Below, in pieces: positions 1-64,000 of a stretch of 64,000 bases of DNA. The notes below the pieces were generated by a model. That model had not been told where the DNA came from. It worked only from the letters and a program-made list of their open reading frames with translations, and ran no database searches. Within the stretch, counting starts at the first letter, position 1. The number at the start of each line of letters is the position of its first letter. This DNA is from an uncultured bacterium. Lineage in GTDB: Bacteria; Bacillota; Clostridia; Oscillospirales; Oscillospiraceae. Position numbers and translations under genes: made by a program. Location: positions 62,001-126,000 of the forward strand of contig CAMNQF010000003.1 in NCBI GenBank assembly GCA_946548895.1. Direction: 5' to 3'.

Positions 1-261
1 GTAGCGCTGGCTGAGGCAGCCCGCCACCAGCAGCTTCTTCAGCTTTCCCGCGCTTTTTAGCGCCGCCAGCTCCAGAATGGCGTCGATGGCCTCGCTTTTG
101 GCCGTCTCGATGAAGCCGCAGGTGTTGAGCACCGCCACGTCCGCCCCGTCTGGGTCGCCGGTGACGGCAAAGCCCGCCTCCCGGCACAGGGCCATCATCT
201 GTTCGGTATTCACCAGGTTTTTGGCGCAGCCCAGGGATTGGAATGCCACTCTATAACTCAT
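1..261 (-). CDS. rimO: RimO, ribosomal protein S12 methylthiotransferase (N-terminal part)
   Basis: Only the first 87 codons are in the window; the gene continues past base 1. The product begins MSYRVAFQSLGCAKNLVNTE, the typical start of the UPF0004 domain of MiaB/RimO radical-SAM methylthiotransferases, with cysteines of the first Fe-S cluster in SLGCAKN and LNTCGF. The SLGCAKNLVDSE-like form favours RimO, which adds a methylthio group to an Asp of ribosomal protein S12, over the tRNA enzyme MiaB. The ATG follows the recX TAA directly with no gap, so the two are probably translated together. Family assignment is strong; the radical-SAM and TRAM parts are not visible. Confidence 0.88.
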   Translation of the reverse strand, partial: MSYRVAFQSLGCAKNLVNTEQMMALCREAGFAVTGDPDGADVAVLNTCGFIETAKSEAIDAILELAALKSAGKLKKLLVAGCLSQRY

Positions 262-957
262 TTATTCCCATTCCTCCTCCCGGAGCCGCTCCAGCGCCCC
301 GGAAATCTCGTCCCACCCGTACCCCCGACGGGCCAGGTACTCGGACACCTTTTTCAGATTTTCCCGGGTGGGTTCCGCCCCCCGGAGCTTCTGCCGGGCC
401 AGCTTGGCCACCTGCTCCCCGTCCGGCTTCCACTCCTCCATGGCCTCCTCCCAGAACTCCCGGGGCACCCCCCGGCGGTACAGCTCATCCCGGATCTTCC
501 GCGGGCCGTACCCCTTGGCGGCGTAGTGCCGCACTACCGTGCGGGCGTACTCCCCGTCGTTGAGCAGGCCCAGCTCAATCAGCCGGTCTGCCACTCCCCC
601 GGCACGCTCCCGCAGCGCCTCTCTCTGGGCCTGCAGAAGCTCCAGGTCCGGACCATCGTCCAGCTTGTCATAGGGGTATTTCTCCCGCTTCTGCCGGGGC
701 GGTGTGCACAGCCTGTCCAGCAGCTCACTCCTGGACATGGGCCGCTGGGCCAGCAGCCCCACCGCCCGCTCCATGAGCTTCGACCGCTCCCCGGCGGCGG
801 CAAGGGCTTCGCCCTCCCCTGCTGTCAGCTCTTTTCCGGCATACAGCCCCAGGGATAACACGTCTCCCTCCCCCACCCGGACCAGGGAGGCGTCGTCCAG
901 CCACACCAGCCAGCGGCCCTGCTTATGCTGGGAGGGCTCTAACTTTTCAATCTTCAT
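262..957 (-). CDS. recX: RecX, regulator of RecA
   Basis: The 231-residue product matches RecX in size and in its three-helix repeats: RSELLDRL near residue 95, then VADRLIELGLLNDGEYARTVV and a stretch beginning GYGPRKIRDELYRRGV. RecX binds RecA filaments in the cytoplasm and limits or modulates recombination. It lies 113 bp downstream of recA on the same strand, the usual arrangement. The N-terminal 100 residues form the beta-rich extension seen in Firmicutes RecX. The ATG at 957 is preceded by a modest purine-rich stretch. Its last codon abuts the rimO start. Confidence 0.9.
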   Translation of the reverse strand: MKIEKLEPSQHKQGRWLVWLDDASLVRVGEGDVLSLGLYAGKELTAGEGEALAAAGERSKLMERAVGLLAQRPMSRSELLDRLCTPPRQKREKYPYDKLDDGPDLELLQAQREALRERAGGVADRLIELGLLNDGEYARTVVRHYAAKGYGPRKIRDELYRRGVPREFWEEAMEEWKPDGEQVAKLARQKLRGAEPTRENLKKVSEYLARRGYGWDEISGALERLREEEWE

Positions 958-1070
958 AGCTTCTCATTTTACCCGCCTGCGAACGGCAGCACAAATCATA
1001 CAAGGAACGCCGGTCACGAGCATGGATAACACCGCCGCCATCCGCGCTTTCTCCTGCTGTTCTAAGGAAC

Positions 1071-2171
1071 CTATCCCTCAAAGTCGTCGGCGGACACATC
1101 CACCGCCCGGCCCGCCGCCTTGGCGGCCACCTGGGATTGGCGGCTCATCAGCTTATAGGAGTTGGCGCGGACTTCGGCTTCCACTTTCTCCGCCACCTCT
1201 GGATTTTCGGCAAAATACTTTTTCACCGCGTCTTTGCCCTGGCCGATGCGGGTGTCCCCCATGGAGAACCAGGAGCCCGACTTCTGCACGATGTCCAGCC
1301 TGACCGCCAGATCCACCAGCTCTCCCATTTTGGAGATGCCCTCGCCGTACATGATATCAAACTCCGCCTCCCGGAAGGGGGGCGCCACCTTATTCTTCAC
1401 AATCTTGGCCCGGGTGCGGTTGCCGATGATCTCGGTGCCGTTCTTGATGGCCTCGATCCGTCGCACCTCCATGCGCACCGACGCGTAGAATTTCAGAGCG
1501 CGGCCGCCGGTCGTCACCTCCGGGTTGCCATATACCACGCCCACCTTCTCCCGGAGCTGGTTGATAAAGATGACAATGCAGTTGGTCTTGGAGATGGACC
1601 CCGCCAGCTTGCGCAGGGCCTGGCTCATGAGCCGGGCCAGCAGGCCCACGTGGCTGTCACCCATGTCGCCCTCGATCTCCGCCCGGGGGGTCAGCGCCGC
1701 CACCGAGTCCACCACCACCACGTCGATGGCGCCGGAGCGCACCAGCGCCTCGCAGATTTCCAGCCCCTGCTCGCCGGTGTCCGGCTGGGAGATGAGCATG
1801 GAGTCGATGTCCACCCCCAGGGCCCGGGCATAGGTGGGGTCCAGGGCGTGCTCGGCGTCGATGAAGGCCACCTCTCCCCCCCGCTTCTGGGCCTCCGCCA
1901 CGATATGCAGGGCCAGGGTGGTCTTGCCGGAGGACTCGGGGCCGTAGATCTCAATGATGCGGCCCTTGGGCACCCCGCCGATGCCCAGGGCGATGTCCAG
2001 GGACAGCGACCCGGTGGGGATGGCCTCCACCACGATGTGGGAGTTCTCCCCCAGGCGCATGATGGAGCCCTTCCCGTAATCCTTTTCGATCTGGGCGATG
2101 GCGGTGTCCAGCGCCTTCTTCTTATCCGCGGCGGGTGCGGCGGACTCCACCTGCTTTTTCTTCTCTGCCAT
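1071..2171 (-). CDS. recA: RecA recombinase
   Basis: The 366-residue product is a full-length RecA. It has the Walker A motif GPESSGKT at residues 77-84, the DNA-binding loop region around [18 protein letters not shown], the loop L2 [20 protein letters not shown] and the C-terminal acidic tail DDFEG. RecA forms ATP-dependent filaments on single-stranded DNA, carries out strand exchange and triggers LexA self-cleavage. The start at MAEKKKQ has a good ribosome site (GGAAAGGATG) 9 nt upstream. I saw no convincing LexA/DinR box upstream, but the spacer to the preceding gene contains a short GTCCG/CGGAC hairpin. Confidence 0.97.
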
Positions 2172-2296
2172 GTACGATCATCCTTTCCCGCCGGCGCGGC
2201 TCGAGGGCCGCCGGCCTCTTGCTGTCCCAAATATTACTCTTTTCCCTGTCCGATAAAACGGACTGAAAGGTGTTTTTCCTCCCCGGCCGGGAGTTG

Positions 2297-2611
2297 TCAT
2301 TCCGCGTCAGTTTCCAGCGCCTCCAGCAAAAAGCTGACGGGGCGGAACCCATCGTTGCAGGAGATCATGGCGGATTTTTCGTTTTTCATCCAGCCGCCAT
2401 AGAAATTCCCGCCTCCATGGGCCAGTGTCATCACAAAGGCGGAAACGCTCTCCCAGGCGCTGTCGCAAAAACCCGCGGGCTTTTCCCAGCCGTTGGCCAC
2501 AAACACCTGGCCCACTTTCATATCACAGGCGTGCTGGATGGGATTCTCATATTTTTCGATCAGATCCCCGTAGGACGCGGTTTTCATCACTGTAATCCTT
2601 ACTTTTTTCAT
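2297..2611 (-). CDS. TIGR04076 family protein
   Basis: This 104-residue product starts MKKVRITVMKTASYGDLIEK and contains ACDMKVGQVFVANGWEKP and SAMISCNDGFRPVSFLLEAL, which I recognise as the TIGR04076 family of small cytoplasmic proteins common in Clostridia. The family has no established function; conserved Cys residues (HACD, GFCDSAW, ISCND) suggest metal or redox chemistry, which is inference. The open frame extends upstream but that part is repeat and spacer; the ATG at 2611 has GGAGCC nearby. It lies between prmC and recA on the same strand. Confidence 0.82.
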   Translation of the reverse strand: MKKVRITVMKTASYGDLIEKYENPIQHACDMKVGQVFVANGWEKPAGFCDSAWESVSAFVMTLAHGGGNFYGGWMKNEKSAMISCNDGFRPVSFLLEALETDAE

Positions 2612-2639
2612 CCTGGCTCCTCTCGCTCCGAACTTCCCT

Positions 2640-2670
2640 GTTGTCACGCTACGAAGGGAACGGGGCGCTT
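2640..2670 (-). repeat. Intergenic repeat copy at the prmC stop codon (short form)
   Basis: Read on the minus strand this stretch is similar to the end of the longer copies at 3541-3674 and 40419-40474: a GCGCCCCG-like stretch, then TTCGTAGCGTGACAAC. The prmC stop codon TAG is part of the repeat. It is oriented with transcription, as in the other copies. Confidence 0.55.
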
Positions 2671-3518
2671 CCCTCCACCACCCGCCAGTGCATCCCCGGG
2701 TCCATGGTGGCCTGGATGTCCCGGTAACCGTTCCGCGCCATAATGTCCCGTACGGCCTGGGCCTGGTCGTACCCCACCTCAAAAGCCAGCTTTCCGCCGG
2801 GCTTCAGGGCCTGTTTCCATTTTTTCGCGATGGCCCGGTAGAATTTCAGCCCGTCCTCCCCGCCGTCCAGCGCCATCCGGGGCTCGTAGTCCCGAACGGA
2901 GGGGTCCAGCCGCCCCACCTCCAGGGTGGGAATGTAGGGTGGATTGCACAATATGAGGTCGAAGTCCCGCAGGATGCGGGGGGGCGGCTCCAGGGCGTCC
3001 ACCTGGGCGGCGCTGGCCTGCTGGGACAGGCCGCAGCGCAGGATATTTTGACGGCACACCCGCAGGGCGTCCGCGCACCACTCCGCCAGAATCACCCGGG
3101 TGTTGGGGCAGCTGTCCGCCACCGCCAGGCCCACGCAGCCGCTGCCGGCGCACAGGTCCAGCACCCGGACGCCGTCGGGCAGGTCCCGGGCAAACAGGAT
3201 GCCCCGCTCCACCAGGGTCTCCGTGTCCGGCCGGGGAATCAATACGTCCCGGCACACCTCCAGGGTGAGACCGTAGAACTCCCATTCCCCGATAAGGTAT
3301 GCCACCGGCTCCCCCGCCTGGCGGCGGTTCAGCAGGCCCCGGAACCGCTTCTCCACCCCGTCGGAGGCGTACAGGGTCAGGTCCCGGAAAAACTCCTTCC
3401 GATCCTTGCCGGACGCAAAGCACAGCAGCTCCCGGGCCTCCAGCTGGGCCTGCTCCACCCCCATCTCCTTCAGGGCCTTCCGGGCGTCCAGATACAGGTC
3501 GTTGTAGGTTGCGGGCAT
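2649..3518 (-). CDS. prmC: PrmC (HemK), release factor glutamine methyltransferase
   Basis: The 289-residue product has the PrmC N-terminal helical domain, the SAM-binding motif DLCAGSGCVG at residues 121-130 and the catalytic NPPY at 192-195 that holds the substrate glutamine. The enzyme methylates the Gln of the GGQ motif in release factors RF1 and RF2; a prfB gene is found later in this window. The ATG at 3518 follows GAGAGGGTGA, so the longer in-frame extension is not used. The stop codon TAG lies inside a repeated intergenic motif (TTCG-TAG-CGTGACAAC), so the last residues (about SAPFPS) may derive from that element. Confidence 0.93.
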   Translation of the reverse strand: MPATYNDLYLDARKALKEMGVEQAQLEARELLCFASGKDRKEFFRDLTLYASDGVEKRFRGLLNRRQAGEPVAYLIGEWEFYGLTLEVCRDVLIPRPDTETLVERGILFARDLPDGVRVLDLCAGSGCVGLAVADSCPNTRVILAEWCADALRVCRQNILRCGLSQQASAAQVDALEPPPRILRDFDLILCNPPYIPTLEVGRLDPSVRDYEPRMALDGGEDGLKFYRAIAKKWKQALKPGGKLAFEVGYDQAQAVRDIMARNGYRDIQATMDPGMHWRVVEGSAPFPS

Positions 3519-3540
3519 GGGCTCACCCTCTCTCTGCGTT

Positions 3541-3674
3541 GTTGTCACGCTGCGAAGCGGCCAGGGCGCTCGCTCGCTTTCCCTCCGCCCCGGCCTGGTC
3601 TGGGACGGCTTTGCCGCCCTGCGCCCGGCCTCGCTGCGGTCCAAGCTCGTTCGCTGTCCCCTTCTCCGCGCTTC
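3541..3674 (-). repeat. Intergenic repeat copy between the DUF1385 gene and prmC (long form)
   Basis: Read on the minus strand the element begins AAGCGCGGAGAAGGGGACAG five bases after the YqhQ stop codon and ends GGCCGCTTCGCAGCGTGACAAC-like just before the prmC ribosome site. Its ends match the 56-bp copy after the topoisomerase B gene (40419-40474) almost base for base; the middle contains about 80 extra bases, including CAAAGCCGTCC, which recurs at 36,980-37,000. It has no open frame of its own. Confidence 0.65.
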
Positions 3675-3678
3675 TCTC

Positions 3679-4650
3679 TTACCAGGCGTCGGCGCCCTTC
3701 TCCTCCGGCAGCACCCGCTTCAGTGCCTCAATCCCCACCTCAATCATGGCGTCGTCCGGCTCAAAGGTGGTGAAGTTCTGCATCCACATCCCCGGCGCCC
3801 GCAGGGCCCGGCACAAGGCCGTGTCGTGGCCGCCCACATAGCGGTTGAACTCATAGGTCACCCCCACAATGACAGGCAGCATCAGCAGATGAAGCGCCAT
3901 GCGCAGCAGGGTGTTCTCAATCTCCAGCGGGGTGAAGATCACGATGGACAGGAATATGGACACCGCGATGACCACAAACAGGAAGCTGGTGCCGCACCGG
4001 GGATGGTGCCGGGGCTGTCTGCGCACGTTGTCCACCGTCAGCTCCAGCCCGTTTTCATAGCAGTAAATCGTCTTATGCTCCGCGCCGTGATACTGGAACA
4101 CCCGGTGGATCTCCTTCATCCGGGAACAGAGATAGAGATAGCCCATGAAAATGGCCACTTTCAGTATGCCCTCCATCACCGAACGCGCCCACAGGGGCAT
4201 GGTGGTCCACACCAGGCCCACCAGCCCGGTGAGGGCAGTTGGCAGCAGGATAAACAGCCCCACCGAAAAGGCGATACCGATCACCGCCGCCAGGGTGATG
4301 ATAATGGACATGGCCTTGCCCTCCTCAAAGTGGTCGCTGATCCACTTGTCCAGGCCGGTGAGCTCTTCCTCCTCCGCGGTCCCGTCGTCGGACACCTCGG
4401 CGGAGTGCATCAGCGCCTTCATCCCGTGGACCATGGAGCCGCAGAAAATGAACAGTCCCCGGATAAAAGGCAGCTTGGCCAGGCCGCTCCTGGGCTTGAT
4501 GTCCTCCTCGGTGATGTCCAGCTCCCCATCCGGCTTCCGCACCACCACGGCGCGCTTGCCCGGCCCCTGCATCATGATGCCTTCCAGCAGGGCCTGCCCG
4601 CCGCAGGTGGTTTTGAACGGGGTGCAGCAATTCTTGTCTTGTTTTGCCAT
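3679..4650 (-). CDS. YqhQ-like DUF1385 membrane protein
   Basis: The 323-residue product carries the DUF1385 signature GGQALLEGIMMQGP near residue 20, the HGMKALMHSAE stretch, several hydrophobic segments (about residues 115-145, 150-175, 225-255) and the conserved FQYHGAEHKTIYCYENG motif. This is the YqhQ family, a conserved membrane protein of Firmicutes of unknown activity; the His/Glu-rich AEHKT motif suggests metal binding. The gene precedes prmC, a linkage common in Clostridia. The ATG at 4650 (MAKQDKN) has AAGGAGATA upstream; the longer ORF start is not supported. Confidence 0.85.
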   Translation of the reverse strand: MAKQDKNCCTPFKTTCGGQALLEGIMMQGPGKRAVVVRKPDGELDITEEDIKPRSGLAKLPFIRGLFIFCGSMVHGMKALMHSAEVSDDGTAEEEELTGLDKWISDHFEEGKAMSIIITLAAVIGIAFSVGLFILLPTALTGLVGLVWTTMPLWARSVMEGILKVAIFMGYLYLCSRMKEIHRVFQYHGAEHKTIYCYENGLELTVDNVRRQPRHHPRCGTSFLFVVIAVSIFLSIVIFTPLEIENTLLRMALHLLMLPVIVGVTYEFNRYVGGHDTALCRALRAPGMWMQNFTTFEPDDAMIEVGIEALKRVLPEEKGADAW

Positions 4651-4755
4651 GTTCAGACTATCTCCTTTGACCGCAGATCCGCAGGCCAGTATACCAGAAA
4701 CCGCCGGGGATTGCAACCGCATTTAAAACTTTCGTTCGATTTTTCTCCCGCCGCG

Positions 4756-6267
4756 TCAAGCGCCCTCCACCTTGATGGGCAGGCGGATGGTGGCCGCGCA
4801 GCCGCCTCCGGCGGCGTTGGCGATATCCAGCGTGCCGCCGTGGCTGTTGATGATCTCGTCGCACACCGCCAGGCCGATGCCGGACCCCCGGGCCTTGGAC
4901 GAGCCCTTATAAAACTTGTATTTAATGAAGGGCAGCTCCTCCTCCGGCACACCGGGGCCGTGGTCCCGGATGCGGATGACCACCTCGTCCCCGTCCCGGC
5001 CCACGGACACCTCCACCCGGCCGCCGGAGCCGCCGTGCTTGTCCGCGTTGTCCAGCAGGTTGCAGAACACCTGCCGCAGCCGCTCCGGGTCGCCGCTGAT
5101 GAGGGGCAGCTCCTCCTCGCATTCGGTATAGGCCAGCTCCAATCCCTTCCGGCGGAAAAACTCCCGGTAGGTGTACACCGCGTCCTCCAGCTCCGCCAGG
5201 ATGTCGATGGGCTCCACCGACAGGTTGAACCGGCCCGTCTCCATCCGGGAGAACTCCAGCAGCTCCTCCACCATGCGGGTGAGGCGCTGGGCCTCGGACA
5301 CAATGATGCCCATCCCCTTTTTCACATCGGCGGCGTCCCGGACCTCGCCGTTGTACAGCGTCTCCGCCCAGCCGTTGATGGCGGTCAGCGGCGTGCGCAG
5401 CTCGTGGGACACGGAGGAGATGAACTCCGACTGGGTGCGCTCCGCCTGGTCGATCTTCATGGACATATCGTTGATGCTGTCCACCAAATCGCCCATCTCG
5501 TCGTCCGACTTTTTCTCCATCTGCACCCCGTAGCTTCCCGCAGCGATGCGCTTGGCGGTCTCCGTCACCCGGATCACCGGGTCCAGCACGGAGCGGATGA
5601 AGTAGGACGCAATAATACCCATTACCACCAGAATGACCAGCCCGACGGAGGAAGTCACCGCCACAATGCGCAGCATCTGGGCCTTCACCTCCCGGAGGGA
5701 TGTGACCATGCGCACCACTCCGACCACCATGCTGTTGTACACCACCGGCGCGGAGGCGGACACGATGCTGTCCCCGGTGTCCGGGTCTATGCCGATGTTG
5801 GTCCGCACCCGCTTCTCGCTGATGGCGGCGTCCACATCGGGGCCCCGGGCGCTGGCTCCCGCTATGTCCATCATGGATGAGATCAGCACCCGGCCGCTGG
5901 CGTTCAGGATCTGGACCTCAATATAGTTTTTCTCCTCAAATTGGCTGACAAACTGCCGGGCGGTGGACAGATAGGTGGTCTCGGTGTAATTGCGGAACAT
6001 CCCGGCGGCGGTCTGGGCCTTGCCCTCCAGGGTGGCCAGAATGGTGGAGGTGTAATAGCTGTACATGGCCAGAGAGAAGGCGCTTACCGCGATGGCCACC
6101 ACCACCAGGGTGACAGCCAGCGTATTGAGCAGCCAGCGGCGGCTCAGACGGCCCCGCGTCCGGCGTCCGGCGGGGGCCTCGGCCGGAATCTCCTCCGCCG
6201 CAGCGTCCTCCCGCTTGGGCGCGATCGGCAGATTTTTGCGCCGTTTCCGTCGGCTCTCCTGTTCCAT
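4756..6267 (-). CDS. Membrane sensor histidine kinase
   Basis: The 503-residue product has a cytoplasmic basic N-terminus, a transmembrane segment at about 46-72, an extracytoplasmic sensor region of about 130 residues, a second segment at about 203-223, a HAMP linker at 224-276 and a HisKA domain with the phosphoacceptor His288 in SSVSHELRTPLT. The ATPase domain shows an N box (NLLDNADKHG), DHGPGVP and GSGIGLAVCDEI. It is the WalK/PhoR/ResE type. It is transcribed after its response regulator, separated by a 265-bp spacer that holds a duplicated regulator tail. The start has GGGGAGG 9 nt upstream. The signal is not evident from sequence. Confidence 0.93.
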   Translation of the reverse strand: MEQESRRKRRKNLPIAPKREDAAAEEIPAEAPAGRRTRGRLSRRWLLNTLAVTLVVVAIAVSAFSLAMYSYYTSTILATLEGKAQTAAGMFRNYTETTYLSTARQFVSQFEEKNYIEVQILNASGRVLISSMMDIAGASARGPDVDAAISEKRVRTNIGIDPDTGDSIVSASAPVVYNSMVVGVVRMVTSLREVKAQMLRIVAVTSSVGLVILVVMGIIASYFIRSVLDPVIRVTETAKRIAAGSYGVQMEKKSDDEMGDLVDSINDMSMKIDQAERTQSEFISSVSHELRTPLTAINGWAETLYNGEVRDAADVKKGMGIIVSEAQRLTRMVEELLEFSRMETGRFNLSVEPIDILAELEDAVYTYREFFRRKGLELAYTECEEELPLISGDPERLRQVFCNLLDNADKHGGSGGRVEVSVGRDGDEVVIRIRDHGPGVPEEELPFIKYKFYKGSSKARGSGIGLAVCDEIINSHGGTLDIANAAGGGCAATIRLPIKVEGA

Positions 6268-6304
6268 TTCCCCGTCGCCTCCCCTGGTCCGGCTCCTCCG
6301 TCAA

Positions 6305-6367
6305 GTCTCCCACTCGTACCCGTATCCCCACACTGTGCTGATGTGGGCGGGGTTCTGGGGGTCGTCC
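6305..6367 (-). pseudogene. Duplicated 3' end of the response regulator gene
   Basis: This 63-bp stretch repeats 6537-6599, the last codons of the response regulator, with a single mismatch. It still encodes the C-terminal residues VWGYGYEWET, followed here by TGA. Because its downstream sequence runs directly into the kinase ribosome site, this copy looks like the ancestral gene end, while the active gene now stops at a TAG created at the junction with the intervening 169 bp. Confidence 0.8.
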
Positions 6368-6536
6368 GCCCCATAAAAGCCAAAGGACGGCTTTCATGGG
6401 GACCCCTTGATTTCACGCAAACCGGCGGAAATGAATTCCGCCGGTTTCAAGGTTTTTGCTCCGCAAAAACGCTTGTACGGCGCACCCGCGCCGGCGCCGC
6501 TTGCGCGGCGTGAGGACGACCCGGCGGCCGGTCTAT
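6368..6536. repeat. Inserted 169-bp hairpin-rich segment between regulator and kinase
   Basis: The segment lies between the two copies of the duplicated regulator tail. It contains an 11-bp inverted repeat (AACCGGCGGAA...TTCCGCCGGTT at about 6421-6449), a second hairpin (GTTTTTGC/GCAAAAAC at about 6452-6470) and a GC-rich imperfect palindrome near 6485-6510. No gene with a ribosome site is seen. It looks like a small non-coding element whose arrival duplicated the flank. Confidence 0.6.
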
Positions 6537-7222
6537 GTCTCCCACTCGTACCCGTATCCCCACACCGTGCTGATGTGGGCGGGGTTCTGGGGGTCGTCCT
6601 CCAGCTTGATGCGCAGGCGCCGGATGTTCACGTCCACAATCTTCAGCTCCCCCAGGTATTCCTTGCCCCAGACGGCCTCCAAAATTTCCTCCCGTGCCAG
6701 GGCCTTCCCCGGATTCTCCATGAACAGCTTCACGATGGCGTATTCCACCTGGGTCAGCTTGATCCGCCTGCCGTCCTTCTCCAGGGTGCGGTTGCGGGTG
6801 TTCAACAGAAAGGGGGGCTGGCTCAACTCGTCCGCGTCCCGGACAGGCACGCCTCCCGTCCGGCGGAACAGGGCATCCACCCGGGCGGTGAGCTCCGCCG
6901 GGGAAAAGGGCTTGGTCACATAGTCGTCCGCCCCGGTCATCAGCCCGCTGACCTTATCCATCTCCTGGGTGCGTGCGGTGAGCATAATGATGCCCATCTG
7001 GGCGTTGCCCGCCCGGATGCGGCGGCACACCTCAAAGCCGTCCATCTCCCCGGGAAGCATAATGTCCAGCAGGGCCACCTTCACGTCCGGGTTCTGCTGA
7101 ATGAGGGCCAGCGCCTCCTCGCCGGTGCCGGCCTCAATGGTATCGTAGCCCGCCCGCTTCAGGTTGATGACCACAAAGCTGCGGATATTGGTCTCATCCT
7201 CCAAAACCAGTACCTTACGCAT
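6533..7222 (-). CDS. OmpR/PhoB-family response regulator
   Basis: The 229-residue product has a receiver domain with acidic pocket E9/D10-like residues (VLEDE), phosphoacceptor Asp53 in LLDIMLP, Thr82 region (LTART) and Lys104 in TKPF, then a winged-helix DNA-binding domain at about 133-229 ending VWGYGYEWET. It should be phosphorylated by the kinase encoded next and regulate transcription. The ATG at 7222 has a weak upstream purine stretch. The upstream neighbour on the same strand is a secreted lipoprotein, which may be its sensor accessory or target. The 3' end lies at the junction of a duplication described separately. Confidence 0.93.
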   Translation of the reverse strand: MRKVLVLEDETNIRSFVVINLKRAGYDTIEAGTGEEALALIQQNPDVKVALLDIMLPGEMDGFEVCRRIRAGNAQMGIIMLTARTQEMDKVSGLMTGADDYVTKPFSPAELTARVDALFRRTGGVPVRDADELSQPPFLLNTRNRTLEKDGRRIKLTQVEYAIVKLFMENPGKALAREEILEAVWGKEYLGELKIVDVNIRRLRIKLEDDPQNPAHISTVWGYGYEWET

Positions 7223-7255
7223 AATAAAACGTTCCCCGCTTTCTGTAAAATCCGA

Positions 7256-7411
7256 CCTCGCGCTTATCTGTTGGCACGCTCGGGCTGGGCGCATGGCCGG
7301 GTCGCTTTCGCTCCGTCTCAGGCAAAACACGGCCCACTGTGTGGTCCTTGCATTTTGCCTTCGCTCCGTTCCAAGCTCCCCTATGCGCCTGCCCTCGCGC
7401 TTATCTGTTGG
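7256..7411 (-). repeat. Intergenic repeat copy flanked by a 19-bp duplication
   Basis: A 19-bp sequence (CCTCGCGCTTATCTGTTGG) occurs at 7256-7274 and again at 7393-7411, where it includes the stop codon of the lipoprotein gene. The 118 bp between them contains CAGGGGAGCTTGGAACGGAGCG-like sequence (minus strand) closely similar to the copy at about 36,930-36,975. As in the regulator-kinase spacer, the end of the upstream gene has been duplicated across an inserted segment. Confidence 0.6.
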
Positions 7412-8759
7412 ACCACGCGGCGGTGATGGGATTGAACCGCTGGGCCACACCCGCCTCATCCAGCCCGCAATTCCACACCTTGGCGTCCAGGGACGCGCAA
7501 TAGATGGTGCTGCCGTCGCTGTGCAGCACCGTCCGGCCGGGCTGCTTGGACCGCGCCGTCCGATTGCTGCCGGTAAGGCGGTAGATGGTGAGAAACTTCT
7601 CCGGCTTTCCCGCCTCCCGCTCGGGCCAGTAGTAAAATACCACCGCCCGCTCCCCCCGGCCGCTGAGTCCGTCGTCCCGGGCCACGGTGATATTATTGAT
7701 ATCCCAGCCGTTGGGGAGGGTGAGATACCACCCGTCGGTAAAGGAGTGATAGGTAATGCCGCAGGTGGCGCTCCTGCCGTAGGAGTCGACCTGCTGCCAG
7801 TAGATCAGATACTGGGTGGCGGGGCTCTCCGGGTCCAGGGGAGCGAGCATCTGGGGCCGGGGGATCTCCACCACCCCGTCGTTGTTGATATCGGTGGCGG
7901 ACGCCTCGGTATTGGTCCAGGCGGTGGCCAGGCTCATCCCGCTCTCCGCATCCCGGGTGACGTTGACCAGCCCCTGCCGGTCCAGCGTGAGCACATCGGT
8001 CACGTACCCGTTCTCCAGCTCCAGGGTGACGTATACCCCCAGCTTCCCGTCGGACAGCAGGCCGGGTTCCGAGCGCACCACGTCCTTCAGCCCGTCGGAC
8101 AGCGCCCCGGTGAACGACAGGGTCAATACCCCCTCTTTATAATCGTAATACTCCGCCCGGTTGTTCCCCTCGCCGGTGGTATCCTGCTGGAATACGATGA
8201 GCTCCTTACAGCCGTCCTGATCCAAGTCCACGGTGGTGTAACCCTCGTTATAGGTGGTGTTCATCAGCTCGTTGGCCCCGCTGCCGGTGAAGTTGTAGGC
8301 GGACAGGGTGTGCACCCCCGCACTGAGCTGCCAGCTGATAATCAGTTCCCGGCTGCCGTCCCCCGTCAAATCCTCATAGGCCACGGAGTTAATGGAGGTG
8401 CCCGGCCCGGACAGCATCACATACTGCCGGTAGGTCTGGTCGCTCCCCTGCCGGAACATACACACCCGCATAGGCTTCTCCTCCGCGGCGGGCACCCGGA
8501 GAAATACCGCCGCCGTCTCCTGCTCGCCGTCTCCGTCCATGTCCAGCAGCTGAATGGTGGAGGTGTTGCTGCCGTAGTTAATGGTGGCGTACTCCGCGCC
8601 CAGCTCGTTCATGGTGGCGTCGATGGTGGTCTGAAGGTCTCGGTATTCCTGGGGCAGAACGGGCAGGGCGTACAGGTCGTCCACCGGCTTGAACACGCAG
8701 CCGCTCAGGCTCAACGCCAGCGCCGCCCCCAGGGCCGCCCGCAAAACGCGCCGTTTCAT
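7401..8759 (-). CDS. Secreted lipoprotein with VCBS/FG-GAP-like repeats
   Basis: The 452-residue product has a lipoprotein signal peptide (MKRRVLRAALGAALALSLSG followed by Cys21), so it should be lipidated and displayed on the outer face of the membrane. The mature part contains Asp-rich motifs of the VCBS/FG-GAP type: LLDMDGDGEQE, DLTGDGSREL, DLDQDGCKEL and DINNDGVVEI, which in known proteins bind calcium in beta-propeller blades. The ATG at 8759 follows GGGGGAGGG. It precedes the two-component genes on the same strand, so a role in sensing is possible but unproven. Function unknown. Confidence 0.8.
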   Translation of the reverse strand: MKRRVLRAALGAALALSLSGCVFKPVDDLYALPVLPQEYRDLQTTIDATMNELGAEYATINYGSNTSTIQLLDMDGDGEQETAAVFLRVPAAEEKPMRVCMFRQGSDQTYRQYVMLSGPGTSINSVAYEDLTGDGSRELIISWQLSAGVHTLSAYNFTGSGANELMNTTYNEGYTTVDLDQDGCKELIVFQQDTTGEGNNRAEYYDYKEGVLTLSFTGALSDGLKDVVRSEPGLLSDGKLGVYVTLELENGYVTDVLTLDRQGLVNVTRDAESGMSLATAWTNTEASATDINNDGVVEIPRPQMLAPLDPESPATQYLIYWQQVDSYGRSATCGITYHSFTDGWYLTLPNGWDINNITVARDDGLSGRGERAVVFYYWPEREAGKPEKFLTIYRLTGSNRTARSKQPGRTVLHSDGSTIYCASLDAKVWNCGLDEAGVAQRFNPITAAWSNR

Positions 8760-8797
8760 GGTCCCTCCCCCTTCCGTTTCAACCACAGTTAGAGGGT

Positions 8798-8803
8798 ATT
8801 ATA
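8798..8803 (-). promoter_or_regulatory. -10 box for the lipoprotein/two-component cluster
   Basis: A perfect TATAAT lies 39 nt upstream of the lipoprotein ATG on the minus strand; the hexamer 17 bp further upstream (TAGGCA) is a poor -35. Called on the -10 and position only. Confidence 0.45.
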
Positions 8804-8878
8804 TCACAGTTTTCCCGTTCTGCCTATGGATTTTTTGTAAACGGGAAAATTTTCTGCAACGCGGGCCCGCACGCTGCC

Positions 8879-8912
8879 CAAAAAACGGGGCGGCCCCAGA
8901 CGGCGCCGCCCC
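8879..8912 (-). terminator. Terminator of the MATE gene
   Basis: An 8-bp GC stem (GGGGCGGC/GCCGCCCC, 8887-8894 with 8905-8912) is followed on the minus strand by GTTTTTTG, just after the MATE stop codon. Confidence 0.8.
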
Positions 8913-8920
8913 GAAGTCTA

Positions 8921-10249
8921 TCAATATTGGTACTTTTTCCGCAGGGCCCACAAAAACACCGCCGTTACCGCCACGGCCAGCGCCTCCGCCGCCACGATGG
9001 ACAGCCAGATGCCGTCCACCCCCCAGATCAAGGGAAAGATGAGCACCGCCGCCGTCTGAAACACCAGGGTGCGCAGAAACGAGATCACCGCCGACACCAT
9101 GCCGTTGTTCAGCGCGGTGAAAAAAGAGGAGCCGAAAATGGCGAAGCCGGAAAACAGGAATGAGAAGGAGAAAATAAAAAAGGCCTGGACGGTGAGCTCC
9201 AGCAGCTCCGGGTCATAGCCCACGAACAGCCGGGACAGGGGCCGGGCCAGCAGCTGGGCGGCGGCGAACATGGCGGCGGCGAACACCGCGACAACCGCCA
9301 GGCTCCGCCGGCGCAGGCCCCGAAGCTCCCCGTGGTTCTGGGCGCCGTAATGGTAGCCGATCACCGGCGCCGTGCCCACCGAGTAGCCGATAAACACCGC
9401 CTGAAACACCAGGCTGACATACATCAGCACCCCGTAGGCCGCCACGCCGTCTCCGCCGGCGTAGCGCAGCAGCTGCGCGTTGTACAGCATACTCACCAGC
9501 GACCCGGAAATGCTGCTCATCAGCTCCGACGCGCCGTTGGTACAGGTTTTGACCAGCGCCCTGCCGTCAAAGCTGGTCCTGCCCAGCCGGAGCAGGCTGG
9601 AATTGGGCCGGGCGAAATAGAACACAGGCACCGCGCCGCCCACCACCTGGCTCAGGGCAGTGGCAGCCGCCGCCCCCTCCAGCCCCCAGCGGAACACCGC
9701 CACAAACAGGGCGTCCAGCGCCATATTGGCGCACCCCGCCGCCACCGTCACCATCAGGCCCAGAGCGGGCTTTCCAGCCGTGGCAAACAGGCACTGGAAC
9801 TCGTACTGGAGCACATAGGCCGGAATAGCCAGCAGAATGATCCGGCCATAGCGCACACAGTTTTCCAGCAGCTCTCCCTCCGCGCCCAGCGCCGACGCCG
9901 CCGGGCGGAGGATCAGCAGGCCCAGTGCGCTCAACGCCAGGCCGCTGGCCAGACCGGCGTATACCACCAGGGAAAACAGGCTGTTGGCCCGCTTTGCCTC
10001 CCCCTCCCCCATGGTCTTGGCGATGAGCGCCCCGCCGCCAGTGCCGAACATGAAGCCCGCGCAGCCCAGGATCATCAGCAGCGGAAAGACAAAATTCACG
10101 GCGGTAAAGGGTGTTTTCCCCACGTAATTGGACACAAAAAACCCGTCTACCACGCCATAGACGGAGGTAAACACCAGCATCACGATGGACGGCATGGTAT
10201 AGCGCAGCAGCTTTTTATAGGTAAAGTGATCTGACAGTTGGATTTTCAT
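8921..10249 (-). CDS. MATE-family multidrug efflux transporter
   Basis: The 442-residue product is a polytopic membrane protein with about 12 hydrophobic segments and the MATE features MPSIVMLVFTSVYGVVDGFF near residue 20 and VVGGAVPVFYF in the middle. It resembles MepA/NorM-type exporters that use a Na+ or H+ gradient to expel cationic drugs. It starts 12 bp after the MarR regulator gene on the same strand and shares its promoter, as in the mepR-mepA arrangement of Staphylococcus. The ATG has AGAGGAAG upstream. The substrate cannot be told from sequence. Confidence 0.9.
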   Translation of the reverse strand: MKIQLSDHFTYKKLLRYTMPSIVMLVFTSVYGVVDGFFVSNYVGKTPFTAVNFVFPLLMILGCAGFMFGTGGGALIAKTMGEGEAKRANSLFSLVVYAGLASGLALSALGLLILRPAASALGAEGELLENCVRYGRIILLAIPAYVLQYEFQCLFATAGKPALGLMVTVAAGCANMALDALFVAVFRWGLEGAAAATALSQVVGGAVPVFYFARPNSSLLRLGRTSFDGRALVKTCTNGASELMSSISGSLVSMLYNAQLLRYAGGDGVAAYGVLMYVSLVFQAVFIGYSVGTAPVIGYHYGAQNHGELRGLRRRSLAVVAVFAAAMFAAAQLLARPLSRLFVGYDPELLELTVQAFFIFSFSFLFSGFAIFGSSFFTALNNGMVSAVISFLRTLVFQTAAVLIFPLIWGVDGIWLSIVAAEALAVAVTAVFLWALRKKYQY

Positions 10250-10261
10250 AGCTTCCTCTCT

Positions 10262-10705
10262 TCATTGCTCAAGTTGTCTCGTTTTTTCCCGCAGGGCGGT
10301 GAGAAAACGCTCCGTCAGCTCCAAATTTTTGAGCACATCCTCCCGGCTCCAAGAGGAATAGATCTCATCCTCAATTCTCATCAGCGGGAGCACCGTGCGT
10401 TCCGCCAGCGCCCGGCCTTTCTCCGTCAGGCGGACGTTTTTTCCCCGGCCCTGTCCCGGCTCCAGCCGGACGGCCCCCTCCCCCTCCAGCCTGCGCAGGG
10501 CGGAGTTGATGGTCTGCTTGCTGGCCCCGGACTGGCGGACTACCGTCCGAAGGGGGCAGGGATCCCCCTCGCAGCAAAGGCAGTACAAAATCCTCATGAC
10601 GCTGTCCGACAAACCCATCCGCACCGCCGCGTCGTGGTACACGCCGTCCGTCTCCCCCAGCAGATAGTTGAAGCGCCGCAGCTCCTTGGAAATTGGCACA
10701 TCCAT
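10262..10705 (-). CDS. MarR-family regulator of the MATE pump
   Basis: The 147-residue product has a winged-helix domain: RMGLSDSVMRILYCL, then the recognition helix SGASKQTINSALRRLEGEGA and the wing GQGRGKNVRLTEKG. MarR proteins bind palindromes as dimers and release DNA when a ligand binds. The ATG at 10705 (MDVPISKE) has GGAGGG upstream; the much longer open frame is not the gene. A perfect 14-bp palindrome overlaps its promoter, so autorepression that also controls the MATE gene is the likely logic. Confidence 0.9.
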   Translation of the reverse strand: MDVPISKELRRFNYLLGETDGVYHDAAVRMGLSDSVMRILYCLCCEGDPCPLRTVVRQSGASKQTINSALRRLEGEGAVRLEPGQGRGKNVRLTEKGRALAERTVLPLMRIEDEIYSSWSREDVLKNLELTERFLTALREKTRQLEQ

Positions 10706-10720
10706 GGACCGCCCTCCTCT

Positions 10721-10758
10721 GTCCGAAATCGTACCCGCATTATAGTACGATTTCGGAC
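10721..10758. promoter_or_regulatory. Perfect palindromic operator, likely MarR site
   Basis: GTCCGAAATCGTAC (10721-10734) and its exact reverse complement (10745-10758) flank a 10-bp centre that contains the -10 box. Binding of a dimer here would block RNA polymerase. It lies 15 bp upstream of the MarR ATG. Confidence 0.85.
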
Positions 10759-10767
10759 CAATGTCAA
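10739..10767 (-). promoter_or_regulatory. Consensus sigma-A promoter of the marR-MATE operon
   Basis: On the minus strand the sequence has TTGACA (10762-10767), a 17-bp spacer and TATAAT (10739-10744), a perfect match to consensus at perfect spacing. The whole spacer and the base of the -10 are covered by the inverted repeat at 10721-10758. Confidence 0.9.
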
Positions 10768-10821
10768 GAGCGAAAAACGCCCGGGAGGATGCCGTCCTCC
10801 CGGGCGTTTGCGGCGGGCACG

Positions 10822-11052
10822 TCACTGCCCGGGGCCATTCCCCCGGGGATAGGGCTCCGGCTGGTCGGTCAGCCCCGCCAGATAGTCCATGCTGGTATCC
10901 AGCGCCAGCGCAATCCGTTTGCACTGCTCAAAGGACATATAGCGAAATCCACGTTCGATTTTGGAGTACGCGCTTTGGTCTATACCAGTCAGCATCTGCA
11001 TTTTAACCTGTGTATAACCACGCTTCTTTCGCAGTTCTCTGATTCTCGACAT
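10822..11052 (-). CDS. Small XRE/Cro-family regulator
   Basis: The 76-residue product is a single helix-turn-helix domain: IRELRKKRGYTQVKMQMLTG, SAYSKIERGFRYMSFEQCKR and ALALDTSMDYLAGLTD. It is a short transcription factor of the kind often found divergent from a small acidic protein in Clostridia. ATG at 11052 (MSRIRELR) has GGGTG 7 nt upstream; a GTG nine bases further up is possible. It faces a 54-aa gene across an 83-bp spacer with a 10-bp direct repeat (ATTGTCCTAT) that could be its operator. Confidence 0.85.
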   Translation of the reverse strand: MSRIRELRKKRGYTQVKMQMLTGIDQSAYSKIERGFRYMSFEQCKRIALALDTSMDYLAGLTDQPEPYPRGNGPGQ

Positions 11053-11078
11053 GAATATCACCCAAGAAATTATGTCAA

Positions 11079-11116
11079 ATTGTCCTATTGATTTTAGGAT
11101 TATATTGTCCTATAAT
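11079..11116 (+). promoter_or_regulatory. Promoter with direct-repeat operator before the 54-aa gene
   Basis: TTGATT (11088-11093), 17 bp and TATAAT (11111-11116) form a plus-strand promoter. ATTGTCCTAT occurs at 11079-11088 and at 11104-11113, one copy at the -35 and one overlapping the -10, suggesting regulation by the divergent XRE protein. Confidence 0.65.
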
Positions 11117-11135
11117 GCCGGTGAGGTGAGCAGAA

Positions 11136-11300
11136 ATGGCTGATTATAAAGAAATGTACCTCCGTATGTTTCGGGCCGCGGCCAAGTCCATTGAACTTTT
11201 GCAGCAGGCCCAGCGGGACTGTGAGGAGCTGTACCTGTCGGCCGCCGGGCCGGAGCTGACCGTCCTTCCCTGCGGGGCGCCTGAGGACCGGGAGGAATAG
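11136..11300 (+). CDS. 54-residue acidic small protein divergent from XRE gene
   Basis: The product begins MADYKEMYLRMFRAAAKSIE and continues with a helical AQRDCEELYL stretch; it is 54 residues and acidic at the C-terminus. Proteins of this form (MDYKEMYL..., ending near EELYL) are recurrent partners of small XRE genes in Firmicutes genomes and prophage-like loci; no biochemical role is known to me. GAGGTGAG lies 5-11 nt upstream of the ATG, a promoter precedes it and a strong terminator follows 10 bp after its stop, so it is a self-contained transcription unit. Confidence 0.75.
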   Translation: MADYKEMYLRMFRAAAKSIELLQQAQRDCEELYLSAAGPELTVLPCGAPEDREE

Positions 11301-11310
11301 GCCGGCGCGG

Positions 11311-11345
11311 AAACGCACAAGGGGCGCGGAACCCCTTGTGCGTTT
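11311..11345. terminator. Bidirectional terminator between the 54-aa gene and clpC-like gene
   Basis: A 14-bp perfect stem (AAACGCACAAGGGG and its complement) with a 7-base loop. T-rich sequence follows on the plus strand, and the clpC-like gene ends 20 bp away on the other strand. Confidence 0.85.
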
Positions 11346-11365
11346 CTGTTGTTCCCAGATGCCGG

Positions 11366-13459
11366 TCAGACCTGGCGCTTTTCCGCCCGCAGGACGATGT
11401 CCTCCCGCTCCACCGCCAGGCACAGGGTGTCCCCCGCCGTCAGGCGCTCGGACAAAAGCAGGTCGGCGGCGGGCTCTTCCACCCGGCGGCGCACCGCCCG
11501 GCGGATGGGCCGGGCCCCCTGCTCCCGCTCGGACCCCGGGTCGGCCAGCAGGGTCACCGCCTCCCATTTGGCGTCCAGGTTCACCCCCAGCTGGTCCAGC
11601 CGCTCCCGCACGTTCCCCAGCATCCGCAGGGCGATGCGCTCCAGGTCCCGCCGCTCCAGCCGGTCGAACAGGATTACCTCGTCCAGCCGGTTGAGAAACT
11701 CCGGCTTGAACCGGCCCTTTAGCTCCGCCATCACCGCCTCCCGGCGCCTGCTGTCGGAGTCCCCCCCGGCAAAACCCAGGGGGGGCGACTTGCTCACCAG
11801 CTTCTGGGCCCCCACGTTGGAGGTCATCACCACCACCGTGTTGCGGAAGTCCGCGCGGCGGCCCTGGCCGTCGGTGAGCTGGCCGTCCTCCATCACCTGG
11901 AGGAGGATATTCTGAAGATCGTCGTGGGCCTTCTCGATCTCATCGAACAGCACCACCGACCAGGGGCGGCGGCGGACCTGCTCGGTGAGCTGGCCCCCCT
12001 CCTCGTGGCCCACATAGCCGGGGGGCGACCCCACCAGCCGGGAGGCGGCGTGCTTCTCCATATACTCGGACATATCAAAGCGGATGAGGGCGTCCTCACT
12101 GCCGAACAGCGCCGCCGCCAGGGCGCGGCACAGCTCCGTCTTGCCCACGCCGGTGGGACCCAGGAACAGAAATGTGCCGATGGGGCGGTTGGGCTCCTTC
12201 AGCCCCACCCTGCCCCGGCGGATGGCCGCCGCCACGGCGGACACCGCCTGGTCCTGCCCCACCACCCGGCGGTGGAGCTCCCCCTCCAGCTCCAGCAGCC
12301 GCTTGGCCTCCCCCTTGGTGATGGACTCCAGGGGGATGCCCGTCCACTGGGACAGCACCGCCGCCACGTCCTCCCGGCCCAGCTCCCGGGCAGCGCTCCC
12401 CTTTTGGCGGGTCTGCTTGCGGTCCAGCTCCCGGCGGAAGTCCGCCTCCGCGTCCCGGAGGATGGCCGCCCGCTCAAAATCCTGCATGGCGATGGCCTGG
12501 GCCTTCTCCCGGGCCGCCCGCTCCGCCCGGTCGGACAGCGCCCGGAGGGCGGTGGGCACCTCCTCCCCCATGCGCAGGCGGGCCGCCCCCTCGTCGATGA
12601 GGTCGATGGCCTTGTCCGGCAGGAAGCGGTCGGGCAGGTAGCGCTGGCTCAACTCTACCGCCGCGTCGATGGCGCCGTCCGAGATGGCCAGGCCATGGTG
12701 CTCCTCATACCGGCGGCGCAGCCCCCGCAGGATGGCCTTGGCCTGGTCCGGGGTGGGCTCCGCCACCTTGACGGGCTGGAACCGCCGTTCCAGGGCCGCG
12801 TCCTTCTCAATATACTTGCGGTACTCCTCCAGGGTGGTGGCCCCCACCACCTGGATCTCCCCCCGGCTCAGGGCGGGCTTAAGGATGTTGGCCGCGTCGA
12901 TGGCCCCCTCGGCGGACCCCGCCCCCACGATGTTGTGGAGCTCGTCCAGGAACAGGATGACGTTGCCCGCCCGGCGGACCTCCGCCAGCACCTGGTTCAC
13001 CCGCTCCTCGAACTCGCCCCGGTACTTGGTGCCCGCCACCATGGACACCAGGTCCAGGCTCAACAGGCGCTTGCCCCGCAGGGGCTCGGGCACCGCCCCG
13101 GAGGCCATGCGCATGGCCAGCCCCTCCGCCACCGCCGTCTTGCCCACCCCGGGCTCCCCGATGAGGGCGGGGTTGTTTTTGGTGCGGCGGGCCAGGATCT
13201 GGATCACCCGGCCCACCTCCTGCTCCCGGCCCACCAGGGGGTCCAGCCCCCCCAGGGCGGCCATGCGGGTCAGGTCCCGGGAAAAACGGTCGGTGAGGCG
13301 GGTGTCCGCCCCCTCCCGGGCCCGGGGCCGCTCCTCCCGGTAGAGGGCCTGGGGGTCCCCCCCCGGCCGGCCGGCGGTATTCTGCGGCTGCTGCCGCCCC
13401 TTGTCCCGATCCATCATAAAAAAACCCCGCAATCTTTGAAATAGACTCAGCCGTTCCAC
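11366..13459 (-). CDS. ClpC-type AAA+ unfoldase lacking the Clp N domain
   Basis: The 697-residue product has two AAA+ modules: Walker A GEPGVGKT at about 101-108 and GPTGVGKT at about 434-441, Walker B FLDELHN and LFDEIEKAH, a UVR-like coiled segment around [17 protein letters not shown] (325-341) and the [15 protein letters not shown] linker. This is the ClpC/ClpE architecture that feeds proteins to ClpP or disaggregates them. The usual 140-residue N-terminal repeat domain is missing; instead there are about 60 basic residues, so adaptor binding must differ. I chose the GTG at 13459, which has AGGAG 8 nt upstream; the frame is open further but crosses the next promoter. Confidence 0.88.
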
Positions 13460-13558
13460 GCGATCACTCCTAAAATTGTCCCGGAGGAATATCTCGTCAC
13501 GTGGCAAGGATGGGAAATTTTGACCGAAATTATACAGTTCTCCCCAGAAAATTTCATG

Positions 13559-13586
13559 TTGCAATTTTCCGCGGATGTGGTAAAAT
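13559..13586 (+). promoter_or_regulatory. Promoter of the ferredoxin gene
   Basis: TTGCAA (13559-13564), a 16-bp spacer and TAAAAT (13581-13586) precede the ferredoxin ATG by 44 nt. Confidence 0.6.
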
Positions 13587-13630
13587 AGAAAACGGCTCAA
13601 AAAACATCATTTGTTGGAGGTGTATGTTAC

Positions 13631-13801
13631 ATGGCTCGTAAAATCACGGACACCTGCGTCTCCTGCGGCGCTTGCGAGAGCTCCTGCCCCGTGGGTGCGA
13701 TCTCCATGGGCGACAGCCACATGGTCATCGACGCCAGCGCCTGCATCGACTGCGGCGCTTGCGAGGGCACCTGCCCCACCGGCGCCATCGAGGCTGAGTA
13801 A
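13631..13801 (+). CDS. Clostridial 2[4Fe-4S] ferredoxin
   Basis: The 56-residue product has two CxxCxxCxxxCP cluster motifs, CVSCGACESSCP at 9-20 and CIDCGACEGTCP at 38-49, the classic low-potential electron carrier of clostridia that serves pyruvate:ferredoxin oxidoreductase, hydrogenase and Rnf. GGAGG lies 12 nt before the ATG, a promoter lies upstream and a strong terminator follows directly, so it is monocistronic. Confidence 0.95.
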   Translation: MARKITDTCVSCGACESSCPVGAISMGDSHMVIDASACIDCGACEGTCPTGAIEAE

Positions 13802-13814
13802 CCTGTCATCCAAA

Positions 13815-13858
13815 AAGTTCCCCGCCCTCCTATTGGAGGGCGGGGAACTTGCTTTTTC
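13815..13858 (+). terminator. Terminator of the ferredoxin gene
   Basis: A 16-bp perfect stem (13815-13830 with 13835-13850, TATT loop) is followed by GCTTTTT. Confidence 0.9.
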
Positions 13859-14144
13859 TGGACAGGATTTCCAGGGTATGGAATCCTTCCGTTTCCGGCC
13901 GGGCGTGGCTTCGTCAAAGTGCTCCCTTTTCTCCCGCGCCGTCCCAAACGGGGTTGGTTAAAACGCTGATTTTGTGGAAACTTTAACATACGCAGGCAAA
14001 ATGTCGTGGATTTGGCGCGGAACTTATGCTATACTGTGTAATCGGTGGGAGATGGGTTTCCCACCGGTCCCATCGGCTCGCGTCCGCCTCCTATCCGGGT
14101 GCGGGCGCTGAAATGATACACTATATTTTGAGGAGGAACTATCT
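13859..14144 (+). promoter_or_regulatory. pckA upstream region with extended -10 promoter and leader hairpin
   Basis: No gene is seen in this stretch. TATACT at 14030-14035 preceded by TG (extended -10) is the likely pckA promoter; the -35 (TGGATT, 14007-14012) is weak. An 8-bp hairpin CGGTGGGA/TCCCACCG (14043-14066) lies at the start of the predicted leader, and GGAGGA precedes the pckA ATG. The first 120 bases hold nothing I can interpret. Confidence 0.5.
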
Positions 14145-15749
<1,605 letters not shown>

Positions 15750-15812
15750 GGGGAAACGCGCCGCCAGCAGGCGAAGCGTGACAATAAGGCTGAGACAACG
15801 AAATAACCCGGC

Positions 15813-15848
15813 GGCAGAGGCGCTGTGCACAGGCGCGGCGCCTCTGCC
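15813..15848 (+). other. Stable hairpin between pckA and oadA
   Basis: An 11-bp perfect stem (GGCAGAGGCGC and complement) with a 14-base loop lies 63 bp after the pckA stop. No T-run follows, so it is more likely an mRNA-stabilising or processing hairpin than a terminator. Confidence 0.6.
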
Positions 15849-15899
15849 CCCCTGTTCCAGCATCACAGTGGTTCAAGAGAAATTTGGAGGTGTTTCCAT

Positions 15900-17303
15900 T
15901 TGAAGAAAAAGGTTCAGATCACGGAGACCGTATTGCGTGACGCCAACCAGTCCCTGATGGCCACCCGCCTGCCCTACTCCGATTACGCCGACATCCTGTC
16001 CACCATGGACAAGGCCGGGTACTATTCGGTGGAGTGCTGGGGCGGCGCCACCTTCGACTCCTGCCTGCGCTACCTGGGGGAGGACCCCTGGGAGCGGCTG
16101 CGCAAGATCCGCAAGCATATGCCCAACACCCGTCTGCAAATGCTGCTGCGGGGCCAGAACCTGCTGGGCTACAAGCACTACCACGACGACGTGGTGGAGA
16201 AGTTCGTGGAGCTGTCCATCAAGAACGGCATCGACGTGATCCGCATCTTCGACGCCCTCAACGACTTCCGCAACATCAAGACCGCCCTGGAGGCCACCAA
16301 GAAGTTCGCCAACCAGCGCACCATTGCCTCCGGCTGCATCTCTTACACCCAGAGCCCCGTCCACACTGTGGCCAAGTACGTGGAGATGTGCAAAGAGCTC
16401 AAGGAGATGGGCTTTGACACCATCTGCCTGAAGGATATGGCGGGCACTATGTCCCCCAACGAGGCCGAGGGCCTGATCAAGGGCATCAAGGACGCCATCG
16501 GCGAGATGCCCATCATCCTCCACACCCACTGCACCACCGGCATGGCCTACATGACCCTCACCAAGGCCATTGAGTCCGGCGTGGACGTCATCGACACCGC
16601 CACCTCCTGCTTCTCCAACGGCACCAGCCAGGCCGCCACCGAGACCATGTACTATGCCCTGTCCCAGTATGGCATCGACACCGGCCTGAACGAGGAGGTC
16701 ATCAACAAGGTCAACGACTACTTCAAGCCCATCAAGCAGAAGTATATCGACTCCGGCCTCATCAGCCCCAAGAGCATGGCCACCGACTCCCAGGCCCTGG
16801 TGTACAAGGTCCCCGGCGGAATGCTGTCCAACATGATCGCCAACCTGAAGGACATGAACGCCATGGACAAGTTCGACGAGGCCCTGGTGGAGATCCCCAA
16901 TGTCCGCAAGGACCTGGGCTATCCCCCGCTGGTCACCCCGCTGTCCCAGATGGTGGGCAACCAGGCCGTCACCAACGTGCTGATGGGCGAGCGGTACAAG
17001 CAGATCTCCAAGGAAATCAAGAACTACTTCAAGGGCGATTACGGCATTGCCCCCGGCGAGGTGAGCGCCGAGCTCCAGGCCAAGATCCTGGGCGAGGGCG
17101 GCCAGCCCACCGACTGCCGCATTGAGGACTCCAAGCGCACCGGCGAGGAGTTCCAGAAGGCCAAGGAGGCCCTGGGCAGCCTGTGCCGGTCCGAGGAGGA
17201 CATGATGAGCTATATCTGCTTCCCCGACCAGGCGGAGAAATTCTTCAAGGACCGGCTGGCCAAGGAGGAAAACATCGCTACCTACACCATCACCGAGGCG
17301 TAA
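15900..17303 (+). CDS. oadA: Oxaloacetate decarboxylase alpha (carboxyltransferase) subunit
   Basis: The 467-residue product has the HMGL-like TIM-barrel of biotin-dependent carboxyltransferases: ITETVLRDANQSLMATRLPY at the start, WGGATFDSCLRYL, LLRGQNLLGYKHY, the catalytic-lysine region CLKDMAGTMSP and metal ligands in HTHCTTGMAYMT, followed by the PYC/OADA conserved domain. It moves the carboxyl of oxaloacetate to biotin, leaving pyruvate. Unlike enterobacterial OadA it lacks a fused biotin domain; a separate carrier is encoded two genes on. The start is TTG at 15900 with GGAGG 9 nt upstream. Confidence 0.93.
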   Translation: MKKKVQITETVLRDANQSLMATRLPYSDYADILSTMDKAGYYSVECWGGATFDSCLRYLGEDPWERLRKIRKHMPNTRLQMLLRGQNLLGYKHYHDDVVEKFVELSIKNGIDVIRIFDALNDFRNIKTALEATKKFANQRTIASGCISYTQSPVHTVAKYVEMCKELKEMGFDTICLKDMAGTMSPNEAEGLIKGIKDAIGEMPIILHTHCTTGMAYMTLTKAIESGVDVIDTATSCFSNGTSQAATETMYYALSQYGIDTGLNEEVINKVNDYFKPIKQKYIDSGLISPKSMATDSQALVYKVPGGMLSNMIANLKDMNAMDKFDEALVEIPNVRKDLGYPPLVTPLSQMVGNQAVTNVLMGERYKQISKEIKNYFKGDYGIAPGEVSAELQAKILGEGGQPTDCRIEDSKRTGEEFQKAKEALGSLCRSEEDMMSYICFPDQAEKFFKDRLAKEENIATYTITEA

Positions 17304-17312
17304 GGGGAGGTA

Positions 17313-17666
17313 ATGGCTATGAATCCTGTCGCTCTTACGGCCAAGATGGGCATTGGCGACGCCGGCATCGCCGCCGTGCTGGGCTACGCTGTGGTGTTTT
17401 TCGGCCTGGTGTTGCTGATGTGCGTGGTGATCCTCATGGGCAAGGCCATGGCGGGCACCCGCAAGCAGGCGGAGGCTCCCACCCCTGCCGCGGCCCCCGC
17501 CGCCCCTGCCGCTCCCTCCGGTACCCCGGCCCCCGGCAGCGCCGGCGAGGTCAAGCTGTTCGACGTGCCCGACAAGGAGGCCGCCATCCTCATGGCAATT
17601 GTGGCCGACAAGATGGGCAAGCCGCTGAATGAGCTGCGCTTCAAGTCCATTAAGGAGGTCAAATGA
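17313..17666 (+). CDS. Decarboxylase gamma subunit (OadG family)
   Basis: The 117-residue product has one membrane segment near the N-terminus (GYAVVFFGLVLLMCVVILMG, about 24-43), a Pro/Ala-rich linker and a C-terminal domain beginning at LFDVPDKEAAILMAIVADKM. OadG proteins hold the carboxyltransferase, biotin carrier and beta subunits together at the membrane and aid carboxylate transfer. The gene begins 9 bp after oadA and its stop overlaps the ribosome site of the carrier gene. Sequence divergence in this family is high, so the call rests on architecture and position. Confidence 0.82.
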   Translation: MAMNPVALTAKMGIGDAGIAAVLGYAVVFFGLVLLMCVVILMGKAMAGTRKQAEAPTPAAAPAAPAAPSGTPAPGSAGEVKLFDVPDKEAAILMAIVADKMGKPLNELRFKSIKEVK

Positions 17667-17667
17667 A

Positions 17668-18075
17668 ATGAAATATAAAGTGACCCTGAACGGCCGCACC
17701 TACGAAGTGGAGGTGGACGCTGGTCAGGCCATGCTCACCGACGAGTACGAGGCCTACGCCCCCGCCCCCGCCGCTCCCGCGGCGGCTCCCGCCGCCGCAG
17801 CCGCCGCCGCTGCCGCTGCAGCCGCCGCCGCCGCAGCGGCAGCCCCCGCCGTCACCGCCGCGGGCGAGCCCGTCAACTCCCCGATGCCCGGCGTCATCCT
17901 CCGGGTAGAGGTGACCCAGGGCGCCGCCGTCAAGGCGGGCCAGCTGCTGGTGGTGCTGGAGGCCATGAAGATGGAAAACGAAATCCTCGCCCCCAAGGAC
18001 GGCACCGTCGCCCAGGTGGTGGTGCAGAAGGGCAGCCATGTGGAGACCGGTTCGCCGCTGATCGTCCTGGCGTAA
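17668..18075 (+). CDS. Biotin carrier protein of the decarboxylase, with poly-Ala linker
   Basis: The 135-residue product ends in a biotinyl domain with the EAMKMEN motif; Lys101 is the biotinylation site. The N-terminal part (MKYKVTLNGRTYEVEVDAGQ) is the docking region. Between them is a Pro/Ala linker containing a run of 18 alanines, encoded by mixed GCC/GCT/GCA codons. The carrier shuttles carboxyl groups from the alpha subunit in the cytoplasm to the beta subunit in the membrane. ATG at 17668 follows GGAGG; it starts one base after the OadG stop. Confidence 0.94.
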   Translation: MKYKVTLNGRTYEVEVDAGQAMLTDEYEAYAPAPAAPAAAPAAAAAAAAAAAAAAAAAAPAVTAAGEPVNSPMPGVILRVEVTQGAAVKAGQLLVVLEAMKMENEILAPKDGTVAQVVVQKGSHVETGSPLIVLA

Positions 18076-18087
18076 GGAGGGGCTTGT

Positions 18088-19401
18088 ATGGATATCTTAC
18101 AAACCCTGTCCAAGCTGGTGAGCGATTCCGGCTTCGCCGGGTTCTTCCTGGATGGAGGCTGGAAGTACCTGGTCATGATTGTCATTGCCTGCGTGCTGCT
18201 GTACCTGGGCATCGGCAAAAAATTTGAGCCGCTGCTGCTGGTGGGCATCGCCTTCGGCGCGCTGCTCACCAACATCCCCGGGGCTGGGCTGTACCACATG
18301 GGGATGTGGGACGCCTACGTCAACGAATGCGCCTACGACGCCGCCAACGACGCCGCCCTCATTGAGGTCACCGACGACGGCAGCCGGGTGCTCACCGTGG
18401 AGGAGTATCTGGCCAACCTGCCCGCCGGCGCCAAGGAACCCAACATTGTGGAGCATCTGTCCTTCACCGACGTGGCACACTTCGGCGGCCTGCTGGACAT
18501 CCTGTATATCGGCGTCAAGGCGGGCGTGTACCCCTGCTTGATCTTCATCGGCATCGGCGCCATGACCGACTTCGGCCCCCTGATTGCCCGGCCCTCCTCC
18601 CTGCTGCTGGGCGCGGCGGCCCAGCTGGGCGTGTTCCTGGCCATGTTCGGCGCCATGCTGCTGGGCTTTACCGGCCCGGAGGCCGGCTCCATCGGCATCA
18701 TCGGCGGCGCCGACGGACCCACCGCCATTTTGACCACCTCCAAGCTGGCCCCCCACCTGCTGGGCCCCATCGCCATCGCGGCCTACTCCTATATGGCGCT
18801 GATCCCCATGATCCAGAAGCCCCTCATGCGGCTGCTGACCACGGAGAAGGAGCGCAAGGTGAAGATGCAGCAGGCCCGGGACGTGTCCAAGGTGGAAAAG
18901 ATCGTGTTCCCCATCCTGGTGGCCGTGTTCGTCATCCTGCTCATCCCCTCCACCGCCCCCCTCATCGGCTGCCTGATGTTCGGCAACCTGCTGCGTGAGA
19001 CCGGCGTCACCGAGCGGTTGAGCGACACCGCCCAGAACGCCCTGATGAACATTGTCACCCTGTTCCTGGGCATCAGCGTGGGCGCCACCACCGTGGCCAC
19101 CCGCTTCCTCACCCTCCAGACCATCGCCATTGTGGTGCTGGGCGTCATCGCCTTCATGTTCTCCACCATCGGCGGCCTGCTGGTGGGCAAGCTCATGTAC
19201 GTGCTGACCGGCGGCAAGGTCAATCCCCTTATCGGCTCCGCCGGCGTGTCCGCCGTTCCCATGGCCGCCCGCGTGTCCCAGCAGGTGGGCCAGGAGGCCG
19301 ACCCCTCCAACTTCCTGCTCATGCACGCCATGGGCCCCAACGTGGCCGGCGTCATCGGCTCGGCCATCGCGGCCGGTTTCCTGATCGCCGTATTTGGGTA
19401 A
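18088..19401 (+). CDS. oadB: Na+-translocating decarboxylase beta subunit
   Basis: The 437-residue product is the polytopic membrane pump: GIAFGALLTNIPGAGL, GAMTDFGPLIARPSSLLLGA, the FTGPEAGSIGIIGGADGPTA motif with the Asp that binds Na+ and accepts carboxybiotin, and GSAGVSAVPMAARVSQQVGQ. It decarboxylates carboxybiotin and exports Na+. An acidic insertion at about 75-120 (NECAYDAANDAAL) lies in an extracellular-looking loop and makes the protein longer than many homologues. It is the last gene of the pckA-oad cluster and is followed by a strong terminator. Specificity for oxaloacetate is inferred from the alpha subunit. Confidence 0.94.
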   Translation: MDILQTLSKLVSDSGFAGFFLDGGWKYLVMIVIACVLLYLGIGKKFEPLLLVGIAFGALLTNIPGAGLYHMGMWDAYVNECAYDAANDAALIEVTDDGSRVLTVEEYLANLPAGAKEPNIVEHLSFTDVAHFGGLLDILYIGVKAGVYPCLIFIGIGAMTDFGPLIARPSSLLLGAAAQLGVFLAMFGAMLLGFTGPEAGSIGIIGGADGPTAILTTSKLAPHLLGPIAIAAYSYMALIPMIQKPLMRLLTTEKERKVKMQQARDVSKVEKIVFPILVAVFVILLIPSTAPLIGCLMFGNLLRETGVTERLSDTAQNALMNIVTLFLGISVGATTVATRFLTLQTIAIVVLGVIAFMFSTIGGLLVGKLMYVLTGGKVNPLIGSAGVSAVPMAARVSQQVGQEADPSNFLLMHAMGPNVAGVIGSAIAAGFLIAVFG

Positions 19402-19434
19402 ACCAGCTGAATAAGCATCCGGCGTTTTCCGCGT

Positions 19435-19470
19435 AAAAGCTCCCGCTTCCCAAAGGAAGCGGGAGCTTTT
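19435..19470. terminator. Bidirectional terminator after the decarboxylase operon
   Basis: A 16-bp perfect stem (AAAAGCTCCCGCTTCC and complement) with a CAAA loop; A/T flanks on both sides serve oadB and the convergent fumarase gene. Confidence 0.9.
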
Positions 19471-19489
19471 CTATCCTTGCGCGGAACCC

Positions 19490-20047
19490 TCAGCCCTCCC
19501 GGCGGTACTCCGCCCTGCCCTGACGGAACAGGTCATTCCCCCGGCTGTCAATGGCTACGGTGAGGGACAGGTCCCGCACTTCCATGCGCTTGATGGACTC
19601 ACAGCCCAGATCGTCAAAGGCGATCACCTCCGCCGTTTGGATGCACCGGGCAATGAGGGCCCCGGCCCCGCCCACAGCGGCAAAATAACACGCCTCGTTG
19701 CGCACAATGGCGTCTACCACGGCCTGGTTCCGCTCTCCCTTGCCGATCATGGCGGACAGGCCCAGGTCCAGCAGCCGGGGGGCAAAGGCGTCCATCCTCC
19801 CCGCCGTGGTGGGACCGCAGGCCCCCACGGCCATTCCCTGCTGGCCGGGAGTGGGCCCGGCGTAATAGATGACCGCGCCCCTTAGCTCGAAGGGCAAAGG
19901 CTCGCCCCCGTCCAGCAGCTGAAACAGCCGCTTGTGGGCGGCGTCCCGGGCGGTGTAGATCACGCCGGACAGCAGCACCCGGTCCCCGGCCCGCAGCTCC
20001 GGCAGACACCGCGCCAGTCCAGCGGTACTCACCGCCAGTGCGCTCAT
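19490..20047 (-). CDS. Fumarate hydratase / tartrate dehydratase beta subunit
   Basis: The 185-residue product matches the beta (C-terminal) subunit of class I Fe-S hydro-lyases: LRAGDRVLLSGVIYTARDAAHKR at the start, then YYAGPTPG, GPTTAGRMDAF and IGKG motifs that bind the carboxylates. With an alpha subunit carrying the [4Fe-4S] cluster it would interconvert fumarate and malate. No alpha subunit gene is in this window. The ATG at 20047 overlaps the stop of the DivIVA-like gene (ATGA) and has GGGGAGGAG upstream; the long in-frame extension is a shadow of that gene. Confidence 0.88.
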   Translation of the reverse strand: MSALAVSTAGLARCLPELRAGDRVLLSGVIYTARDAAHKRLFQLLDGGEPLPFELRGAVIYYAGPTPGQQGMAVGACGPTTAGRMDAFAPRLLDLGLSAMIGKGERNQAVVDAIVRNEACYFAAVGGAGALIARCIQTAEVIAFDDLGCESIKRMEVRDLSLTVAIDSRGNDLFRQGRAEYRREG

Positions 20048-20673
20048 TCCACTCCTCCCCGCTCCCGGAGCTTCTCGGCCGCCTCGTCCAGCTCCACCAG
20101 GCACTCCGCACCCCGGCTGAGAAGCTGGACCTGTTCCAGCAGTCCGCCCATTCCCCGGCGCAGCAGGCCGTACTGCTCCAGCACCCGGCCCAGCCATGCC
20201 CGGGTCTCCGCCCGGACCCGGTCCGCCTCTTCCCTGGCCTGGCTCAGGGTATCCTCGGCCTTGCGATGGGCGTCCAGCTCCACTGTGGCCACCCGGTCTT
20301 TCAGCTGGGCGTAGCTGTCCGCCATGGGCTCCAGCCTGCCCACCTGGGCCTGGAGCCGCTCCAGTTCCTGCTTGGCTACCATCAGCTTGGACTCTGTCTG
20401 AGACAGCTCCCCCCGCAGCCGGGACAGCGACCGGGTGGAGGTCTCCAGGGAGGCCCGCACCTTGGCTTCCTCCGCCGCCGCGCCGCTCTTGGCGGTCTCC
20501 GCGCTGGACAGGGCGGATTCCAGCTCCTGGCTGCGCCGCTCCGCCTCGTCCAGCCGGCTCTGGAGCTCCTCCAGCTCCCTTCGGTGCCCGGCGGCGGCCT
20601 CTTCGATGTACGCCTGCACGTCCTGGCGGTTGAAGCCCCCCAGGGCGGTGCGGAATTTCTGTATGACGGCCAT
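20044..20673 (-). CDS. DivIVA-like coiled-coil protein
   Basis: The 209-residue product starts MAVIQKFRTALGGFNRQDVQ, the short N-terminal lipid-binding-type motif of DivIVA/GpsB proteins, followed by almost continuous coiled coil from about 25 to 195 (EELQSRLDEAERRSQELESA and onward). DivIVA-like proteins mark curved membrane and organise division or polar complexes. It is translationally coupled to the fumarase beta gene by a 4-bp overlap, a pairing with no obvious functional reason. The start follows GAGGGG; an out-of-frame ATG lies just upstream. Confidence 0.72.
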   Translation of the reverse strand: MAVIQKFRTALGGFNRQDVQAYIEEAAAGHRRELEELQSRLDEAERRSQELESALSSAETAKSGAAAEEAKVRASLETSTRSLSRLRGELSQTESKLMVAKQELERLQAQVGRLEPMADSYAQLKDRVATVELDAHRKAEDTLSQAREEADRVRAETRAWLGRVLEQYGLLRRGMGGLLEQVQLLSRGAECLVELDEAAEKLRERGGVE

Positions 20674-20710
20674 CCATACCCCTCTTTTCGTGGGAAATAT
20701 ATTTCAGTTT

Positions 20711-20739
20711 ATTTTACCATAAAATTCGCCGCCTGACAA
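20711..20739 (-). promoter_or_regulatory. Promoter of the DivIVA-like / fumarase gene pair
   Basis: TTGTCA (20734-20739), a 17-bp spacer and TAAAAT (20711-20716) on the minus strand, 38 nt before the start codon. Confidence 0.75.
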
Positions 20740-20769
20740 TCCTTTTGAAGATTCCATGGACGGGAAAAA

Positions 20770-20793
20770 GGCCGCCGGGTCTCCCCAGCGGCC
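20770..20793 (-). terminator. Terminator of the trxA operon
   Basis: On the minus strand a hairpin with GGCCGC/GCGGCC and GGG/CCC pairing is followed by TTTTTCCC, 11 bp after the trxA stop. Confidence 0.75.
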
Positions 20794-20803
20794 AATCCCG
20801 CGC

Positions 20804-21112
20804 TCAATCCAACAGGGCCAGCAGCGCATCCTTCGGCATGGCGCCCACAGCCTGGTTGGCCAGCCGCCCGTCCTTGAACACCAACAGGGTGGGAATGCTC
20901 ATCACGCCGAACTGGGCGGACAGCTCAGGCTGCTCGTCCACATTGACCTTGCCCACCGCAATGTCGTCCCGCTCCCCGGCGATCTCGTCCACGATGGGGG
21001 ACACCATCCGGCAGGGGCCGCACCAGGGCGCCCAAAAATCCACCAGCACCGGCTTGGCGGACTGGAGCACCATTTGGTCGAAATTTTCCTTCGTAATGGT
21101 CTGTACAGACAT
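20804..21112 (-). CDS. trxA: Thioredoxin
   Basis: The 102-residue product is a canonical thioredoxin with the redox motif WCGPC at 30-34 in [11 protein letters not shown], the cis-Pro in [11 protein letters not shown] and the usual size. It reduces protein disulfides in the cytoplasm using thioredoxin reductase. The gene starts 16 bp after the glycosyltransferase stop, so it is probably the last gene of the glf-glycosyltransferase-trxA unit. AAAGGAG precedes the ATG. Confidence 0.95.
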
Positions 21113-21128
21113 ATCGCTTTCTCCTTTA

Positions 21129-22157
21129 TCAGTTGAATTTGTATATCTTCTGGGCCACCCGGTAGAGCTGCACGGACAACTTCCGCCCCTGGTAGCCAGG
21201 GATGTTGGTGCCCACGTTCGTCACCTTGTAGCGGCAGCGGCGGTACAGGGCGGCGTCTTTTTTGCGCAGGTACTCCCACAGCTCGGTGCGCAAGCCCAAA
21301 GCTTCAGGCGTGTCCGCGATGACGGCAAAGATGGACGAGATGGACATCATCATGGACAGGTAGTTGAGCATATACCGGCCCAGCTTAGGCTGGACGGCCT
21401 TGATGCCCAGCACGTCGTGGGCGTCGATCATATGCCTGGTCACCCGCACCTGCTGGTCGATGCGCCCCGCCATCACCGATTCATTGACGCTCTGGTCCGC
21501 CCGGCCGATGAAGTAGCGGTACAGGTCCAGGTCCATATAGTACAGTGTTTTGACATAGGGCAGGGGCTGATAGACAAAAATGTTGTCCACATAGAAGGTG
21601 TGCTTGGGCAGCTCCAGTCCGCAATCCCGCAGCAGCTGGGTGCGGTAGATCACCGAGTGCATCAGCAGGTACTGGGAGGTGCGGAAACGGTGGATGGAAT
21701 CCCAGGTAATGATCTGGTCGGTGGGGAACACATTTTTATATCCCATCACCTTTTGCGTGTTGTCCTCCACGTGCTCATAGACGTAGTTGGCGATGAGCAG
21801 GTCCACCGGGGCCGGCATGACGGAGAATTCCCGCAGCTTGGCCATGACCTTAGCCAAGGCGCCGGTGTCCAGCCAGTCGTCGGAGTCCACCACCTTGTAG
21901 TACAGGCCGCGGGCGTGGCGGATGCCCTGGTTCACCCCCTCGCCGTGGCCGCCGTTCTCCTGATGGATGGCCCGGATGATGCCGGGATGCCTGGCCGCCC
22001 ACTCGTCGCACTTGGCGGGGGTGTCATCTTTGGCAGAGCCGTCGTCCACCAGGATGATCTCCGCATCCTCCCCCGCGGACAGCAAAGTCTCCACGCAGTG
22101 GTCCATATAGGCCGCGGAATTGTAGCAGGGGACGGCAAAGGTAATCAATTTGTCCAT
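21129..22157 (-). CDS. Family 2 glycosyltransferase
   Basis: The 342-residue product has a GT-A fold of family GT2: [20 protein letters not shown] at the start, the nucleotide-binding [33 protein letters not shown] and the metal-binding [10 protein letters not shown]. It likely transfers a sugar to a cell-envelope glycan or lipid at the inner face of the membrane. The C-terminal 150 residues (after [20 protein letters not shown]) are of a type seen in clostridial glycosyltransferases. It lies directly downstream of UDP-galactopyranose mutase, so galactofuranose transfer is a plausible but unproven role. Confidence 0.85.
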
Positions 22158-22238
22158 TGGCGTTCTCTCCTCACTCTAAGTATGCCCATCGGAGCGGTTT
22201 TATTGCGGCGCATCCGCCCCACGGGCCTTGGTTCGGGC

Positions 22239-23444
22239 TTACAGCAAGCTGTCCGCCAGAGACAGCGCCCGGGCCGCAATGGCGTCCATGTTGTAGTATT
22301 TATACTCTGCCAGGCGGCCCAGCAGATGGAGGCCGGGATATTGGTCCGCCTCCGCCTTATATTTGGCATATAGGGCGTTATTCTCGGGGTTGATGATGGC
22401 GTAGTAGGGGATCTCCCCCTCCCTGCCGGTGTAGGCCCGGGAATACTCCTTCATGATGGTGGTGGCGCCGGGCTTCTCCTGGCCGGTGAGGTGCTTGAAT
22501 TCGGTGATCCGGGTAAAGGCTTTGTCTACCGTGTAGTTGACCGTGCCAAATGCCTGGAAATAGTCCTGGGGCAGCGTCTCAAACCCGAAGTCCAGCGTTC
22601 GGTAGGGCAAGGGACCGAAGCGGAAGCCGAACAGCTCGTCCGCCTGTCCGGTATAGATCACGGGGCCCCGGAACGCTTCCCCGTCCAGCTTGATGACGCC
22701 GTCCGTCAGCTCCAGCCGCGCCAGGGCGTCTGTCCCCAGCTCCACAGTGATGTTGGGATGGTCCAGCATCCGTTGGAACATGGGGGTATAGCCCTCCAGG
22801 GGCATTCCCTGGTAGGCGTCCATAAAGTAGCGGCTGTCCCGGCTGAGGCGCACCGGCACACGGGCGGTGGTGGCGGGGTCGATCTCCTCGGGTGTCTGCC
22901 CCCACTGCTTCATGGTGTAGTGTACGAACACGTGCTCATACACATAATCCGCGATGGCGGCCACCTCCGGGTCGGGATTCTGGCGCAGCTCCAGGATCGT
23001 CACCTGGCTCTGGGCGGGGTAGGCGTCCAACAGCTTCCGGCCCAGCCGCTCCCCTTCCTCCGCGCCAAAGGCGTTTTTCATCGAGTCCAGGTTAAAAGGG
23101 ACGGGAAAAAACATCCGCCCATCCGTAACTTTGCCAGCCGGGACCACCCCGGGATTGTCCCGGGGCAGATTGGCGATCACCTTATGCTGGTAACGCCGCC
23201 ACCGGGTGAACCGGGACAGAAAATCGAACACCCGCCTGTCGTTGGTGTGGAAAATATGGGGGCCGTATTGGTGGATCAGAATTCCGGCTCCATCCAGGCA
23301 GTCGTAGGCGTTGCCGCCCACATGGTTCCGCCGCTCCAGCACCAGCACCCGCTTGCTTCCGTCCTCCGCGAGCCGCCGGGCGGCCACTGCCCCGGCGTAA
23401 CCCGCGCCCACGATCAGGGCGTCATAGTTTGTCACAGCACTCAC
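22239..23444 (-). CDS. glf: UDP-galactopyranose mutase
   Basis: The 401-residue product has the FAD-binding GAGYAGAVAARRLAE near residue 13, RRNHVGGNAYD, QYGPHIFHTND and the family pattern through YTGQADELFGFRFG and TEFKHLTGQE. It converts UDP-galactopyranose to UDP-galactofuranose for envelope polysaccharides. The start appears to be GTG at 23444 with a weak ribosome site; no ATG is available nearby. The gene is first in the unit with the glycosyltransferase and trxA. A candidate promoter (TTCCAC-17-TATAGT) lies about 50 bp upstream. Confidence 0.93.
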   Translation of the reverse strand: MSAVTNYDALIVGAGYAGAVAARRLAEDGSKRVLVLERRNHVGGNAYDCLDGAGILIHQYGPHIFHTNDRRVFDFLSRFTRWRRYQHKVIANLPRDNPGVVPAGKVTDGRMFFPVPFNLDSMKNAFGAEEGERLGRKLLDAYPAQSQVTILELRQNPDPEVAAIADYVYEHVFVHYTMKQWGQTPEEIDPATTARVPVRLSRDSRYFMDAYQGMPLEGYTPMFQRMLDHPNITVELGTDALARLELTDGVIKLDGEAFRGPVIYTGQADELFGFRFGPLPYRTLDFGFETLPQDYFQAFGTVNYTVDKAFTRITEFKHLTGQEKPGATTIMKEYSRAYTGREGEIPYYAIINPENNALYAKYKAEADQYPGLHLLGRLAEYKYYNMDAIAARALSLADSLL

Positions 23445-23570
23445 ACCGTTTCTCTCAAAATGTCATGCGGCCTGTACCGCATATCAAAACTATACCACAT
23501 ATTGAGCAATTGTGGAAGAAATTTTTCCTAATATTCTTTTAAATTTTACCCAATCAGGAATGGGATAAAA

Positions 23571-23597
23571 AATCCCCGCCCAATATGGGCGGGGATT
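23571..23597 (-). terminator. Terminator of tuf / str operon
   Basis: An 11-bp stem (AATCCCCGCCC and complement, 23571-23581 with 23587-23597) is followed on the minus strand by a T-run, 16 bp after the tuf stop codon. Confidence 0.88.
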
Positions 23598-23613
23598 GGG
23601 GGGATGGCGGGAA

Positions 23614-24816
23614 TTACTCGGCCACGTCGATGACGACGCCGGAGCCCACGGTACGGCCGCCCTCGCGGATAGCGAAGCGCAGGCCCTTCTCGATGGCGAT
23701 GGGGGTGATCAGCTCCACGTTCATGTCCACGTTATCGCCGGGCATACACATCTCGGTGCCCTCGGGCAGGGTGATGACGCCGGTCACGTCGGTGGTGCGG
23801 AAGTAGAACTGGGGACGGTAGTTGTTGAAGAAGGGGGTGTGGCGGCCGCCCTCGTCCTTGGACAGGACGTACACCTGGCCCACGAACTTGGTGTGGGGGT
23901 GGATGGAGTTGGGCTTGCACAGCACCTGGCCGCGCTCGATCTCGTCCTTGTTGACGCCGCGGAGCAGGCAGCCCACGTTGTCGCCGGCCTCCACGTAGTC
24001 CAGGGTCTTGCGGAACATCTCCATGGAGGTGACCACGGTGCTCTTCTTCTCCTCGGTGAGGCCGACGATCTCAACGGTCTCGCCCGCCTTCAGCTGGCCG
24101 CGCTCCACACGGCCGGTGGCCACGGTGCCGCGGCCAGTGATGGTGAACACGTCCTCCACGGGCATCAGGAAGGGCAGGTCGGCCTTGCGGTCGGGAGTGG
24201 GGATGTAGCTGTCAACAGCGTCCATCAGCTCCTTGATGCAGGCGAAGTCGGGGTCGTTCACATCGCCGGACTCGCAGGTCAGGGCGTTCAGGGCGGAGCC
24301 CTTGATGATGGGGATGTCGTCGCCGGGGAACTCGTAGCCGGACAGGGTCTCGCGGACCTCCATCTCCACCAGCTCCAGCAGCTCCTCGTCGTCCACCTGG
24401 TCACACTTGTTCAGGAACACCACGATGGCGGGCACGCCCACCTGGCGGGCCAGCAGAATGTGCTCCTTGGTCTGGGCCATGGGGCCGTCGGTGGCGGCGA
24501 TGACCAGAATGGCACCGTCCATCTGAGCCGCGCCGGTGATCATGTTCTTGATATAGTCGGCGTGGCCCGGGCAGTCCACGTGAGCATAGTGCCGGGCGTC
24601 GGTCTCGTACTCCACGTGGGCGGTGTTGATGGTGATGCCGCGCTCGCGCTCCTCGGGAGCCTTGTCGATGCTGGAATAGTCCTCGTACTGGGCCTGACCC
24701 TTCAGGGCCAGATACTTGGTGATGGCGGCGGTCAGGGTGGTCTTGCCGTGGTCAACGTGGCCGATGGTGCCGATGTTGACGTGGGGCTTGTTACGCTCAA
24801 ACTTTTGCTTGGCCAT
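23614..24816 (-). CDS. tuf: Elongation factor Tu
   Basis: The 400-residue product is a full EF-Tu: [20 protein letters not shown] with the P-loop GHVDHGKT at 19-26, [12 protein letters not shown] and the C-terminal barrel ending GVVIDVAE. It brings aminoacyl-tRNA to the ribosome. It is the last gene of the str operon, 108 bp downstream of fusA, and has its own promoter in that gap. Codon use is strongly biased to C/G-ending codons, as in the other translation genes here. Confidence 0.98.
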
Positions 24817-24878
24817 TTTGAGTTTTCCTCCTTGTACGGTTAAATGAAATGTGTTGGTGAGAACAGGTTTATGGGCCT

Positions 24879-24907
24879 ATTCTATCCTATAGCGGCGGAA
24901 ATTGCAA
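24879..24907 (-). promoter_or_regulatory. Internal promoter for tuf
   Basis: TTGCAA (24902-24907), a 17-bp spacer and TAGAAT (24879-24884) on the minus strand between fusA and tuf. Confidence 0.65.
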
Positions 24908-24924
24908 CCATGATTTTGGAAAAA

Positions 24925-27033
24925 TCACAGGTCTTCCTTCCGCCCGCGCTGGGCGATGATCTTTTCCGCGATATTCTTGGGGATCTCCACGTAGCTGTGG
25001 GGCTCCATGGTGTACTGGCCGCGGCCCTGGGTGCGGGAGCGCAGGTCGGTGGCGTAGCCAAACATCTCGGACAGGGGGACCAGGGCGTCCACCTGGGTGG
25101 CGCCGGGCCGGGCCTCCTGGCCCTGGATCTGGCCGCGGCGGCTGGTGAGGTCGCCGATGACATTGCCCAGGTACTCGTCGGGGGCGATGACGGACACCTT
25201 CATGATGGGCTCCAGCAGGCAGGCCCCGGCCTTGCGGCAGGCCTCCTTGAAGGCCATGGAGCCGGCGATCTTGAACGCCATTTCGGAGGAGTCCACCTCG
25301 TGGTAGGAGCCGAAGGTCAGATGGACCTTCACGTCCACCACGGGGTAGCCAGCCAGCACGCCGGCCTGCATGGCCCCCTGGATGCCCGCGTCCACCGCGG
25401 GGATGAACTCCTTGGGGATAACGCCGCCGGTGATCTCGTTGAGGAACTCATAGCCCTTGCCGGGCTCGTTGGGCTCCACGGTGATGACCACGTGGCCGTA
25501 CTGGCCCTTGCCGCCGGACTGGCGGGCGTACTTGGTGTCCTGCTTGACGGCGGTCTTGATGGTCTCCTTGTAGGCCACCTGGGGGGCGCCCACATTGGCT
25601 TCCACCTTGTACTCGCGGAGCAGCCGGTCCACGATGATCTCCAGGTGGAGCTCGCCCATGCCGGCGATGATGGTCTGGCCCGTCTCCTCGTCGGTGTAGG
25701 TCTTGAAGGTGGGGTCCTCCTCGGCCAGCTTCATTAGGGCGATGCCCATCTTCTCCTGGCCGGCCTTGGTCTTGGGCTCGATGGCCACCCGGATCACGGG
25801 CTCGGGGAACTCCATGGACTCCAGGATCACCGGGTGCTTCTCGTCGCACAGGGTATCGCCGGTGGTGGAATTCTTCAGGCCGATGACGGCGGCGATGTCG
25901 CCGGAGTACACGGTCTCAATATCCTCCCGGTGGTTGGCGTGCATCTGAAGGATGCGGCCGATGCGCTCCTTCTGCTGCTTGGTGGAGTTGAGCACCTGGG
26001 TGCCGGTGTTCAGCGTGCCGGAATAGACGCGGATGAAGGACAGCCGGCCCACAAAGGGATCGGTGGCGATCTTGAAAGCCAAGGCGGAGAAGGGCTCGCT
26101 GTCGGAGGACGGCCGCTCCTCTTCCTCCTCGGTGTCGGGGTTGACGCCCTTGATGGGGGGGATGTCGGTGGGGGCGGGCATATAGTCCACGATGGCGTCC
26201 AGCAGCTTCTGCACACCCTTGTTCTTGTAGGACGTGCCGCACACCACGGGGACCATCAGGTTGTCGATGGTGCCCTTGCGGATGGCGCGGCGGAGCATCT
26301 CCTGGGGAACGGGCTTCTCCTCCAGGGCCAGCTCCATAATCTCCTCGTCGATGTCGGCGCAGGCGTCCACCAGCTTGGTGCGGTACTCCTGGGCCAACTC
26401 CATCATGTCGGCGGGGATCTCCTCCACCCGCATATCCTTGCCCATCTCGTCGTAGTAAATGTCGGCGTCCATCTCCACCAGGTCGATGATTCCCTTGAAG
26501 GTCTCCTCTTTCCCGATGGGGAGCTGGATGGGCACGGCGTTGGCCTTGAGACGGTCGTGGATCATGTTGAGCACGTTGTAGAAGTCGGCGCCCATGATGT
26601 CCATCTTGTTGACGTAAATCATGCGGGGGACCTTGTAGTGGTCCGCCTGACGCCAGACGGTCTCGGACTGGGGCTCCACGCCGCCCTTGGCGCACATGAC
26701 GGTCACGGAGCCGTCCAGCACGCGCAGGGAGCGCTCCACCTCCACGGTGAAGTCCACGTGGCCCGGGGTGTCGATGATGTTGATCCGGGTCTGGGGGAAC
26801 TGGTCCTTGGTGCCCTTCCAGTAGCAGGTGGTGGCGGCGGAAGTGATGGTGATGCCGCGCTCCTGCTCCTGGGCCATCCAGTCCATGGTGGCGGTGCCGT
26901 CATGGGTTTCGCCGATCTTGTAGTTCACGCCGGTGTAGTACAGAATACGCTCCGTCGTGGTGGTCTTGCCGGCGTCGATGTGGGCCATGATGCCGATATT
27001 TCGGGTGTTTTCCAGTGTAACTTTTCTTGCCAT
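24925..27033 (-). CDS. fusA: Elongation factor G
   Basis: The 702-residue product is a complete [23 protein letters not shown] with the P-loop [20 protein letters not shown] and the five-domain order to the C-terminal [14 protein letters not shown]. It drives translocation of tRNA and mRNA with GTP hydrolysis. It starts 22 bp downstream of rpsG in the str operon with GGAGG before the ATG. Confidence 0.98.
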
Positions 27034-27055
27034 ATTGGTTTGCTTGCCTCCGTCC

Positions 27056-27526
27056 TTACCAGCGGTAGTGGGCGAACGCCTTGTTGGCCTCGGCCATCTT
27101 GTGGGTGTCCTCGCGCTTCTTCACGGCGGAGCCGGTGTTGTTGGCCGCGTCCATGATCTCGCCGGCCAGGCGTTCCTTCATGGTCTTCTCGCCGCGGTTG
27201 CGGGAGTAGCTGGTCAGCCAGCGCAGGCCCAAGGTCTGACGGCGCTCGGGCCGGACCTCCATGGGCACCTGGTAGGTGGAGCCGCCCACGCGGCGGGACT
27301 TGGTCTCCAGGGAAGGCATGATGTTCTCAATGGCGGTGGTAAAGACCTCAAGGGGTTCTTTGCCGGTCTTGTCTTTGATGATGTCAAAGGCGCCGTAGAC
27401 GACCTTCTGGGCTACGCCCTTCTTGCCGTCCAGCATGACGCTGTTGACGAGCTTAGTGACTAGGACGGAATTATACAGCGGGTCGGGCAGGATCTCCCGC
27501 TTGGGTACGTTTCCTCTTCTGGGCAC
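27056..27526 (-). CDS. rpsG: 30S ribosomal protein S7
   Basis: The 156-residue product matches S7 end to end ([53 protein letters not shown]). S7 nucleates assembly of the 30S head and binds 16S rRNA. The start is GTG at 27526 with AAGGAGGGA upstream. Unusually, 284 bp separate it from rpsL, far more than the norm, and that gap is filled with hairpin-rich sequence. Confidence 0.98.
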
Positions 27527-27539
27527 TTCGCTTCCCTCC

Positions 27540-27800
27540 TTCTATATTAAGATTAGAATTCATAGGTACTCGAAGTCTTGAGCGGCGTCCCACCGTGCCA
27601 TACTTCGTTGCGGGAACCCTCGCGGCGGGTCACATACAAATCAGTATGCTCCCCTTGCTCGGAACCCCGCGCCCCGTCTGGCGCGGCGATACTTGCTCAA
27701 GCAATACCTCGTGTAATGCCTGTCCGAAACGCACCTATAAATATTAGGTAAACGCTCGGCAAGGCGGTTTGCCTTGCGCGTGTGCGCAAAACTCGTTGCG
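27540..27800 (-). repeat. Hairpin-rich insertion between rpsL and rpsG
   Basis: This gap holds no recognisable gene. On the minus strand it contains CAAGGC/GCCTTG and CGCGCC/GGCGCG hairpins, a stretch GGTATTGCTTGAGCAAGTAT with an internal dyad, and CCCGCAACGA near both ends. The sequence differs in texture (less codon-like, more dyads) from neighbouring genes and looks like an intergenic repeat; I cannot name a family. Confidence 0.45.
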
Positions 27801-27810
27801 GGTGAAGAAA

Positions 27811-28236
27811 TTACTTCTTCTTGGCAGCCTTGGGCCGCTTGGCGCCGTACTTGGAACGGGCCTGCATCCGGCCGTTGACGCCCTGGGTGTCCAGCGTGCC
27901 GCGGATGATGTGGTAACGGACACCGGGCAGGTCCTTGACACGGCCGCCGCGGATCATGACCACGGAGTGCTCCTGCAGGTTGTGGCCCACGCCGGGGATA
28001 TAGGCGGTGACCTCGTAGCCGTTGGTCAGGCGCACACGGGCGATTTTACGCAGCGCGGAGTTCGGCTTCTTCGGGGTGGAAGTACGAACGGCGGTGCATA
28101 CGCCCCGCTTTTGGGGAGAGGGCAGGTCGGTCTCCTTGTTCTTCAGGGTGTTCAGACCGTGCTGCATGGCGGGAGAGTTGGACTTGTAGGTGCTCTTCTC
28201 GCGGCCCTTGCGGACCAGTTGGTTAAAAGTAGGCAT
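27811..28236 (-). CDS. rpsL: 30S ribosomal protein S12
   Basis: The 141-residue product is S12: [60 protein letters not shown] and [15 protein letters not shown]. It guards decoding accuracy in the 30S A site and its PNSA/K region is where streptomycin resistance arises. The loop Asp in DLPGVRYH is the residue that RimO (encoded at the left end of this window) modifies in other bacteria. AGGAGGAAAATC precedes the ATG. Confidence 0.98.
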
Positions 28237-28308
28237 GATTTTCCTCCTTTCAATAAATATATATTTTAACGAACCATCCGAAGATTATTCGTTAAAAACG
28301 GAAAAAAT

Positions 28309-28557
28309 TCAGGTGCCGCTCACGACAGCTCCGCACGCGGCCCCCACGGCGATGCCGCAGGCCCTTCCCAGGGCCTTCATGGACTCGGCCCAGACGGTTT
28401 CCACGCCCTTCTCCTGCGCCTGCCGCTCCAGGGGCTGGGTGAGCTGAGGGTCGGCGTCCTTTGCCAGGTACAGCCGCTTCGCGCGGCCGGACGCCAGCGC
28501 CCTGCGGGTCTGCTTGACGCCCACGACCTTGAGCTCGTTCTCCAGTTCGTTCAGCAT
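28309..28557 (-). CDS. L7Ae/L30e-family K-turn binding protein
   Basis: The 82-residue product (MLNELENELKVVGVKQTRRA; LASGRAKRLYLAKDADPQL; ending CGAVVSGT) is the L7Ae-like protein (YbxF/RplGB type) that precedes rpsL in Firmicutes. These proteins bind kink-turn RNA. It is the first gene of the str operon here, with rpoC absent upstream, and directly follows a near-consensus promoter. GGAGGG lies 8 nt before the ATG at 28557; a GTG-type extension of nine codons is less likely. Confidence 0.88.
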   Translation of the reverse strand: MLNELENELKVVGVKQTRRALASGRAKRLYLAKDADPQLTQPLERQAQEKGVETVWAESMKALGRACGIAVGAACGAVVSGT

Positions 28558-28595
28558 CGGACAGGCCCTCCTTTCGCGCACCAACGCAATTTGAA

Positions 28596-28624
28596 ATTAT
28601 AGCATATCCGGGCGGGGCCGTCAA
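28596..28624 (-). promoter_or_regulatory. Promoter of the str operon
   Basis: TTGACG (28619-28624), a 17-bp spacer and TATAAT (28596-28601) on the minus strand, 38 nt upstream of the L7Ae-family ATG. Confidence 0.9.
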
Positions 28625-28714
28625 GCTGATTTTACCCTTTTTTTCACCTTTTTTCCGGCCTTCGGAATGTCAAAGCACCTGCCCATTGGGAATTGCCCCG
28701 GAGACAGGGGGTTT

Positions 28715-29296
28715 TTATACCCGTTTCAGGGGCGGACCGTCCAGCGAAATGATTTGGCCGCAGGCGGCCAGCACCTGGGGCTGGTGGGTAGCCAGAATGG
28801 CCGGGACGCCCAACCCCCGCAGGCGCTCCAGAATGCGCGCCGCCCGCGGCCGGTCCACCCCGGCGAAGGGCTCGTCCAGCAGCAGCAGTTCCCCGCCCAG
28901 CGCCGCGCACCGGGCCAGCGCCAGCCGCCGGGCCATGCCGCCGGACAGGGTGCCGGGATACGACTCCCCCTCCCCTTCCAGCTCCGCGAAAGCCAGCCAG
29001 CGCCCCGCCTCCCCCCGGCGGGACCGGGGCAGCACGTCGGTGATGTGCTGGGACACCGTCCGCCAGGGCAGCAGGCGGTCCTCCTGAAAGAGAAAGGCGG
29101 TCCTGGAGGGGTCCAGCCCGGACACCGTCCCCCCTTCCGGCCTGGTCAGCCCCGCCAGCACCCGCAGGAGGGTAGTCTTGCCGCAGCCGGAGGGGCCGGA
29201 CAGGGCGGTGAACCCGCAGTGCGGAATATCCAAGGAAAACCGATCCAGCACCAGCTTGTCCCCATACCGCACCGTAACATCCCGCAGCTCAATCAC
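28715..29296 (-). CDS. ABC transporter ATP-binding protein (NitT/TauT type)
   Basis: The 193-residue ATPase has Walker [10 protein letters not shown] near residue 34, the Q loop [12 protein letters not shown], signature LSGGMARR and Walker [13 protein letters not shown] followed by the H loop ATHQ. It is short but complete and resembles SsuB/TauB/NitT transport ATPases. It starts at GTG, overlapping the permease end by 8 bp, and would energise import by the complex encoded with the next two genes. Confidence 0.9.
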
Positions 29297-30026
29297 GCCC
29301 GCGCCTCCTCTCCAGCCCCCGCCGGAGCAGCCTCTCCAGCGCTAGGGACAGCGCCACAATCACCAGCGTCCAGGCAAACAGGTCCGGGGTCTCCAAGCCC
29401 AGCTTGGCCTGCTGAATGCGGGAGCCAATGGCGCGGGCCGGAGGGCACAGCACCTCCGCCGCCACGCCTGACTTCCAGGCCAGGCCAAAGGCGGTGAGCA
29501 GCCCGGCGGAAAACTGGGGCCGCAGGGCGGGCAGGTAGACCAGCCGCAAGGCTTTGAGCCGGGAGAACCGATAGGCCCGGGCAAACTCCAGCAAATTTCC
29601 GTCCATGCCGTCCAGCCCGGCGGACAGCGCCCCCCACATCACGGGCAGCACCATCAGCCCCGCGATGACCCAGGGGATGGCGCTCCGGGCCACCCACAGG
29701 TACACCAGCAGGATAAAGGACACCACCGGCGTGGCCCGCACCACCCGGATGGCCGGGGAGATGATTCGGTCCGCCCACGAGGAAAAATGGGTCAGAAAAG
29801 CCAGGGCCGACCCCGCCAGCGCCCCCCAGAGGAGGCCCAGGCACACCCGGCCCAGGGTGGCCCCCACCGACAGCCAGAAATCGGCGGTCCCCGCCAGGGC
29901 CAGCAGCCGCCTCCCCACCGCCAGGGGGCCGGGGAGCAGCAGCTCCCGCCCCACGGCCCAGGACGCCGCCGCCCACACCCCCAGCCAGAAGGCCAGGGGC
30001 AGGACGAACCTGAAACTCCGCTTCAA
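29289..30026 (-). CDS. ABC transporter permease (NitT/TauT type)
   Basis: The 245-residue product has about six membrane segments and the binding-protein-dependent permease EAA loop: [20 protein letters not shown]. It resembles SsuC/TauC-type permeases. The TTG start at 30026 overlaps the stop of the binding-protein gene (TTGA), so the two are coupled. The substrate is unknown. Confidence 0.88.
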
Positions 30027-31135
30027 CGGGACTCCGGCACGTAGTAGATGCCGTCGTCAGGCAGGGCCCCCCCTACCGAGGCGGGGTCAATGGACCACAG
30101 CACCGAGTAGTAGTCGGAGATGGCCGCCACCATATCCATCCCCGAGATAAAGGTGAGGTGGCACTGGGGAATGGCCTGCTTGGCGATTCCCGCGCTGGGC
30201 GTGAGGCCGTAGCCTGCCACCAGCTCCGCCGCCTCGTCCACGTTGTTGGTCACAAAATCAATGGACGCCTCATAATCCGCGAGAAACGCGTCCACCAGAT
30301 CGTGATAGGTTTGGACAAACTCGGTACGGGCCACCACTGCGGTCATGATAAGCTGGCTGCCGTTGCGCAGAGAGTCCCACGCCTCGGTGAGGTCGATGGC
30401 CTGGCGCACCTTGCCCTCGCCCTTGGCAATGGCGGCGGTGGCGGCGGGGACGGGCAGCATGGCGCACTCGATCTCGCCGGACAGCAGCTTGGCGCTGATC
30501 TCGGAGGCGTCGGCAAAGACCACCTCCACGCCGTCCAGGCCGTTCTCCTGGAGCAGATAGCGCAGAACGTACTCCGGGTTGGCCCCCTGCCCGGCGGCAT
30601 AGATGGTCCTGCCCGCCAGATCGGCCATGGAGTGGATGGACGTGCCGCCGTTCCCCTCCAGGATGTGGAGGACCCCCAGGGTGCCCACGGCGATGATCTT
30701 CACCCCGCCGTCCGTCTTGTTGTACAGGTTCACCGCCACGTTGGAGGCCACGGTGGCAATGTCAATGTCCCCGTTGGACAGCCCCGCCACCAACTCGCTG
30801 TTGTCGTTGGCGATGGTGTAGCTGTAGCCGCTGCGGTGGAGGGCGGCGGGATTGTTGTCGATGTTGTCCAGCAGCTTGGCCGCCCCCACCCCGGTGGGGC
30901 CGGACAGCACCGCGATGCGCATACCCGAACCGGGCTCCACGTCGGTGATATCCTGGGTGGGCTGGGCGGAGGGCTCCTGGGCCGGCTGGGTGGAGGGCTC
31001 CGCGCTGGGGGCCGCCGGTTCGGAGGCCGCCTCTGAGGGGGCGGCGGTGGGGTCCGCCGCCGCGGGCTTGCAGGCGGGCAGCGTAAACAGCAGCACAGCG
31101 GCCAGCAGGGCGGCCGAAAGCTTCTTATACATCAT
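30023..31135 (-). CDS. ABC transporter substrate-binding lipoprotein
   Basis: The 370-residue product has a lipoprotein signal (LLAAVLLFTLPAC, Cys22), a Pro/Ala/Ser-rich tether to about residue 68 and a NitT/TauT-like binding domain: MRIAVLSGPTGVGAAKLLDN, GDIDIATVASNVAVNLYNKT and GRTIYAAGQGANPEYVLRYL. It would capture a small organic or oxyanion ligand outside the cell and deliver it to the permease. The ligand is not evident, and no riboswitch was seen in the leader. It is the first gene of the three-gene operon with its own promoter. Confidence 0.85.
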   Translation of the reverse strand: MMYKKLSAALLAAVLLFTLPACKPAAADPTAAPSEAASEPAAPSAEPSTQPAQEPSAQPTQDITDVEPGSGMRIAVLSGPTGVGAAKLLDNIDNNPAALHRSGYSYTIANDNSELVAGLSNGDIDIATVASNVAVNLYNKTDGGVKIIAVGTLGVLHILEGNGGTSIHSMADLAGRTIYAAGQGANPEYVLRYLLQENGLDGVEVVFADASEISAKLLSGEIECAMLPVPAATAAIAKGEGKVRQAIDLTEAWDSLRNGSQLIMTAVVARTEFVQTYHDLVDAFLADYEASIDFVTNNVDEAAELVAGYGLTPSAGIAKQAIPQCHLTFISGMDMVAAISDYYSVLWSIDPASVGGALPDDGIYYVPESR

Positions 31136-31201
31136 AGGTCACGTTCCTTTCTCGTCCGGGCGGGCATTTCCCACCCGCGCAGTATGAAATGGTCCGCTTA
31201 G

Positions 31202-31230
31202 ATTGTACTGGGCAGAACGCATAATGTCAA
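31202..31230 (-). promoter_or_regulatory. Promoter of the NitT/TauT-like transporter operon
   Basis: TTGACA (31225-31230), a 17-bp spacer and TACAAT (31202-31207) on the minus strand. The leader to the ATG is about 65 nt and contains a short GGGCGGG-type hairpin. Confidence 0.8.
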
Positions 31231-31277
31231 GGATGGAATTTCTGCAATTTATTTACTATTTCTTAATGATCGCCCCC

Positions 31278-31306
31278 TTGTATTTTCCAGCGGGGTCCGT
31301 TATACT
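31278..31306 (+). promoter_or_regulatory. Promoter of the LCP gene
   Basis: TTGTAT (31278-31283), a 17-bp spacer and TATACT (31301-31306) on the plus strand, about 70 nt before the LCP start. Confidence 0.7.
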
Positions 31307-31374
31307 AGGGAGCGCTGAATAGTTGACATAATGCGGGGGCCTTCGACCGCTCCCCTGAAAGGATGCCATTTTTT

Positions 31375-32400
31375 ATGAACAATTCACCCAAACGCGCCGC
31401 GAAGCGGAAGCCCTCCTTCCTCCGGCGGCTGGCCAAAGGGCTGTACATCGTGCTGTTCATCCTGTCTCTTCTCGTGGTGGCGGGATACGCCGCCCTGAAT
31501 ATTTTCGCCCCCGCGCCCACGGTGAACTCCCAGGTCACCATTGCCCCCAACCCCAACGCATCTGTCTCCGCCCCTCCCGCCGTCTCCGCGGACCCCGCCG
31601 CCTCCAGCGGGCCCGCCCCCCTGGTGCTCAACCGCCGGGAGGGCGTCTATACCTGCCTGCTGTTGGGGGTGGCCGACATTGGCGGCAGCGACACCATGAT
31701 GCTGGGCGTGTTCGACACCAAGGCTAAAACCGCCTCCCTGGTCTCCATCCCCCGGGACACGGTAGTCACCGGCTCCAACGGCAAATACCACAAGATCAAC
31801 ACCATGTACGCCTCCGGCGGCGCGGAGGCCGCGGTGGAGGCGGTCCATAACCTGCTGGGCGTGCCTGTGGACTACTACGTGTCCGTAAACCTGAAGGCCT
31901 TCGAGTCCATCGTGAACCAGATCGGCGGGGTGTGGTTCGACGTGCCGGTGGACATGAACTATGACGATCCCCTTCAGGACCTGCACATCCACATCAGCGC
32001 GGGCTACCAAAAACTCAACGGCAAGGACGCCGTGGGCGTGATGCGGTGCCGCAACTGCTACTACAACGCCGACATTGGCCGCACCGCCACCCAGCGGGCC
32101 TTCCTGGTAGCCCTCGTCAAGCAGACCATCACCCCGTCCAACGTGACCAACGTCACCTCCCTCATCAACACCTTCAGCCAGTACGTCCGCACCGACATGG
32201 AGCTGGGCGACATGGTTTGGTTCGCCACCCAGGCCATCGGCATGGACCTGGACAAGGCCCTGGCCACCGACTCCCTGGCGGGAGAGTGGATCAGCCCCTA
32301 CTGGGAGCTGGACGACGAAGCGGTGCTGGAGCTGGTGAACAGCCTGGGCATCTACCAGGAGGAGGTCCCCGCCGGGGCGCTGCACATCGTCCACCCGTAA
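31375..32400 (+). CDS. LytR-CpsA-Psr family cell wall protein
   Basis: The 341-residue product has a basic cytoplasmic start, one membrane anchor (about 18-42), a Pro/Ala/Ser linker and an extracellular LCP domain: CLLLGVADIGGSDTMMLGVF, SLVSIPRDTVV with the Arg that binds lipid pyrophosphate, INTMYASGG and the GGVWFDVPVDMNYDD segment. LCP enzymes transfer teichoic acid or capsule polymers from undecaprenyl phosphate to peptidoglycan. I chose ATG 31375; an in-frame ATG at 31363 sits too close to AAAGG. It is monocistronic between a promoter and a terminator. Confidence 0.88.
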   Translation: MNNSPKRAAKRKPSFLRRLAKGLYIVLFILSLLVVAGYAALNIFAPAPTVNSQVTIAPNPNASVSAPPAVSADPAASSGPAPLVLNRREGVYTCLLLGVADIGGSDTMMLGVFDTKAKTASLVSIPRDTVVTGSNGKYHKINTMYASGGAEAAVEAVHNLLGVPVDYYVSVNLKAFESIVNQIGGVWFDVPVDMNYDDPLQDLHIHISAGYQKLNGKDAVGVMRCRNCYYNADIGRTATQRAFLVALVKQTITPSNVTNVTSLINTFSQYVRTDMELGDMVWFATQAIGMDLDKALATDSLAGEWISPYWELDDEAVLELVNSLGIYQEEVPAGALHIVHP

Positions 32401-32407
32401 AAACCGA

Positions 32408-32442
32408 AAAGAGGGCTCCGGCCGGCGGCCGGAGCCCTCTTT
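32408..32442. terminator. Bidirectional terminator between LCP gene and prfB
   Basis: A 16-bp perfect stem (AAAGAGGGCTCCGGCC and complement) with a 3-base loop; serves both convergent genes. Confidence 0.9.
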
Positions 32443-32444
32443 GC

Positions 32445-33569
32445 TTATTTCGAAGCCCACGCGCCGGTGGCGGCGGCGGTGAGGTAGGCGTTGATGAAGC
32501 CGTCCAGCTCATCGCCGTCCATCACCCCGTTGACGTTGGAGGTCTCGTAGGCGGTGCGGTTGTCCTTCACCAGCTGGTAGGGCATGAACACATAGGACCG
32601 GATCTGATTGCCCCACTCAATCTTCAGCTGCACGCCCTTGATGTCGGAGATCTTATCCAAGTGCTCCTGCTCCTTGATCTGCATCAGCTTGGAACGCAGC
32701 ATCTTCATGCACGTCTCCTCGTTCTGGAACTGGGAGCGCTCCGTCTGGCAGGACACCACGATGCCGGTGGGCTTGTGGATGAGCCGGACGGCAGAGGAGG
32801 TCTTGTTGATGTGCTGCCCTCCCGCGCCGGAGGAGCGGTACACCTGGCGCTCAATGTCCTCGTCCCGGATGTCCACCTCCACGCTGTCGTCCAGCTCGGG
32901 CATAACCTCCACGGCGGCAAAGGAGGTCTGCCGCCGGGCGTTGGCGTCGAAGGGGGAGATGCGCACCAGGCGGTGGACGCCGTGCTCGCTCTTGAGGTAG
33001 CCGTAGGCGTTCTCCCCCTCGATGCGGATGGCGGCGGACTTGATGCCCGCCTCGTCCCCGTCCTGGTAGTCCAGCACGGAGTAGGAAAACCCGTGGCGCT
33101 CCGCCCAGCGGGTGTACATGCGGTAGAGCATCTGGGCCCAGTCCTGGGCCTCGGTGCCCCCCGCCCCCGCCTGGAGGGAGACGATGGCGGTGGAGCCGTC
33201 GTACTCCCCGGACAGCAGGGTGGACAGCCGGGCGGTCTCCATCTCCTTCACCAGGGCGTCGAAGCCCGCCTCCACCTCCGGGATGAGGGATTCGTCCTCC
33301 TCCTCATTGCCCATCTCGCACAGGGTCATCAGGTCGTCCCAGGCGCCCTGCCGCCTGGCCTGGGCGTTCACCTTGTCCTCCAGGTTGCTGATGCGCTTCT
33401 GCACCTTCCGGGCCTTCTCCACGTTGTCCCAGAAGCCGTCGGCGGCGGACTGGGCGTGGAGCTCATCCAGCTCCCGCTCCGCGGCCTCCAGGTCCAGGGC
33501 CTGGCCCAGCTTGTCCAGATCGGGCTTCAGGTTGTTGAGCTTCACCCGGTATTCGTCAAATTGAAGCAT
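32445..33569 (-). CDS. prfB: Peptide chain release factor 2
   Basis: The 374-residue product is RF2: the UGA/UAA-reading tripeptide SPF at 205-207 in ISPFDAN and the GGQ motif at 250-252 in SSGAGGQHINKT, whose Gln is the target of PrmC. The gene is read in one frame from the ATG through the region around codon 25, so it lacks the autoregulatory +1 frameshift (CTT-TGA) of most bacterial prfB genes. GGAAGGATG precedes the ATG. It follows a 34-aa ORF and terminator on the same strand. Confidence 0.96.
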   Translation of the reverse strand: MLQFDEYRVKLNNLKPDLDKLGQALDLEAAERELDELHAQSAADGFWDNVEKARKVQKRISNLEDKVNAQARRQGAWDDLMTLCEMGNEEEDESLIPEVEAGFDALVKEMETARLSTLLSGEYDGSTAIVSLQAGAGGTEAQDWAQMLYRMYTRWAERHGFSYSVLDYQDGDEAGIKSAAIRIEGENAYGYLKSEHGVHRLVRISPFDANARRQTSFAAVEVMPELDDSVEVDIRDEDIERQVYRSSGAGGQHINKTSSAVRLIHKPTGIVVSCQTERSQFQNEETCMKMLRSKLMQIKEQEHLDKISDIKGVQLKIEWGNQIRSYVFMPYQLVKDNRTAYETSNVNGVMDGDELDGFINAYLTAAATGAWASK

Positions 33570-33653
33570 TGCGTTTTCATCCTTCCGCGGCGTTTGCCGT
33601 TATGTTCTGTCTCATTATATAAAAAACCGATCCGATTGTAAAGGCCCCAAGTC

Positions 33654-33694
33654 AAAAAACCGCCGCGGCCCCGCGATTGCGGGGGCCGCGGCGG
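33654..33694 (-). terminator. Terminator after the 34-aa ORF
   Basis: A 15-bp GC stem (CCGCCGCGGCCCCGC with a near-perfect complement) is followed on the minus strand by GTTTTTTG. It ends one base before the small ORF stop codon. Confidence 0.85.
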
Positions 33695-33695
33695 C

Positions 33696-33800
33696 CTAAC
33701 GCTGGCTGATCTGGGGTCCGTTTTGCCCCCAAAAGATCAGGTCGTCCACGTCCTGCGGCTCAGGCCCAGCCTGCCGCGCAAATTCCCGTCTATCTGTCAT
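33696..33800 (-). CDS. 34-residue hypothetical protein
   Basis: An ATG at 33800 with AAAAGGAG 9 nt upstream opens a 34-codon frame: it begins MTDRREFARQAGPEPQDVDD and ends IFWGQNGPQISQR. The stop is followed at once by a strong terminator, giving the layout of a real small gene between glnS and prfB. The peptide is soluble, with an acidic DVDDL patch. I recognise no family. It could alternatively be a leader peptide, but no regulated gene follows before the terminator. Confidence 0.55.
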   Translation of the reverse strand: MTDRREFARQAGPEPQDVDDLIFWGQNGPQISQR

Positions 33801-33912
33801 ACGTCACCGCTCCTTTTATCTGGTCTGCCGGCCAACCCAAAGATTTGGCCCATACAAACCAGTGTATGCACAAAGCGGTGCAACGATGACTAAAATTTTG
33901 GAGTTCCGGCCC

Positions 33913-35601
<1,689 letters not shown>

Positions 35602-35628
35602 GTCTGTCACTCCTCTGTAAAAATGAAA

Positions 35629-35657
35629 GTTGGGCCTTGGAGGCTCCAAAGCCCAAC
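35629..35657 (-). terminator. Terminator after the lipoprotein gene, in front of glnS
   Basis: A hairpin of GTTGGGC...GCCCAAC type is followed on the minus strand by TTTCATTTTT. It overlaps the predicted glnS transcription start, so it serves the upstream lipoprotein gene. Confidence 0.65.
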
Positions 35658-35658
35658 C

Positions 35659-35687
35659 ATTATATCTGTTTTCCGGGCGAAAAGCAA
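35659..35687 (-). promoter_or_regulatory. Promoter of glnS
   Basis: TTGCTT (35682-35687), a 17-bp spacer and TATAAT (35659-35664) on the minus strand, just below the lipoprotein stop codon. Confidence 0.75.
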
Positions 35688-35696
35688 CAGCTGTTT

Positions 35697-36899
35697 TCAC
35701 CAGAATACCGCCGTCCCGGAGCCCGTTTCCCCATCATACAGGGGAGCGATGGATTTTGCCGCGTCATACTCCTCGCAGGCGGGGTGGAGGGCGGCGTTCC
35801 ACTCATATCCCAGTTCGGTCAACTCCTGATCGGTGCGCAGCCGGAGCGCCGGGGACGGCTCCTCCTCCTGCTCCCCTCCCGGTTCCCCTTCCGCCCCGGC
35901 GGGGTACAGCTCCTGGGGCAGCAGGTGGCGGTAGCCCTCCGGGGTGGCCACGATGAGCCACAGCCCGCCGGAACCGCTTACCGGCTCCACCTCAATCCCG
36001 CACTGCTGGCACAGGTACTCCATGGCCATGAGCAGGCCAAAGTCGGAGGCGGGCTCCCCCGTCAGGGCGTACAGCGCCAGCGGGGTGCCCTGGACGTCCG
36101 GCCCGACGCTGGCGCTGCGGACAATGGCGGCCAGCTCCTCCACGGTGTAGCCCTCCCCCGACGGAGGATTGGCCTCCAGCAGGGCGGCCGCGGCGGTTTC
36201 CAGCTGCTGGGCGTACTCCCGCTCCTCCGCCGCCACCGCGTCCGCGCTCTGGCTCCAGGTCAGCCGCGCCTCAATCACCCGGCGGGTGCCCGTCTCCGGG
36301 TAGAGGATGATCTCCCGACTGCTGACGTCGTGGTGCCAGGACAGCTCCGGCGCGCTGTAGCAGGCCAGCGTCAGCAGATGTTCCAGCAGCTCCCTGTCGC
36401 CGGAGAAATAGGAGGCCAGAAAGGTAGCGGACGCCTCCTGGCCCGTCACCAGCCGTTTCAGCTCCTGCCGCACCCCGGCCAGGCCGGTGACCTCCCGGAG
36501 GGCGCTCACCTCATGGGCGCTGCGGGTGTAGGAGATCTGGAGCTCCACCTCATAATAGGTGAGGATGCGGGTGGCGCCGTAGGTCAGGGCGCGGACGGAA
36601 TAGGCCCCCAAGGGGTCGTCGTACAGCACCTCATCCCGGGCGTTGGCTAGGTCGGCTTCCACATCCCCGGTGTAGTTGTACAGCCGGATGGTGCCGCCTG
36701 TGCGGTGGTCGTTGACGAAGTAAAGTATGGCGTTGACCAGCCCCTGGTAGGTCTCCGCCCGGAGGATGGACTCGTCCTCCGTGACGGCGTAGTCCACATG
36801 GGTGCTGACCGTCTCCCTCCCCCGCTCCAGCATGGCGGCGCAGCCGGGAAGGAACAGCAGAGACAAGGCCAGCATCAGGGCCAATATCCGTTTTTGCAT
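35697..36899 (-). CDS. Lipoprotein of unknown function
   Basis: The 400-residue product has a lipoprotein signal (MQKRILALMLALSLLFLPG, then Cys20) and a mostly hydrophilic mature part with no domain I can name. Visible pieces include HRTGGTIRLYNYTGDVEAD, ILTYYEVELQISYTRSAHEV and a C-terminal YTVEELAAIVRSASVGPD segment followed by an acidic linker (EGEPGGEQEEEPSPAL). The latter part has the look of a transglutaminase-like region, which I could not confirm. The ATG follows GGGAGGTG. It is encoded between a YitT gene and glnS. Confidence 0.65.
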   Translation of the reverse strand: MQKRILALMLALSLLFLPGCAAMLERGRETVSTHVDYAVTEDESILRAETYQGLVNAILYFVNDHRTGGTIRLYNYTGDVEADLANARDEVLYDDPLGAYSVRALTYGATRILTYYEVELQISYTRSAHEVSALREVTGLAGVRQELKRLVTGQEASATFLASYFSGDRELLEHLLTLACYSAPELSWHHDVSSREIILYPETGTRRVIEARLTWSQSADAVAAEEREYAQQLETAAAALLEANPPSGEGYTVEELAAIVRSASVGPDVQGTPLALYALTGEPASDFGLLMAMEYLCQQCGIEVEPVSGSGGLWLIVATPEGYRHLLPQELYPAGAEGEPGGEQEEEPSPALRLRTDQELTELGYEWNAALHPACEEYDAAKSIAPLYDGETGSGTAVFW

Positions 36900-36927
36900 T
36901 ACGACACCTCCCGGCGGCGGACCGCCG

Positions 36928-37214
36928 TTTTTTTCGGTCCAAGCTCCCCTGTGCGGCTATCCTCGCGCTTCTAGCGGGGCCCCCGCAAAGCCGTCCCTCA
37001 GGCTTTGTGGGGAAAGGAAGGGCAGCGGAATGAGTTCGCTTTCGCCGCAGGCGGAAGCGAGGGATATGGAGCTTGCCCCGACGCTGTCACGCTCCGCCTG
37101 TTCGCGACGCGCGGCTTCGCTCCGTCGCGGGCAAAACCCCGTCCAACTCCGTTGGACTTGGGCTTTTCCCCGCGCTACGCTCCATCCGCGCTGCTCACGA
37201 CGGCTCCGCGCTTC
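36928..37214 (-). repeat. Compound intergenic repeat between the YitT and lipoprotein genes
   Basis: This 316-bp gap contains no supported gene. Reading on the minus strand it starts AGAAGCGCGGAGCCGTCG directly after the YitT stop, includes GGCGGAGCGTGACAGCG in the middle, and ends with a second AAGCGCGAGGATAGCCGCAC unit that matches the copy at 7392-7360. Motifs shared with the other copies (AAGCGCGGAG, GGAGCTTGGACCG, AGCGTGACA) mark it as a tandem or composite member. Confidence 0.6.
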
Positions 37215-37215
37215 T

Positions 37216-38082
37216 TTACAGATCGTCCTTTTTATAATCCCGGAAGCCCTCGCCCAGCACCTCGTGGGCGTCGCACACAATGACAAAGGCCGCCGGGTCA
37301 ATCCCCTTCACCGCCTCTTTGATGGCGGCAATCTCCCGCTGCTTGAAGGCGCACATCAGCACGTTCTTCTCCGTCCCGGTGTACGCACCCTGTCCGTGGA
37401 GAATGGTCACGCCCCGGTCCAGGTCCTTCACCAGCACGTCGGAAATCTCCTTGTTCCGGTCGCTGATGATATAGGCCACCTTGGCGGTGTCCATGCCGTA
37501 GAGCACCCCGTCCATGACAATGGTGGAGATATACAGGGCCACCAGGCCGTACAGGGCGGCGTACAGCGTGCGGAACGTAACCGCCACCGCCAGGATCACC
37601 GCCAGGTCGATGCCCATCAGCAGCTTGCCCATGGGCAGCCAGGCCAGCTTCAGCTTCAGCAGCCGGGCCAGCAGGTCGGTGCCCCCGGTGGTGGCCCCCT
37701 GCTGGAACACCAGCCCCAGGGACAGCCCCATCAGCACCCCGCCGAAAATGCAGGCCAGCATGGGGTCCATGGGCTCCCACTCCCGCAGGGGCGTGAGAAC
37801 GTCGATGAACAGCGAGGAGATGAACATGGCGTACAGCGACGACACCAGCAGCCGCCCGCCGATGAGCCGCCAGCCCAGCACAAACAGGGGGATGTTCAGC
37901 ACAATGACGGTGGCGCCCACGGGGAGCGCGGGGATCAGGTAGTTGATGAGCTGGCCCACGCCGGTGACACCGCCGAAGGCAATGCCGTTGGGCGCGTAGC
38001 ACCACACAAAGCCCAGGGCATACACGGCGGAGGCCACGGTGATGATGAGGACGGGAAACAGGGTCTTTCTCAATCGGGACAA
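37216..38082 (-). CDS. YitT-family membrane protein (DUF2179 C-terminal domain)
   Basis: The 288-residue product has five or six membrane segments of the YitT/DUF161 type (GIAFGGVTGVGQLINYLIPA; QQGATTGGTDLLARLLKLKL) and a C-terminal soluble DUF2179 domain (KVAYIISDRNKEISDVLVKD; DRGVTILHGQGAYTG; DAHEVLGEGFRDYKKDDL). The family is widespread in Firmicutes; its substrate is unknown. The start is TTG at 38082 with AAGGAGG upstream. Its 3' end runs directly into a repeated intergenic element. Confidence 0.9.
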   Translation of the reverse strand: MSRLRKTLFPVLIITVASAVYALGFVWCYAPNGIAFGGVTGVGQLINYLIPALPVGATVIVLNIPLFVLGWRLIGGRLLVSSLYAMFISSLFIDVLTPLREWEPMDPMLACIFGGVLMGLSLGLVFQQGATTGGTDLLARLLKLKLAWLPMGKLLMGIDLAVILAVAVTFRTLYAALYGLVALYISTIVMDGVLYGMDTAKVAYIISDRNKEISDVLVKDLDRGVTILHGQGAYTGTEKNVLMCAFKQREIAAIKEAVKGIDPAAFVIVCDAHEVLGEGFRDYKKDDL

Positions 38083-38114
38083 GACGGACGGCCTCCTTCA
38101 AAATTACGGTTCAT

Positions 38115-38152
38115 GTTGTCACGCCCCGCCTGTACGCGGCGGCTCGGCGCTT
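38115..38152 (-). repeat. Intergenic repeat copy at the topoisomerase A stop codon
   Basis: On the minus strand AAGCGCCGAGCCGCC...GGGGCGTGACAAC overlaps the end of the topoisomerase A gene; the gene's TGA stop is the TGA of the conserved GTGACAAC end. The final residues (about AEPPRTGGA) are therefore encoded by the element. Confidence 0.6.
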
Positions 38153-40398
38153 ATCATCATCTGCTCCTCCCCCCGGTCCTCCTCCTTGAGGAGGGCCCCG
38201 GCGGCGGGCAGGGACCGGGCCCGGTAGCGGGCGGCGTTGACAATGTGGGTGGACGCCAGCGGCCTGGCCCACTCCACCTTATGCCTGGCCTTCACCGCCA
38301 TGACCCCCACCCCCTGGGTGGCCCGGGTGGTCTTGGGCGTCAGCGACGCGGTGTGGAACACCACGCACCGCCCGTCGCTGGACCCCACCGCCATCTCCTG
38401 GTCCTCCGCCAGCAGGCAGGCGGACACCAGCGGGAACTTGTCGCAGTAGGCCCCGGTGAGCTTGCGCCGCCGGGTCTGGGTCTGGTAGGCGGACAGCTCC
38501 ACCCGGGCGGCCTTGCCGTTGTCAAAGAAAAACAGCACGTGGGCGGAGTAGTCCCCCGGGGCGCAGGCCCACACAAACTTCTCCTCCGGGTCCATGCCCA
38601 GCTTGGTTGGCAGGTAATCCCCCAGCAGGCTGGCCTTGCTGTCATCAAAGTCGCTGAGGCGGGTCTTGTAGCACTGCTGTTTGTCGGTGAACACCAGCAG
38701 CTCGTCCCCGTTGGCCCCCTCCCACTGGAGGAAGGGGCCGTCCCCCTCCTTGTACTTCTGTTCGCCGCTCATGCGGAGGGACTGGGGCGTGATCTTCTTA
38801 AAGTATCCCTCTTTCGAGAGAAACACATTCACCGGGTAAGCTGGGACTTCCTCCGCCGCCCCGGCCTGCACCTCCGCCTCCTGCTGGTACTCGTAGACAA
38901 TCTCGGTGCGCCGGGGGATGCCATACTTCTTTTTGACGTTTTTCAGCTCGTCGGTGATGATCCGCTTGATGCGCTCCGGGGAGTTGATGATATCCCGCAG
39001 GTCGGCGATCTCCTCCTCCAGGGCGGCGGTCTCCTCCACCCGCTTGAGGATATACTCCTTATTGATGTTGCGCAGCCGGATGTCGGCCACATACTCCGCC
39101 TGGACCTGGTCGATGCCGAAACCGATGATGAGGTTGGGCACCACCTCGGCCTCCTCCTCCGTCTCCCGGATGATGCGGATGGCCTTGTCGATGTCCAGCA
39201 GGATGCGCTTCAAGCCCTTGAGCAGGTGGAGCTTCTCCTCCTTCTTTTTGCACACGTGGTAGGTCCGCCGCCGGACCCCGTCCATCCGCCAGGCGGTCCA
39301 CTCCTCCAGGATCTCCCCCACCCCCATCACCCGGGGCATCCCGGCGATGAGGATGTTGAAATTGCAGGAAAAGGCGTCCTGGAGGGGGGTGAGCTGAAAC
39401 AGCCGGGCCATCAGCTTCTCCGGGTCGGCCCCCCGCTTCAGGTCCATGGCCAGCTTCAGGCCGTTCAGGTCGGTCTCATCCCGCATATCGGCGATCTCCC
39501 GGACCTTGCCCGCCTTTACCAGCTCGGCCACCTTGTCCAGAATGGCCTCCACGGTGGTGGAGTAGGGAATTTCGTAGATCTCAATCACGTTGTCCGCCTT
39601 GCTGTAGCGCCATTTGGCCCGCAGGCGGATAGACCCCCGGCCGGTGCGGTAGATGCCGGCCAGCGCCTCCCCGTCGTACAGCAGCTGTCCGCCGGTGGAG
39701 AAGTCCGGGGCCTTCAAAATGCCCAGCAGGTCCACGCCGGGGTCCCTCAGGTAGGCGATGGCGGCGTCGCACACCTCCCCCAGGTTGAACCCGCACAGGT
39801 TGGACGCCATGCCCACGGCGATGCCCTGGTTGGCGGACACCAGCACATTGGGGAAGGAGGTGGGCAGCAGGGTGGGCTCCATCAGCTTGCCGTCGTAGTT
39901 GGGGACGAAGTCCACCGCGTCCTGGTCGATGTCCCGGAACAGCTCCTGGCAGATGGGGTCCAGCCGCACCTCGGTGTACCGGGAGGCCGCCCAGGCCATG
40001 TCCCGGGAGTACACCTTGCCGAAGTTGCCCTTGGAGTCCACCAGCGGATGGAGCAGGGCGCCGTAACCTCGGCTGAGGCGCACCATGGTGTCGTAAATGG
40101 CCGCGTCGCCGTGGGGGTTGAGCTTCATGGTGGCCCCCACCACGTTGGCGGACTTGGTACGGCTCCCCCCCAGCAGCTTCATCTGGTACATAGTGTACAG
40201 CAGCTTGCGGTGGGAGGGCTTGAAGCCGTCGATCTCCGGGATGGCCCGGGACACGATGACCGACATGGCGTAGGGCATATAGTTCAGCTCCAGCGTCTCG
40301 GTGATGGGCTGCTCCAGCACCTGGGCCCGCAGGCCCATGACGTTGGGGTTTTCCACTTTTTTGGGGCCGTTCTGCTCTGGGGTCTTTTTCTTAGCCAA
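38119..40398 (-). CDS. parC: Type IIA DNA topoisomerase subunit A (ParC/GyrA-like)
   Basis: The 759-residue product has the winged-helix and tower regions of GyrA/ParC with the catalytic Tyr141 in AASRYTEVRL, the LNPHGDAAIYDTMVRLSRGY motif, and a shortened C-terminal region with beta-pinwheel-like blades. Together with the B subunit it passes one duplex through another using ATP. It is divergent from ordinary GyrA and may be a second, decatenating enzyme. The start is TTG at 40398 with AAGGA upstream. The C-terminus is formed by an intergenic repeat. Assignment as ParC versus another type II enzyme is tentative. Confidence 0.85.
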   Translation of the reverse strand: MAKKKTPEQNGPKKVENPNVMGLRAQVLEQPITETLELNYMPYAMSVIVSRAIPEIDGFKPSHRKLLYTMYQMKLLGGSRTKSANVVGATMKLNPHGDAAIYDTMVRLSRGYGALLHPLVDSKGNFGKVYSRDMAWAASRYTEVRLDPICQELFRDIDQDAVDFVPNYDGKLMEPTLLPTSFPNVLVSANQGIAVGMASNLCGFNLGEVCDAAIAYLRDPGVDLLGILKAPDFSTGGQLLYDGEALAGIYRTGRGSIRLRAKWRYSKADNVIEIYEIPYSTTVEAILDKVAELVKAGKVREIADMRDETDLNGLKLAMDLKRGADPEKLMARLFQLTPLQDAFSCNFNILIAGMPRVMGVGEILEEWTAWRMDGVRRRTYHVCKKKEEKLHLLKGLKRILLDIDKAIRIIRETEEEAEVVPNLIIGFGIDQVQAEYVADIRLRNINKEYILKRVEETAALEEEIADLRDIINSPERIKRIITDELKNVKKKYGIPRRTEIVYEYQQEAEVQAGAAEEVPAYPVNVFLSKEGYFKKITPQSLRMSGEQKYKEGDGPFLQWEGANGDELLVFTDKQQCYKTRLSDFDDSKASLLGDYLPTKLGMDPEEKFVWACAPGDYSAHVLFFFDNGKAARVELSAYQTQTRRRKLTGAYCDKFPLVSACLLAEDQEMAVGSSDGRCVVFHTASLTPKTTRATQGVGVMAVKARHKVEWARPLASTHIVNAARYRARSLPAAGALLKEEDRGEEQMMISAEPPRTGGA

Positions 40399-40418
40399 TG
40401 GGATCAGTCCTTCTTACT

Positions 40419-40474
40419 GTTGTCACGCTGCGAAACGGCCAGGGCGCTCGCTCGCTGTCCGCTTCTCCGCGCTT
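40419..40474 (-). repeat. Intergenic repeat, compact 56-bp copy between topoisomerase genes
   Basis: On the minus strand it begins AAGCGCGGAGAAGCGG directly after the topoisomerase B stop codon and ends CGTTTCGCAGCGTGACAAC, 20 bp before the topoisomerase A start. It is the shortest complete copy and defines the ends used to recognise the others. Short internal pairings (GAGCGAGCGC/GCG) are possible. Confidence 0.7.
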
Positions 40475-42463
40475 CTACGATATGTCCGCCATCTCCAGAT
40501 ATTTATACCCGCTGTCGGCGATATGGTCCTTCCGGCCCTGCAAATCGTTGCCCAGGAACATCTCAAACACCTGGGCCGTGCGCTCCACGTCCTCCGGCAT
40601 CACCTTGATGAGCCGCCGGGTGTCCGGGCTCATGGTGGTCAGCCACATCATGTCCGGCTCGTTCTCGCCCAGGCCCTTGGACCGCTGTACCTCAAACTTC
40701 TTCCCCTCCAGGGAGGCGGCGATCTCGCTGCGCTCCCTGTCCGAGTAGGCAAACCAGGTCTTTTCCTTGCAGGTGATCTCATACAGGGGAGACTCGGCGA
40801 TATAGACGTACCCCTTCTCAATGAGGGTGGGGGTGAGGCGGTACAGCATGGCCAGGATCAGCGTGCGGATCTGGAAGCCGTCCTCGTCGCCGTCGGTGCA
40901 GATGACGATCTTGCTCCACCGCAGGCTGTCCAGGTCGAAAGCGTTCAGGTCCTTCACGTGCTTATCCTTCACCTCCACGCCGCAGCCCATCACCTTCAGC
41001 AGGTCGGTGATGATCTCGCTCTTGAAGATGCGGGCGTAGTCCGCCTTGAGACAGTTCAGGATCTTGCCCCGCACCGGCATGATGCCCTGGAACTCCGCGT
41101 CCCGGCTGAGCTTCACCGCCCCCATGGCGGAATCGCCCTCCACGATGTACAGCTCCCGGCGGGACACGTCCTTGGTGCGGCAGTCCACAAACTTCTGCAC
41201 CCGGTTGGAGATGTCCACCGACCCGGACAGCTTCTTTTTGATGCCCAGCCGGGTCTTTTCCGCCGTCTCCCGGGAGCGTTTGTTCACCAGCACCTGCCCG
41301 GCGATCCTCTCCGCGTCCAAGGGGTTCTCAATAAAGTAGACCTCCAGCTGGGAGCGGAGGAACTCCGTCATGGCCTCCTGGACAAAGCGGTTGGTGATGG
41401 ATTTTTTCGTCTGGTTCTCATAGCTGGTCTGGGTGGAGAAATTGCTGCTCACCAGCACCAGGCAGTCCTGGATGTCGTTGAAGGTAATCTTGCTCTCGTT
41501 TTTCTGGTACTTGCCGTTCTGCTTCAGCCAGCCGTCGATGGCGGACACAAAGGCCAGCCGCATGGCCTTCTCCGGGGAGCCCCCGTGCTCCAGCCAGGAG
41601 GAATTGTGGTAGTGCTCCACCACCTGCACCCGGTTGGAGAAGCAGAAGGCCACCGACAGCTTCACCTTATACTCGCCTTTGTCCGCCCGGTCCCGGCCCC
41701 GCCGCTCCGCCTGCCAAAACACCGGGGCGGTGAGGGGGTCCTCCCCCGCCAGCTCGGTGACGTAGTCCATCAGGCCGTTGTCATAGCGGAAATCGGTGGT
41801 TTCAAACCTGCCGCCCACCTGGTTGCGGAAGCGGAAGGTCACGCCCGCGTTGACCACCGCCTGGCGCTTCATCACGTCGGTGTAGTAGTCCTCCGGGATG
41901 TCGATGTCGGTGAACACGTCCAAATCGGGCTTCCAGCGGAACCGGGAGCCGGTCTTTTTGCGGTCGGCGGGCTCCTTCTTCATCTCCCCCACGATCTCGC
42001 CCTTCTCAAAGTGGAGGGTATACCGAAAGCCGTCCCGGTGGATCTCCGCGTCGAAATACGCGCTGGCGTACTGGGTGGCGCAGGAGCCCAGGCCGTTGAG
42101 CCCCAGGGAGTATTCGTAGTTGTCCCCGCCGCCGTCTTTGTACTTGCCGCCGGCGTACAGCTCGCAGAACACCAGCTCCCAGTTGTAGCGGCCCTCCGCC
42201 TCGTTCCAGTCCACCGGGCAGCCCCGGCCGAAGTCCTCCACCTCAATGGATTTGTCCTCATACCGGGTGACGGTGATCAGATTGCCGTGGCCCTCCCGGG
42301 CCTCGTCAATGGCGTTGGAGAGAATCTCAAAGACGGCGTGCTCACAGCCCTCCAGCCCGTCGGAACCGAAAATAACGCCGGGACGCTTGCGCACACGGTC
42401 GGCCCCCTTCAGGGCCGAGATGGAGTCGTTGCCGTACTGCTGTTTTGGGGTAGACCTTGCCAT
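40475..42463 (-). CDS. parE: Type IIA DNA topoisomerase subunit B (ParE/GyrB-like)
   Basis: The 662-residue product has the GHKL ATPase (Asn50 in ILSNAIDEA; GLNGLGSCATQ lid; QTKKS with the switch Lys near 353) and a TOPRIM domain with EGDSA at 442-446 and the acidic triad DGDEDG at 524-529 in place of the usual DADVDG. It is a close-range partner of the A subunit encoded next. Size is that of ParE (no GyrB insertion). The divergence of motifs from standard GyrB/ParE suggests a distinct lineage. Transcribed from a promoter at 42576-42605. Confidence 0.87.
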   Translation of the reverse strand: MARSTPKQQYGNDSISALKGADRVRKRPGVIFGSDGLEGCEHAVFEILSNAIDEAREGHGNLITVTRYEDKSIEVEDFGRGCPVDWNEAEGRYNWELVFCELYAGGKYKDGGGDNYEYSLGLNGLGSCATQYASAYFDAEIHRDGFRYTLHFEKGEIVGEMKKEPADRKKTGSRFRWKPDLDVFTDIDIPEDYYTDVMKRQAVVNAGVTFRFRNQVGGRFETTDFRYDNGLMDYVTELAGEDPLTAPVFWQAERRGRDRADKGEYKVKLSVAFCFSNRVQVVEHYHNSSWLEHGGSPEKAMRLAFVSAIDGWLKQNGKYQKNESKITFNDIQDCLVLVSSNFSTQTSYENQTKKSITNRFVQEAMTEFLRSQLEVYFIENPLDAERIAGQVLVNKRSRETAEKTRLGIKKKLSGSVDISNRVQKFVDCRTKDVSRRELYIVEGDSAMGAVKLSRDAEFQGIMPVRGKILNCLKADYARIFKSEIITDLLKVMGCGVEVKDKHVKDLNAFDLDSLRWSKIVICTDGDEDGFQIRTLILAMLYRLTPTLIEKGYVYIAESPLYEITCKEKTWFAYSDRERSEIAASLEGKKFEVQRSKGLGENEPDMMWLTTMSPDTRRLIKVMPEDVERTAQVFEMFLGNDLQGRKDHIADSGYKYLEMADIS

Positions 42464-42575
42464 AGCTGCACCTCACTGCACTCATTCATAGGACGGCAAA
42501 TCCGCCGCTTTTTGGCCTATGCCGCCGAAATCCGCCGGAACTGGGGCTGATTCCGGCCCCTTGCCACTGTTTTTT

Positions 42576-42605
42576 AGTATACCGCAAAAATGCCCGCACC
42601 GTCAA
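42576..42605 (-). promoter_or_regulatory. Promoter of the topoisomerase operon
   Basis: TTGACG (42600-42605), an 18-bp spacer and TATACT (42576-42581) on the minus strand. The -35 box lies in the loop of the hairpin that terminates the upstream gene. Confidence 0.7.
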
Positions 42606-42616
42606 GGGGTGCGGGC
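42592..42616 (-). terminator. Terminator of the hemerythrin-receiver gene
   Basis: A 9-bp stem (GCCCGCACC/GGTGCGGGC) followed on the minus strand by ATTTTTG. It overlaps the topoisomerase promoter. Confidence 0.7.
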
Positions 42617-42697
42617 GGGCCTTTCCGCCAGGCGGGCAGGGGGACGGCGGAGGCTGCCAAACCTCCGCCGTCCGCGCCACACGCCCCGCCGGGGCCC

Positions 42698-44056
42698 TCA
42701 GCCCTTCTGGCGCGCGAAAAACTCGTTGATCTTCTTCTTGATATCCTTCTGCTTCAGATACTTCAGCAGATAGCCCGCCGGCTTCAGGGACAGCAGCTTC
42801 CGCACTACCTCCGGGTCTCCCTCGCCGGTGAGGAAAATCACGGGGATGCTGGCAAACGCCTCTTCCGAGCGGAGCATCTCCAAAGTCATCTTCCCGTCGC
42901 ACACCGGCATTTCGTAGTCCAGCAGCACCAGGTCGGGCCGGTTCAGGGTGATGGCCCGGATGGCGGCCACGCCGGATTCCGCCAAGGCCACCTCGTACTC
43001 GGCTGAAAGCAGGCTCTTCATGGCCTGCCGGATGGTGGGGGAGTCGTCCACCACCAGGATTTTTTTGCGCGCGTTCGTCCCCGTCTGTTCCTCCCGGCGG
43101 CTCAGGTAGCGCTCCACCTCTATCAGGGCGTTATCCGCCTCCAGGGGCGTGCCCACCCCTTTTTCCAGCAGATGGGGCGCGATGACGCAGTAAGAGAAAT
43201 AGCCCGCGCCGGTGTCGAACAGCAGGCTGATCTGGGGCTTCTCCCGCTGGAACACCTTCTGGAACTGCTCGTAGGACAGCAGGTTCTCCTCCTTCAGCTC
43301 GTAATTGCAGGACTCCGGGAAGTTCTCCAGCACCCGGCCCACAAACTGCTGCCCGGTGTACCGAACCGCGTTCATCAGCATGGTGTCCAGCTTGTTGGAC
43401 TGGAGGCCCATAATTCTGCCCACCGTCTCCACCAGCAGCCGCTCCTCAAAGGCCATCAGGATCTGCTGGCGCTTGGCGTCGCTCCGATTGCCGTAGACCA
43501 GGCGGCAGTACACGCCGTTGCCGAACTTCTCCCCCGCGTACGCGTCGCTGATAACCTGGGACTCCAGGCGGAACATATCAAACATCAGCTGGACAATGAC
43601 CTTCTCCATAGCCGCTATCTCTTCGCTGGACAGCAGGTCCTCCCATTGGCTTCCCTGCCTGCCGGTGATGGCCTGGTCCTCCGTCAGGGTATGCCCGATC
43701 AGCCAGCCGGCGCACACACCCAGAAAATGATCCACCGTATTCGGGGCATACTGGGTCTGCTCCAGCTCCCTCTCCAGGGCCGGGAGGGTGTTGTCCCGGA
43801 AGCTCTGGTGAATCTTTCGGTGCCGTTCCAGCCCTGTGTAGCCGATGGAGGCCATGTACTCCTCCTCGTCGGAAAAATGCTTCATCACATGGCCCTTGAA
43901 ATATTTAATGCCCTCCTTGCAGAGCCACCGGCTGTCCTTCTCCTCTTCCCGATAGCGGTGCAGCCTGTTGATAATCCGAAACAGGCGCTGATGCTCTTTG
44001 TCAATGGACTCAATCCCAATGTTGAAGTTGTCCTGCCAGACTAATTCATTGTACAA
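42698..44056 (-). CDS. Hemerythrin - CheX-like - receiver domain fusion protein
   Basis: The 452-residue product joins three parts. Residues 1-130 are a bacteriohemerythrin with the di-iron ligand pattern H22, H56/H60, E64, H79, H83, H122 and D127, which binds O2. The middle (about 180-310: VGRIMGLQSNKLDTMLMNAV; FVGRVLENFPES) resembles CheX/CheC phosphatase-type domains. The C-terminus (about 335-452) is a receiver with ILVVDDSPTIRQAM and phosphoacceptor in LVLLDYEMP. It probably links oxygen or redox sensing to phosphorelay signalling. The start is TTG at 44056 with GGAGGGG upstream; no separate output domain is present. Confidence 0.85.
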   Translation of the reverse strand: MYNELVWQDNFNIGIESIDKEHQRLFRIINRLHRYREEEKDSRWLCKEGIKYFKGHVMKHFSDEEEYMASIGYTGLERHRKIHQSFRDNTLPALERELEQTQYAPNTVDHFLGVCAGWLIGHTLTEDQAITGRQGSQWEDLLSSEEIAAMEKVIVQLMFDMFRLESQVISDAYAGEKFGNGVYCRLVYGNRSDAKRQQILMAFEERLLVETVGRIMGLQSNKLDTMLMNAVRYTGQQFVGRVLENFPESCNYELKEENLLSYEQFQKVFQREKPQISLLFDTGAGYFSYCVIAPHLLEKGVGTPLEADNALIEVERYLSRREEQTGTNARKKILVVDDSPTIRQAMKSLLSAEYEVALAESGVAAIRAITLNRPDLVLLDYEMPVCDGKMTLEMLRSEEAFASIPVIFLTGEGDPEVVRKLLSLKPAGYLLKYLKQKDIKKKINEFFARQKG

Positions 44057-44117
44057 TTAGAACCCCTCCCCATACGCAGTGAAACGGGCCGCTCCCGCCC
44101 GCCATTTTCGTGGAAAT

Positions 44118-44146
44118 ATTATACCACTCCCCACAACCCACGTCTA
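44118..44146 (-). promoter_or_regulatory. Promoter of the hemerythrin-receiver gene
   Basis: TAGACG (44141-44146), a 17-bp spacer and TATAAT (44118-44123) on the minus strand. Confidence 0.6.
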
Positions 44147-44182
44147 CACCAAAGTATGTCGGATTTTGCGGAAACGTGCGGG

Positions 44183-46966
44183 TCACTGGTCCCCGGCAGG
44201 GGGCGGCGCGTCCCTGCCGCCCTCAAAGGGCAGCTCGTCTGGCACAGCCGGCGTCATATTCTGCCTGTACTGCATCTCCGCCCACTGTTCCTTGGTGATG
44301 AGCAGCTGCCTGGGCTTGGAGCCCTCGAAGGGCCCCACCACGCCCTTCTCCTCCATCTGGTCCACCAGCCGGGCCGCCCGGCCGTAGCCCAGCTTCAGGC
44401 GCCGCTGGAGCATGGACACCGACGCCTGCCCCACCTCCAGCACCACGTCGATGGCGGCGGGGAGCAGTTCGTCGTAGTCGTCCCCGTTCCCGGCGGAGGG
44501 GTCGGACCCGCCCACCCCCTTGGCGGCCTTGTCCTTGTCCTCGGCGTTCTTCTCGATCTCGTGCATCACCTGCTCGTCGTACTGGGCGGAGGCCCCCTCC
44601 TTGATGAACTCCACCACGTTGGCCACTTCCTCCTCGGTGATGAAGCAGCCCTGGACCCGGAGCTTGTCCTGCCCCAGGGGGGCGTACAGCATATCGCCCT
44701 TGCCCACCAGCTTTTCCGCGCCAGTGGTATCCAGGATGATACGGGATTCCAGGCTGGAGGCCACCGCGAAGGCGATGCGGCTGGGGATGTTGGCCTTCAT
44801 CAGGCCGGTGATGACGTCCGCCCGGGGGCTCTGGGTGGCGATGACCAGGTGCATCCCGGAGGCGCGGCCCATCTGGGCCACCCGGCAGATGGACTCCTCC
44901 ACCTCTTTCGCCGCCACCAGCATCAGGTCGGCCAGCTCGTCGATGACCACCACGATCTGGGGCATGGTCTCCAGGCCGTCCCGGCGGGCGTGGTTGTTGT
45001 AAGAGGCCAAGTCCTTGGCCCCCACCTCGGAGAACTTCTGATAGCGCTTCATCATCTCGCTCACCGCCCACTGCAGGGCCCCGGCGGCCTTTTTCGGGTC
45101 GGTGACCACCGGGATGAGCAGGTGGGGAATGCCGTTATAGACGCTCAACTCCACCATCTTGGGGTCCACCATGATGAGGCGGACCTCCTCCGGGGTGGCC
45201 TTGTACAGCAGGGAGATGATAAGGGAGTTGGTGCACACCGACTTGCCGGAGCCGGTGGTGCCGGCGATGAGCATATGGGGCAGTTTGGCGATGTTGCCCA
45301 CGATGGGGCTGCCGCTGATGTCCTTGCCCACGGCGAAGGACACCTTGGAGGGGCTGTCGGTGAAGGTCTTGGACCCGATCACGTCCCGGATGCACACCGG
45401 GCTCACCTGCCGGTTGGGCACCTCGATGCCCACGGTGGATATCTTGTCCGGGATGGGGGCCACCCGGACGGCGGACGCCCCCAGGGCCAGGGCAATGTCG
45501 CCGGACAGGTTGGTGATCTTGTTCAGCTTCACCCCCTGGTCCAGCTCCAGCTCGTACCGGGTGACGGCGGGGCCCCGGATGACGTTGGAAATGCGGGCGC
45601 TCACCCCGAAGGATTGGAGCGCTTCCTGAAGGCGCTGCTGGTTGGCGTGGAGCTCGCCCTCCGCGGCGGCGGCGTTCCCGCCCCCGCCCTCGTTGAGCAG
45701 GGAGACAGGGGGATAGCGGTAGGCGGGGCCGTCCAGCTCCATGCCCGCCTCGATCTCCCGGGCCATCTCCTCCTGGACCTGGGCCCGCTCCTCCTCCTTG
45801 GACAGTTTGGGCGGCGCCGGCTCCCGGACCACCGGGGGGGGCAGCGGGTCCTCCCGGCGGGCGGGGGCAGGCACGGCTTCCCCCCTGGCGGCGTCTCGGG
45901 CCCCATCCGTCCGCAGGGGAGTGGGCGGGAGGGGCGGCAGCTCGTCCGCCGCCGGGGGGGGCGGGGCCGCGGGCCCGGGCCTGGGCGTACGGGCAGGCTC
46001 CCGCATGGGGTGAAGCTCGGCCACGTCCTCGTACTCCGGGGGCTCCTCCTCCATCGCGGGCTTGTCCCCCTGACCGGGGGCGGCCACCCCCGCCACTTTT
46101 TCAAAAAAGGATTTCTTCCGCACGGTGGTCACGGGAGTGGTGGGCTTCTTGGCCAGCAGGGGCCCGTCGTCCACCGGGATGTCAATGGCGGCGGGTTTAT
46201 TGCGCCGGGCGGGCGCGGGCTCCGCCTCCCTGGCGGCGGGCCTGCGGGGCTCGGGCTGGGGGTAGTCCTCCGGGTCGTACTCCGCCCGGCTCTCCCGCCG
46301 CTCCCGGAGGTAGTCCAAAATATCCGCCGGGGTGAGCCGCAGGGCGCACAGCGCCGCCGCCGCGGTGAGCAGCAGCAGGACCACAACGGCCCCCACCGTG
46401 GTGAACGCAAAGCGGAACGCCATGGCGATGAGGCCGCTCACCGCGCCGCCGCTGCTCACCGCCCGGCCGTCCTTCCACAGCTGGGCGAACAGGGACCAGC
46501 CCCATTCGTATTCCGTCCCGCACAGCATCAGGTGGAGCAGCGCCCCGGCCAGCACCGGCAAGGACAGCACCCCCGCCGTCCGCAGCCGGACGGGGCGGCC
46601 ACGGTGGAGGAGCAGGATGGCCGCCGCCCCCAGCAGCATGGGCGGGGCCAGGTAAAAGCCATAGCCGCACAGGCCCTTCAGCAGGTCGCAGAACAGGGCG
46701 ATGAACGCCCCCTCCTCCGTCTTAAAGTAGCCGATGGAGCCGAACAGGGCCAGCAGCAGGCACAGCACCCCGCCCAGCTCCCGGCGGAAGGGCTTCTGCC
46801 GGGATGCGGATTTCCGGGCGCGGCCCTTGGACCCGGAGGACGGCCGGGTCCTGGACTGGGACTGAGACGCGGTTCGCCTGCCGCCGCTCTTGGACGCGCC
46901 GGACCCGGAAGCGCGGCTCTTTCCGCCTCCTGCGGAAGCGGTCGTTTTCTTTTCTGTGGAAGCCAT
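44183..46966 (-). CDS. ftsK: DNA translocase FtsK/SpoIIIE
   Basis: The 927-residue product has a basic Ser/Gly-rich start, four membrane segments (about 60-230), a long Pro/Glu/Arg-rich linker, the RecA-like motor with Walker A GTTGSGKS and Walker B VVVIDELADLM, and a C-terminal gamma winged helix (VSMLQRRLKLGYGRAARLVD) that reads KOPS/SRS-type sequences. It pumps chromosomal DNA through the division or sporulation septum. It lies upstream of the hemerythrin gene on the same strand. FtsK and SpoIIIE cannot be told apart with certainty here. Confidence 0.95.
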   Translation of the reverse strand: MASTEKKTTASAGGGKSRASGSGASKSGGRRTASQSQSRTRPSSGSKGRARKSASRQKPFRRELGGVLCLLLALFGSIGYFKTEEGAFIALFCDLLKGLCGYGFYLAPPMLLGAAAILLLHRGRPVRLRTAGVLSLPVLAGALLHLMLCGTEYEWGWSLFAQLWKDGRAVSSGGAVSGLIAMAFRFAFTTVGAVVVLLLLTAAAALCALRLTPADILDYLRERRESRAEYDPEDYPQPEPRRPAAREAEPAPARRNKPAAIDIPVDDGPLLAKKPTTPVTTVRKKSFFEKVAGVAAPGQGDKPAMEEEPPEYEDVAELHPMREPARTPRPGPAAPPPPAADELPPLPPTPLRTDGARDAARGEAVPAPARREDPLPPPVVREPAPPKLSKEEERAQVQEEMAREIEAGMELDGPAYRYPPVSLLNEGGGGNAAAAEGELHANQQRLQEALQSFGVSARISNVIRGPAVTRYELELDQGVKLNKITNLSGDIALALGASAVRVAPIPDKISTVGIEVPNRQVSPVCIRDVIGSKTFTDSPSKVSFAVGKDISGSPIVGNIAKLPHMLIAGTTGSGKSVCTNSLIISLLYKATPEEVRLIMVDPKMVELSVYNGIPHLLIPVVTDPKKAAGALQWAVSEMMKRYQKFSEVGAKDLASYNNHARRDGLETMPQIVVVIDELADLMLVAAKEVEESICRVAQMGRASGMHLVIATQSPRADVITGLMKANIPSRIAFAVASSLESRIILDTTGAEKLVGKGDMLYAPLGQDKLRVQGCFITEEEVANVVEFIKEGASAQYDEQVMHEIEKNAEDKDKAAKGVGGSDPSAGNGDDYDELLPAAIDVVLEVGQASVSMLQRRLKLGYGRAARLVDQMEEKGVVGPFEGSKPRQLLITKEQWAEMQYRQNMTPAVPDELPFEGGRDAPPPAGDQ

Positions 46967-46993
46967 GCAGGAGATCCTCCCGTATTCTATATA

Positions 46994-47845
46994 TTATGCC
47001 CCCGCGGGGGTGTAGAGGAAGCTGCCGGCCAGAGCCGCCGCCCCCACGATCCAGCAGTAATAGGCGAAGCTGCCGAACTTCCCCTTGTCCGCCAGCAGCT
47101 TCACCAGGGAGATGGAGAAGTAGCCCACCACCCCGGCGATGGCCATGCCGGCCAGGTACATGGGCAGCAGCTCCGTGTCAAACACGCCCGCCTGGGCCGC
47201 CTTGACCACCTTCAGCAGGGTGGCCCCCAGCACGGCGGGCAGGGACAGCAGGAACGAAAAGCGGACCGCGAAGCCCCGGTCAAAGCCCAGGGCCATGCCG
47301 GCGGAGATGGTGGTGCCCGACCGGGACAGGCCGGGGATGGTGGCCATGCCCTGGGCCACCCCCACCAGCAGAACATCCTTCACCGTGGCGGTGCGGCCGT
47401 CCTTGCGCCCGCCGCCGTACCGATCGGACAGGAACAGTACGCACCCCGTCACCAGCAGCATCAGGGACACAAAGACCGGGCTGGCCCCCAAATCCTCCAC
47501 AAAGCCCTCTAGGGGCAGCACCAGGAACAGGGGCAGGGTACCCAGGATCAGCAGCAGGATCATCCGCCGGGCCTCCGGGGGGTTGCCCCGCTCCCGCCGG
47601 CCCTCCCCGCCGAACAGGGACGCCAGCAGCCGGAAAAATTCCACAATCATGCCGGCGATGTCCTGCCGGTACACCACGCACACCGCCACCAGCGTGGCAA
47701 AGTGGAGCAGGATGTTGTACAGGGCGTCCGGCTCCTCCATGCCGAAGAAATATTGCAGCAGCGACAAATGCCCCGAGCTGGAGATGGGCAGGAACTCCGC
47801 CACCCCCTGGACCACGCCCAAAACAACGGCCATCCAGAATTTCAA
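46994..47845 (-). CDS. uppP: Undecaprenyl-diphosphate phosphatase
   Basis: The 283-residue membrane protein carries the BacA/UppP signatures GVAEFLPISSSGHLSLLQYF and IPGLSRSGTTISAGMALGFD and about eight membrane segments. It recycles undecaprenyl pyrophosphate to the monophosphate lipid carrier used for peptidoglycan and wall polymers, and confers some bacitracin resistance. I chose the TTG at 47845 (giving MKFWMAVV) because GAGGTG lies 8 nt upstream; a GTG three codons earlier is possible and the longer ORF start is not supported. Confidence 0.93.
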   Translation of the reverse strand: MKFWMAVVLGVVQGVAEFLPISSSGHLSLLQYFFGMEEPDALYNILLHFATLVAVCVVYRQDIAGMIVEFFRLLASLFGGEGRRERGNPPEARRMILLLILGTLPLFLVLPLEGFVEDLGASPVFVSLMLLVTGCVLFLSDRYGGGRKDGRTATVKDVLLVGVAQGMATIPGLSRSGTTISAGMALGFDRGFAVRFSFLLSLPAVLGATLLKVVKAAQAGVFDTELLPMYLAGMAIAGVVGYFSISLVKLLADKGKFGSFAYYCWIVGAAALAGSFLYTPAGA

Positions 47846-48054
47846 CGCGTTCACCTCATTCAAATCCGCCCCGGGCGGGGCGGCGGTTTCGATTCTAATC
47901 ATATTACCACACTCCGTCGGAAAATTCCAGCAGAAATCGAAAATTTGTTCTTCGAGAAAAGGCCGGCCCCGCGGCAAGCGCAATGGGCGGGATATTTTCT
48001 GCCGCGGCGGGGCGGGATTCCGCCGGAGCTCCGGCGAAAAAAACCGCTCCCCTC

Positions 48055-48086
48055 TTGACACGTTCCGGCGGGTATGATAGTATACT
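48055..48086 (+). promoter_or_regulatory. Promoter of the cysE-cysS T-box operon
   Basis: TTGACA at 48055-48060 is followed 17 bp on by TAGTAT (48078-48083) or 20 bp on by TATACT (48081-48086), the start of the T-box leader. Confidence 0.7.
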
Positions 48087-48099
48087 GAACCAGTATGAA

Positions 48100-48331
48100 A
48101 ACCAGATATCGCGATGAACGCGGGAAGTAGTCCGGCAGGAAGCCGTCAGAGAGGGGCCGCCCAGGCTGAAAGCGGCCCTCGGGGGAGATCCGGGCGAAAT
48201 GCGAGCGGGAGCGAGGGGGACTTGGGAGCCCTCCGTCCGGCCACGTCACGGCCATAAAGCGAGAAACGAGAGTGGAACCGCGGTACTGCCGCCTCTCATG
48301 CCATCCGGGCATGGGAGGCTTTGTGTTTTTT
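48100..48331 (+). promoter_or_regulatory. Cysteine T-box riboswitch
   Basis: The leader has the T-box hallmarks: stem I 5' part GATGAACGCGGGAAGTAGT (about 48113), a candidate specifier codon TGC (Cys) at 48200-48202 in GAAATGCGAG, the T-box AGAGTGGAACCGCG at 48269-48282, whose UGG(N)CCGCG bulge pairs with the uncharged tRNA acceptor end, and a terminator GCCTCTCATGCC...GGGCATGGGAGGC (48291-48319) followed by a T-run. Uncharged tRNA-Cys would prevent termination and turn on cysE and cysS. Confidence 0.93.
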
Positions 48332-48367
48332 AGAAGCGTGACAACTGCGAGGAGGTAACATCATATT

Positions 48368-49060
48368 ATGACCCGGTTGGGCGAGACCCTGCGGGCCTAT
48401 CAGGCCCGGGACCCGGCGGCGCGGAGCAGGCTGGAGATCTTCCTGCTCTACCCCGGCGTCCACGCCACCCTTTACCACAGGCTGGCCCATTTTCTGTACC
48501 GCCACAGGCTGAAGTTCCTGGCCCGGTTCGTGTCCCAGTGGAGCCGGTTCTGGACGGGCATCGAAATCCACCCCGGCGCGAAGATCGGCCGCCGCCTGGT
48601 CATCGACCACGGCATGGGCATCGTCATCGGCGAGACCGCCGAGGTGGGGGACGACTGCCTGATCTACCACGGCGTCACCCTGGGGGGCACCGGCAAGGAC
48701 CAGGGCAAGCGCCACCCCACCATCGGCAACAACGTGCTCATCTCCACCGGGGCCAAGGTGCTGGGCCCCTTCAAGGTGGGGGACAATTCCCGCATCGCCG
48801 CCAACGCGGTGGTGCTGTCCGAGGTGCCTCCCGACGCCACCGCCGTGGGCATCCCGGCCCAGATCGTGCGCATCGCGGGGCGGTCCACCCACTACGCCGA
48901 CGAGGTGGACCAGACCAGCGTGAAGAGCCCCGCCCTGGAGCGGCTGGCCGCCCTGTCGGACCGGGTGGAGGCGCTGGAAAAGCTGCTGGACCAGTGCCAC
49001 ACGGAGGGGCGGCTGGGGCAGGACGCCTGCGCCGCCTGCACAAAAGAAAACGAAACCTAA
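48368..49060 (+). CDS. cysE: Serine O-acetyltransferase
   Basis: The 230-residue product has the CysE left-handed beta-helix with hexapeptide repeats: GIEIHPGAKIGRRLVIDHGM with the catalytic His-Asp region, GETAEVGDDCLIYHGVTLGG and GKDQGKRHPTIGNNVLISTG. It makes O-acetylserine, the carbon skeleton for cysteine. A Glu/Leu-rich coil and Cys-rich tail (CHTEGRLGQDACAAC) extend the C-terminus; the Cys cluster is unusual for CysE. It is the first gene behind the T-box and lies 16 bp upstream of cysS. Confidence 0.94.
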   Translation: MTRLGETLRAYQARDPAARSRLEIFLLYPGVHATLYHRLAHFLYRHRLKFLARFVSQWSRFWTGIEIHPGAKIGRRLVIDHGMGIVIGETAEVGDDCLIYHGVTLGGTGKDQGKRHPTIGNNVLISTGAKVLGPFKVGDNSRIAANAVVLSEVPPDATAVGIPAQIVRIAGRSTHYADEVDQTSVKSPALERLAALSDRVEALEKLLDQCHTEGRLGQDACAACTKENET

Positions 49061-49076
49061 AGGGGAGGACAATACC

Positions 49077-50525
49077 ATGTATCTTTACAATTCCGCCACC
49101 CACAAAAAGGAAGAATTCAAAACCCACACGCCCGGCCGGGTGGAGATGTACACCTGCGGCCCCACGGTATACGGCTTCGCCCACATCGGCAACCTGCGCT
49201 CCTACATCACCGAGGACGTGCTGGAGAAGTTCCTGCGGTATGAAGGCTACGGCGTGAACCGGGTGATGAATATCACCGACGTGGGCCACCTGGCCTCCGA
49301 CGCGGACACCGGCGAGGACAAAATGCTCACCGGGGCCCGCCGGGAGAACAAATCCGTGATGGACATCGCCCATTTCTACACCGACGCCTTTTTCAGCGAC
49401 TGCGCCAAGCTGAACATCAAGACCCCCGACGTGGTCCAGCCCGCCACCGGCCTCATCGACGAGTTCATCCGGGTGGTGTCCGCCCTCATCGACAAGGGCT
49501 ACGCCTATGTGGCCGGGGGCAACGTGTACTTTGACACCTCCAGGCTGGACCGCTACTACGTGTTCAACGACCACGACCAGGAGGACCTGGCAGTGGGCGT
49601 CCGGGAGGGCGTGGAGGAGGACGCCAACAAGCGGAACAAAAACGATTTCGTCCTCTGGTTCACCAAGTCCAAATTTGAGGACCAGGCCCTGAAATGGGAC
49701 TCCCCCTGGGGGGTGGGCTACCCCGGCTGGCACATTGAGTGCTCCTGCATCTCCATGAAGTACAACGGGGAGTACCTGGACCTCCACTGCGGCGGCATCG
49801 ACAACGCCTTCCCCCACCACACCAACGAGATCGCCCAGTCCGAGGCCTATCTGGGCCACCCCTGGTGCGGCCACTGGTTCCACGTCCACCACCTGAACAC
49901 CAACACCGGCAAAATCTCCAAGTCCAAGGGCACCAAGCTCACCGTTGCCCTGCTGGAGGAGAAGGGCTATGACCCCCTGGCCTACCGCTTCTTCTGCCTC
50001 CAGAGCCACTACCGCAAGGGGCTGGTGTTCTCCTGGGAGAATCTGGACAACGCCGCCGGGGCCTACAACAAGCTGATTAAGCGCGTCGCCGCCCTCAAGG
50101 ACGGGGACGGGGAGGTTGACCAGGAGGCCGCGGCCAAGTTCAAGGAGAAATTCCTCACCCAGGTGGGCAACGACCTGAACACCTCCATGGGCGTCACCTG
50201 CCTGTACGATGTGCTCAAGGCCCCGGTGAACGACGCCACCAAGCGGGCCGTCCTGGCGGGCTTTGACCAGGTGCTGTCCCTGTCCCTGCTGGACAAGGCG
50301 GCGGCCCTGCGGGAGAAGGAGGCCGCCCAGGCCAAAACCACCGGCACGGACGGCTTCACCATCCAGGGGGAGGGCGACCCGGCCGTCGACGGGCTGGTGC
50401 TCCGGCGGGCCCAGGCCAAGAAGGCCAAAAACTTCGCCGAGGCGGACCGCATCCGGGACGAGCTGAAGGCCCAGGGCATTGAGGTCACCGACGTGCCCGG
50501 CGGGGCGGTTTGGAAACGGATATAA
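49077..50525 (+). CDS. cysS: Cysteinyl-tRNA synthetase
   Basis: The 482-residue product has the class I signature HIGN at 36-39, zinc ligands at Cys27, HIECSCIS and the following His, and the KMSKS-type KISKSKGTKL loop. It charges tRNA-Cys. Pairing with cysE under one Cys T-box ties cysteine supply to tRNA-Cys charging. GGGGAGG precedes the ATG and a strong terminator follows the stop. Confidence 0.97.
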   Translation: MYLYNSATHKKEEFKTHTPGRVEMYTCGPTVYGFAHIGNLRSYITEDVLEKFLRYEGYGVNRVMNITDVGHLASDADTGEDKMLTGARRENKSVMDIAHFYTDAFFSDCAKLNIKTPDVVQPATGLIDEFIRVVSALIDKGYAYVAGGNVYFDTSRLDRYYVFNDHDQEDLAVGVREGVEEDANKRNKNDFVLWFTKSKFEDQALKWDSPWGVGYPGWHIECSCISMKYNGEYLDLHCGGIDNAFPHHTNEIAQSEAYLGHPWCGHWFHVHHLNTNTGKISKSKGTKLTVALLEEKGYDPLAYRFFCLQSHYRKGLVFSWENLDNAAGAYNKLIKRVAALKDGDGEVDQEAAAKFKEKFLTQVGNDLNTSMGVTCLYDVLKAPVNDATKRAVLAGFDQVLSLSLLDKAAALREKEAAQAKTTGTDGFTIQGEGDPAVDGLVLRRAQAKKAKNFAEADRIRDELKAQGIEVTDVPGGAVWKRI

Positions 50526-50527
50526 GG

Positions 50528-50556
50528 AAAGGGCCTCCGCAGCGCGGAGGCCCTTT
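50528..50556 (+). terminator. Terminator of the cysE-cysS operon
   Basis: A 13-bp perfect stem (AAAGGGCCTCCGC and complement, AGC loop) ending in a T-run. Confidence 0.9.
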
Positions 50557-50557
50557 T

Positions 50558-50889
50558 TTACAGCCTTTGATTTCTATCGTACCATCCCTGGTGATACATG
50601 AATCCCGCGCATAGTCGGCTCAATTGCTCATACGCGGTGACAATGGCCTCCAAATCCTCATCTTCAAAGTCCAAGCTGACCCGGTTGCAGAGATTGAGAC
50701 GATGACGGTATATCTCGTCTACAAACCTCACGCGAGCGAAGCTCTGCGCCACGAAGGATAAAAAGGGGCGGGCAGTATGGTAGAATGAGGATACACGGCA
50801 CCAGACCGATTTTCTTTGCCGCAGAGAGCGCGATCTACAAACTGGTACTATGCCCTCCCGTTGAACCACAAATTGTTCCAGTCTGATTT
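50558..50889 (-). pseudogene. Degenerate remnant with one C-terminal fragment
   Basis: The minus-strand frame ending at 50558 has a coherent stretch only in its last 50 or so codons: RHRLNLCNRVSLDFEDEDLE and then AIVTAYEQLSRLCAGFMYHQ. Upstream of it the reading is Ser/Arg-rich noise without a start or ribosome site. It looks like the 3' end of a lost gene of unknown family at the left edge of the accessory region. Confidence 0.4.
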
Positions 50890-51581
50890 TTAGGCTAAGG
50901 ACGCATAGCAAAGTGAGCTATTTGGAGGGCACGCCGCGAAGACAGAAGAAGGAGCTGGATATAATGAAGGCTGTCTATGATGCTTCACCGGCGCTATGCT
51001 CTCCACATCATCCGGCGTTTGGGGCAGTTGCTTCATCACATTCTCCAGCTCGGAGCGCAGCAAATTGTAAGTAGGATCTTTTCGCAGCTCGGTTTCCGGC
51101 ACACTGCCGGGGAGCAGGCTGGACAGATCGATGCGCCCAAAAAGCTGTTCCTCATCGGTCTGCTTGGATACCGAAGCGTCCAGCCCCAGGGGGTGTAAGG
51201 CAGCACGGGGAACGAGCCAAAGTAGGAGGGACACAGTTCCATGCCCTCCATGGCGGCATCGGCCAGCGACCAGCCCTCAAGGGGTGGACTGCCATGGCGG
51301 GATTGGTTTTTACACAGCTCGTACAGGATGGCCGTCCACCCACCCTCATCCGGCGGGTCGATGGCGTACAGCAGGCCGGGTATGCCGTCCAAGGCCCTGC
51401 CCAGGGCGAGGGCCTCCCGGGAGATGGGCGCACCCGGCAAGGCCAGGTAGTATTCGCTGCAAGGGGATACGCTGTCCGGGTCTGGCTGGACGGTGAGGGA
51501 GTAGACGGCTGGGCATAATTCCTCCCAGCCTGTGACCTCGCCCAATTCGTATCGCAATGCAGACAGCAGTTCTTCATTCAT
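50890..51581 (-). pseudogene. Frameshifted gene of unknown function
   Basis: From ATG 51581 (MNEELLSALRYELGEVTGWE) the frame is coherent through YFGSFPVLPYTPWG, then turns into Cys/Pro/Ser-rich noise. The next frame picks up LDASVSKQTDEEQLFGRIDL and TYNLLRSELENVMKQLPQTP. The switch fits loss of one C from a run read CCCCC (plus-strand 51189-51193). With one extra base the two parts join into a protein of roughly 200 residues. I recognise no family. It has its own promoter and paired TACGC/GCGTA operator sites and lies divergent from an XRE gene. Confidence 0.6.
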
Positions 51582-51603
51582 TGGTATCGGCTCTCTTTCT
51601 ACA

Positions 51604-51654
51604 TACGCTCTTGCGTATATTGTAACAAATTCTCCGAAGTTACGCAAGTGCGTA
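51604..51654 (-). promoter_or_regulatory. Promoter with two TACGC-N4-GCGTA operator sites
   Basis: On the minus strand TTGCGT (51642-51647), a 17-bp spacer and TACAAT (51619-51624) precede the 51581 start. Dyads TACGC-N4-GCGTA lie at 51604-51617 (downstream of the -10) and 51641-51654 (over the -35), centres 37 bp apart, a likely target of the divergent XRE regulator. Confidence 0.7.
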
Positions 51655-51699
51655 TACGAGGACGCGCATAATAATTTATCCTGTAGGTGGGTGAATATT

Positions 51700-51942
51700 A
51701 TGCGAGTGAAAGAAGCCGTTGTGTATAGATTCAAAGAAATCTGTCGTGAACGAAAAATCAAATATAATGAGCTTGCCACCATGTCTGGTGTAACGCCATC
51801 CACTGTATATAGCATGATGGATGAAGATCGTAAAGATGTTTCGATGATAACAGTGAAAAAGCTCTGCGACGGCTTGGGCATTTCATTGGAAGAATTCTTT
51901 CATTCCGAGCTGTTCCAAAACCTGGAGCAGGAAATACAATAA
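51700..51942 (+). CDS. XRE-family regulator
   Basis: The 80-residue product is one helix-turn-helix domain: RFKEICRERKIKYNELATMS, GVTPSTVYSMMDEDRKDVSM and ITVKKLCDGLGISLEEFFHS. Such small XRE proteins are typical of mobile or stress loci. The ATG at 51700 follows AGGTGGG. It is AT-richer than the core genes, consistent with transfer. It probably binds the paired dyads in the spacer shared with the divergent broken gene. Confidence 0.88.
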   Translation: MRVKEAVVYRFKEICRERKIKYNELATMSGVTPSTVYSMMDEDRKDVSMITVKKLCDGLGISLEEFFHSELFQNLEQEIQ

Positions 51943-51960
51943 AAATCGGCCATTAAAATT

Positions 51961-51998
51961 GCGGAGTTTCTGGAGGAAATCAGAAACTCCGCTTTTTT
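51961..51998. terminator. Terminator between XRE and TetR genes
   Basis: A 12-bp perfect stem (GCGGAGTTTCTG and complement) followed by TTTTTT on the plus strand, between convergent genes. Confidence 0.85.
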
Positions 51999-52007
51999 AT
52001 GATGAAT

Positions 52008-52550
52008 TTACTTTTGGGGAAGATAGGCGATCAATTCCTCCGCCGTATCCCTCATCCCCCGCCGGAACCAGACCTCGATCCAGCCGTACAAGAAGAATCC
52101 GACATAGGCGGAGGAATAAGCGGCGGGCATCTCTTGCTCCGGATTGAAGCCGCACAAATCCAAGATGATGTCTTTGAGCAGATAGACCAACCCTCTTTTG
52201 TGTAGCAGACTGTAAAAACCCCTGTTTGCCTCAAAGTGAGAAAACACGATCCGCACCATTTCTCTTACGGGGAGGTCAGGAAATTCTTTGCATTGATCCA
52301 CCCAATCCTGAAATAAATGCCCGATGTGTGCCTTGATAATATCCTCTTTTTCCTCATAATTGCGATAGAACGACGTTCGCCCTACCCCGGCCATACCGCA
52401 CAGCTCACTGATAGATATTTCCGCGATGGGCTTTTCCTCCAGCAGCGCCAGCATGGAACTGGTGAGATGCTCTACCACATAGGCGTTGCGGCTTTCATTG
52501 CTGAACGGTGAAACATTTTTCGCCTTTTGTTCCATTTTTACTTCCCCCAT
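52008..52550 (-). CDS. TetR-family regulator
   Basis: The 180-residue product has an N-terminal TetR helix-turn-helix (SSMLALLEEKPIAEISISEL; AGVGRTSFYRNYEEKEDIIK) and a helical ligand-binding part ending AEELIAYLPQK, similar to TetR proteins of the DUF-type C-terminal domain common in Clostridia. It is divergent from a small membrane peptide and an alpha/beta hydrolase, and a 16-bp palindrome lies between, so it likely controls them and itself. A second in-frame ATG at 52535 is an alternative start. Confidence 0.88.
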   Translation of the reverse strand: MGEVKMEQKAKNVSPFSNESRNAYVVEHLTSSMLALLEEKPIAEISISELCGMAGVGRTSFYRNYEEKEDIIKAHIGHLFQDWVDQCKEFPDLPVREMVRIVFSHFEANRGFYSLLHKRGLVYLLKDIILDLCGFNPEQEMPAAYSSAYVGFFLYGWIEVWFRRGMRDTAEELIAYLPQK

Positions 52551-52586
52551 TGACAGTCCCTTTTCCCGCTGTTACACTTAAATTGC

Positions 52587-52602
52587 TGTTACAGTTGTAA
52601 CA
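52587..52602. promoter_or_regulatory. Palindromic operator, likely TetR site
   Basis: TGTTAC-AGTT-GTAACA (52587-52602) is a perfect inverted repeat between the divergent TetR and hydrolase genes; half-site TGTTAC recurs at about 52570. Confidence 0.7.
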
Positions 52603-52645
52603 AATCTTAGCACACGTACATGAACCTGTCAAGGGAGGATTTTGA

Positions 52646-52780
52646 ATGACGCTGACACAAAAAAGGCTCCTGATTCTGGCCGTCATCTCAGTGACCGCGT
52701 TCGTCCTGGGGCGGCTGGCGGTGAGGGCGGTTATGAATATGCTGCTGGGCGGCACGCTGTTTGGAGGAAATGTTCTATGA
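52646..52780 (+). CDS. 44-residue membrane peptide coupled to the hydrolase
   Basis: ATG 52646 with GGGAGG upstream opens a 44-codon frame starting MTLTQKRLLILAVISVTAFV, one predicted membrane helix (about 8-28) followed by RAVMNMLLGGTLFGGNVL. Its TGA overlaps the ATG of the next gene (ATGA). The arrangement indicates a translated small membrane protein co-produced with the hydrolase. No family recognised. Confidence 0.6.
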   Translation: MTLTQKRLLILAVISVTAFVLGRLAVRAVMNMLLGGTLFGGNVL

Positions 52781-53751
52781 GCAAAACTGTGAAAGGAAAG
52801 AAGGTGAAAGCGGTGCCTGTGTGGATGGGTATATTAGTGTTCCTGTTGGCCTTTGGCGCCGGCGCGGCGTCAAAAGCCGTTCTCAAGCCCGGATGGTCAA
52901 GGGATTATTCCGTCCAGTGGAGCGACGCGCTGGGAACGCTGAAAGCCGATATTCCCTATGGAGAGGGTGAGGCCAATAAGTTTGACCTCTACCTCCCCGC
53001 CAACGGCGGCAGGGAAAGCTATGGCCTGGTGGTCTATCTCCACGCGGGCGGCTTCACCACGGGCGACAAGGCGGATGACAGGGATATGCTGGCATGGCTG
53101 TGCTCCAAGGGCCATGTGGCGGCCGGCATTAACTACACCCTGCGCACCGAGACGAACAGCGCCAGCGTCCTGACCCAGTCCAACGAGATCAAGGCGGCGA
53201 TGCCCAAGGTTGTCGCCGCTGCCGTGGAGGCCGGTTATCCCATCGGCAAGATGGCGGTGGCGGGCGGCTCGGCGGGACACGCCCTGGCCATGATCTACGC
53301 CTACCGCGATGGGGCCGAGGCCCCGGCGCCTGTGGTGCTCACCTTCGGCGCGGTGGGGCCGTCCAGCTTCTATCAGGAGGATTGGGGCATTTTTGGCCTG
53401 AATCAGAGCGACGAGGCCTGCGTGGCGCTGTTCAGCGTGATGGCTGGGGTCGAGATCGCGCCGGAGGAGGTGGCGGACGGTACTTATCTGGAAAAGGTGA
53501 AGCCCATCGCCGCCGCCGAATGGGTCAGCCAGAACCCTGTCCCCGCAGTAGTCGCCTACGGAACCCATGACCGGATGCAGCCGTTTTTAGCCTCCCTCCG
53601 GCTCAAGACCGCTCTGGAAAAGAACCATGTGGATCACAAATACTTCGAGCTTCCCCACTCCGGCCACGGGTTGCAAAACGATGACGCAATCTCCAGACAG
53701 TGGATGGAGGCGATTGATGAGTATCTGGACAAGTATATGCCGGTGGAATAG
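52777..53751 (+). CDS. Membrane-anchored alpha/beta hydrolase
   Basis: The 324-residue product has an N-terminal membrane helix (VWMGILVFLLAFGAGAASKA, about 15-34), then an esterase-type alpha/beta hydrolase: oxyanion motif YLHAGGF at 88-93, nucleophile elbow GGSAG with Ser165, a GTHDRM Asp and HSGHGL His near the C-terminus. It probably cleaves an ester or similar bond outside the membrane. ATG at 52777 overlaps the upstream peptide stop. GC-rich coding here contrasts with the AT-rich regulators next door. Confidence 0.83.
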   Translation: MSKTVKGKKVKAVPVWMGILVFLLAFGAGAASKAVLKPGWSRDYSVQWSDALGTLKADIPYGEGEANKFDLYLPANGGRESYGLVVYLHAGGFTTGDKADDRDMLAWLCSKGHVAAGINYTLRTETNSASVLTQSNEIKAAMPKVVAAAVEAGYPIGKMAVAGGSAGHALAMIYAYRDGAEAPAPVVLTFGAVGPSSFYQEDWGIFGLNQSDEACVALFSVMAGVEIAPEEVADGTYLEKVKPIAAAEWVSQNPVPAVVAYGTHDRMQPFLASLRLKTALEKNHVDHKYFELPHSGHGLQNDDAISRQWMEAIDEYLDKYMPVE

Positions 53752-53768
53752 GGAGGTAAAGAAAGATT

Positions 53769-53804
53769 CCGCCCCAGACTCAATGAGAGACTGAGGCGGT
53801 TTTT
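53769..53804 (+). terminator. Terminator of the hydrolase operon
   Basis: CCGCCCCAGACTCA pairs imperfectly with TGAGAGACTGAGGCGG, followed by TTTTT. Confidence 0.7.
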
Positions 53805-53839
53805 CTGCTGTGTGAGCTGGCTCTATGATAGCCGAACGA

Positions 53840-54436
53840 TCATTTTTGTTCTGTGACAGTGTCGCCCTTCCGGTTTTTGGCCCTGCAAATCAGCTGCGTC
53901 ATCGTCCCCATGGGGCAGTAGACGCACCAGCTGCGGGGCTTGAACAGTACCATCGTTACCAGGCCGAGAACGGTGGACGTCAGCATAACGCTGTAGAACC
54001 CAAACGCGAACTGTGCCACGCCGGGATGGAACAGCGTCCCGTGGTAGGCCCAGTTCCAGGGGAGCTTGAACGTCCAGAGCAGCGTCACCACCTGCCGCAG
54101 ATCCTGCGCGCCGGCGAACACCAGGTAAGTATTCCACAGCATCTGGAAGAACATAATAAAAAAGAAAATCAGGAAACCATAGCGGAACCATTTGCTTTTC
54201 ATCCACCGGGGTATATCCTTTTTCCGGGACAGGCCGAACCGCCCGCCCAGCAGGCCGAATATCTGTCCCCTGCCGCAGTAGCGGTTGCAGTACCCCTTTG
54301 TGCCGCGGGCGGCGGCAATGATCAGCGGGATAAAAAAGAACAGCAGGCCCAGCCAGGCGAACAGGATGTTGAAGAATCCCAGCACCAGATAGGTCAGCTC
54401 GACGATCCACAGGTAATCATACCAGCGTTTTTTCAT
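53840..54436 (-). CDS. NapH-like 4Fe-4S membrane protein
   Basis: The 198-residue product has about four membrane segments and two cytoplasmic cysteine motifs, GYCNRYCGRGQ near 48-58 and WCVYCPMGTMTQLIC near 172-186, the pattern of truncated NapH/CcoG/NosR-type polyferredoxin membrane proteins. It likely relays electrons across or along the membrane to or from the ferredoxin encoded next to it; the two genes overlap by 4 bp (ATGA). The final acceptor is not encoded here. Confidence 0.78.
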   Translation of the reverse strand: MKKRWYDYLWIVELTYLVLGFFNILFAWLGLLFFFIPLIIAAARGTKGYCNRYCGRGQIFGLLGGRFGLSRKKDIPRWMKSKWFRYGFLIFFFIMFFQMLWNTYLVFAGAQDLRQVVTLLWTFKLPWNWAYHGTLFHPGVAQFAFGFYSVMLTSTVLGLVTMVLFKPRSWCVYCPMGTMTQLICRAKNRKGDTVTEQK

Positions 54437-54639
54437 GGCCGCACCTCCTGAATCTCAATGACCGACGCGGGGCACTCCTTTGCGCATTTGCCGCAGCCCA
54501 CGCACTTGTCCGCATTGACCACCGCCCTGACGCCGCGCCAGATCTGAATGGCGGACAGCGGACAGACCTTTGCGCAGCAGCCGCAGGCGACACAGGCGGT
54601 ATCGTCTACGACAGCCCGCCGCTTGATTCTCGTTTCCAT
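54433..54639 (-). CDS. 2[4Fe-4S] ferredoxin-like protein
   Basis: The 68-residue product has two cluster motifs, CVACGCCAKVCP and CVGCGKCAKECP. ATG at 54639 (METRIKRR) follows GAGGGGG; the longer frame is untranslated leader. It is the probable electron donor or acceptor of the NapH-like membrane protein encoded downstream. Confidence 0.9.
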   Translation of the reverse strand: METRIKRRAVVDDTACVACGCCAKVCPLSAIQIWRGVRAVVNADKCVGCGKCAKECPASVIEIQEVRP

Positions 54640-54670
54640 GGCGGAACCCCCTCTTGGATTTGGTGAGTCT

Positions 54671-54711
54671 ATTATACTGGCCGACCCACTTTTTACTGTG
54701 ATGAAATCACA
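54671..54711 (-). promoter_or_regulatory. TATAAT box and CRP/FNR-like palindrome before the ferredoxin
   Basis: TATAAT on the minus strand at 54671-54676, with a 15-bp palindrome TGTGA-TGAAA-TCACA at 54697-54711 covering the -35 position. The half-sites match those of CRP/FNR-family proteins, but the 5-bp centre is one base shorter than the classic spacing. Confidence 0.5.
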
Positions 54712-54778
54712 TAAGATTTTATGAGGAGGAGAAAGAAAAAAGCCCGGACCGTCAACTGACAATTTGGGCCCTTTTCTG

Positions 54779-55840
54779 TCACCATTTGCTCAAAATTTTG
54801 CCATACATCTGCTGTTTGCTCCGCTCAAACCGCTGGACTACCAGCATAACGTGGTCCCCCGCTTGGAAGTCGGAATCCTCATGCTGATAGGAGTAGTTGC
54901 ACATACACAGGGTCCCATCGGGCAGGTTGCAGAACACCCCGCCCCCATATTTCCCGGCAATCACCGCGTAACGGCGGCTGCCCACCGGGTGGCGCAGTTC
55001 CGCGCCCTCAAAGGGGTTGGGCTCCGTCTCCTTCACCGAGATCAACAGCTCCCGTTTGGCGGCGTCGTAGCCCTTTACGATACAATCCAGCTCGTCGCCG
55101 GGATGATACTCCGTCCGCAGGTCGGCGATGGCGGTATAGCGCAGCTCCCGCTGGGTGAGGGACACGTCGTGGCCATAGCACTCCGCCAGGCACCGCCGGG
55201 GGCCCACGGCCAGCATCCGGCACTTTACTCGGGCCCCCGTCCGGCACAGGTCGGGTCGGTGGGCGAAAAAGTACCGCTGGGTCCGGGCGGCCTGCCGCCG
55301 GGAGGCAATGGCGTAACCGCCCTCGCGGTCCACCTTGGTGATGATGAAGTCAATGGTGGCGCCCATCATGTTCTGAAGCACATAGTCCGGGCGGGCCTCG
55401 TCGATCCACATCTCGGTGGCCGGAATGTAGACGGGCACCCGGTAGAGCAGCACCACCACGCAGTACATAGTGCGCCGCTCCACCCGGCCGGTCTCCCGGC
55501 TGCGCACGTTCATGGAGTGGGGGTCCGCGCCGATGACGGTGCCGGACAGGGCGCTGCGGCCGCGAAAGGAGGCATAGATGGAGCTCCACGCCTGGCGCTC
55601 CTCGGCGGTAAGGTCCCGGTCCACCTCGCGGAAGTCCATGGCGAAGAAGTTCTGGCGGTCCGTCAGGGGCGGCGCGGGGGGCGTATCCCCGTCCGGCGGC
55701 TCCGGGGGCGGGCCGCCGTCGGGTGCGTCCATGTCCTGGGGCGGCTCCCCCGATGGGGCGGTGGCTTCCTCCCCAGCCTGCTCCATCAGTCCGGCGGTCT
55801 GCTCGGGTTCCTCTGCGGGGGTAATTTTCTTCTTTGGCAT
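54779..55840 (-). CDS. S1-like RNA-binding protein of integrative elements
   Basis: The 353-residue product has a Pro/Glu-rich N-terminus and then OB-fold/S1-like stretches: SALSGTVIGADPHSMNVRSR, GATIDFIITKVDREGGYAIA and the most S1-like one, HPGDELDCIVKGYDAAKREL followed by LISVKETEPNPF. Proteins of this kind are encoded in clostridial conjugative elements; their role is unknown. ATG at 55840 follows AAGGAGG. It lies 31 bp downstream of the DUF5697 gene. Confidence 0.75.
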   Translation of the reverse strand: MPKKKITPAEEPEQTAGLMEQAGEEATAPSGEPPQDMDAPDGGPPPEPPDGDTPPAPPLTDRQNFFAMDFREVDRDLTAEERQAWSSIYASFRGRSALSGTVIGADPHSMNVRSRETGRVERRTMYCVVVLLYRVPVYIPATEMWIDEARPDYVLQNMMGATIDFIITKVDREGGYAIASRRQAARTQRYFFAHRPDLCRTGARVKCRMLAVGPRRCLAECYGHDVSLTQRELRYTAIADLRTEYHPGDELDCIVKGYDAAKRELLISVKETEPNPFEGAELRHPVGSRRYAVIAGKYGGGVFCNLPDGTLCMCNYSYQHEDSDFQAGDHVMLVVQRFERSKQQMYGKILSKW

Positions 55841-55871
55841 AATCAGATCCTCCTTGTGGTGTGATATATCT

Positions 55872-56402
55872 TCATGGCCCATTGGAGCCATAGAAGCGAT
55901 GGGAGCCGTCCGATTGGCGGGCGGCGAAAAAGTGCTTGGAAGGCAGCGTCAGCCCTTTGGGGGGTTCGCCGCTGTCCGCGATCCAGACGATGCGCTCCGC
56001 TTTGCCCCGCTCCAGCAGCTCGGCAGGGGCGGCATCCAGCGAGGCCACGGTGAAGGGCCGGAGCTCATCCCCGCCGTAGGCGAAGCACAGCAGCCGGGGC
56101 GGTTCCCGGCTGCTGCTGAACTCCTGGGGCTTGCCCCCGGTGAGCTCGATCATCACGTCAATGGCCTCCAAACGGCGGCTATCCGGCTGGGCGTTGGACA
56201 GCCAGACCATCCCACCGTCCATCCGCACATCGGCGGTACCCGCACGCAGCTGCCGCAGCATGGCGTCCATGCGGGCCTGGGTGATCTCAAAGCTGTCCTG
56301 TTGGAACCGCCCCCGCACCAGGGCGTGGAGCTGCCGCCGGCGGACGCAGTTCAGCTTTTTCAGCGTATCCAGGATGAATCTCTGCTGTATGGACAAAAAC
56401 AT
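55872..56402 (-). CDS. DUF5697-family protein
   Basis: The 176-residue product starts MFLSIQQRFILDTLKKLNCV followed by RRRQLHALVRGRF, a winged-helix-like start typical of DUF5697 proteins in integrative elements of gut Clostridia; the rest (LLCFAYGGDELRPFTVASLD) is of unknown role. ATG at 56402 follows GGAGGTG. It is the second intact element-type gene beside the S1-like gene. Confidence 0.65.
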   Translation of the reverse strand: MFLSIQQRFILDTLKKLNCVRRRQLHALVRGRFQQDSFEITQARMDAMLRQLRAGTADVRMDGGMVWLSNAQPDSRRLEAIDVMIELTGGKPQEFSSSREPPRLLCFAYGGDELRPFTVASLDAAPAELLERGKAERIVWIADSGEPPKGLTLPSKHFFAARQSDGSHRFYGSNGP

Positions 56403-56407
56403 GGCCG

Positions 56408-56763
56408 TCACCTCCCGTCTTCTGGGGCCCCCATGTGAACCCAGCGAAGCGGTTCACATGGGGAGAGGAGGAGCGGCGAAGTGAGTGAGCCTTCGGCGTC
56501 AGCCGGAGGTGAGGGATACGGAGCCCGCGACGACGAGCGCAGGCCGTTCAAATACGGGTCTACCATCAGGTCGCTCTCGCTCTCCGCGATGCAGTTGAAA
56601 ATGGTGGCCATAGTATAGGCGGTAGAGTTCTTCACCGGCCTGTCCAGGTTGGCGTGTAGCTTGGCCTCGGCGGCCTGCAAGATCGTGTATGGTAAATACT
56701 TTGCACGTCCGTCTGCCGCATCAGCGGGAAGGACGGGCGCTCTTTCATGGTCGCGGCCCTCAT
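56408..56763 (-). pseudogene. Frameshifted integrative-element gene
   Basis: From ATG 56763 (GGAGG upstream) the frame reads MRAATMKERPSFPLMRQTDV and then leaves; the next frame continues KYLPYTILQAAEAKLHANLD and RPVKNSTAYTMATIFNCIAE to DLMVDPYLNG. One missing base in TTT (plus 56700-56702) explains the shift. The following 110 bp, up to the stop, is repeat-like sequence (with a CCCCATGTGAACC hairpin) rather than gene. Family unnamed. Confidence 0.6.
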
Positions 56764-56796
56764 GAAAATACCTCCATTCGGCGGACCAACTGACCC

Positions 56797-56825
56797 TTGA
56801 TATTTTGATAAAATTCTGATAAAAT
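56797..56825 (+). promoter_or_regulatory. Promoter of the toxin-antitoxin pair
   Basis: TTGATA (56797-56802), a 17-bp spacer and TAAAAT (56820-56825). TTTTGATAAAATTCTGATAA repeats TGATAAAAT-like units, a possible antitoxin operator. Confidence 0.75.
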
Positions 56826-56851
56826 AACGGCAGTGAAAAGGAGGGGTTCTT

Positions 56852-57124
56852 ATGATGCATATTCGTCCCGTTTCAGATTTGAGAAACAAGTTTCCCGAAA
56901 TTGAACAGACCGTATTGAAAAACGGGGAACCCGTTTATTTGACAAAAAACGGCTACGGTTCCATGGTGCTTCTCAGCTTGGAACAGTACGCCGCGCTGAC
57001 TGATGATGTGGAACTGGCGTTAGATGAGGCGGATAAGGCGGCGGAGCTATCCGACGTGCGCTATTCCGGACAGGAAGTGTTCAGCCGGGTAAGGAGGCGT
57101 ATCCGTGAACGGAAGGCGCTATAA
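56852..57124 (+). CDS. Phd/YefM-type antitoxin
   Basis: The 90-residue product starts MMHIRPVSDLRNKFPEIEQT and contains PVYLTKNGYGSMVLLSLEQY, the Phd/YefM DNA-binding fold, with a C-terminal tail (RVRRRIRERKAL) that wraps the toxin. It represses its own promoter and neutralises the toxin encoded next. AGGAGGGG precedes the ATG pair at 56852/56855. Confidence 0.9.
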   Translation: MMHIRPVSDLRNKFPEIEQTVLKNGEPVYLTKNGYGSMVLLSLEQYAALTDDVELALDEADKAAELSDVRYSGQEVFSRVRRRIRERKAL

Positions 57125-57419
57125 GCTGAGTATCCTCCTCCTGTTTGAGGATGACTTAAATGAGATCGCGGATTATATCACCTACCGTTTGAGGAATCCG
57201 CCGGCGGCGGAGCACCTGGTGGATGAGGTGGAACGGGCTATTGAAGACCGGCTGGACTGTGCGGAATCCTTTGAACCGTACCGTTCCAGCCGCGAGCGCA
57301 AATACCCTTATTACCGCATCCAGGTCAAGAACTTCTCCATCTTTTACGTGGTGATCGGCAATACCATGGAAGTGCGCCGTATGATTTACAGCCGGCGCAA
57401 TTTGAAAGATTTGATTTGA
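57105..57419 (+). CDS. RelE/ParE-type toxin
   Basis: The 104-residue product (LEDDLNEIADYITYRLRNP-like core: FEDDLNEIADYITYRLRNPP; SRERKYPYYRIQVKNFSIFY; EVRRMIYSRRNLKDLI) is a RelE/ParE-superfamily toxin with the usual C-terminal VRRMIYSRRN strand. The GTG start at 57105 lies inside the antitoxin gene, giving a 20-bp overlap. Whether it cuts mRNA or hits gyrase is not clear from sequence. Confidence 0.9.
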   Translation: MNGRRYKLSILLLFEDDLNEIADYITYRLRNPPAAEHLVDEVERAIEDRLDCAESFEPYRSSRERKYPYYRIQVKNFSIFYVVIGNTMEVRRMIYSRRNLKDLI

Positions 57420-57420
57420 G

Positions 57421-57455
57421 AAAGCCCGCCGGGATTTATCTCCCCGGCGGGCTTT
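57421..57455. terminator. Terminator of the toxin-antitoxin operon
   Basis: A 13-bp stem (AAAGCCCGCCGGG and complement) with T-rich flank after the toxin stop. Confidence 0.85.
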
Positions 57456-57550
57456 CTTCATCCTCATTGTCGCTACCCACCACGCTGTCAGGCCCCAGCT
57501 CCACCATGCCCAAACCTTGGTCTTGGTCGGTGAGCTGAGAAGCTGTACCA
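57436..57550 (-). pseudogene. 3' remnant of an integrative-element gene
   Basis: The minus-strand frame reads ASQLTDQDQGLGMVELGPDS and VVGSDNEDEESPPGR before its TAA at 57436, protein-like composition without an upstream gene. It overlaps the toxin terminator and is cut off where the transposase remnant begins. Source gene unknown. Confidence 0.4.
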
Positions 57551-57602
57551 ATAGATAAAAAGGTGCTATAGATACAGAAAAATGAGAGACGCAGTTATGC
57601 GA

Positions 57603-57855
57603 GCGATTTGAGCGACGGTCAATGGGCGGTCATAATCTGCTGGCGGTGGTAGTTTATGCTGTCAATATACATGATACCAAGGCAGGAATTTGGGCTGCGA
57701 AAAAAGCATTTGAGACCTATCCATCTATTCAGCGGTTTTGTGCTGATGCCGGATACCGCAAAACCTTTGAGCAGGATGTTTCCAGTGAACTGGGGCTTGG
57801 CGTCGATATTTCGGCGCGCATCAAGTCTGTATGGGAGGTCCTGACCCCGCGCTTT
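57603..57855 (+). pseudogene. IS5-type transposase remnant
   Basis: The plus-strand frame contains GHNLLAVVVYAVNIHDTKAG, FETYPSIQRFCADAGYRKTF and SSELGLGVDISARIKSVWEV, the DDE-domain core of IS5-group (IS1182/IS5-like DUF4096-partner) transposases including the NIHDTKAG and ADAGYRK motifs. The 5' half and the conserved C-terminal RWRVERTFSW part are missing, so it is inactive. Confidence 0.8.
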
Positions 57856-57901
57856 TACTGGCAGGCTAGAATGGGATATCACGATCAGGAGCGTACAGAA
57901 G

Positions 57902-58669
57902 ATGTCAAATGACAAAGTATTTCAGATGGATTTTGAAAAGGTCTACGGACTTCTGGTGGATAAGGCCGTCAGGAAGGGGCGGACAAAAGCCGAGGTGGAT
58001 AAAGTTATCTGCTGGCTGACCGGGTACAACCCGGAACAGCTGGAGGCAGCCCGCTCCACCGGCCTCTGCTACGGAGACTTTTTTTATAAAGCGCCCCAGC
58101 CCAACCTGAACCGGGGACTGATCAAGGGCGTGGTCTGCGGCGTCCGGGGAGAGGAAGTCGAGGACCCGCTCATGCGAGAGATCCGCTACCTGAACAAGCT
58201 GATTGACGAACTGGCAAAGGGAAAGCCAATGGAGAAGATTCTGCGAGGGCAAGAGAAAACGGATATGTGGGTATGTTCCAAGTGCGGGCGGTCATTCAAA
58301 AACAGGGAGCAGAGCCACTACTGCGGGAAGGCTCCCGTGACGATTGAGGAATATATCGCCGCCCAGCCGGAGGAGGCGCAGAACTATCTTCGGCAGATCA
58401 ACGCCGCCATCAAAGCCAGCATCTCGGAGGCCAAAGAGAAAATTTCCTGGAGTATGCCCACCTACTGGAAAGGCCGCAACCTGATCCAGTTCGCGGCCTC
58501 TAAGCGGCACCTTGGTCTATACCCAGGCCCGGAGGCTGTGGAGGCGTTTGCCGGGCGTCTGACGGAGTATAAGACCAGCAAGGGCACGATCCAGCTCCCG
58601 TACAGTAAGCCGCTCCCGCTGGAGTTGATTGCAGAAATTGCGAAATGGTGCGAGGAAAAAGCCGAATAA
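57902..58669 (+). CDS. DUF2200-zinc ribbon-DUF1801 fusion protein
   Basis: The 255-residue product has an N-terminal DUF2200 domain ([40 protein letters not shown]), a Cys/His motif CSKCGR...HYC (C125, C128, H139, C141) and a C-terminal DUF1801/YdhG-like domain ([40 protein letters not shown]). The two parts are usually separate proteins; here they are joined through a possible metal site. Function unknown; DUF1801 relatives include frataxin-like iron chaperones. GAAGATGT context gives a modest ribosome site. Confidence 0.82.
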
Positions 58670-58682
58670 GTTAATAGGAAGG

Positions 58683-59006
58683 CTATTGCCTGTCCGCTGT
58701 TCCTTCACAGAGATTCCTCAAAGAATTCCCTTCTGTTGTGGGGCACCGCCAAAGCAGATATTGTGCGTACAGAGCCTCAAAGCCAGCTTCGGTGAGCTGA
58801 CCACAGCATTCTGCGGGGTCAATCCATACCCCTGTCAGCTGATAAAACTGCTGAACGGCCAAAATGATTGGTTGGCCGTCCCGGTCTACCGCCAGCAGGT
58901 AGCCGAAGTCGTCCGTTTCTCCCTGGCAGGAAATGTGGATGGTGTTCCTCCAGTTACCGCTACAGGCGGTCAGGAACAGGTATAGCTGTTTCGTGGATGA
59001 AGCCAT
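58683..59006 (-). CDS. Hypothetical protein
   Basis: The 107-residue product (MASSTKQLYLFLTACSGNWR; DDFGYLLAVDRDGQPIILAV; LTEAGFEALYAQYLLWRCPT) has a compact domain-like composition but no family I can name. AGAGG lies upstream of the ATG. It lies between the DUF2200-DUF1801 gene and the ATPase gene on the opposite strand. Moderately supported by codon use. Confidence 0.55.
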   Translation of the reverse strand: MASSTKQLYLFLTACSGNWRNTIHISCQGETDDFGYLLAVDRDGQPIILAVQQFYQLTGVWIDPAECCGQLTEAGFEALYAQYLLWRCPTTEGNSLRNLCEGTADRQ

Positions 59007-59085
59007 AGTATGATTGCCTCTAATGCAAAAACTAAAATTAAACTTTGCGAATAAACAGATATAGTTTGATATAGAATTAAAAGTA

Positions 59086-59115
59086 TTGACAGTGTTGCAG
59101 CTTATGTGATATGCT
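59086..59115 (+). promoter_or_regulatory. Promoter of the AAA/DUF4143 gene
   Basis: TTGACA (59086-59091), an 18-bp spacer and TATGCT (59110-59115), about 30 nt before the ATG; the upstream 50 bp are AT-rich. Confidence 0.65.
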
Positions 59116-59143
59116 TATAGCAGTACGAAACGAGGTGAAAACT

Positions 59144-60343
59144 ATGCTGATTCAAAGAGCGGAGTACTTGAACTTTTTGATTGAATGGAAGGAGCAGCAG
59201 ATCATCAAGGTAATCACTGGCATCCGGCGGTGCGGAAAATCTACCCTGTTTGAGCTGTTCCAGGAGCACTTGTTGTCCTGTGGCGTGACCACGGATCAGA
59301 TTATCACCATTAACTTCGAGGACGTGGACAACGAGCCGCTGTGTGGCTATAAAGAACTGTACGAATACGTCAAGGGCCGGATGGTTCCTGGAAAGATGAA
59401 CTATATCTTTTTGGACGAGATCCAGCACGTTTTCCACTATGAGAAAGCGGTGGACAGCTTATTTGTCCAGAAGAACGCGGATGTCTATATCACTGGCTCC
59501 AATGCCTACTTTATGTCCGGGGAGTTGGCAACCCTGCTTTCTGGCCGCTATGTGGAACTGAAAATGCTCCCGCTCTCTTTTGCTGAGTATGTCAGCGCCT
59601 TTCCGAATGCCAAGAGTAAAGAGGATCTGTACCGGGATTATATTTACAACAGCTCTTTCCCCTATACCGTCGGGCTGAAATCCAGGAAACAGATCCACAC
59701 CTACCTGGATGGACTTTACAACACGGTCGTCCTCAACGACATTGTGGAGCGACGGCGCATCCAAGACCCGGCCATGCTGAAAAGCGTGATCCGATTCTTG
59801 TTTGACAACATTGGAAATACCTGCACCGCCAAGCGGATCGCGGATGCCATGACCAGCGCCGGGCGGAAAATTGCCAGCCGTACCGTAGAAAACTACCTGG
59901 AGGGTATTACGGACAGTCTGTTGATGTATAAGGTGGGCCGGTTTGACATCAAGGGCAAGGAGTACCTGCGGCTTCTGGATAAGTATTATCTGGCGGATAT
60001 TGGACTGCGCTACTACCTGCTGGGCACCCGCAGCGTGGATCAAGGGCACATCCTTGAAAATGTGGTTTTTCTGGAGCTGCTGCGCCGTGGGTATCAGGTA
60101 TATATCGGCAAGGCCGGCTCCGCCGAGGTGGACTTTGTCGCCCAGGACTGTGACGGCAATATCGAATATTACCATGTGGCGCTGACGGTGCGGGAGGAGA
60201 GCACACTGGCCCGGGAACTGGCGCCGCTGGACTCCATCCCGGATCATAACCCCAAGTATCTGCTGGTGATGGACAACGATCCTCCAACCTCCCACAATGG
60301 AATTCGTCAGAAGTATGCGTTAGACTGGCTGTTGGAGAAATAA
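59144..60343 (+). CDS. AAA-family ATPase with DUF4143
   Basis: The 399-residue product has a Walker A GIRRCGKST at 26-34, Walker B YIFLDEIQH and a sensor region TGSNAYFMSGELATLLSGRY, followed by the C-terminal DUF4143 domain with a nuclease-like fold (VFLELLRRGYQVYIGKAGSA followed by EVDFV). This two-domain family is common in gut anaerobes and archaea; its role, perhaps DNA or defence related, is unproven. ATG at 59144 follows GAGGTGAAA. Confidence 0.88.
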   Translation: MLIQRAEYLNFLIEWKEQQIIKVITGIRRCGKSTLFELFQEHLLSCGVTTDQIITINFEDVDNEPLCGYKELYEYVKGRMVPGKMNYIFLDEIQHVFHYEKAVDSLFVQKNADVYITGSNAYFMSGELATLLSGRYVELKMLPLSFAEYVSAFPNAKSKEDLYRDYIYNSSFPYTVGLKSRKQIHTYLDGLYNTVVLNDIVERRRIQDPAMLKSVIRFLFDNIGNTCTAKRIADAMTSAGRKIASRTVENYLEGITDSLLMYKVGRFDIKGKEYLRLLDKYYLADIGLRYYLLGTRSVDQGHILENVVFLELLRRGYQVYIGKAGSAEVDFVAQDCDGNIEYYHVALTVREESTLARELAPLDSIPDHNPKYLLVMDNDPPTSHNGIRQKYALDWLLEK

Positions 60344-60399
60344 AACTATAGGGTGATACACATGAGTCAAATATTCCATGAAAAGTAAACCATGGCTGT

Positions 60400-60433
60400 G
60401 AACGCCGGCCCATGACGTTGTGGGCCGGCGTTC
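60400..60433. terminator. Bidirectional terminator after the ATPase gene
   Basis: A 13-bp perfect stem (GAACGCCGGCCCA and complement) between convergent units. Confidence 0.75.
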
Positions 60434-60434
60434 C

Positions 60435-61730
60435 TCACCCAATAATCCAGAACGGGCCTCCCGCTCCCGCTCGTTTACTGGCCTCATTCAGTATAATGGA
60501 CAAGTCCCACAGCTTTTGACTGCGGTTGTAACTGGCGGGGTCGGCCACCAGTATCTTTCCATCCTGAACACCCCGGAGCACAATGAAGTGCCCCCTGTGG
60601 TAAAATGTCCTTTCAGCATGATTGCCACTACCAATTTCCCATCGGAGAGCGCGTCCACGATACGCTGTGGCTCGGAGGCGGTGCATCCCTCGACAGGCAG
60701 GCCCCACGCTTTGGCCGCATTGGGAATCAGGGAGCGATCGGAACCGCTCTTGCTGCACCAGCCGCCGTTTTTATAGGCCCACTCCGCCATCTCCACAGGA
60801 TCAACGATGTCGTCCGTCAGAGAGGACACTACAATGGACATGGAGGTGGGGCCGCAGTCGTAGCCGCCGATGTTGTCTGTGCCATAGGGCTTGTTGGCCC
60901 AGCGTTCATCCAGCTGATTGAAATACACGACCTCCGTGGCCCCATTGGTAAAGCGGACGTTCCCCAGGGAGGCAATCGTCGTGCCGCCGTACTCCGTGTA
61001 CTGGAACATCCCATCGCCCAGGAACAGGCTGAGATTCTGGGCATAGTCCCCGGTCAACTCCTTCTGATCGTCGGTCTGGTGGAACACCGTATCGGCAAAG
61101 TAACCCTCCCCGTTGTAGGAGAGGGTATAGATGTACCAGGTCTCCTCTTTCATCTCCACCACATCCGTAGTGTTCGGGTCATCATCATCCACCGTCCTGG
61201 TCTCGCTGGTGCGGGTGTCGGAGTAGAGACTGCTCTTGCCCTGTCGGAGAATGGCCTGCATATCCGCCAGGGAGATGGTGTCCCAGGTCTCACCCTTGGC
61301 GGCGCAGTATTGGGCGATAAAGGCGTTGGTGTTGCTGCTCATGTCGGAGGCGTAGGGGTTGACGACCTCATAGTTGTCGCCGCCGGTGGTGGCGAAGTTC
61401 TGGGCGATCCGGGCCTCCGCATCGGTGATGTCCTCACCCAGAACCTGGTTGACGGCAAAGGCGATGTCATTGGTGTTCTGGATGATAGCGGCATTGTCAT
61501 TGAGAATGGGCTGTCCGGCGCTGCCACTACTGGTCAGGCCGCTGAAGATCAGGGAGGGCAGCATGAGGATAAACAGCACCGGGAGCATGAGCAGAACAGC
61601 AATGACAGCGAGGAATTTCTTGCCATGCTGCGCGGCGTACAGAGCGGCCCCCGCCGCCGCGCCGTAGGGTCCGCCCACCGCTGCGCCCTTTGCGGAAGAA
61701 GCGTCCTCAGCCAGCGGAGGGATAGACCGC
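60435..61730 (-). pseudogene. Frameshifted C39-type cell-wall peptidase of a conjugative element
   Basis: The coherent part starts near AEDASSAKGAAVGGPYGAAA, has one membrane segment (FLAVIAVLLMLPVLFILMLP) and a C-terminal C39-like peptidase: DCGPTSMSIVVSSL with the catalytic Cys and, in the next frame, GGHFIVLRGVQDGK with the His and ADPASYNRSQKLWDL with an Asp. One missing base in plus-strand CCCCC (60591-60595) splits the two frames and removes the His from the first. The 5' end is also lost: upstream of about 61,730 the frame runs into an unrelated gene. In intact elements such proteins open peptidoglycan for conjugation. Confidence 0.75.
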
Positions 61731-62039
61731 CTGATAAATGTCGCCGATATGCCGAGCGAAACAGGCAAGGAGGAGCGGGTCAAAGACGCCACAGGCCCCG
61801 GTCACGATCATGTCCTTGGCCTGCTGCTGGGTGAATGCGGGCTTATAGACCCGCGGATGCACCAGGGCACCAAAAGCGTCTGCCAGCCCTACCACTGCGG
61901 ACAGGGCCGGGATAACAGCAGCGGCGGAGCAGACCCGCAGCAGGCTGTCGGTCAGGTCCTGGAACTGTACGCTGTGGGGTGCATGGTCAATGAGCAGCTG
62001 CTCCCGGCGCAGGACGGTAAAGGTTTGTTCCATATTCAT
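61707..62039 (-). CDS. Hypothetical integrative-element protein
   Basis: The 110-residue product (MNMEQTFTVLRREQLLIDHA; VCSAAAVIPALSAVVGLADA; DIYQAVYPSAG) has one hydrophobic stretch. GAGGTGAT precedes the ATG at 62039 with proper spacing. Its end overlaps the start of the broken peptidase in another frame, as if a deletion fused the two. Family not recognised. Confidence 0.55.
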   Translation of the reverse strand: MNMEQTFTVLRREQLLIDHAPHSVQFQDLTDSLLRVCSAAAVIPALSAVVGLADAFGALVHPRVYKPAFTQQQAKDMIVTGACGVFDPLLLACFARHIGDIYQAVYPSAG

Positions 62040-62109
62040 AGTCATATCACCTCGTAAATGTTAAAATGGGGCGGCCCTCTGAAAAAGAGGACCGCCCCTT
62101 GCAAATGGA

Positions 62110-62718
62110 TCAATAGCCCGCCTTGGGCAGGGAGGGATTGGGCGTCAGCTTGCGCACGACAGTGACCCAGCTGGCCTGGCCGGTCTGCCAGGTACCTTGG
62201 TACTTGCCGCCCACGTCGGCCCGGTTAATGATCTGATAGCCGTTGGCGATGGTACCCAGGACCTGAACCGTCAGCGTGGGGTTACTGGTGGACTGGAAGC
62301 CCACGGGCACCTTGCCGAAATCCAGATAGATGTCCGTAACATACTCGCCGGCCTGGGTGGGGATGGCGTTCAAACTGAAGGAGTAGCTGCTGCTACGGTC
62401 GAGATAGTGGGTTCCGTCCTCAATCTTGGCGACCCTGAAATGCACCCCGCCCAGCCGAGACCCATCGGAGCTGGTTTTAATCAGGCGCAAAGAGGGCTTG
62501 GGCGTATTTGTAAAGACAAAGTTGGCCTTTTCGTCGGGGTTGATTTATACGACCCATACAGCATCGTCAATCAAGTACCCCTTCGGAGCCTCCAGTTCAC
62601 GCACCTCATAGGCCCCCGGGTCCAACTTAGTCAGGTCGATCTCACCATTGATGTCGGTCGTGAACTCCTGCCGGTAGCTACCGCCAACCTTGTTTGAACT
62701 CAAAGCGGACATTGGGCA
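62110..62718 (-). pseudogene. SpaA/Cna-B-type surface protein remnant
   Basis: Pieces of repeated Cna-B/SpaA collagen-adhesin-like domains can be read in two frames: SLPNVRFEFKQ, then shifted GGSYRQEFTTDINGEIDLTK and YEVRELEAPKGYLIDDAVWV, an internal TAA, and INPDEKANFVFTNTPKPSLR to LIKTSSDGSRLGGVHFRVAK. LEAPKGYLID is the classic isopeptide-domain end. At least one frameshift and one stop break the gene, and both the signal peptide and the sorting signal are missing. Confidence 0.75.
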
Positions 62719-62826
62719 GGGATTTCATTGTTACACTAGCCCCGTCCCACACACCGAACTTCACCAGGCCGATAAAGAGCAGGCAGAACAAAATGAGCTG
62801 AAAATAAGCATGGAAGCCGCCTCCCG

Positions 62827-63018
62827 TCAAAGTATAGCTGCCAGAAGAACGGTCAGCCCGCCCACCAGCAAGGCAACCGGCAGGCCAAGCACCTGTCCTT
62901 TCAGACTTCCTTTGATATGAAACCAGTAGTCCTGATAGTACCATAGTGTCCAACCATAAATGGCCGCTGAAATCAGTACAGCGAGTATGCAATAGACTAT
63001 ACGTTTTGATTTATCCAT
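62827..63018 (-). CDS. Small two-helix membrane protein
   Basis: The 63-residue product (MDKSKRIVYCILAVLISAAI; GSLKGQVLGLPVALLVGGLT) has two membrane helices. The start lies 8 bp after the ZIP transporter stop, so the two are likely co-transcribed. No family recognised. Confidence 0.5.
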   Translation of the reverse strand: MDKSKRIVYCILAVLISAAIYGWTLWYYQDYWFHIKGSLKGQVLGLPVALLVGGLTVLLAAIL

Positions 63019-63026
63019 ATTTTAAC

Positions 63027-63809
63027 TCATCCTAATGCCACATCCAGTGCCAGCATAATGGTAAATCCCGCCGCAAAGAACAGCGTCCCCAGGTTAGAGT
63101 GTTCCCCAGCGGATGCCTCCGGGATCAATTCCTCTACCACCACATAGATCATAGCTCCCGCTGCGAAACTGAGCAGGTAGGGCAGGGCGGGCAGGATCAG
63201 CCCTGAGGCCCAAATGGTCAGCACAGCAGCCAACGGTTCCACCACGCCGGAGAGAACGCCATATAGAAAAGCGCGTCCTTTGCCCGCTCCCTCTGCCTGG
63301 AGGGGCATGGAAATAATAGCCCCCTCCGGGAAGTTCTGAATCGCGATACCCAGGGATAGCGCCAGAGTTCCGGCGGCAGTGATGCCGCTGTTTCCGGCCA
63401 TCCAGCCCGCCAGCACAACTCCCATTGCCATGCCTTCCGGGATGTTGTGGAGGGTAACGGCCAGCACCAGCATGGTGGTCCGCTTCAGCCGGGTATGGGG
63501 ACCTTCCGGCTGATCGCTGTTTTGATGCAGGTGGGGGATCGCCCTGTCCAATATCAGCAAGAACAGAATTCCCAGCCAAAATCCCGCAACCGCCGGGAGA
63601 AATGCCCACTGGCCCATATCTGCGGCCTGTTCCATAGCAGGCACCAGCAGACTCCACACGGACGCCGCCACCATGACCCCGGCGGCAAAACCAGTCAAGG
63701 CCCGCTGTACCAGCGGGCGCATTCCCCTTTTCAGAAAAAATACGCATCCCGCTCCCAATGAAGTCCCCAGGAAGGGAAGGAGCAATTCAACCAATCCATT
63801 TTTCATCAT
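63027..63809 (-). CDS. ZIP-family metal transporter
   Basis: The 260-residue product has eight membrane segments and the ZIP metal-path motifs HNIPEGMAMG at 121-130 and QNFPEGAIIS at 158-167, with EE near 225 (VVVEELIPE). It would import zinc or another divalent metal. A loop of His (IPHLHQNS) lies between helices III and IV, as in ZupT. It ends 8 bp before the small membrane protein gene. Confidence 0.93.
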   Translation of the reverse strand: MMKNGLVELLLPFLGTSLGAGCVFFLKRGMRPLVQRALTGFAAGVMVAASVWSLLVPAMEQAADMGQWAFLPAVAGFWLGILFLLILDRAIPHLHQNSDQPEGPHTRLKRTTMLVLAVTLHNIPEGMAMGVVLAGWMAGNSGITAAGTLALSLGIAIQNFPEGAIISMPLQAEGAGKGRAFLYGVLSGVVEPLAAVLTIWASGLILPALPYLLSFAAGAMIYVVVEELIPEASAGEHSNLGTLFFAAGFTIMLALDVALG

Positions 63810-63867
63810 TTTTTGCTCGTGCCTCCAAATAAGCGCAGCGGCGCAAGGTTCCCGCCGAGTCTGGCTG

Positions 63868-64000
63868 TCACGGTCTTCCGGCCAAACGATTCCGGCAATG
63901 CCCTGGCAGATTCATCGCCATCATGCGAACGTACTCCTCCGCTTCCTCTTCCGTGAGGGCAAGCTCCATTGCCGGAAGCCGTTCGCGGAGTACTTCCACA
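63868..64000 (-). CDS. Unknown gene, 3' end only
   Basis: A minus-strand frame enters from the right edge and ends at 63868: ERLPAMELALTEEEAEEYVR, MMAMNLPGHC. It is coherent but too short for family assignment; it may be another fragment of the integrative element. Confidence 0.4.
   Translation of the reverse strand, partial: VEVLRERLPAMELALTEEEAEEYVRMMAMNLPGHCRNRLAGRP

What the first reader, a model, noticed from the sequence alone, without database searches (positions are those of the whole stretch)
2640..40474. Dispersed intergenic element that sits exactly at gene stop codons and is always co-oriented with transcription
Seen directly: copies at 40419-40474, 3541-3674, 2640-2670, 38115-38152, 7256-7411 and 36928-37214, with weaker traces at 15773-15783 and 48332-48345. 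On the transcribed strand they begin like AAGCGCGGAG and end like TTCGCAGCGTGACAAC. Copies abut the upstream stop (0 bp for topoisomerase B, 4 bp for DUF1385) and in prmC and topoisomerase A the stop codon is inside the element, so the element encodes the protein's C-terminus. Same orientation, same location and variable middles suggest either a mobile element with strict 3'-of-gene targeting or a functional mRNA module (coupling, processing or stability) between genes of an operon. I know of no described family with these properties; that novelty is inference.
Basis: partly seen in the sequence, partly recalled or inferred. Interest (0 to 1): 0.85.

Follow-up and report, generated by a model that had tools for sequence, protein, structure and literature searches.

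The report
Mobile hairpin element at stop codons

Summary
A dispersed, mostly 132-139-nt imperfect hairpin with fixed ends (GAAGCGCGGAG...GCnGCGTGACAAC) and a variable, compensating middle gives 69 model matches in this 3.8-Mb genome. It occurs in 27 of 36 other genomes of the genus and in 14 of 106 genera sampled in the family; 23 genomes from 23 other families of the order gave none. In this genome 28 of 57 insertions have their 5' end within -4..+6 nt of a true stop codon (1.3 expected); with relatives 65 of 126 (3.4 expected). The 3' end never does (0 of 19). In co-directional gaps it points with transcription 93:8. A second set (126 insertions, named genomes) agrees (64 of 103; 89:12). 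Copies away from stops lie behind terminators more often than chance. Empty orthologous sites show that it inserts. Y1, Y2, IS110, integron-integrase and reverse-transcriptase genes do not track copy number; no Rfam match was found. Best reading: a mobile palindromic element, enzyme unknown, whose 5' end targets gene 3' ends. Main rival: a functional RNA module kept there by selection. 'Always co-oriented' is too strong, and the 287-bp copy is a composite.

The parts
3541..3674 (-). full-length element between DUF1385 (stop 3679-3681, 4 nt upstream) and prmC (start 3518, 22 nt downstream)
   Evidence: 109 bits; occupied also in L113, L118, L124, empty in L115, L116, L119, L121, L125
37083..37214 (-). 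full-length element (type B stem) 1 nt after the stop of a YitT/DUF2179 gene (37216-38082)
   Evidence: 97.8 bits; fold z -5.25
7270..7403 (-). full-length element (type C stem); its first three bases are the TAA stop of the upstream gene 7401-8759; next gene is a response regulator
   Evidence: 89.5 bits
40419..40475 (-). short 57-nt element between topoisomerase subunit B (stop TAG 40475-40477, last base shared with the element) and subunit A
   Evidence: 58.2 bits; empty site L086 TCGTAAGTAAGG against TCGTA[element]AGTAAGAAGG
38115..38152 (-). mini-element encoding the C-terminus and TGA stop of topoisomerase subunit A; begins AAGCGCCGAG, ends GGCGTGACAAC
   Evidence: not found by the model
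2640..2670 (-). mini-element encoding the end and TAG stop of prmC
   Evidence: 18.9 bits; model matches at this gene end in relatives L113, L116 (two), L122, L126
36890..36971 (-). truncated element downstream of the second repeat
   Evidence: (17.8 bits)
15753..15785 (+). 33-nt mini-element starting 3 nt after the TAA of the PEP carboxykinase gene (14145-15749, +), in the orientation of its neighbours
   Evidence: (22.1 bits)
48332..48345 (+). 14-nt remnant (AGAAGCGTGACAAC) directly after a hairpin and T-run, + strand
   Evidence: weak (11 bits)

Best explanation
A family of short, apparently non-autonomous, mobile palindromic elements. Shown: fixed ends that pair with each other as the base of a long hairpin; a middle that changes with compensating pairs; tandem copies usually 3-4 nt apart; presence or absence at orthologous junctions; a 5' end placed on stop codons, and less often just behind intrinsic terminators, mostly in the direction of transcription. 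Inferred: an unknown trans-acting enzyme recognises the conserved hairpin base and inserts the element so that its 5' end abuts the 3' boundary of a translated or transcribed unit. A stop-like trinucleotide contributes a little (2-fold); a true in-frame stop counts about 50-fold per position, so the machinery, or what exposes the DNA to it, seems to respond to a gene end and not only to a trinucleotide. One concrete possibility (inference only): the non-template strand becomes single-stranded where ribosomes leave the transcript (stop codon) or where polymerase terminates, and the element inserts there as a folded single strand, which would also give the orientation. Once in place it is a very stable hairpin at the end of a cistron and probably affects local mRNA decay (inference).
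For: Structure: 33 pairs, 86.7% of cells paired, 19 pairs and 77 cells changed on both sides, covariation 0.365 against 0.143 shuffled and at most 0.134 slid. Position, this genome alone: 28 of 57 at -4..+6 of a true stop against 1.3 expected, and 13 of 57 against 0.9 when only stops that end before the element count. With relatives: 65 of 126 against 3.4, and 0 of 19 for the 3' end; 38 of 126 at 0..+6. Second set from named genomes: 64 of 103 and 89:12, 56 of 126 at 0..+6. Convergent gaps: 8 of 10 within -4..+6 while the other stop is 14-420 nt away. Co-directional gaps of at least 80 nt: 22 of 41 at -30..+6. Terminators: 12 of 97 non-stop copies against 2.9% of control positions; antisense terminators at the 3' end 7 of 254, like the control. 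Insertion: empty sites. Copy number 0 to >=54 within the genus. Different subfamilies at one junction: L205 is 65-66% identical to L150, L153 and L291, which share 91-95%. The stop bias is alike in high-scoring copies (18 of 33) and the rest (47 of 94), which argues against slow selective loss as its only cause.
Against: No mobilising gene was found. No constant target duplication: 3-bp flank match in 11 of 126 against 3.0 expected, inflated by tandem copies; spacer equals left flank in 5 of 14 tandem pairs against 0.64 expected; none at the topoisomerase site. Paired positions are protected between orthologous copies (broken pairs 30 against 51.6 expected), which purely selfish DNA would not need at a fixed site. 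In convergent gaps of the second set only 3 of 10 are within -4..+6. Copies in relatives are partly shared by descent, so the p-values overstate independence. Bit score is a poor proxy for age. Gene calls come from my own codon-usage caller. Negative offsets can be created by the insertion itself.
Confidence: 0.6

Rival explanations
1. A functional 3' mRNA module (stability, processing or reinitiation) that spreads slowly and is kept by selection only when it sits right behind a coding sequence in sense.
For: Strong covariation; fewer broken pairs than expected between orthologous copies, 0 of 1000 simulations as low; in 5 of 12 such pairs the element is 93-97% identical while the 250-nt flanks are 81-92% (in others the flanks are the more alike); fold z-scores from -1.1 to -7.6 in ten copies, eight at -3.9 or below; sense bias.
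Against: Absent from many orthologous junctions at the prmC and topoisomerase loci and not found in 9 of 36 other genomes of the genus; 12 copies lie just beyond a terminator; no dependence of the stop bias on score; one-sided G-U against A-C cells are equal over the 32 upper pairs (145 against 147), so no sense-strand asymmetry was seen apart from the closing pair, G-U in 145 of 153.
Confidence: 0.25
2. An ordinary MITE with little target preference: insertions elsewhere are lost, so only the narrow space between stop and ribosome-binding site remains.
For: Gap types used match the background; many operon gaps are short; a ribosome-binding-like motif lies between element and start in 31 of 34 close cases.
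Against: Does not explain polarity: the 3' end is never at a stop (0 of 19), in convergent gaps the 5' end often is, long gaps are still hit at the stop (22 of 41), and co-directional gaps are 93:8. No constant duplication.
Confidence: 0.12
3. A REP/REPIN moved by a Y1 (RAYT) transposase.
For: Short palindrome, many copies, mostly extragenic.
Against: PF01797 not found in this genome or in G002, G013, G014, G016, G018, G022, G023, each with at least 20 matches at E<=1e-6.
Confidence: 0.02
4. An integron attC site or a decayed cassette array.
For: Alike in anatomy: imperfect palindrome of similar size behind a stop codon, in sense (attC size and place recalled).
Against: No integron integrase above cut-off in 17 genomes (weaker matches to other recombinases exist); the element inserts without a gene; neighbours are largely housekeeping genes; the ends do not fit the attC core motif (motif recalled).
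Confidence: 0.01

Closest known systems
QMITE2 of Coxiella (PMC5896051: passages read, part of the abstract among them)
   Same: 150-190 bp structured repeat, mainly in 3' untranslated regions and intergenic; one copy gives enhC a new C-terminus in one strain and has a stop immediately before it in another
   Different: variable direct repeats of 7-11 nt; forward and reverse insertions mapped; carries a GTAG REP; no general register with stop codons and no covariation in the passages seen
Rickettsia palindromic elements (passages of review PMC10969869; rest recalled)
   Same: about 150 bp palindromes that fuse in frame with genes
   Different: integrated in unrelated genes; no register with stop codons in the passages seen
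ERIC and Correia elements (passages of PMC10969869)
   Same: repeats between genes, transcribed; ERIC at the 3' end of Yersinia genes alters mRNA decay
   Different: usual MITE ends and target duplications (recalled); no 5'-end register with stops in the passages seen
REP/REPIN with TnpA-REP (passages of PMC8266576)
   Same: hairpin, mostly intergenic
   Different: 20-50 nt with a tetranucleotide, mostly GTAG, and a Y1 enzyme, not found here
Integron attC (recalled; PMC8876359 seen in the search listing only)
   Same: hairpin directly behind stop codons, in sense
   Different: needs IntI and moves with its gene; not met
TAACTGA repeats of Beggiatoaceae (passages of PMC4679880)
   Same: mostly intergenic, oriented; 13 sets overlap the stop of an upstream gene
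   Different: heptamer direct repeats that carry stops in all three frames, so that overlap with stops follows from their sequence

Membership tests
REP/REPIN (RAYT) | Y1 (PF01797) transposase in genomes with many copies | tested here: not met
   0 matches in G000, G002, G013, G014, G016, G018, G022, G023
REP/REPIN (RAYT) | 20-50 nt palindrome preceded by a tetranucleotide, mostly GTAG | tested here: not met
   132-139 nt with other ends in the 18 aligned copies
Integron attC | integron integrase | tested here: not met
   0 of 17 genomes above the curated cut-off
Integron attC | site travels with a cassette gene | tested here: not met
   the element alone is missing at empty junctions
MITE | short insertion in many copies | tested here: met
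MITE | terminal inverted repeats and constant target duplication | tested here: inconclusive
   ends pair through internal loops; 3-bp duplications only in some copies
MITE | parent transposon with the same ends | tested here: inconclusive
   no long, gene-carrying version noticed in the stretches fetched; not searched genome-wide
IS91/ISCR relatives | Y2 transposase (PF04986) | tested here: not met
   1 of 17 genomes, a fragment in G012, which has no copies; the control genomes gave no match either
IS110 relatives | DEDD transposase (PF01548) in all carriers | tested here: not met
   none in G002, G013, G016, G023, G027, G032
Retroelement | reverse transcriptase (PF00078) in all carriers | tested here: not met
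   none in G013, G018, G032 (assemblies 94, 92 and 71% complete)
Known structured RNA | match to an Rfam family | tested here: not met
   none at gathering scores in the window; (4 loci): best hit 26 bits where 70 are needed

The most novel reading that the evidence does not exclude
The element homes to the 3' boundaries of expression units: its insertion is coupled to translation termination or transcription termination (for instance by strand exposure where ribosomes leave the message), so that stop codons serve as target sites in the sense strand.
Probability: 0.3. Interest if true: 0.9.

Novelty: new variant of a known kind. Interest (0 to 1): 0.72.

Why it matters
Small palindromic repeats are common, but a placement locked to stop codons by one defined end, mostly in transcription sense and repeated across genera, points to a choice of target not described for such elements in what I could read. 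It makes insertion coupled to translation or transcription testable, offers a natural way to append sequence at gene ends with little harm, and changes protein C-termini in housekeeping genes (prmC and a topoisomerase subunit here).

Tried and rejected
Chance similarity: rejected. Rfam family: none. The 287-bp copy as one element: rejected, composite. Longest-ORF gene calling gave shadow genes, replaced by a codon-position rule. Replication-strand explanation of the orientation: not favoured, because copies in both orientations occur on one contig and follow their genes, not tested formally. Homology of the target with the element's own 5' end: the right flank of 179 isolated copies matches GAAGCG with 0-1 mismatch in 22 against about 12.5 shuffled, suggestive only. 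Constant 3-bp duplication: not established. G-U/A-C asymmetry as a test of RNA-level folding: no overall difference. One measure was weak: further pair types 40 against 35.5, reached by 40 of 500 shuffles. Enzyme hunt: five families, none tracks. Phage and plasmid collections: no match to one copy. Five of the 80 listed genome contigs stretches gave no model match at E<=0.001: on reading, L203, L222 and L232 (Flavonifractor) look like real, diverged copies that the model misses, and L215 and L258 (other phyla) look like chance.

Rows dropped. One search used 63 of 70 hits (left out: one duplicate, two cut by locus ends, four partial or weak) and 87 of 87 hits. One search used 115 of 120 hits (left out: three cut by locus ends, one beside a cut copy, one weak) and 57 of 78 (left out: 20 in the parC/prmC loci, one cut), then removed 26 duplicate arrays. 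drop arrays too near a locus end (126 of 128 kept; 57 of 58 for this genome). One search used a hand-typed list without weak hits. One search keeps pairs of 84-98.5% identity and drops pairs within this genome; 12 of 55 pairs remain.
Full report
What is there. The listed copies exist and belong to a dispersed family. The 3'-end word TTCGNAGCGTGACAAC (at most 2 mismatches) occurs 35 times in the genome against 0 for the reversed control. Eighteen full copies align at 132-139 nt. They fold as one long imperfect hairpin: the first bases G-AA-GCGC-GGA pair with the last bases GCA-GCGT-GA-C, the stem above differs between subfamilies but keeps pairing, and an inner hairpin follows. On the 33-pair structure 77 cells changed on both sides; covariation was 0.365 against 0.143 in shuffles and at most 0.134 when slid; the count of further pair types was weaker (40 against 35.5, reached by 40 of 500 shuffles). 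The structure was drawn by me from one copy's fold and the alignment, so it leans towards these sequences. Folding z-scores of ten copies range from -1.1 to -7.6, eight at -3.9 or below. The closing pair is G-U in 145 of 153 cells.

How many and where. The model gives 69 matches at E<=0.01 in the genome, some partial and two of them identical contig ends. It matches 27 of 36 other genomes of the genus, with 1 to at least 54 copies (54 candidates were scored per genome), and none of 23 genomes from other families of the order. In the family it matches 24 of 200 genomes and 14 of 106 genera, this one included (only 16 candidates scored per genome, so misses are likely). Three diverged Flavonifractor copies were missed by the model, so copy counts outside the genus are lower bounds.

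Placement. Genes were called with a codon-usage caller trained on the window. For 128 insertions (150 copies) in this genome and relatives the flanking genes, seen from the element, are +/+ in 93, -/- in 8, +/- in 10, -/+ in 13, and one side is missing in 4. The background of gap types (407 co-directional, 58 divergent, 50 convergent) is similar, so gap type is not selected but orientation is. This genome alone, where copies are not shared by descent between species: 44 +/+ against 4 -/-, and 28 of 57 insertions with the 5' end at -4..+6 nt from a true co-oriented stop against 1.3 expected from all intergenic positions on both strands. Because an insertion can itself create a stop at negative offsets, the conservative count is 13 of 57 at 0..+6 against 0.9 expected. 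With relatives: 65 of 126 against 3.4, a 50-fold rate per position, against 2.1-fold for other TAA/TGA/TAG words; the 3' end is never within 6 nt of an opposing stop (0 of 19). In convergent gaps, where no ribosome-binding site constrains the space, 8 of 10 are within -4..+6 and all 10 within -44..+3; the second set has 3 of 10 and 6 of 10 within -24..+3. In co-directional gaps of at least 80 nt, 22 of 41 are at -30..+6. The second set of 126 insertions from named genomes and viral contigs gives 89 to 12 and 64 of 103. Pooled, the commonest offset is 0 (41 of 251 insertions), and TAA is over-represented (68 TAA, 40 TGA, 21 TAG at elements; 244, 367, 88 among genes called in the first set). Orphan or mini copies found by the exact 5' word, not used for the model, sit 0-3 nt behind a called stop in seven places (L323, L324, L325, L328, L329, L330, L041 at 1300) and elsewhere in others (L326 and L323 at 7797 inside genes; L327, L331, L041 at 1931). 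Copies not at a stop lie within 14 nt behind a terminator-like hairpin and T-run in 12 of 97 against 2.9% of control positions; at least two of the 12 repeat a site seen in another species, and antisense terminators at the 3' end (7 of 254) are at the control level.

Insertion. Orthologous junctions show occupied and empty states. At the topoisomerase junction this genome has TCGTA[element]AGTAAGAAGG and L086 has TCGTAAGTAAGG. The DUF1385-prmC junction is occupied in L110 (this genome), L113, L118 and L124 and empty in L115, L116, L119, L121 and L125. The prmC 3' end carries model matches in L113, L116 (two in tandem), L122 and L126 and none in L111, L112, L115. At L068 the element brings TAA where the empty relative L167 has TGA at the same codon; at L060 it brings TAG where the homologous stretch on viral contig L301 has TGA. 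Tandem copies are 3 nt apart in 14 of 25 pairs and 4 nt in 5. A 3-bp duplication is seen in some cases only. At several junctions different species carry different subfamilies, which suggests repeated insertion or replacement at one site.

Constraint. For 12 orthologous pairs with 84-98.5% identity, 6 compensating, 14 one-sided and 30 broken pairs were seen against 2.1, 23.6 and 51.6 expected when the same substitutions are relocated. Paired sites are therefore protected, by function, by need for mobility, or by exchange between copies; the data do not separate these. The stop bias does not depend on the model score (18 of 33 high-scoring, 47 of 94 others; 3 of 12 in the lowest bin), which favours insertion preference over slow loss, though score is a weak proxy for age.

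Mobiliser. Y1, integron integrase, reverse transcriptase, IS110 and IS91 do not track copy number in the genomes searched (37 genomes, 17 in each of the others), some of them incomplete. One copy has no match in the phage and plasmid collections. Eight viral contigs carry the two-end pattern and all eight are model matches; they may be prophages or mis-binned host DNA. The mobiliser remains unknown.

What is known. Paper searches: REP with Faecalibacterium, intergenic repeat terms, Flavonifractor with repeat element (none), Rickettsia elements, MITE with stop codon, Oscillospiraceae with palindromic repeats (none), insertion after the stop, attC, hairpin between stop and next gene. I read passages of four papers, none whole. 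The nearest are QMITE2, the Rickettsia elements, ERIC and Correia, REP, and TAACTGA repeats. One QMITE2 copy has a stop immediately before it in one strain, and 13 TAACTGA sets overlap stops, but none of those passages describes one defined end registered on stop codons genome-wide in sense. The library holds open-licence papers only, so absence there is not absence from print.

Verdict. A real, structured, mobile family with an unusual, replicated placement rule; the mechanism is open.

Noticed in passing
window 36955-37082 (-); also L050, L071, L141, L144, L160, L165: A second dispersed repeat (GTCGGGGCAAGCTnCATATCnCTCGCTTCCGCC ... GCTGCCCCTCCTTTCCCCACAAAGCC ... GGCTTTGCGGGGGCCCC), alone or directly behind the element's 3' end (7 of 30 loose matches, some of the 30 clearly unrelated).
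   Followed up: partly
window 6305-6370 and 6537-6602: Direct repeat of 66 nt at 97% identity, 232 nt apart.
   Followed up: no
L056 1-187: One copy follows a sequence that looks like the 3' end of a 23S rRNA gene, and an ORF that looks like an IS256-type transposase lies downstream (both recognised from recall): possibly a copy at a non-coding gene end.
   Followed up: no
L296-L303 (viral contigs): Eight IMG/VR contigs hold the element, perhaps prophage or mis-assigned host DNA.
   Followed up: partly
termini of copies: The first two bases and the two bases after TGA at the 3' end tend to vary together as complements (AT..AT, TA..TA, AC..GT, AG..CT, TG..CA), while the common form GA..CA does not pair; seen by eye, not counted.
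   Followed up: no
L102, L104, L105, L109: gap before parC: In some other species the same junction holds other sequence of 210-257 nt, not checked with the model; the site seems to tolerate insertions of several kinds.
   Followed up: no
L203, L222, L232: Flavonifractor copies with the same two ends but a different middle, missed by the model: the family is wider than the model.
   Followed up: partly
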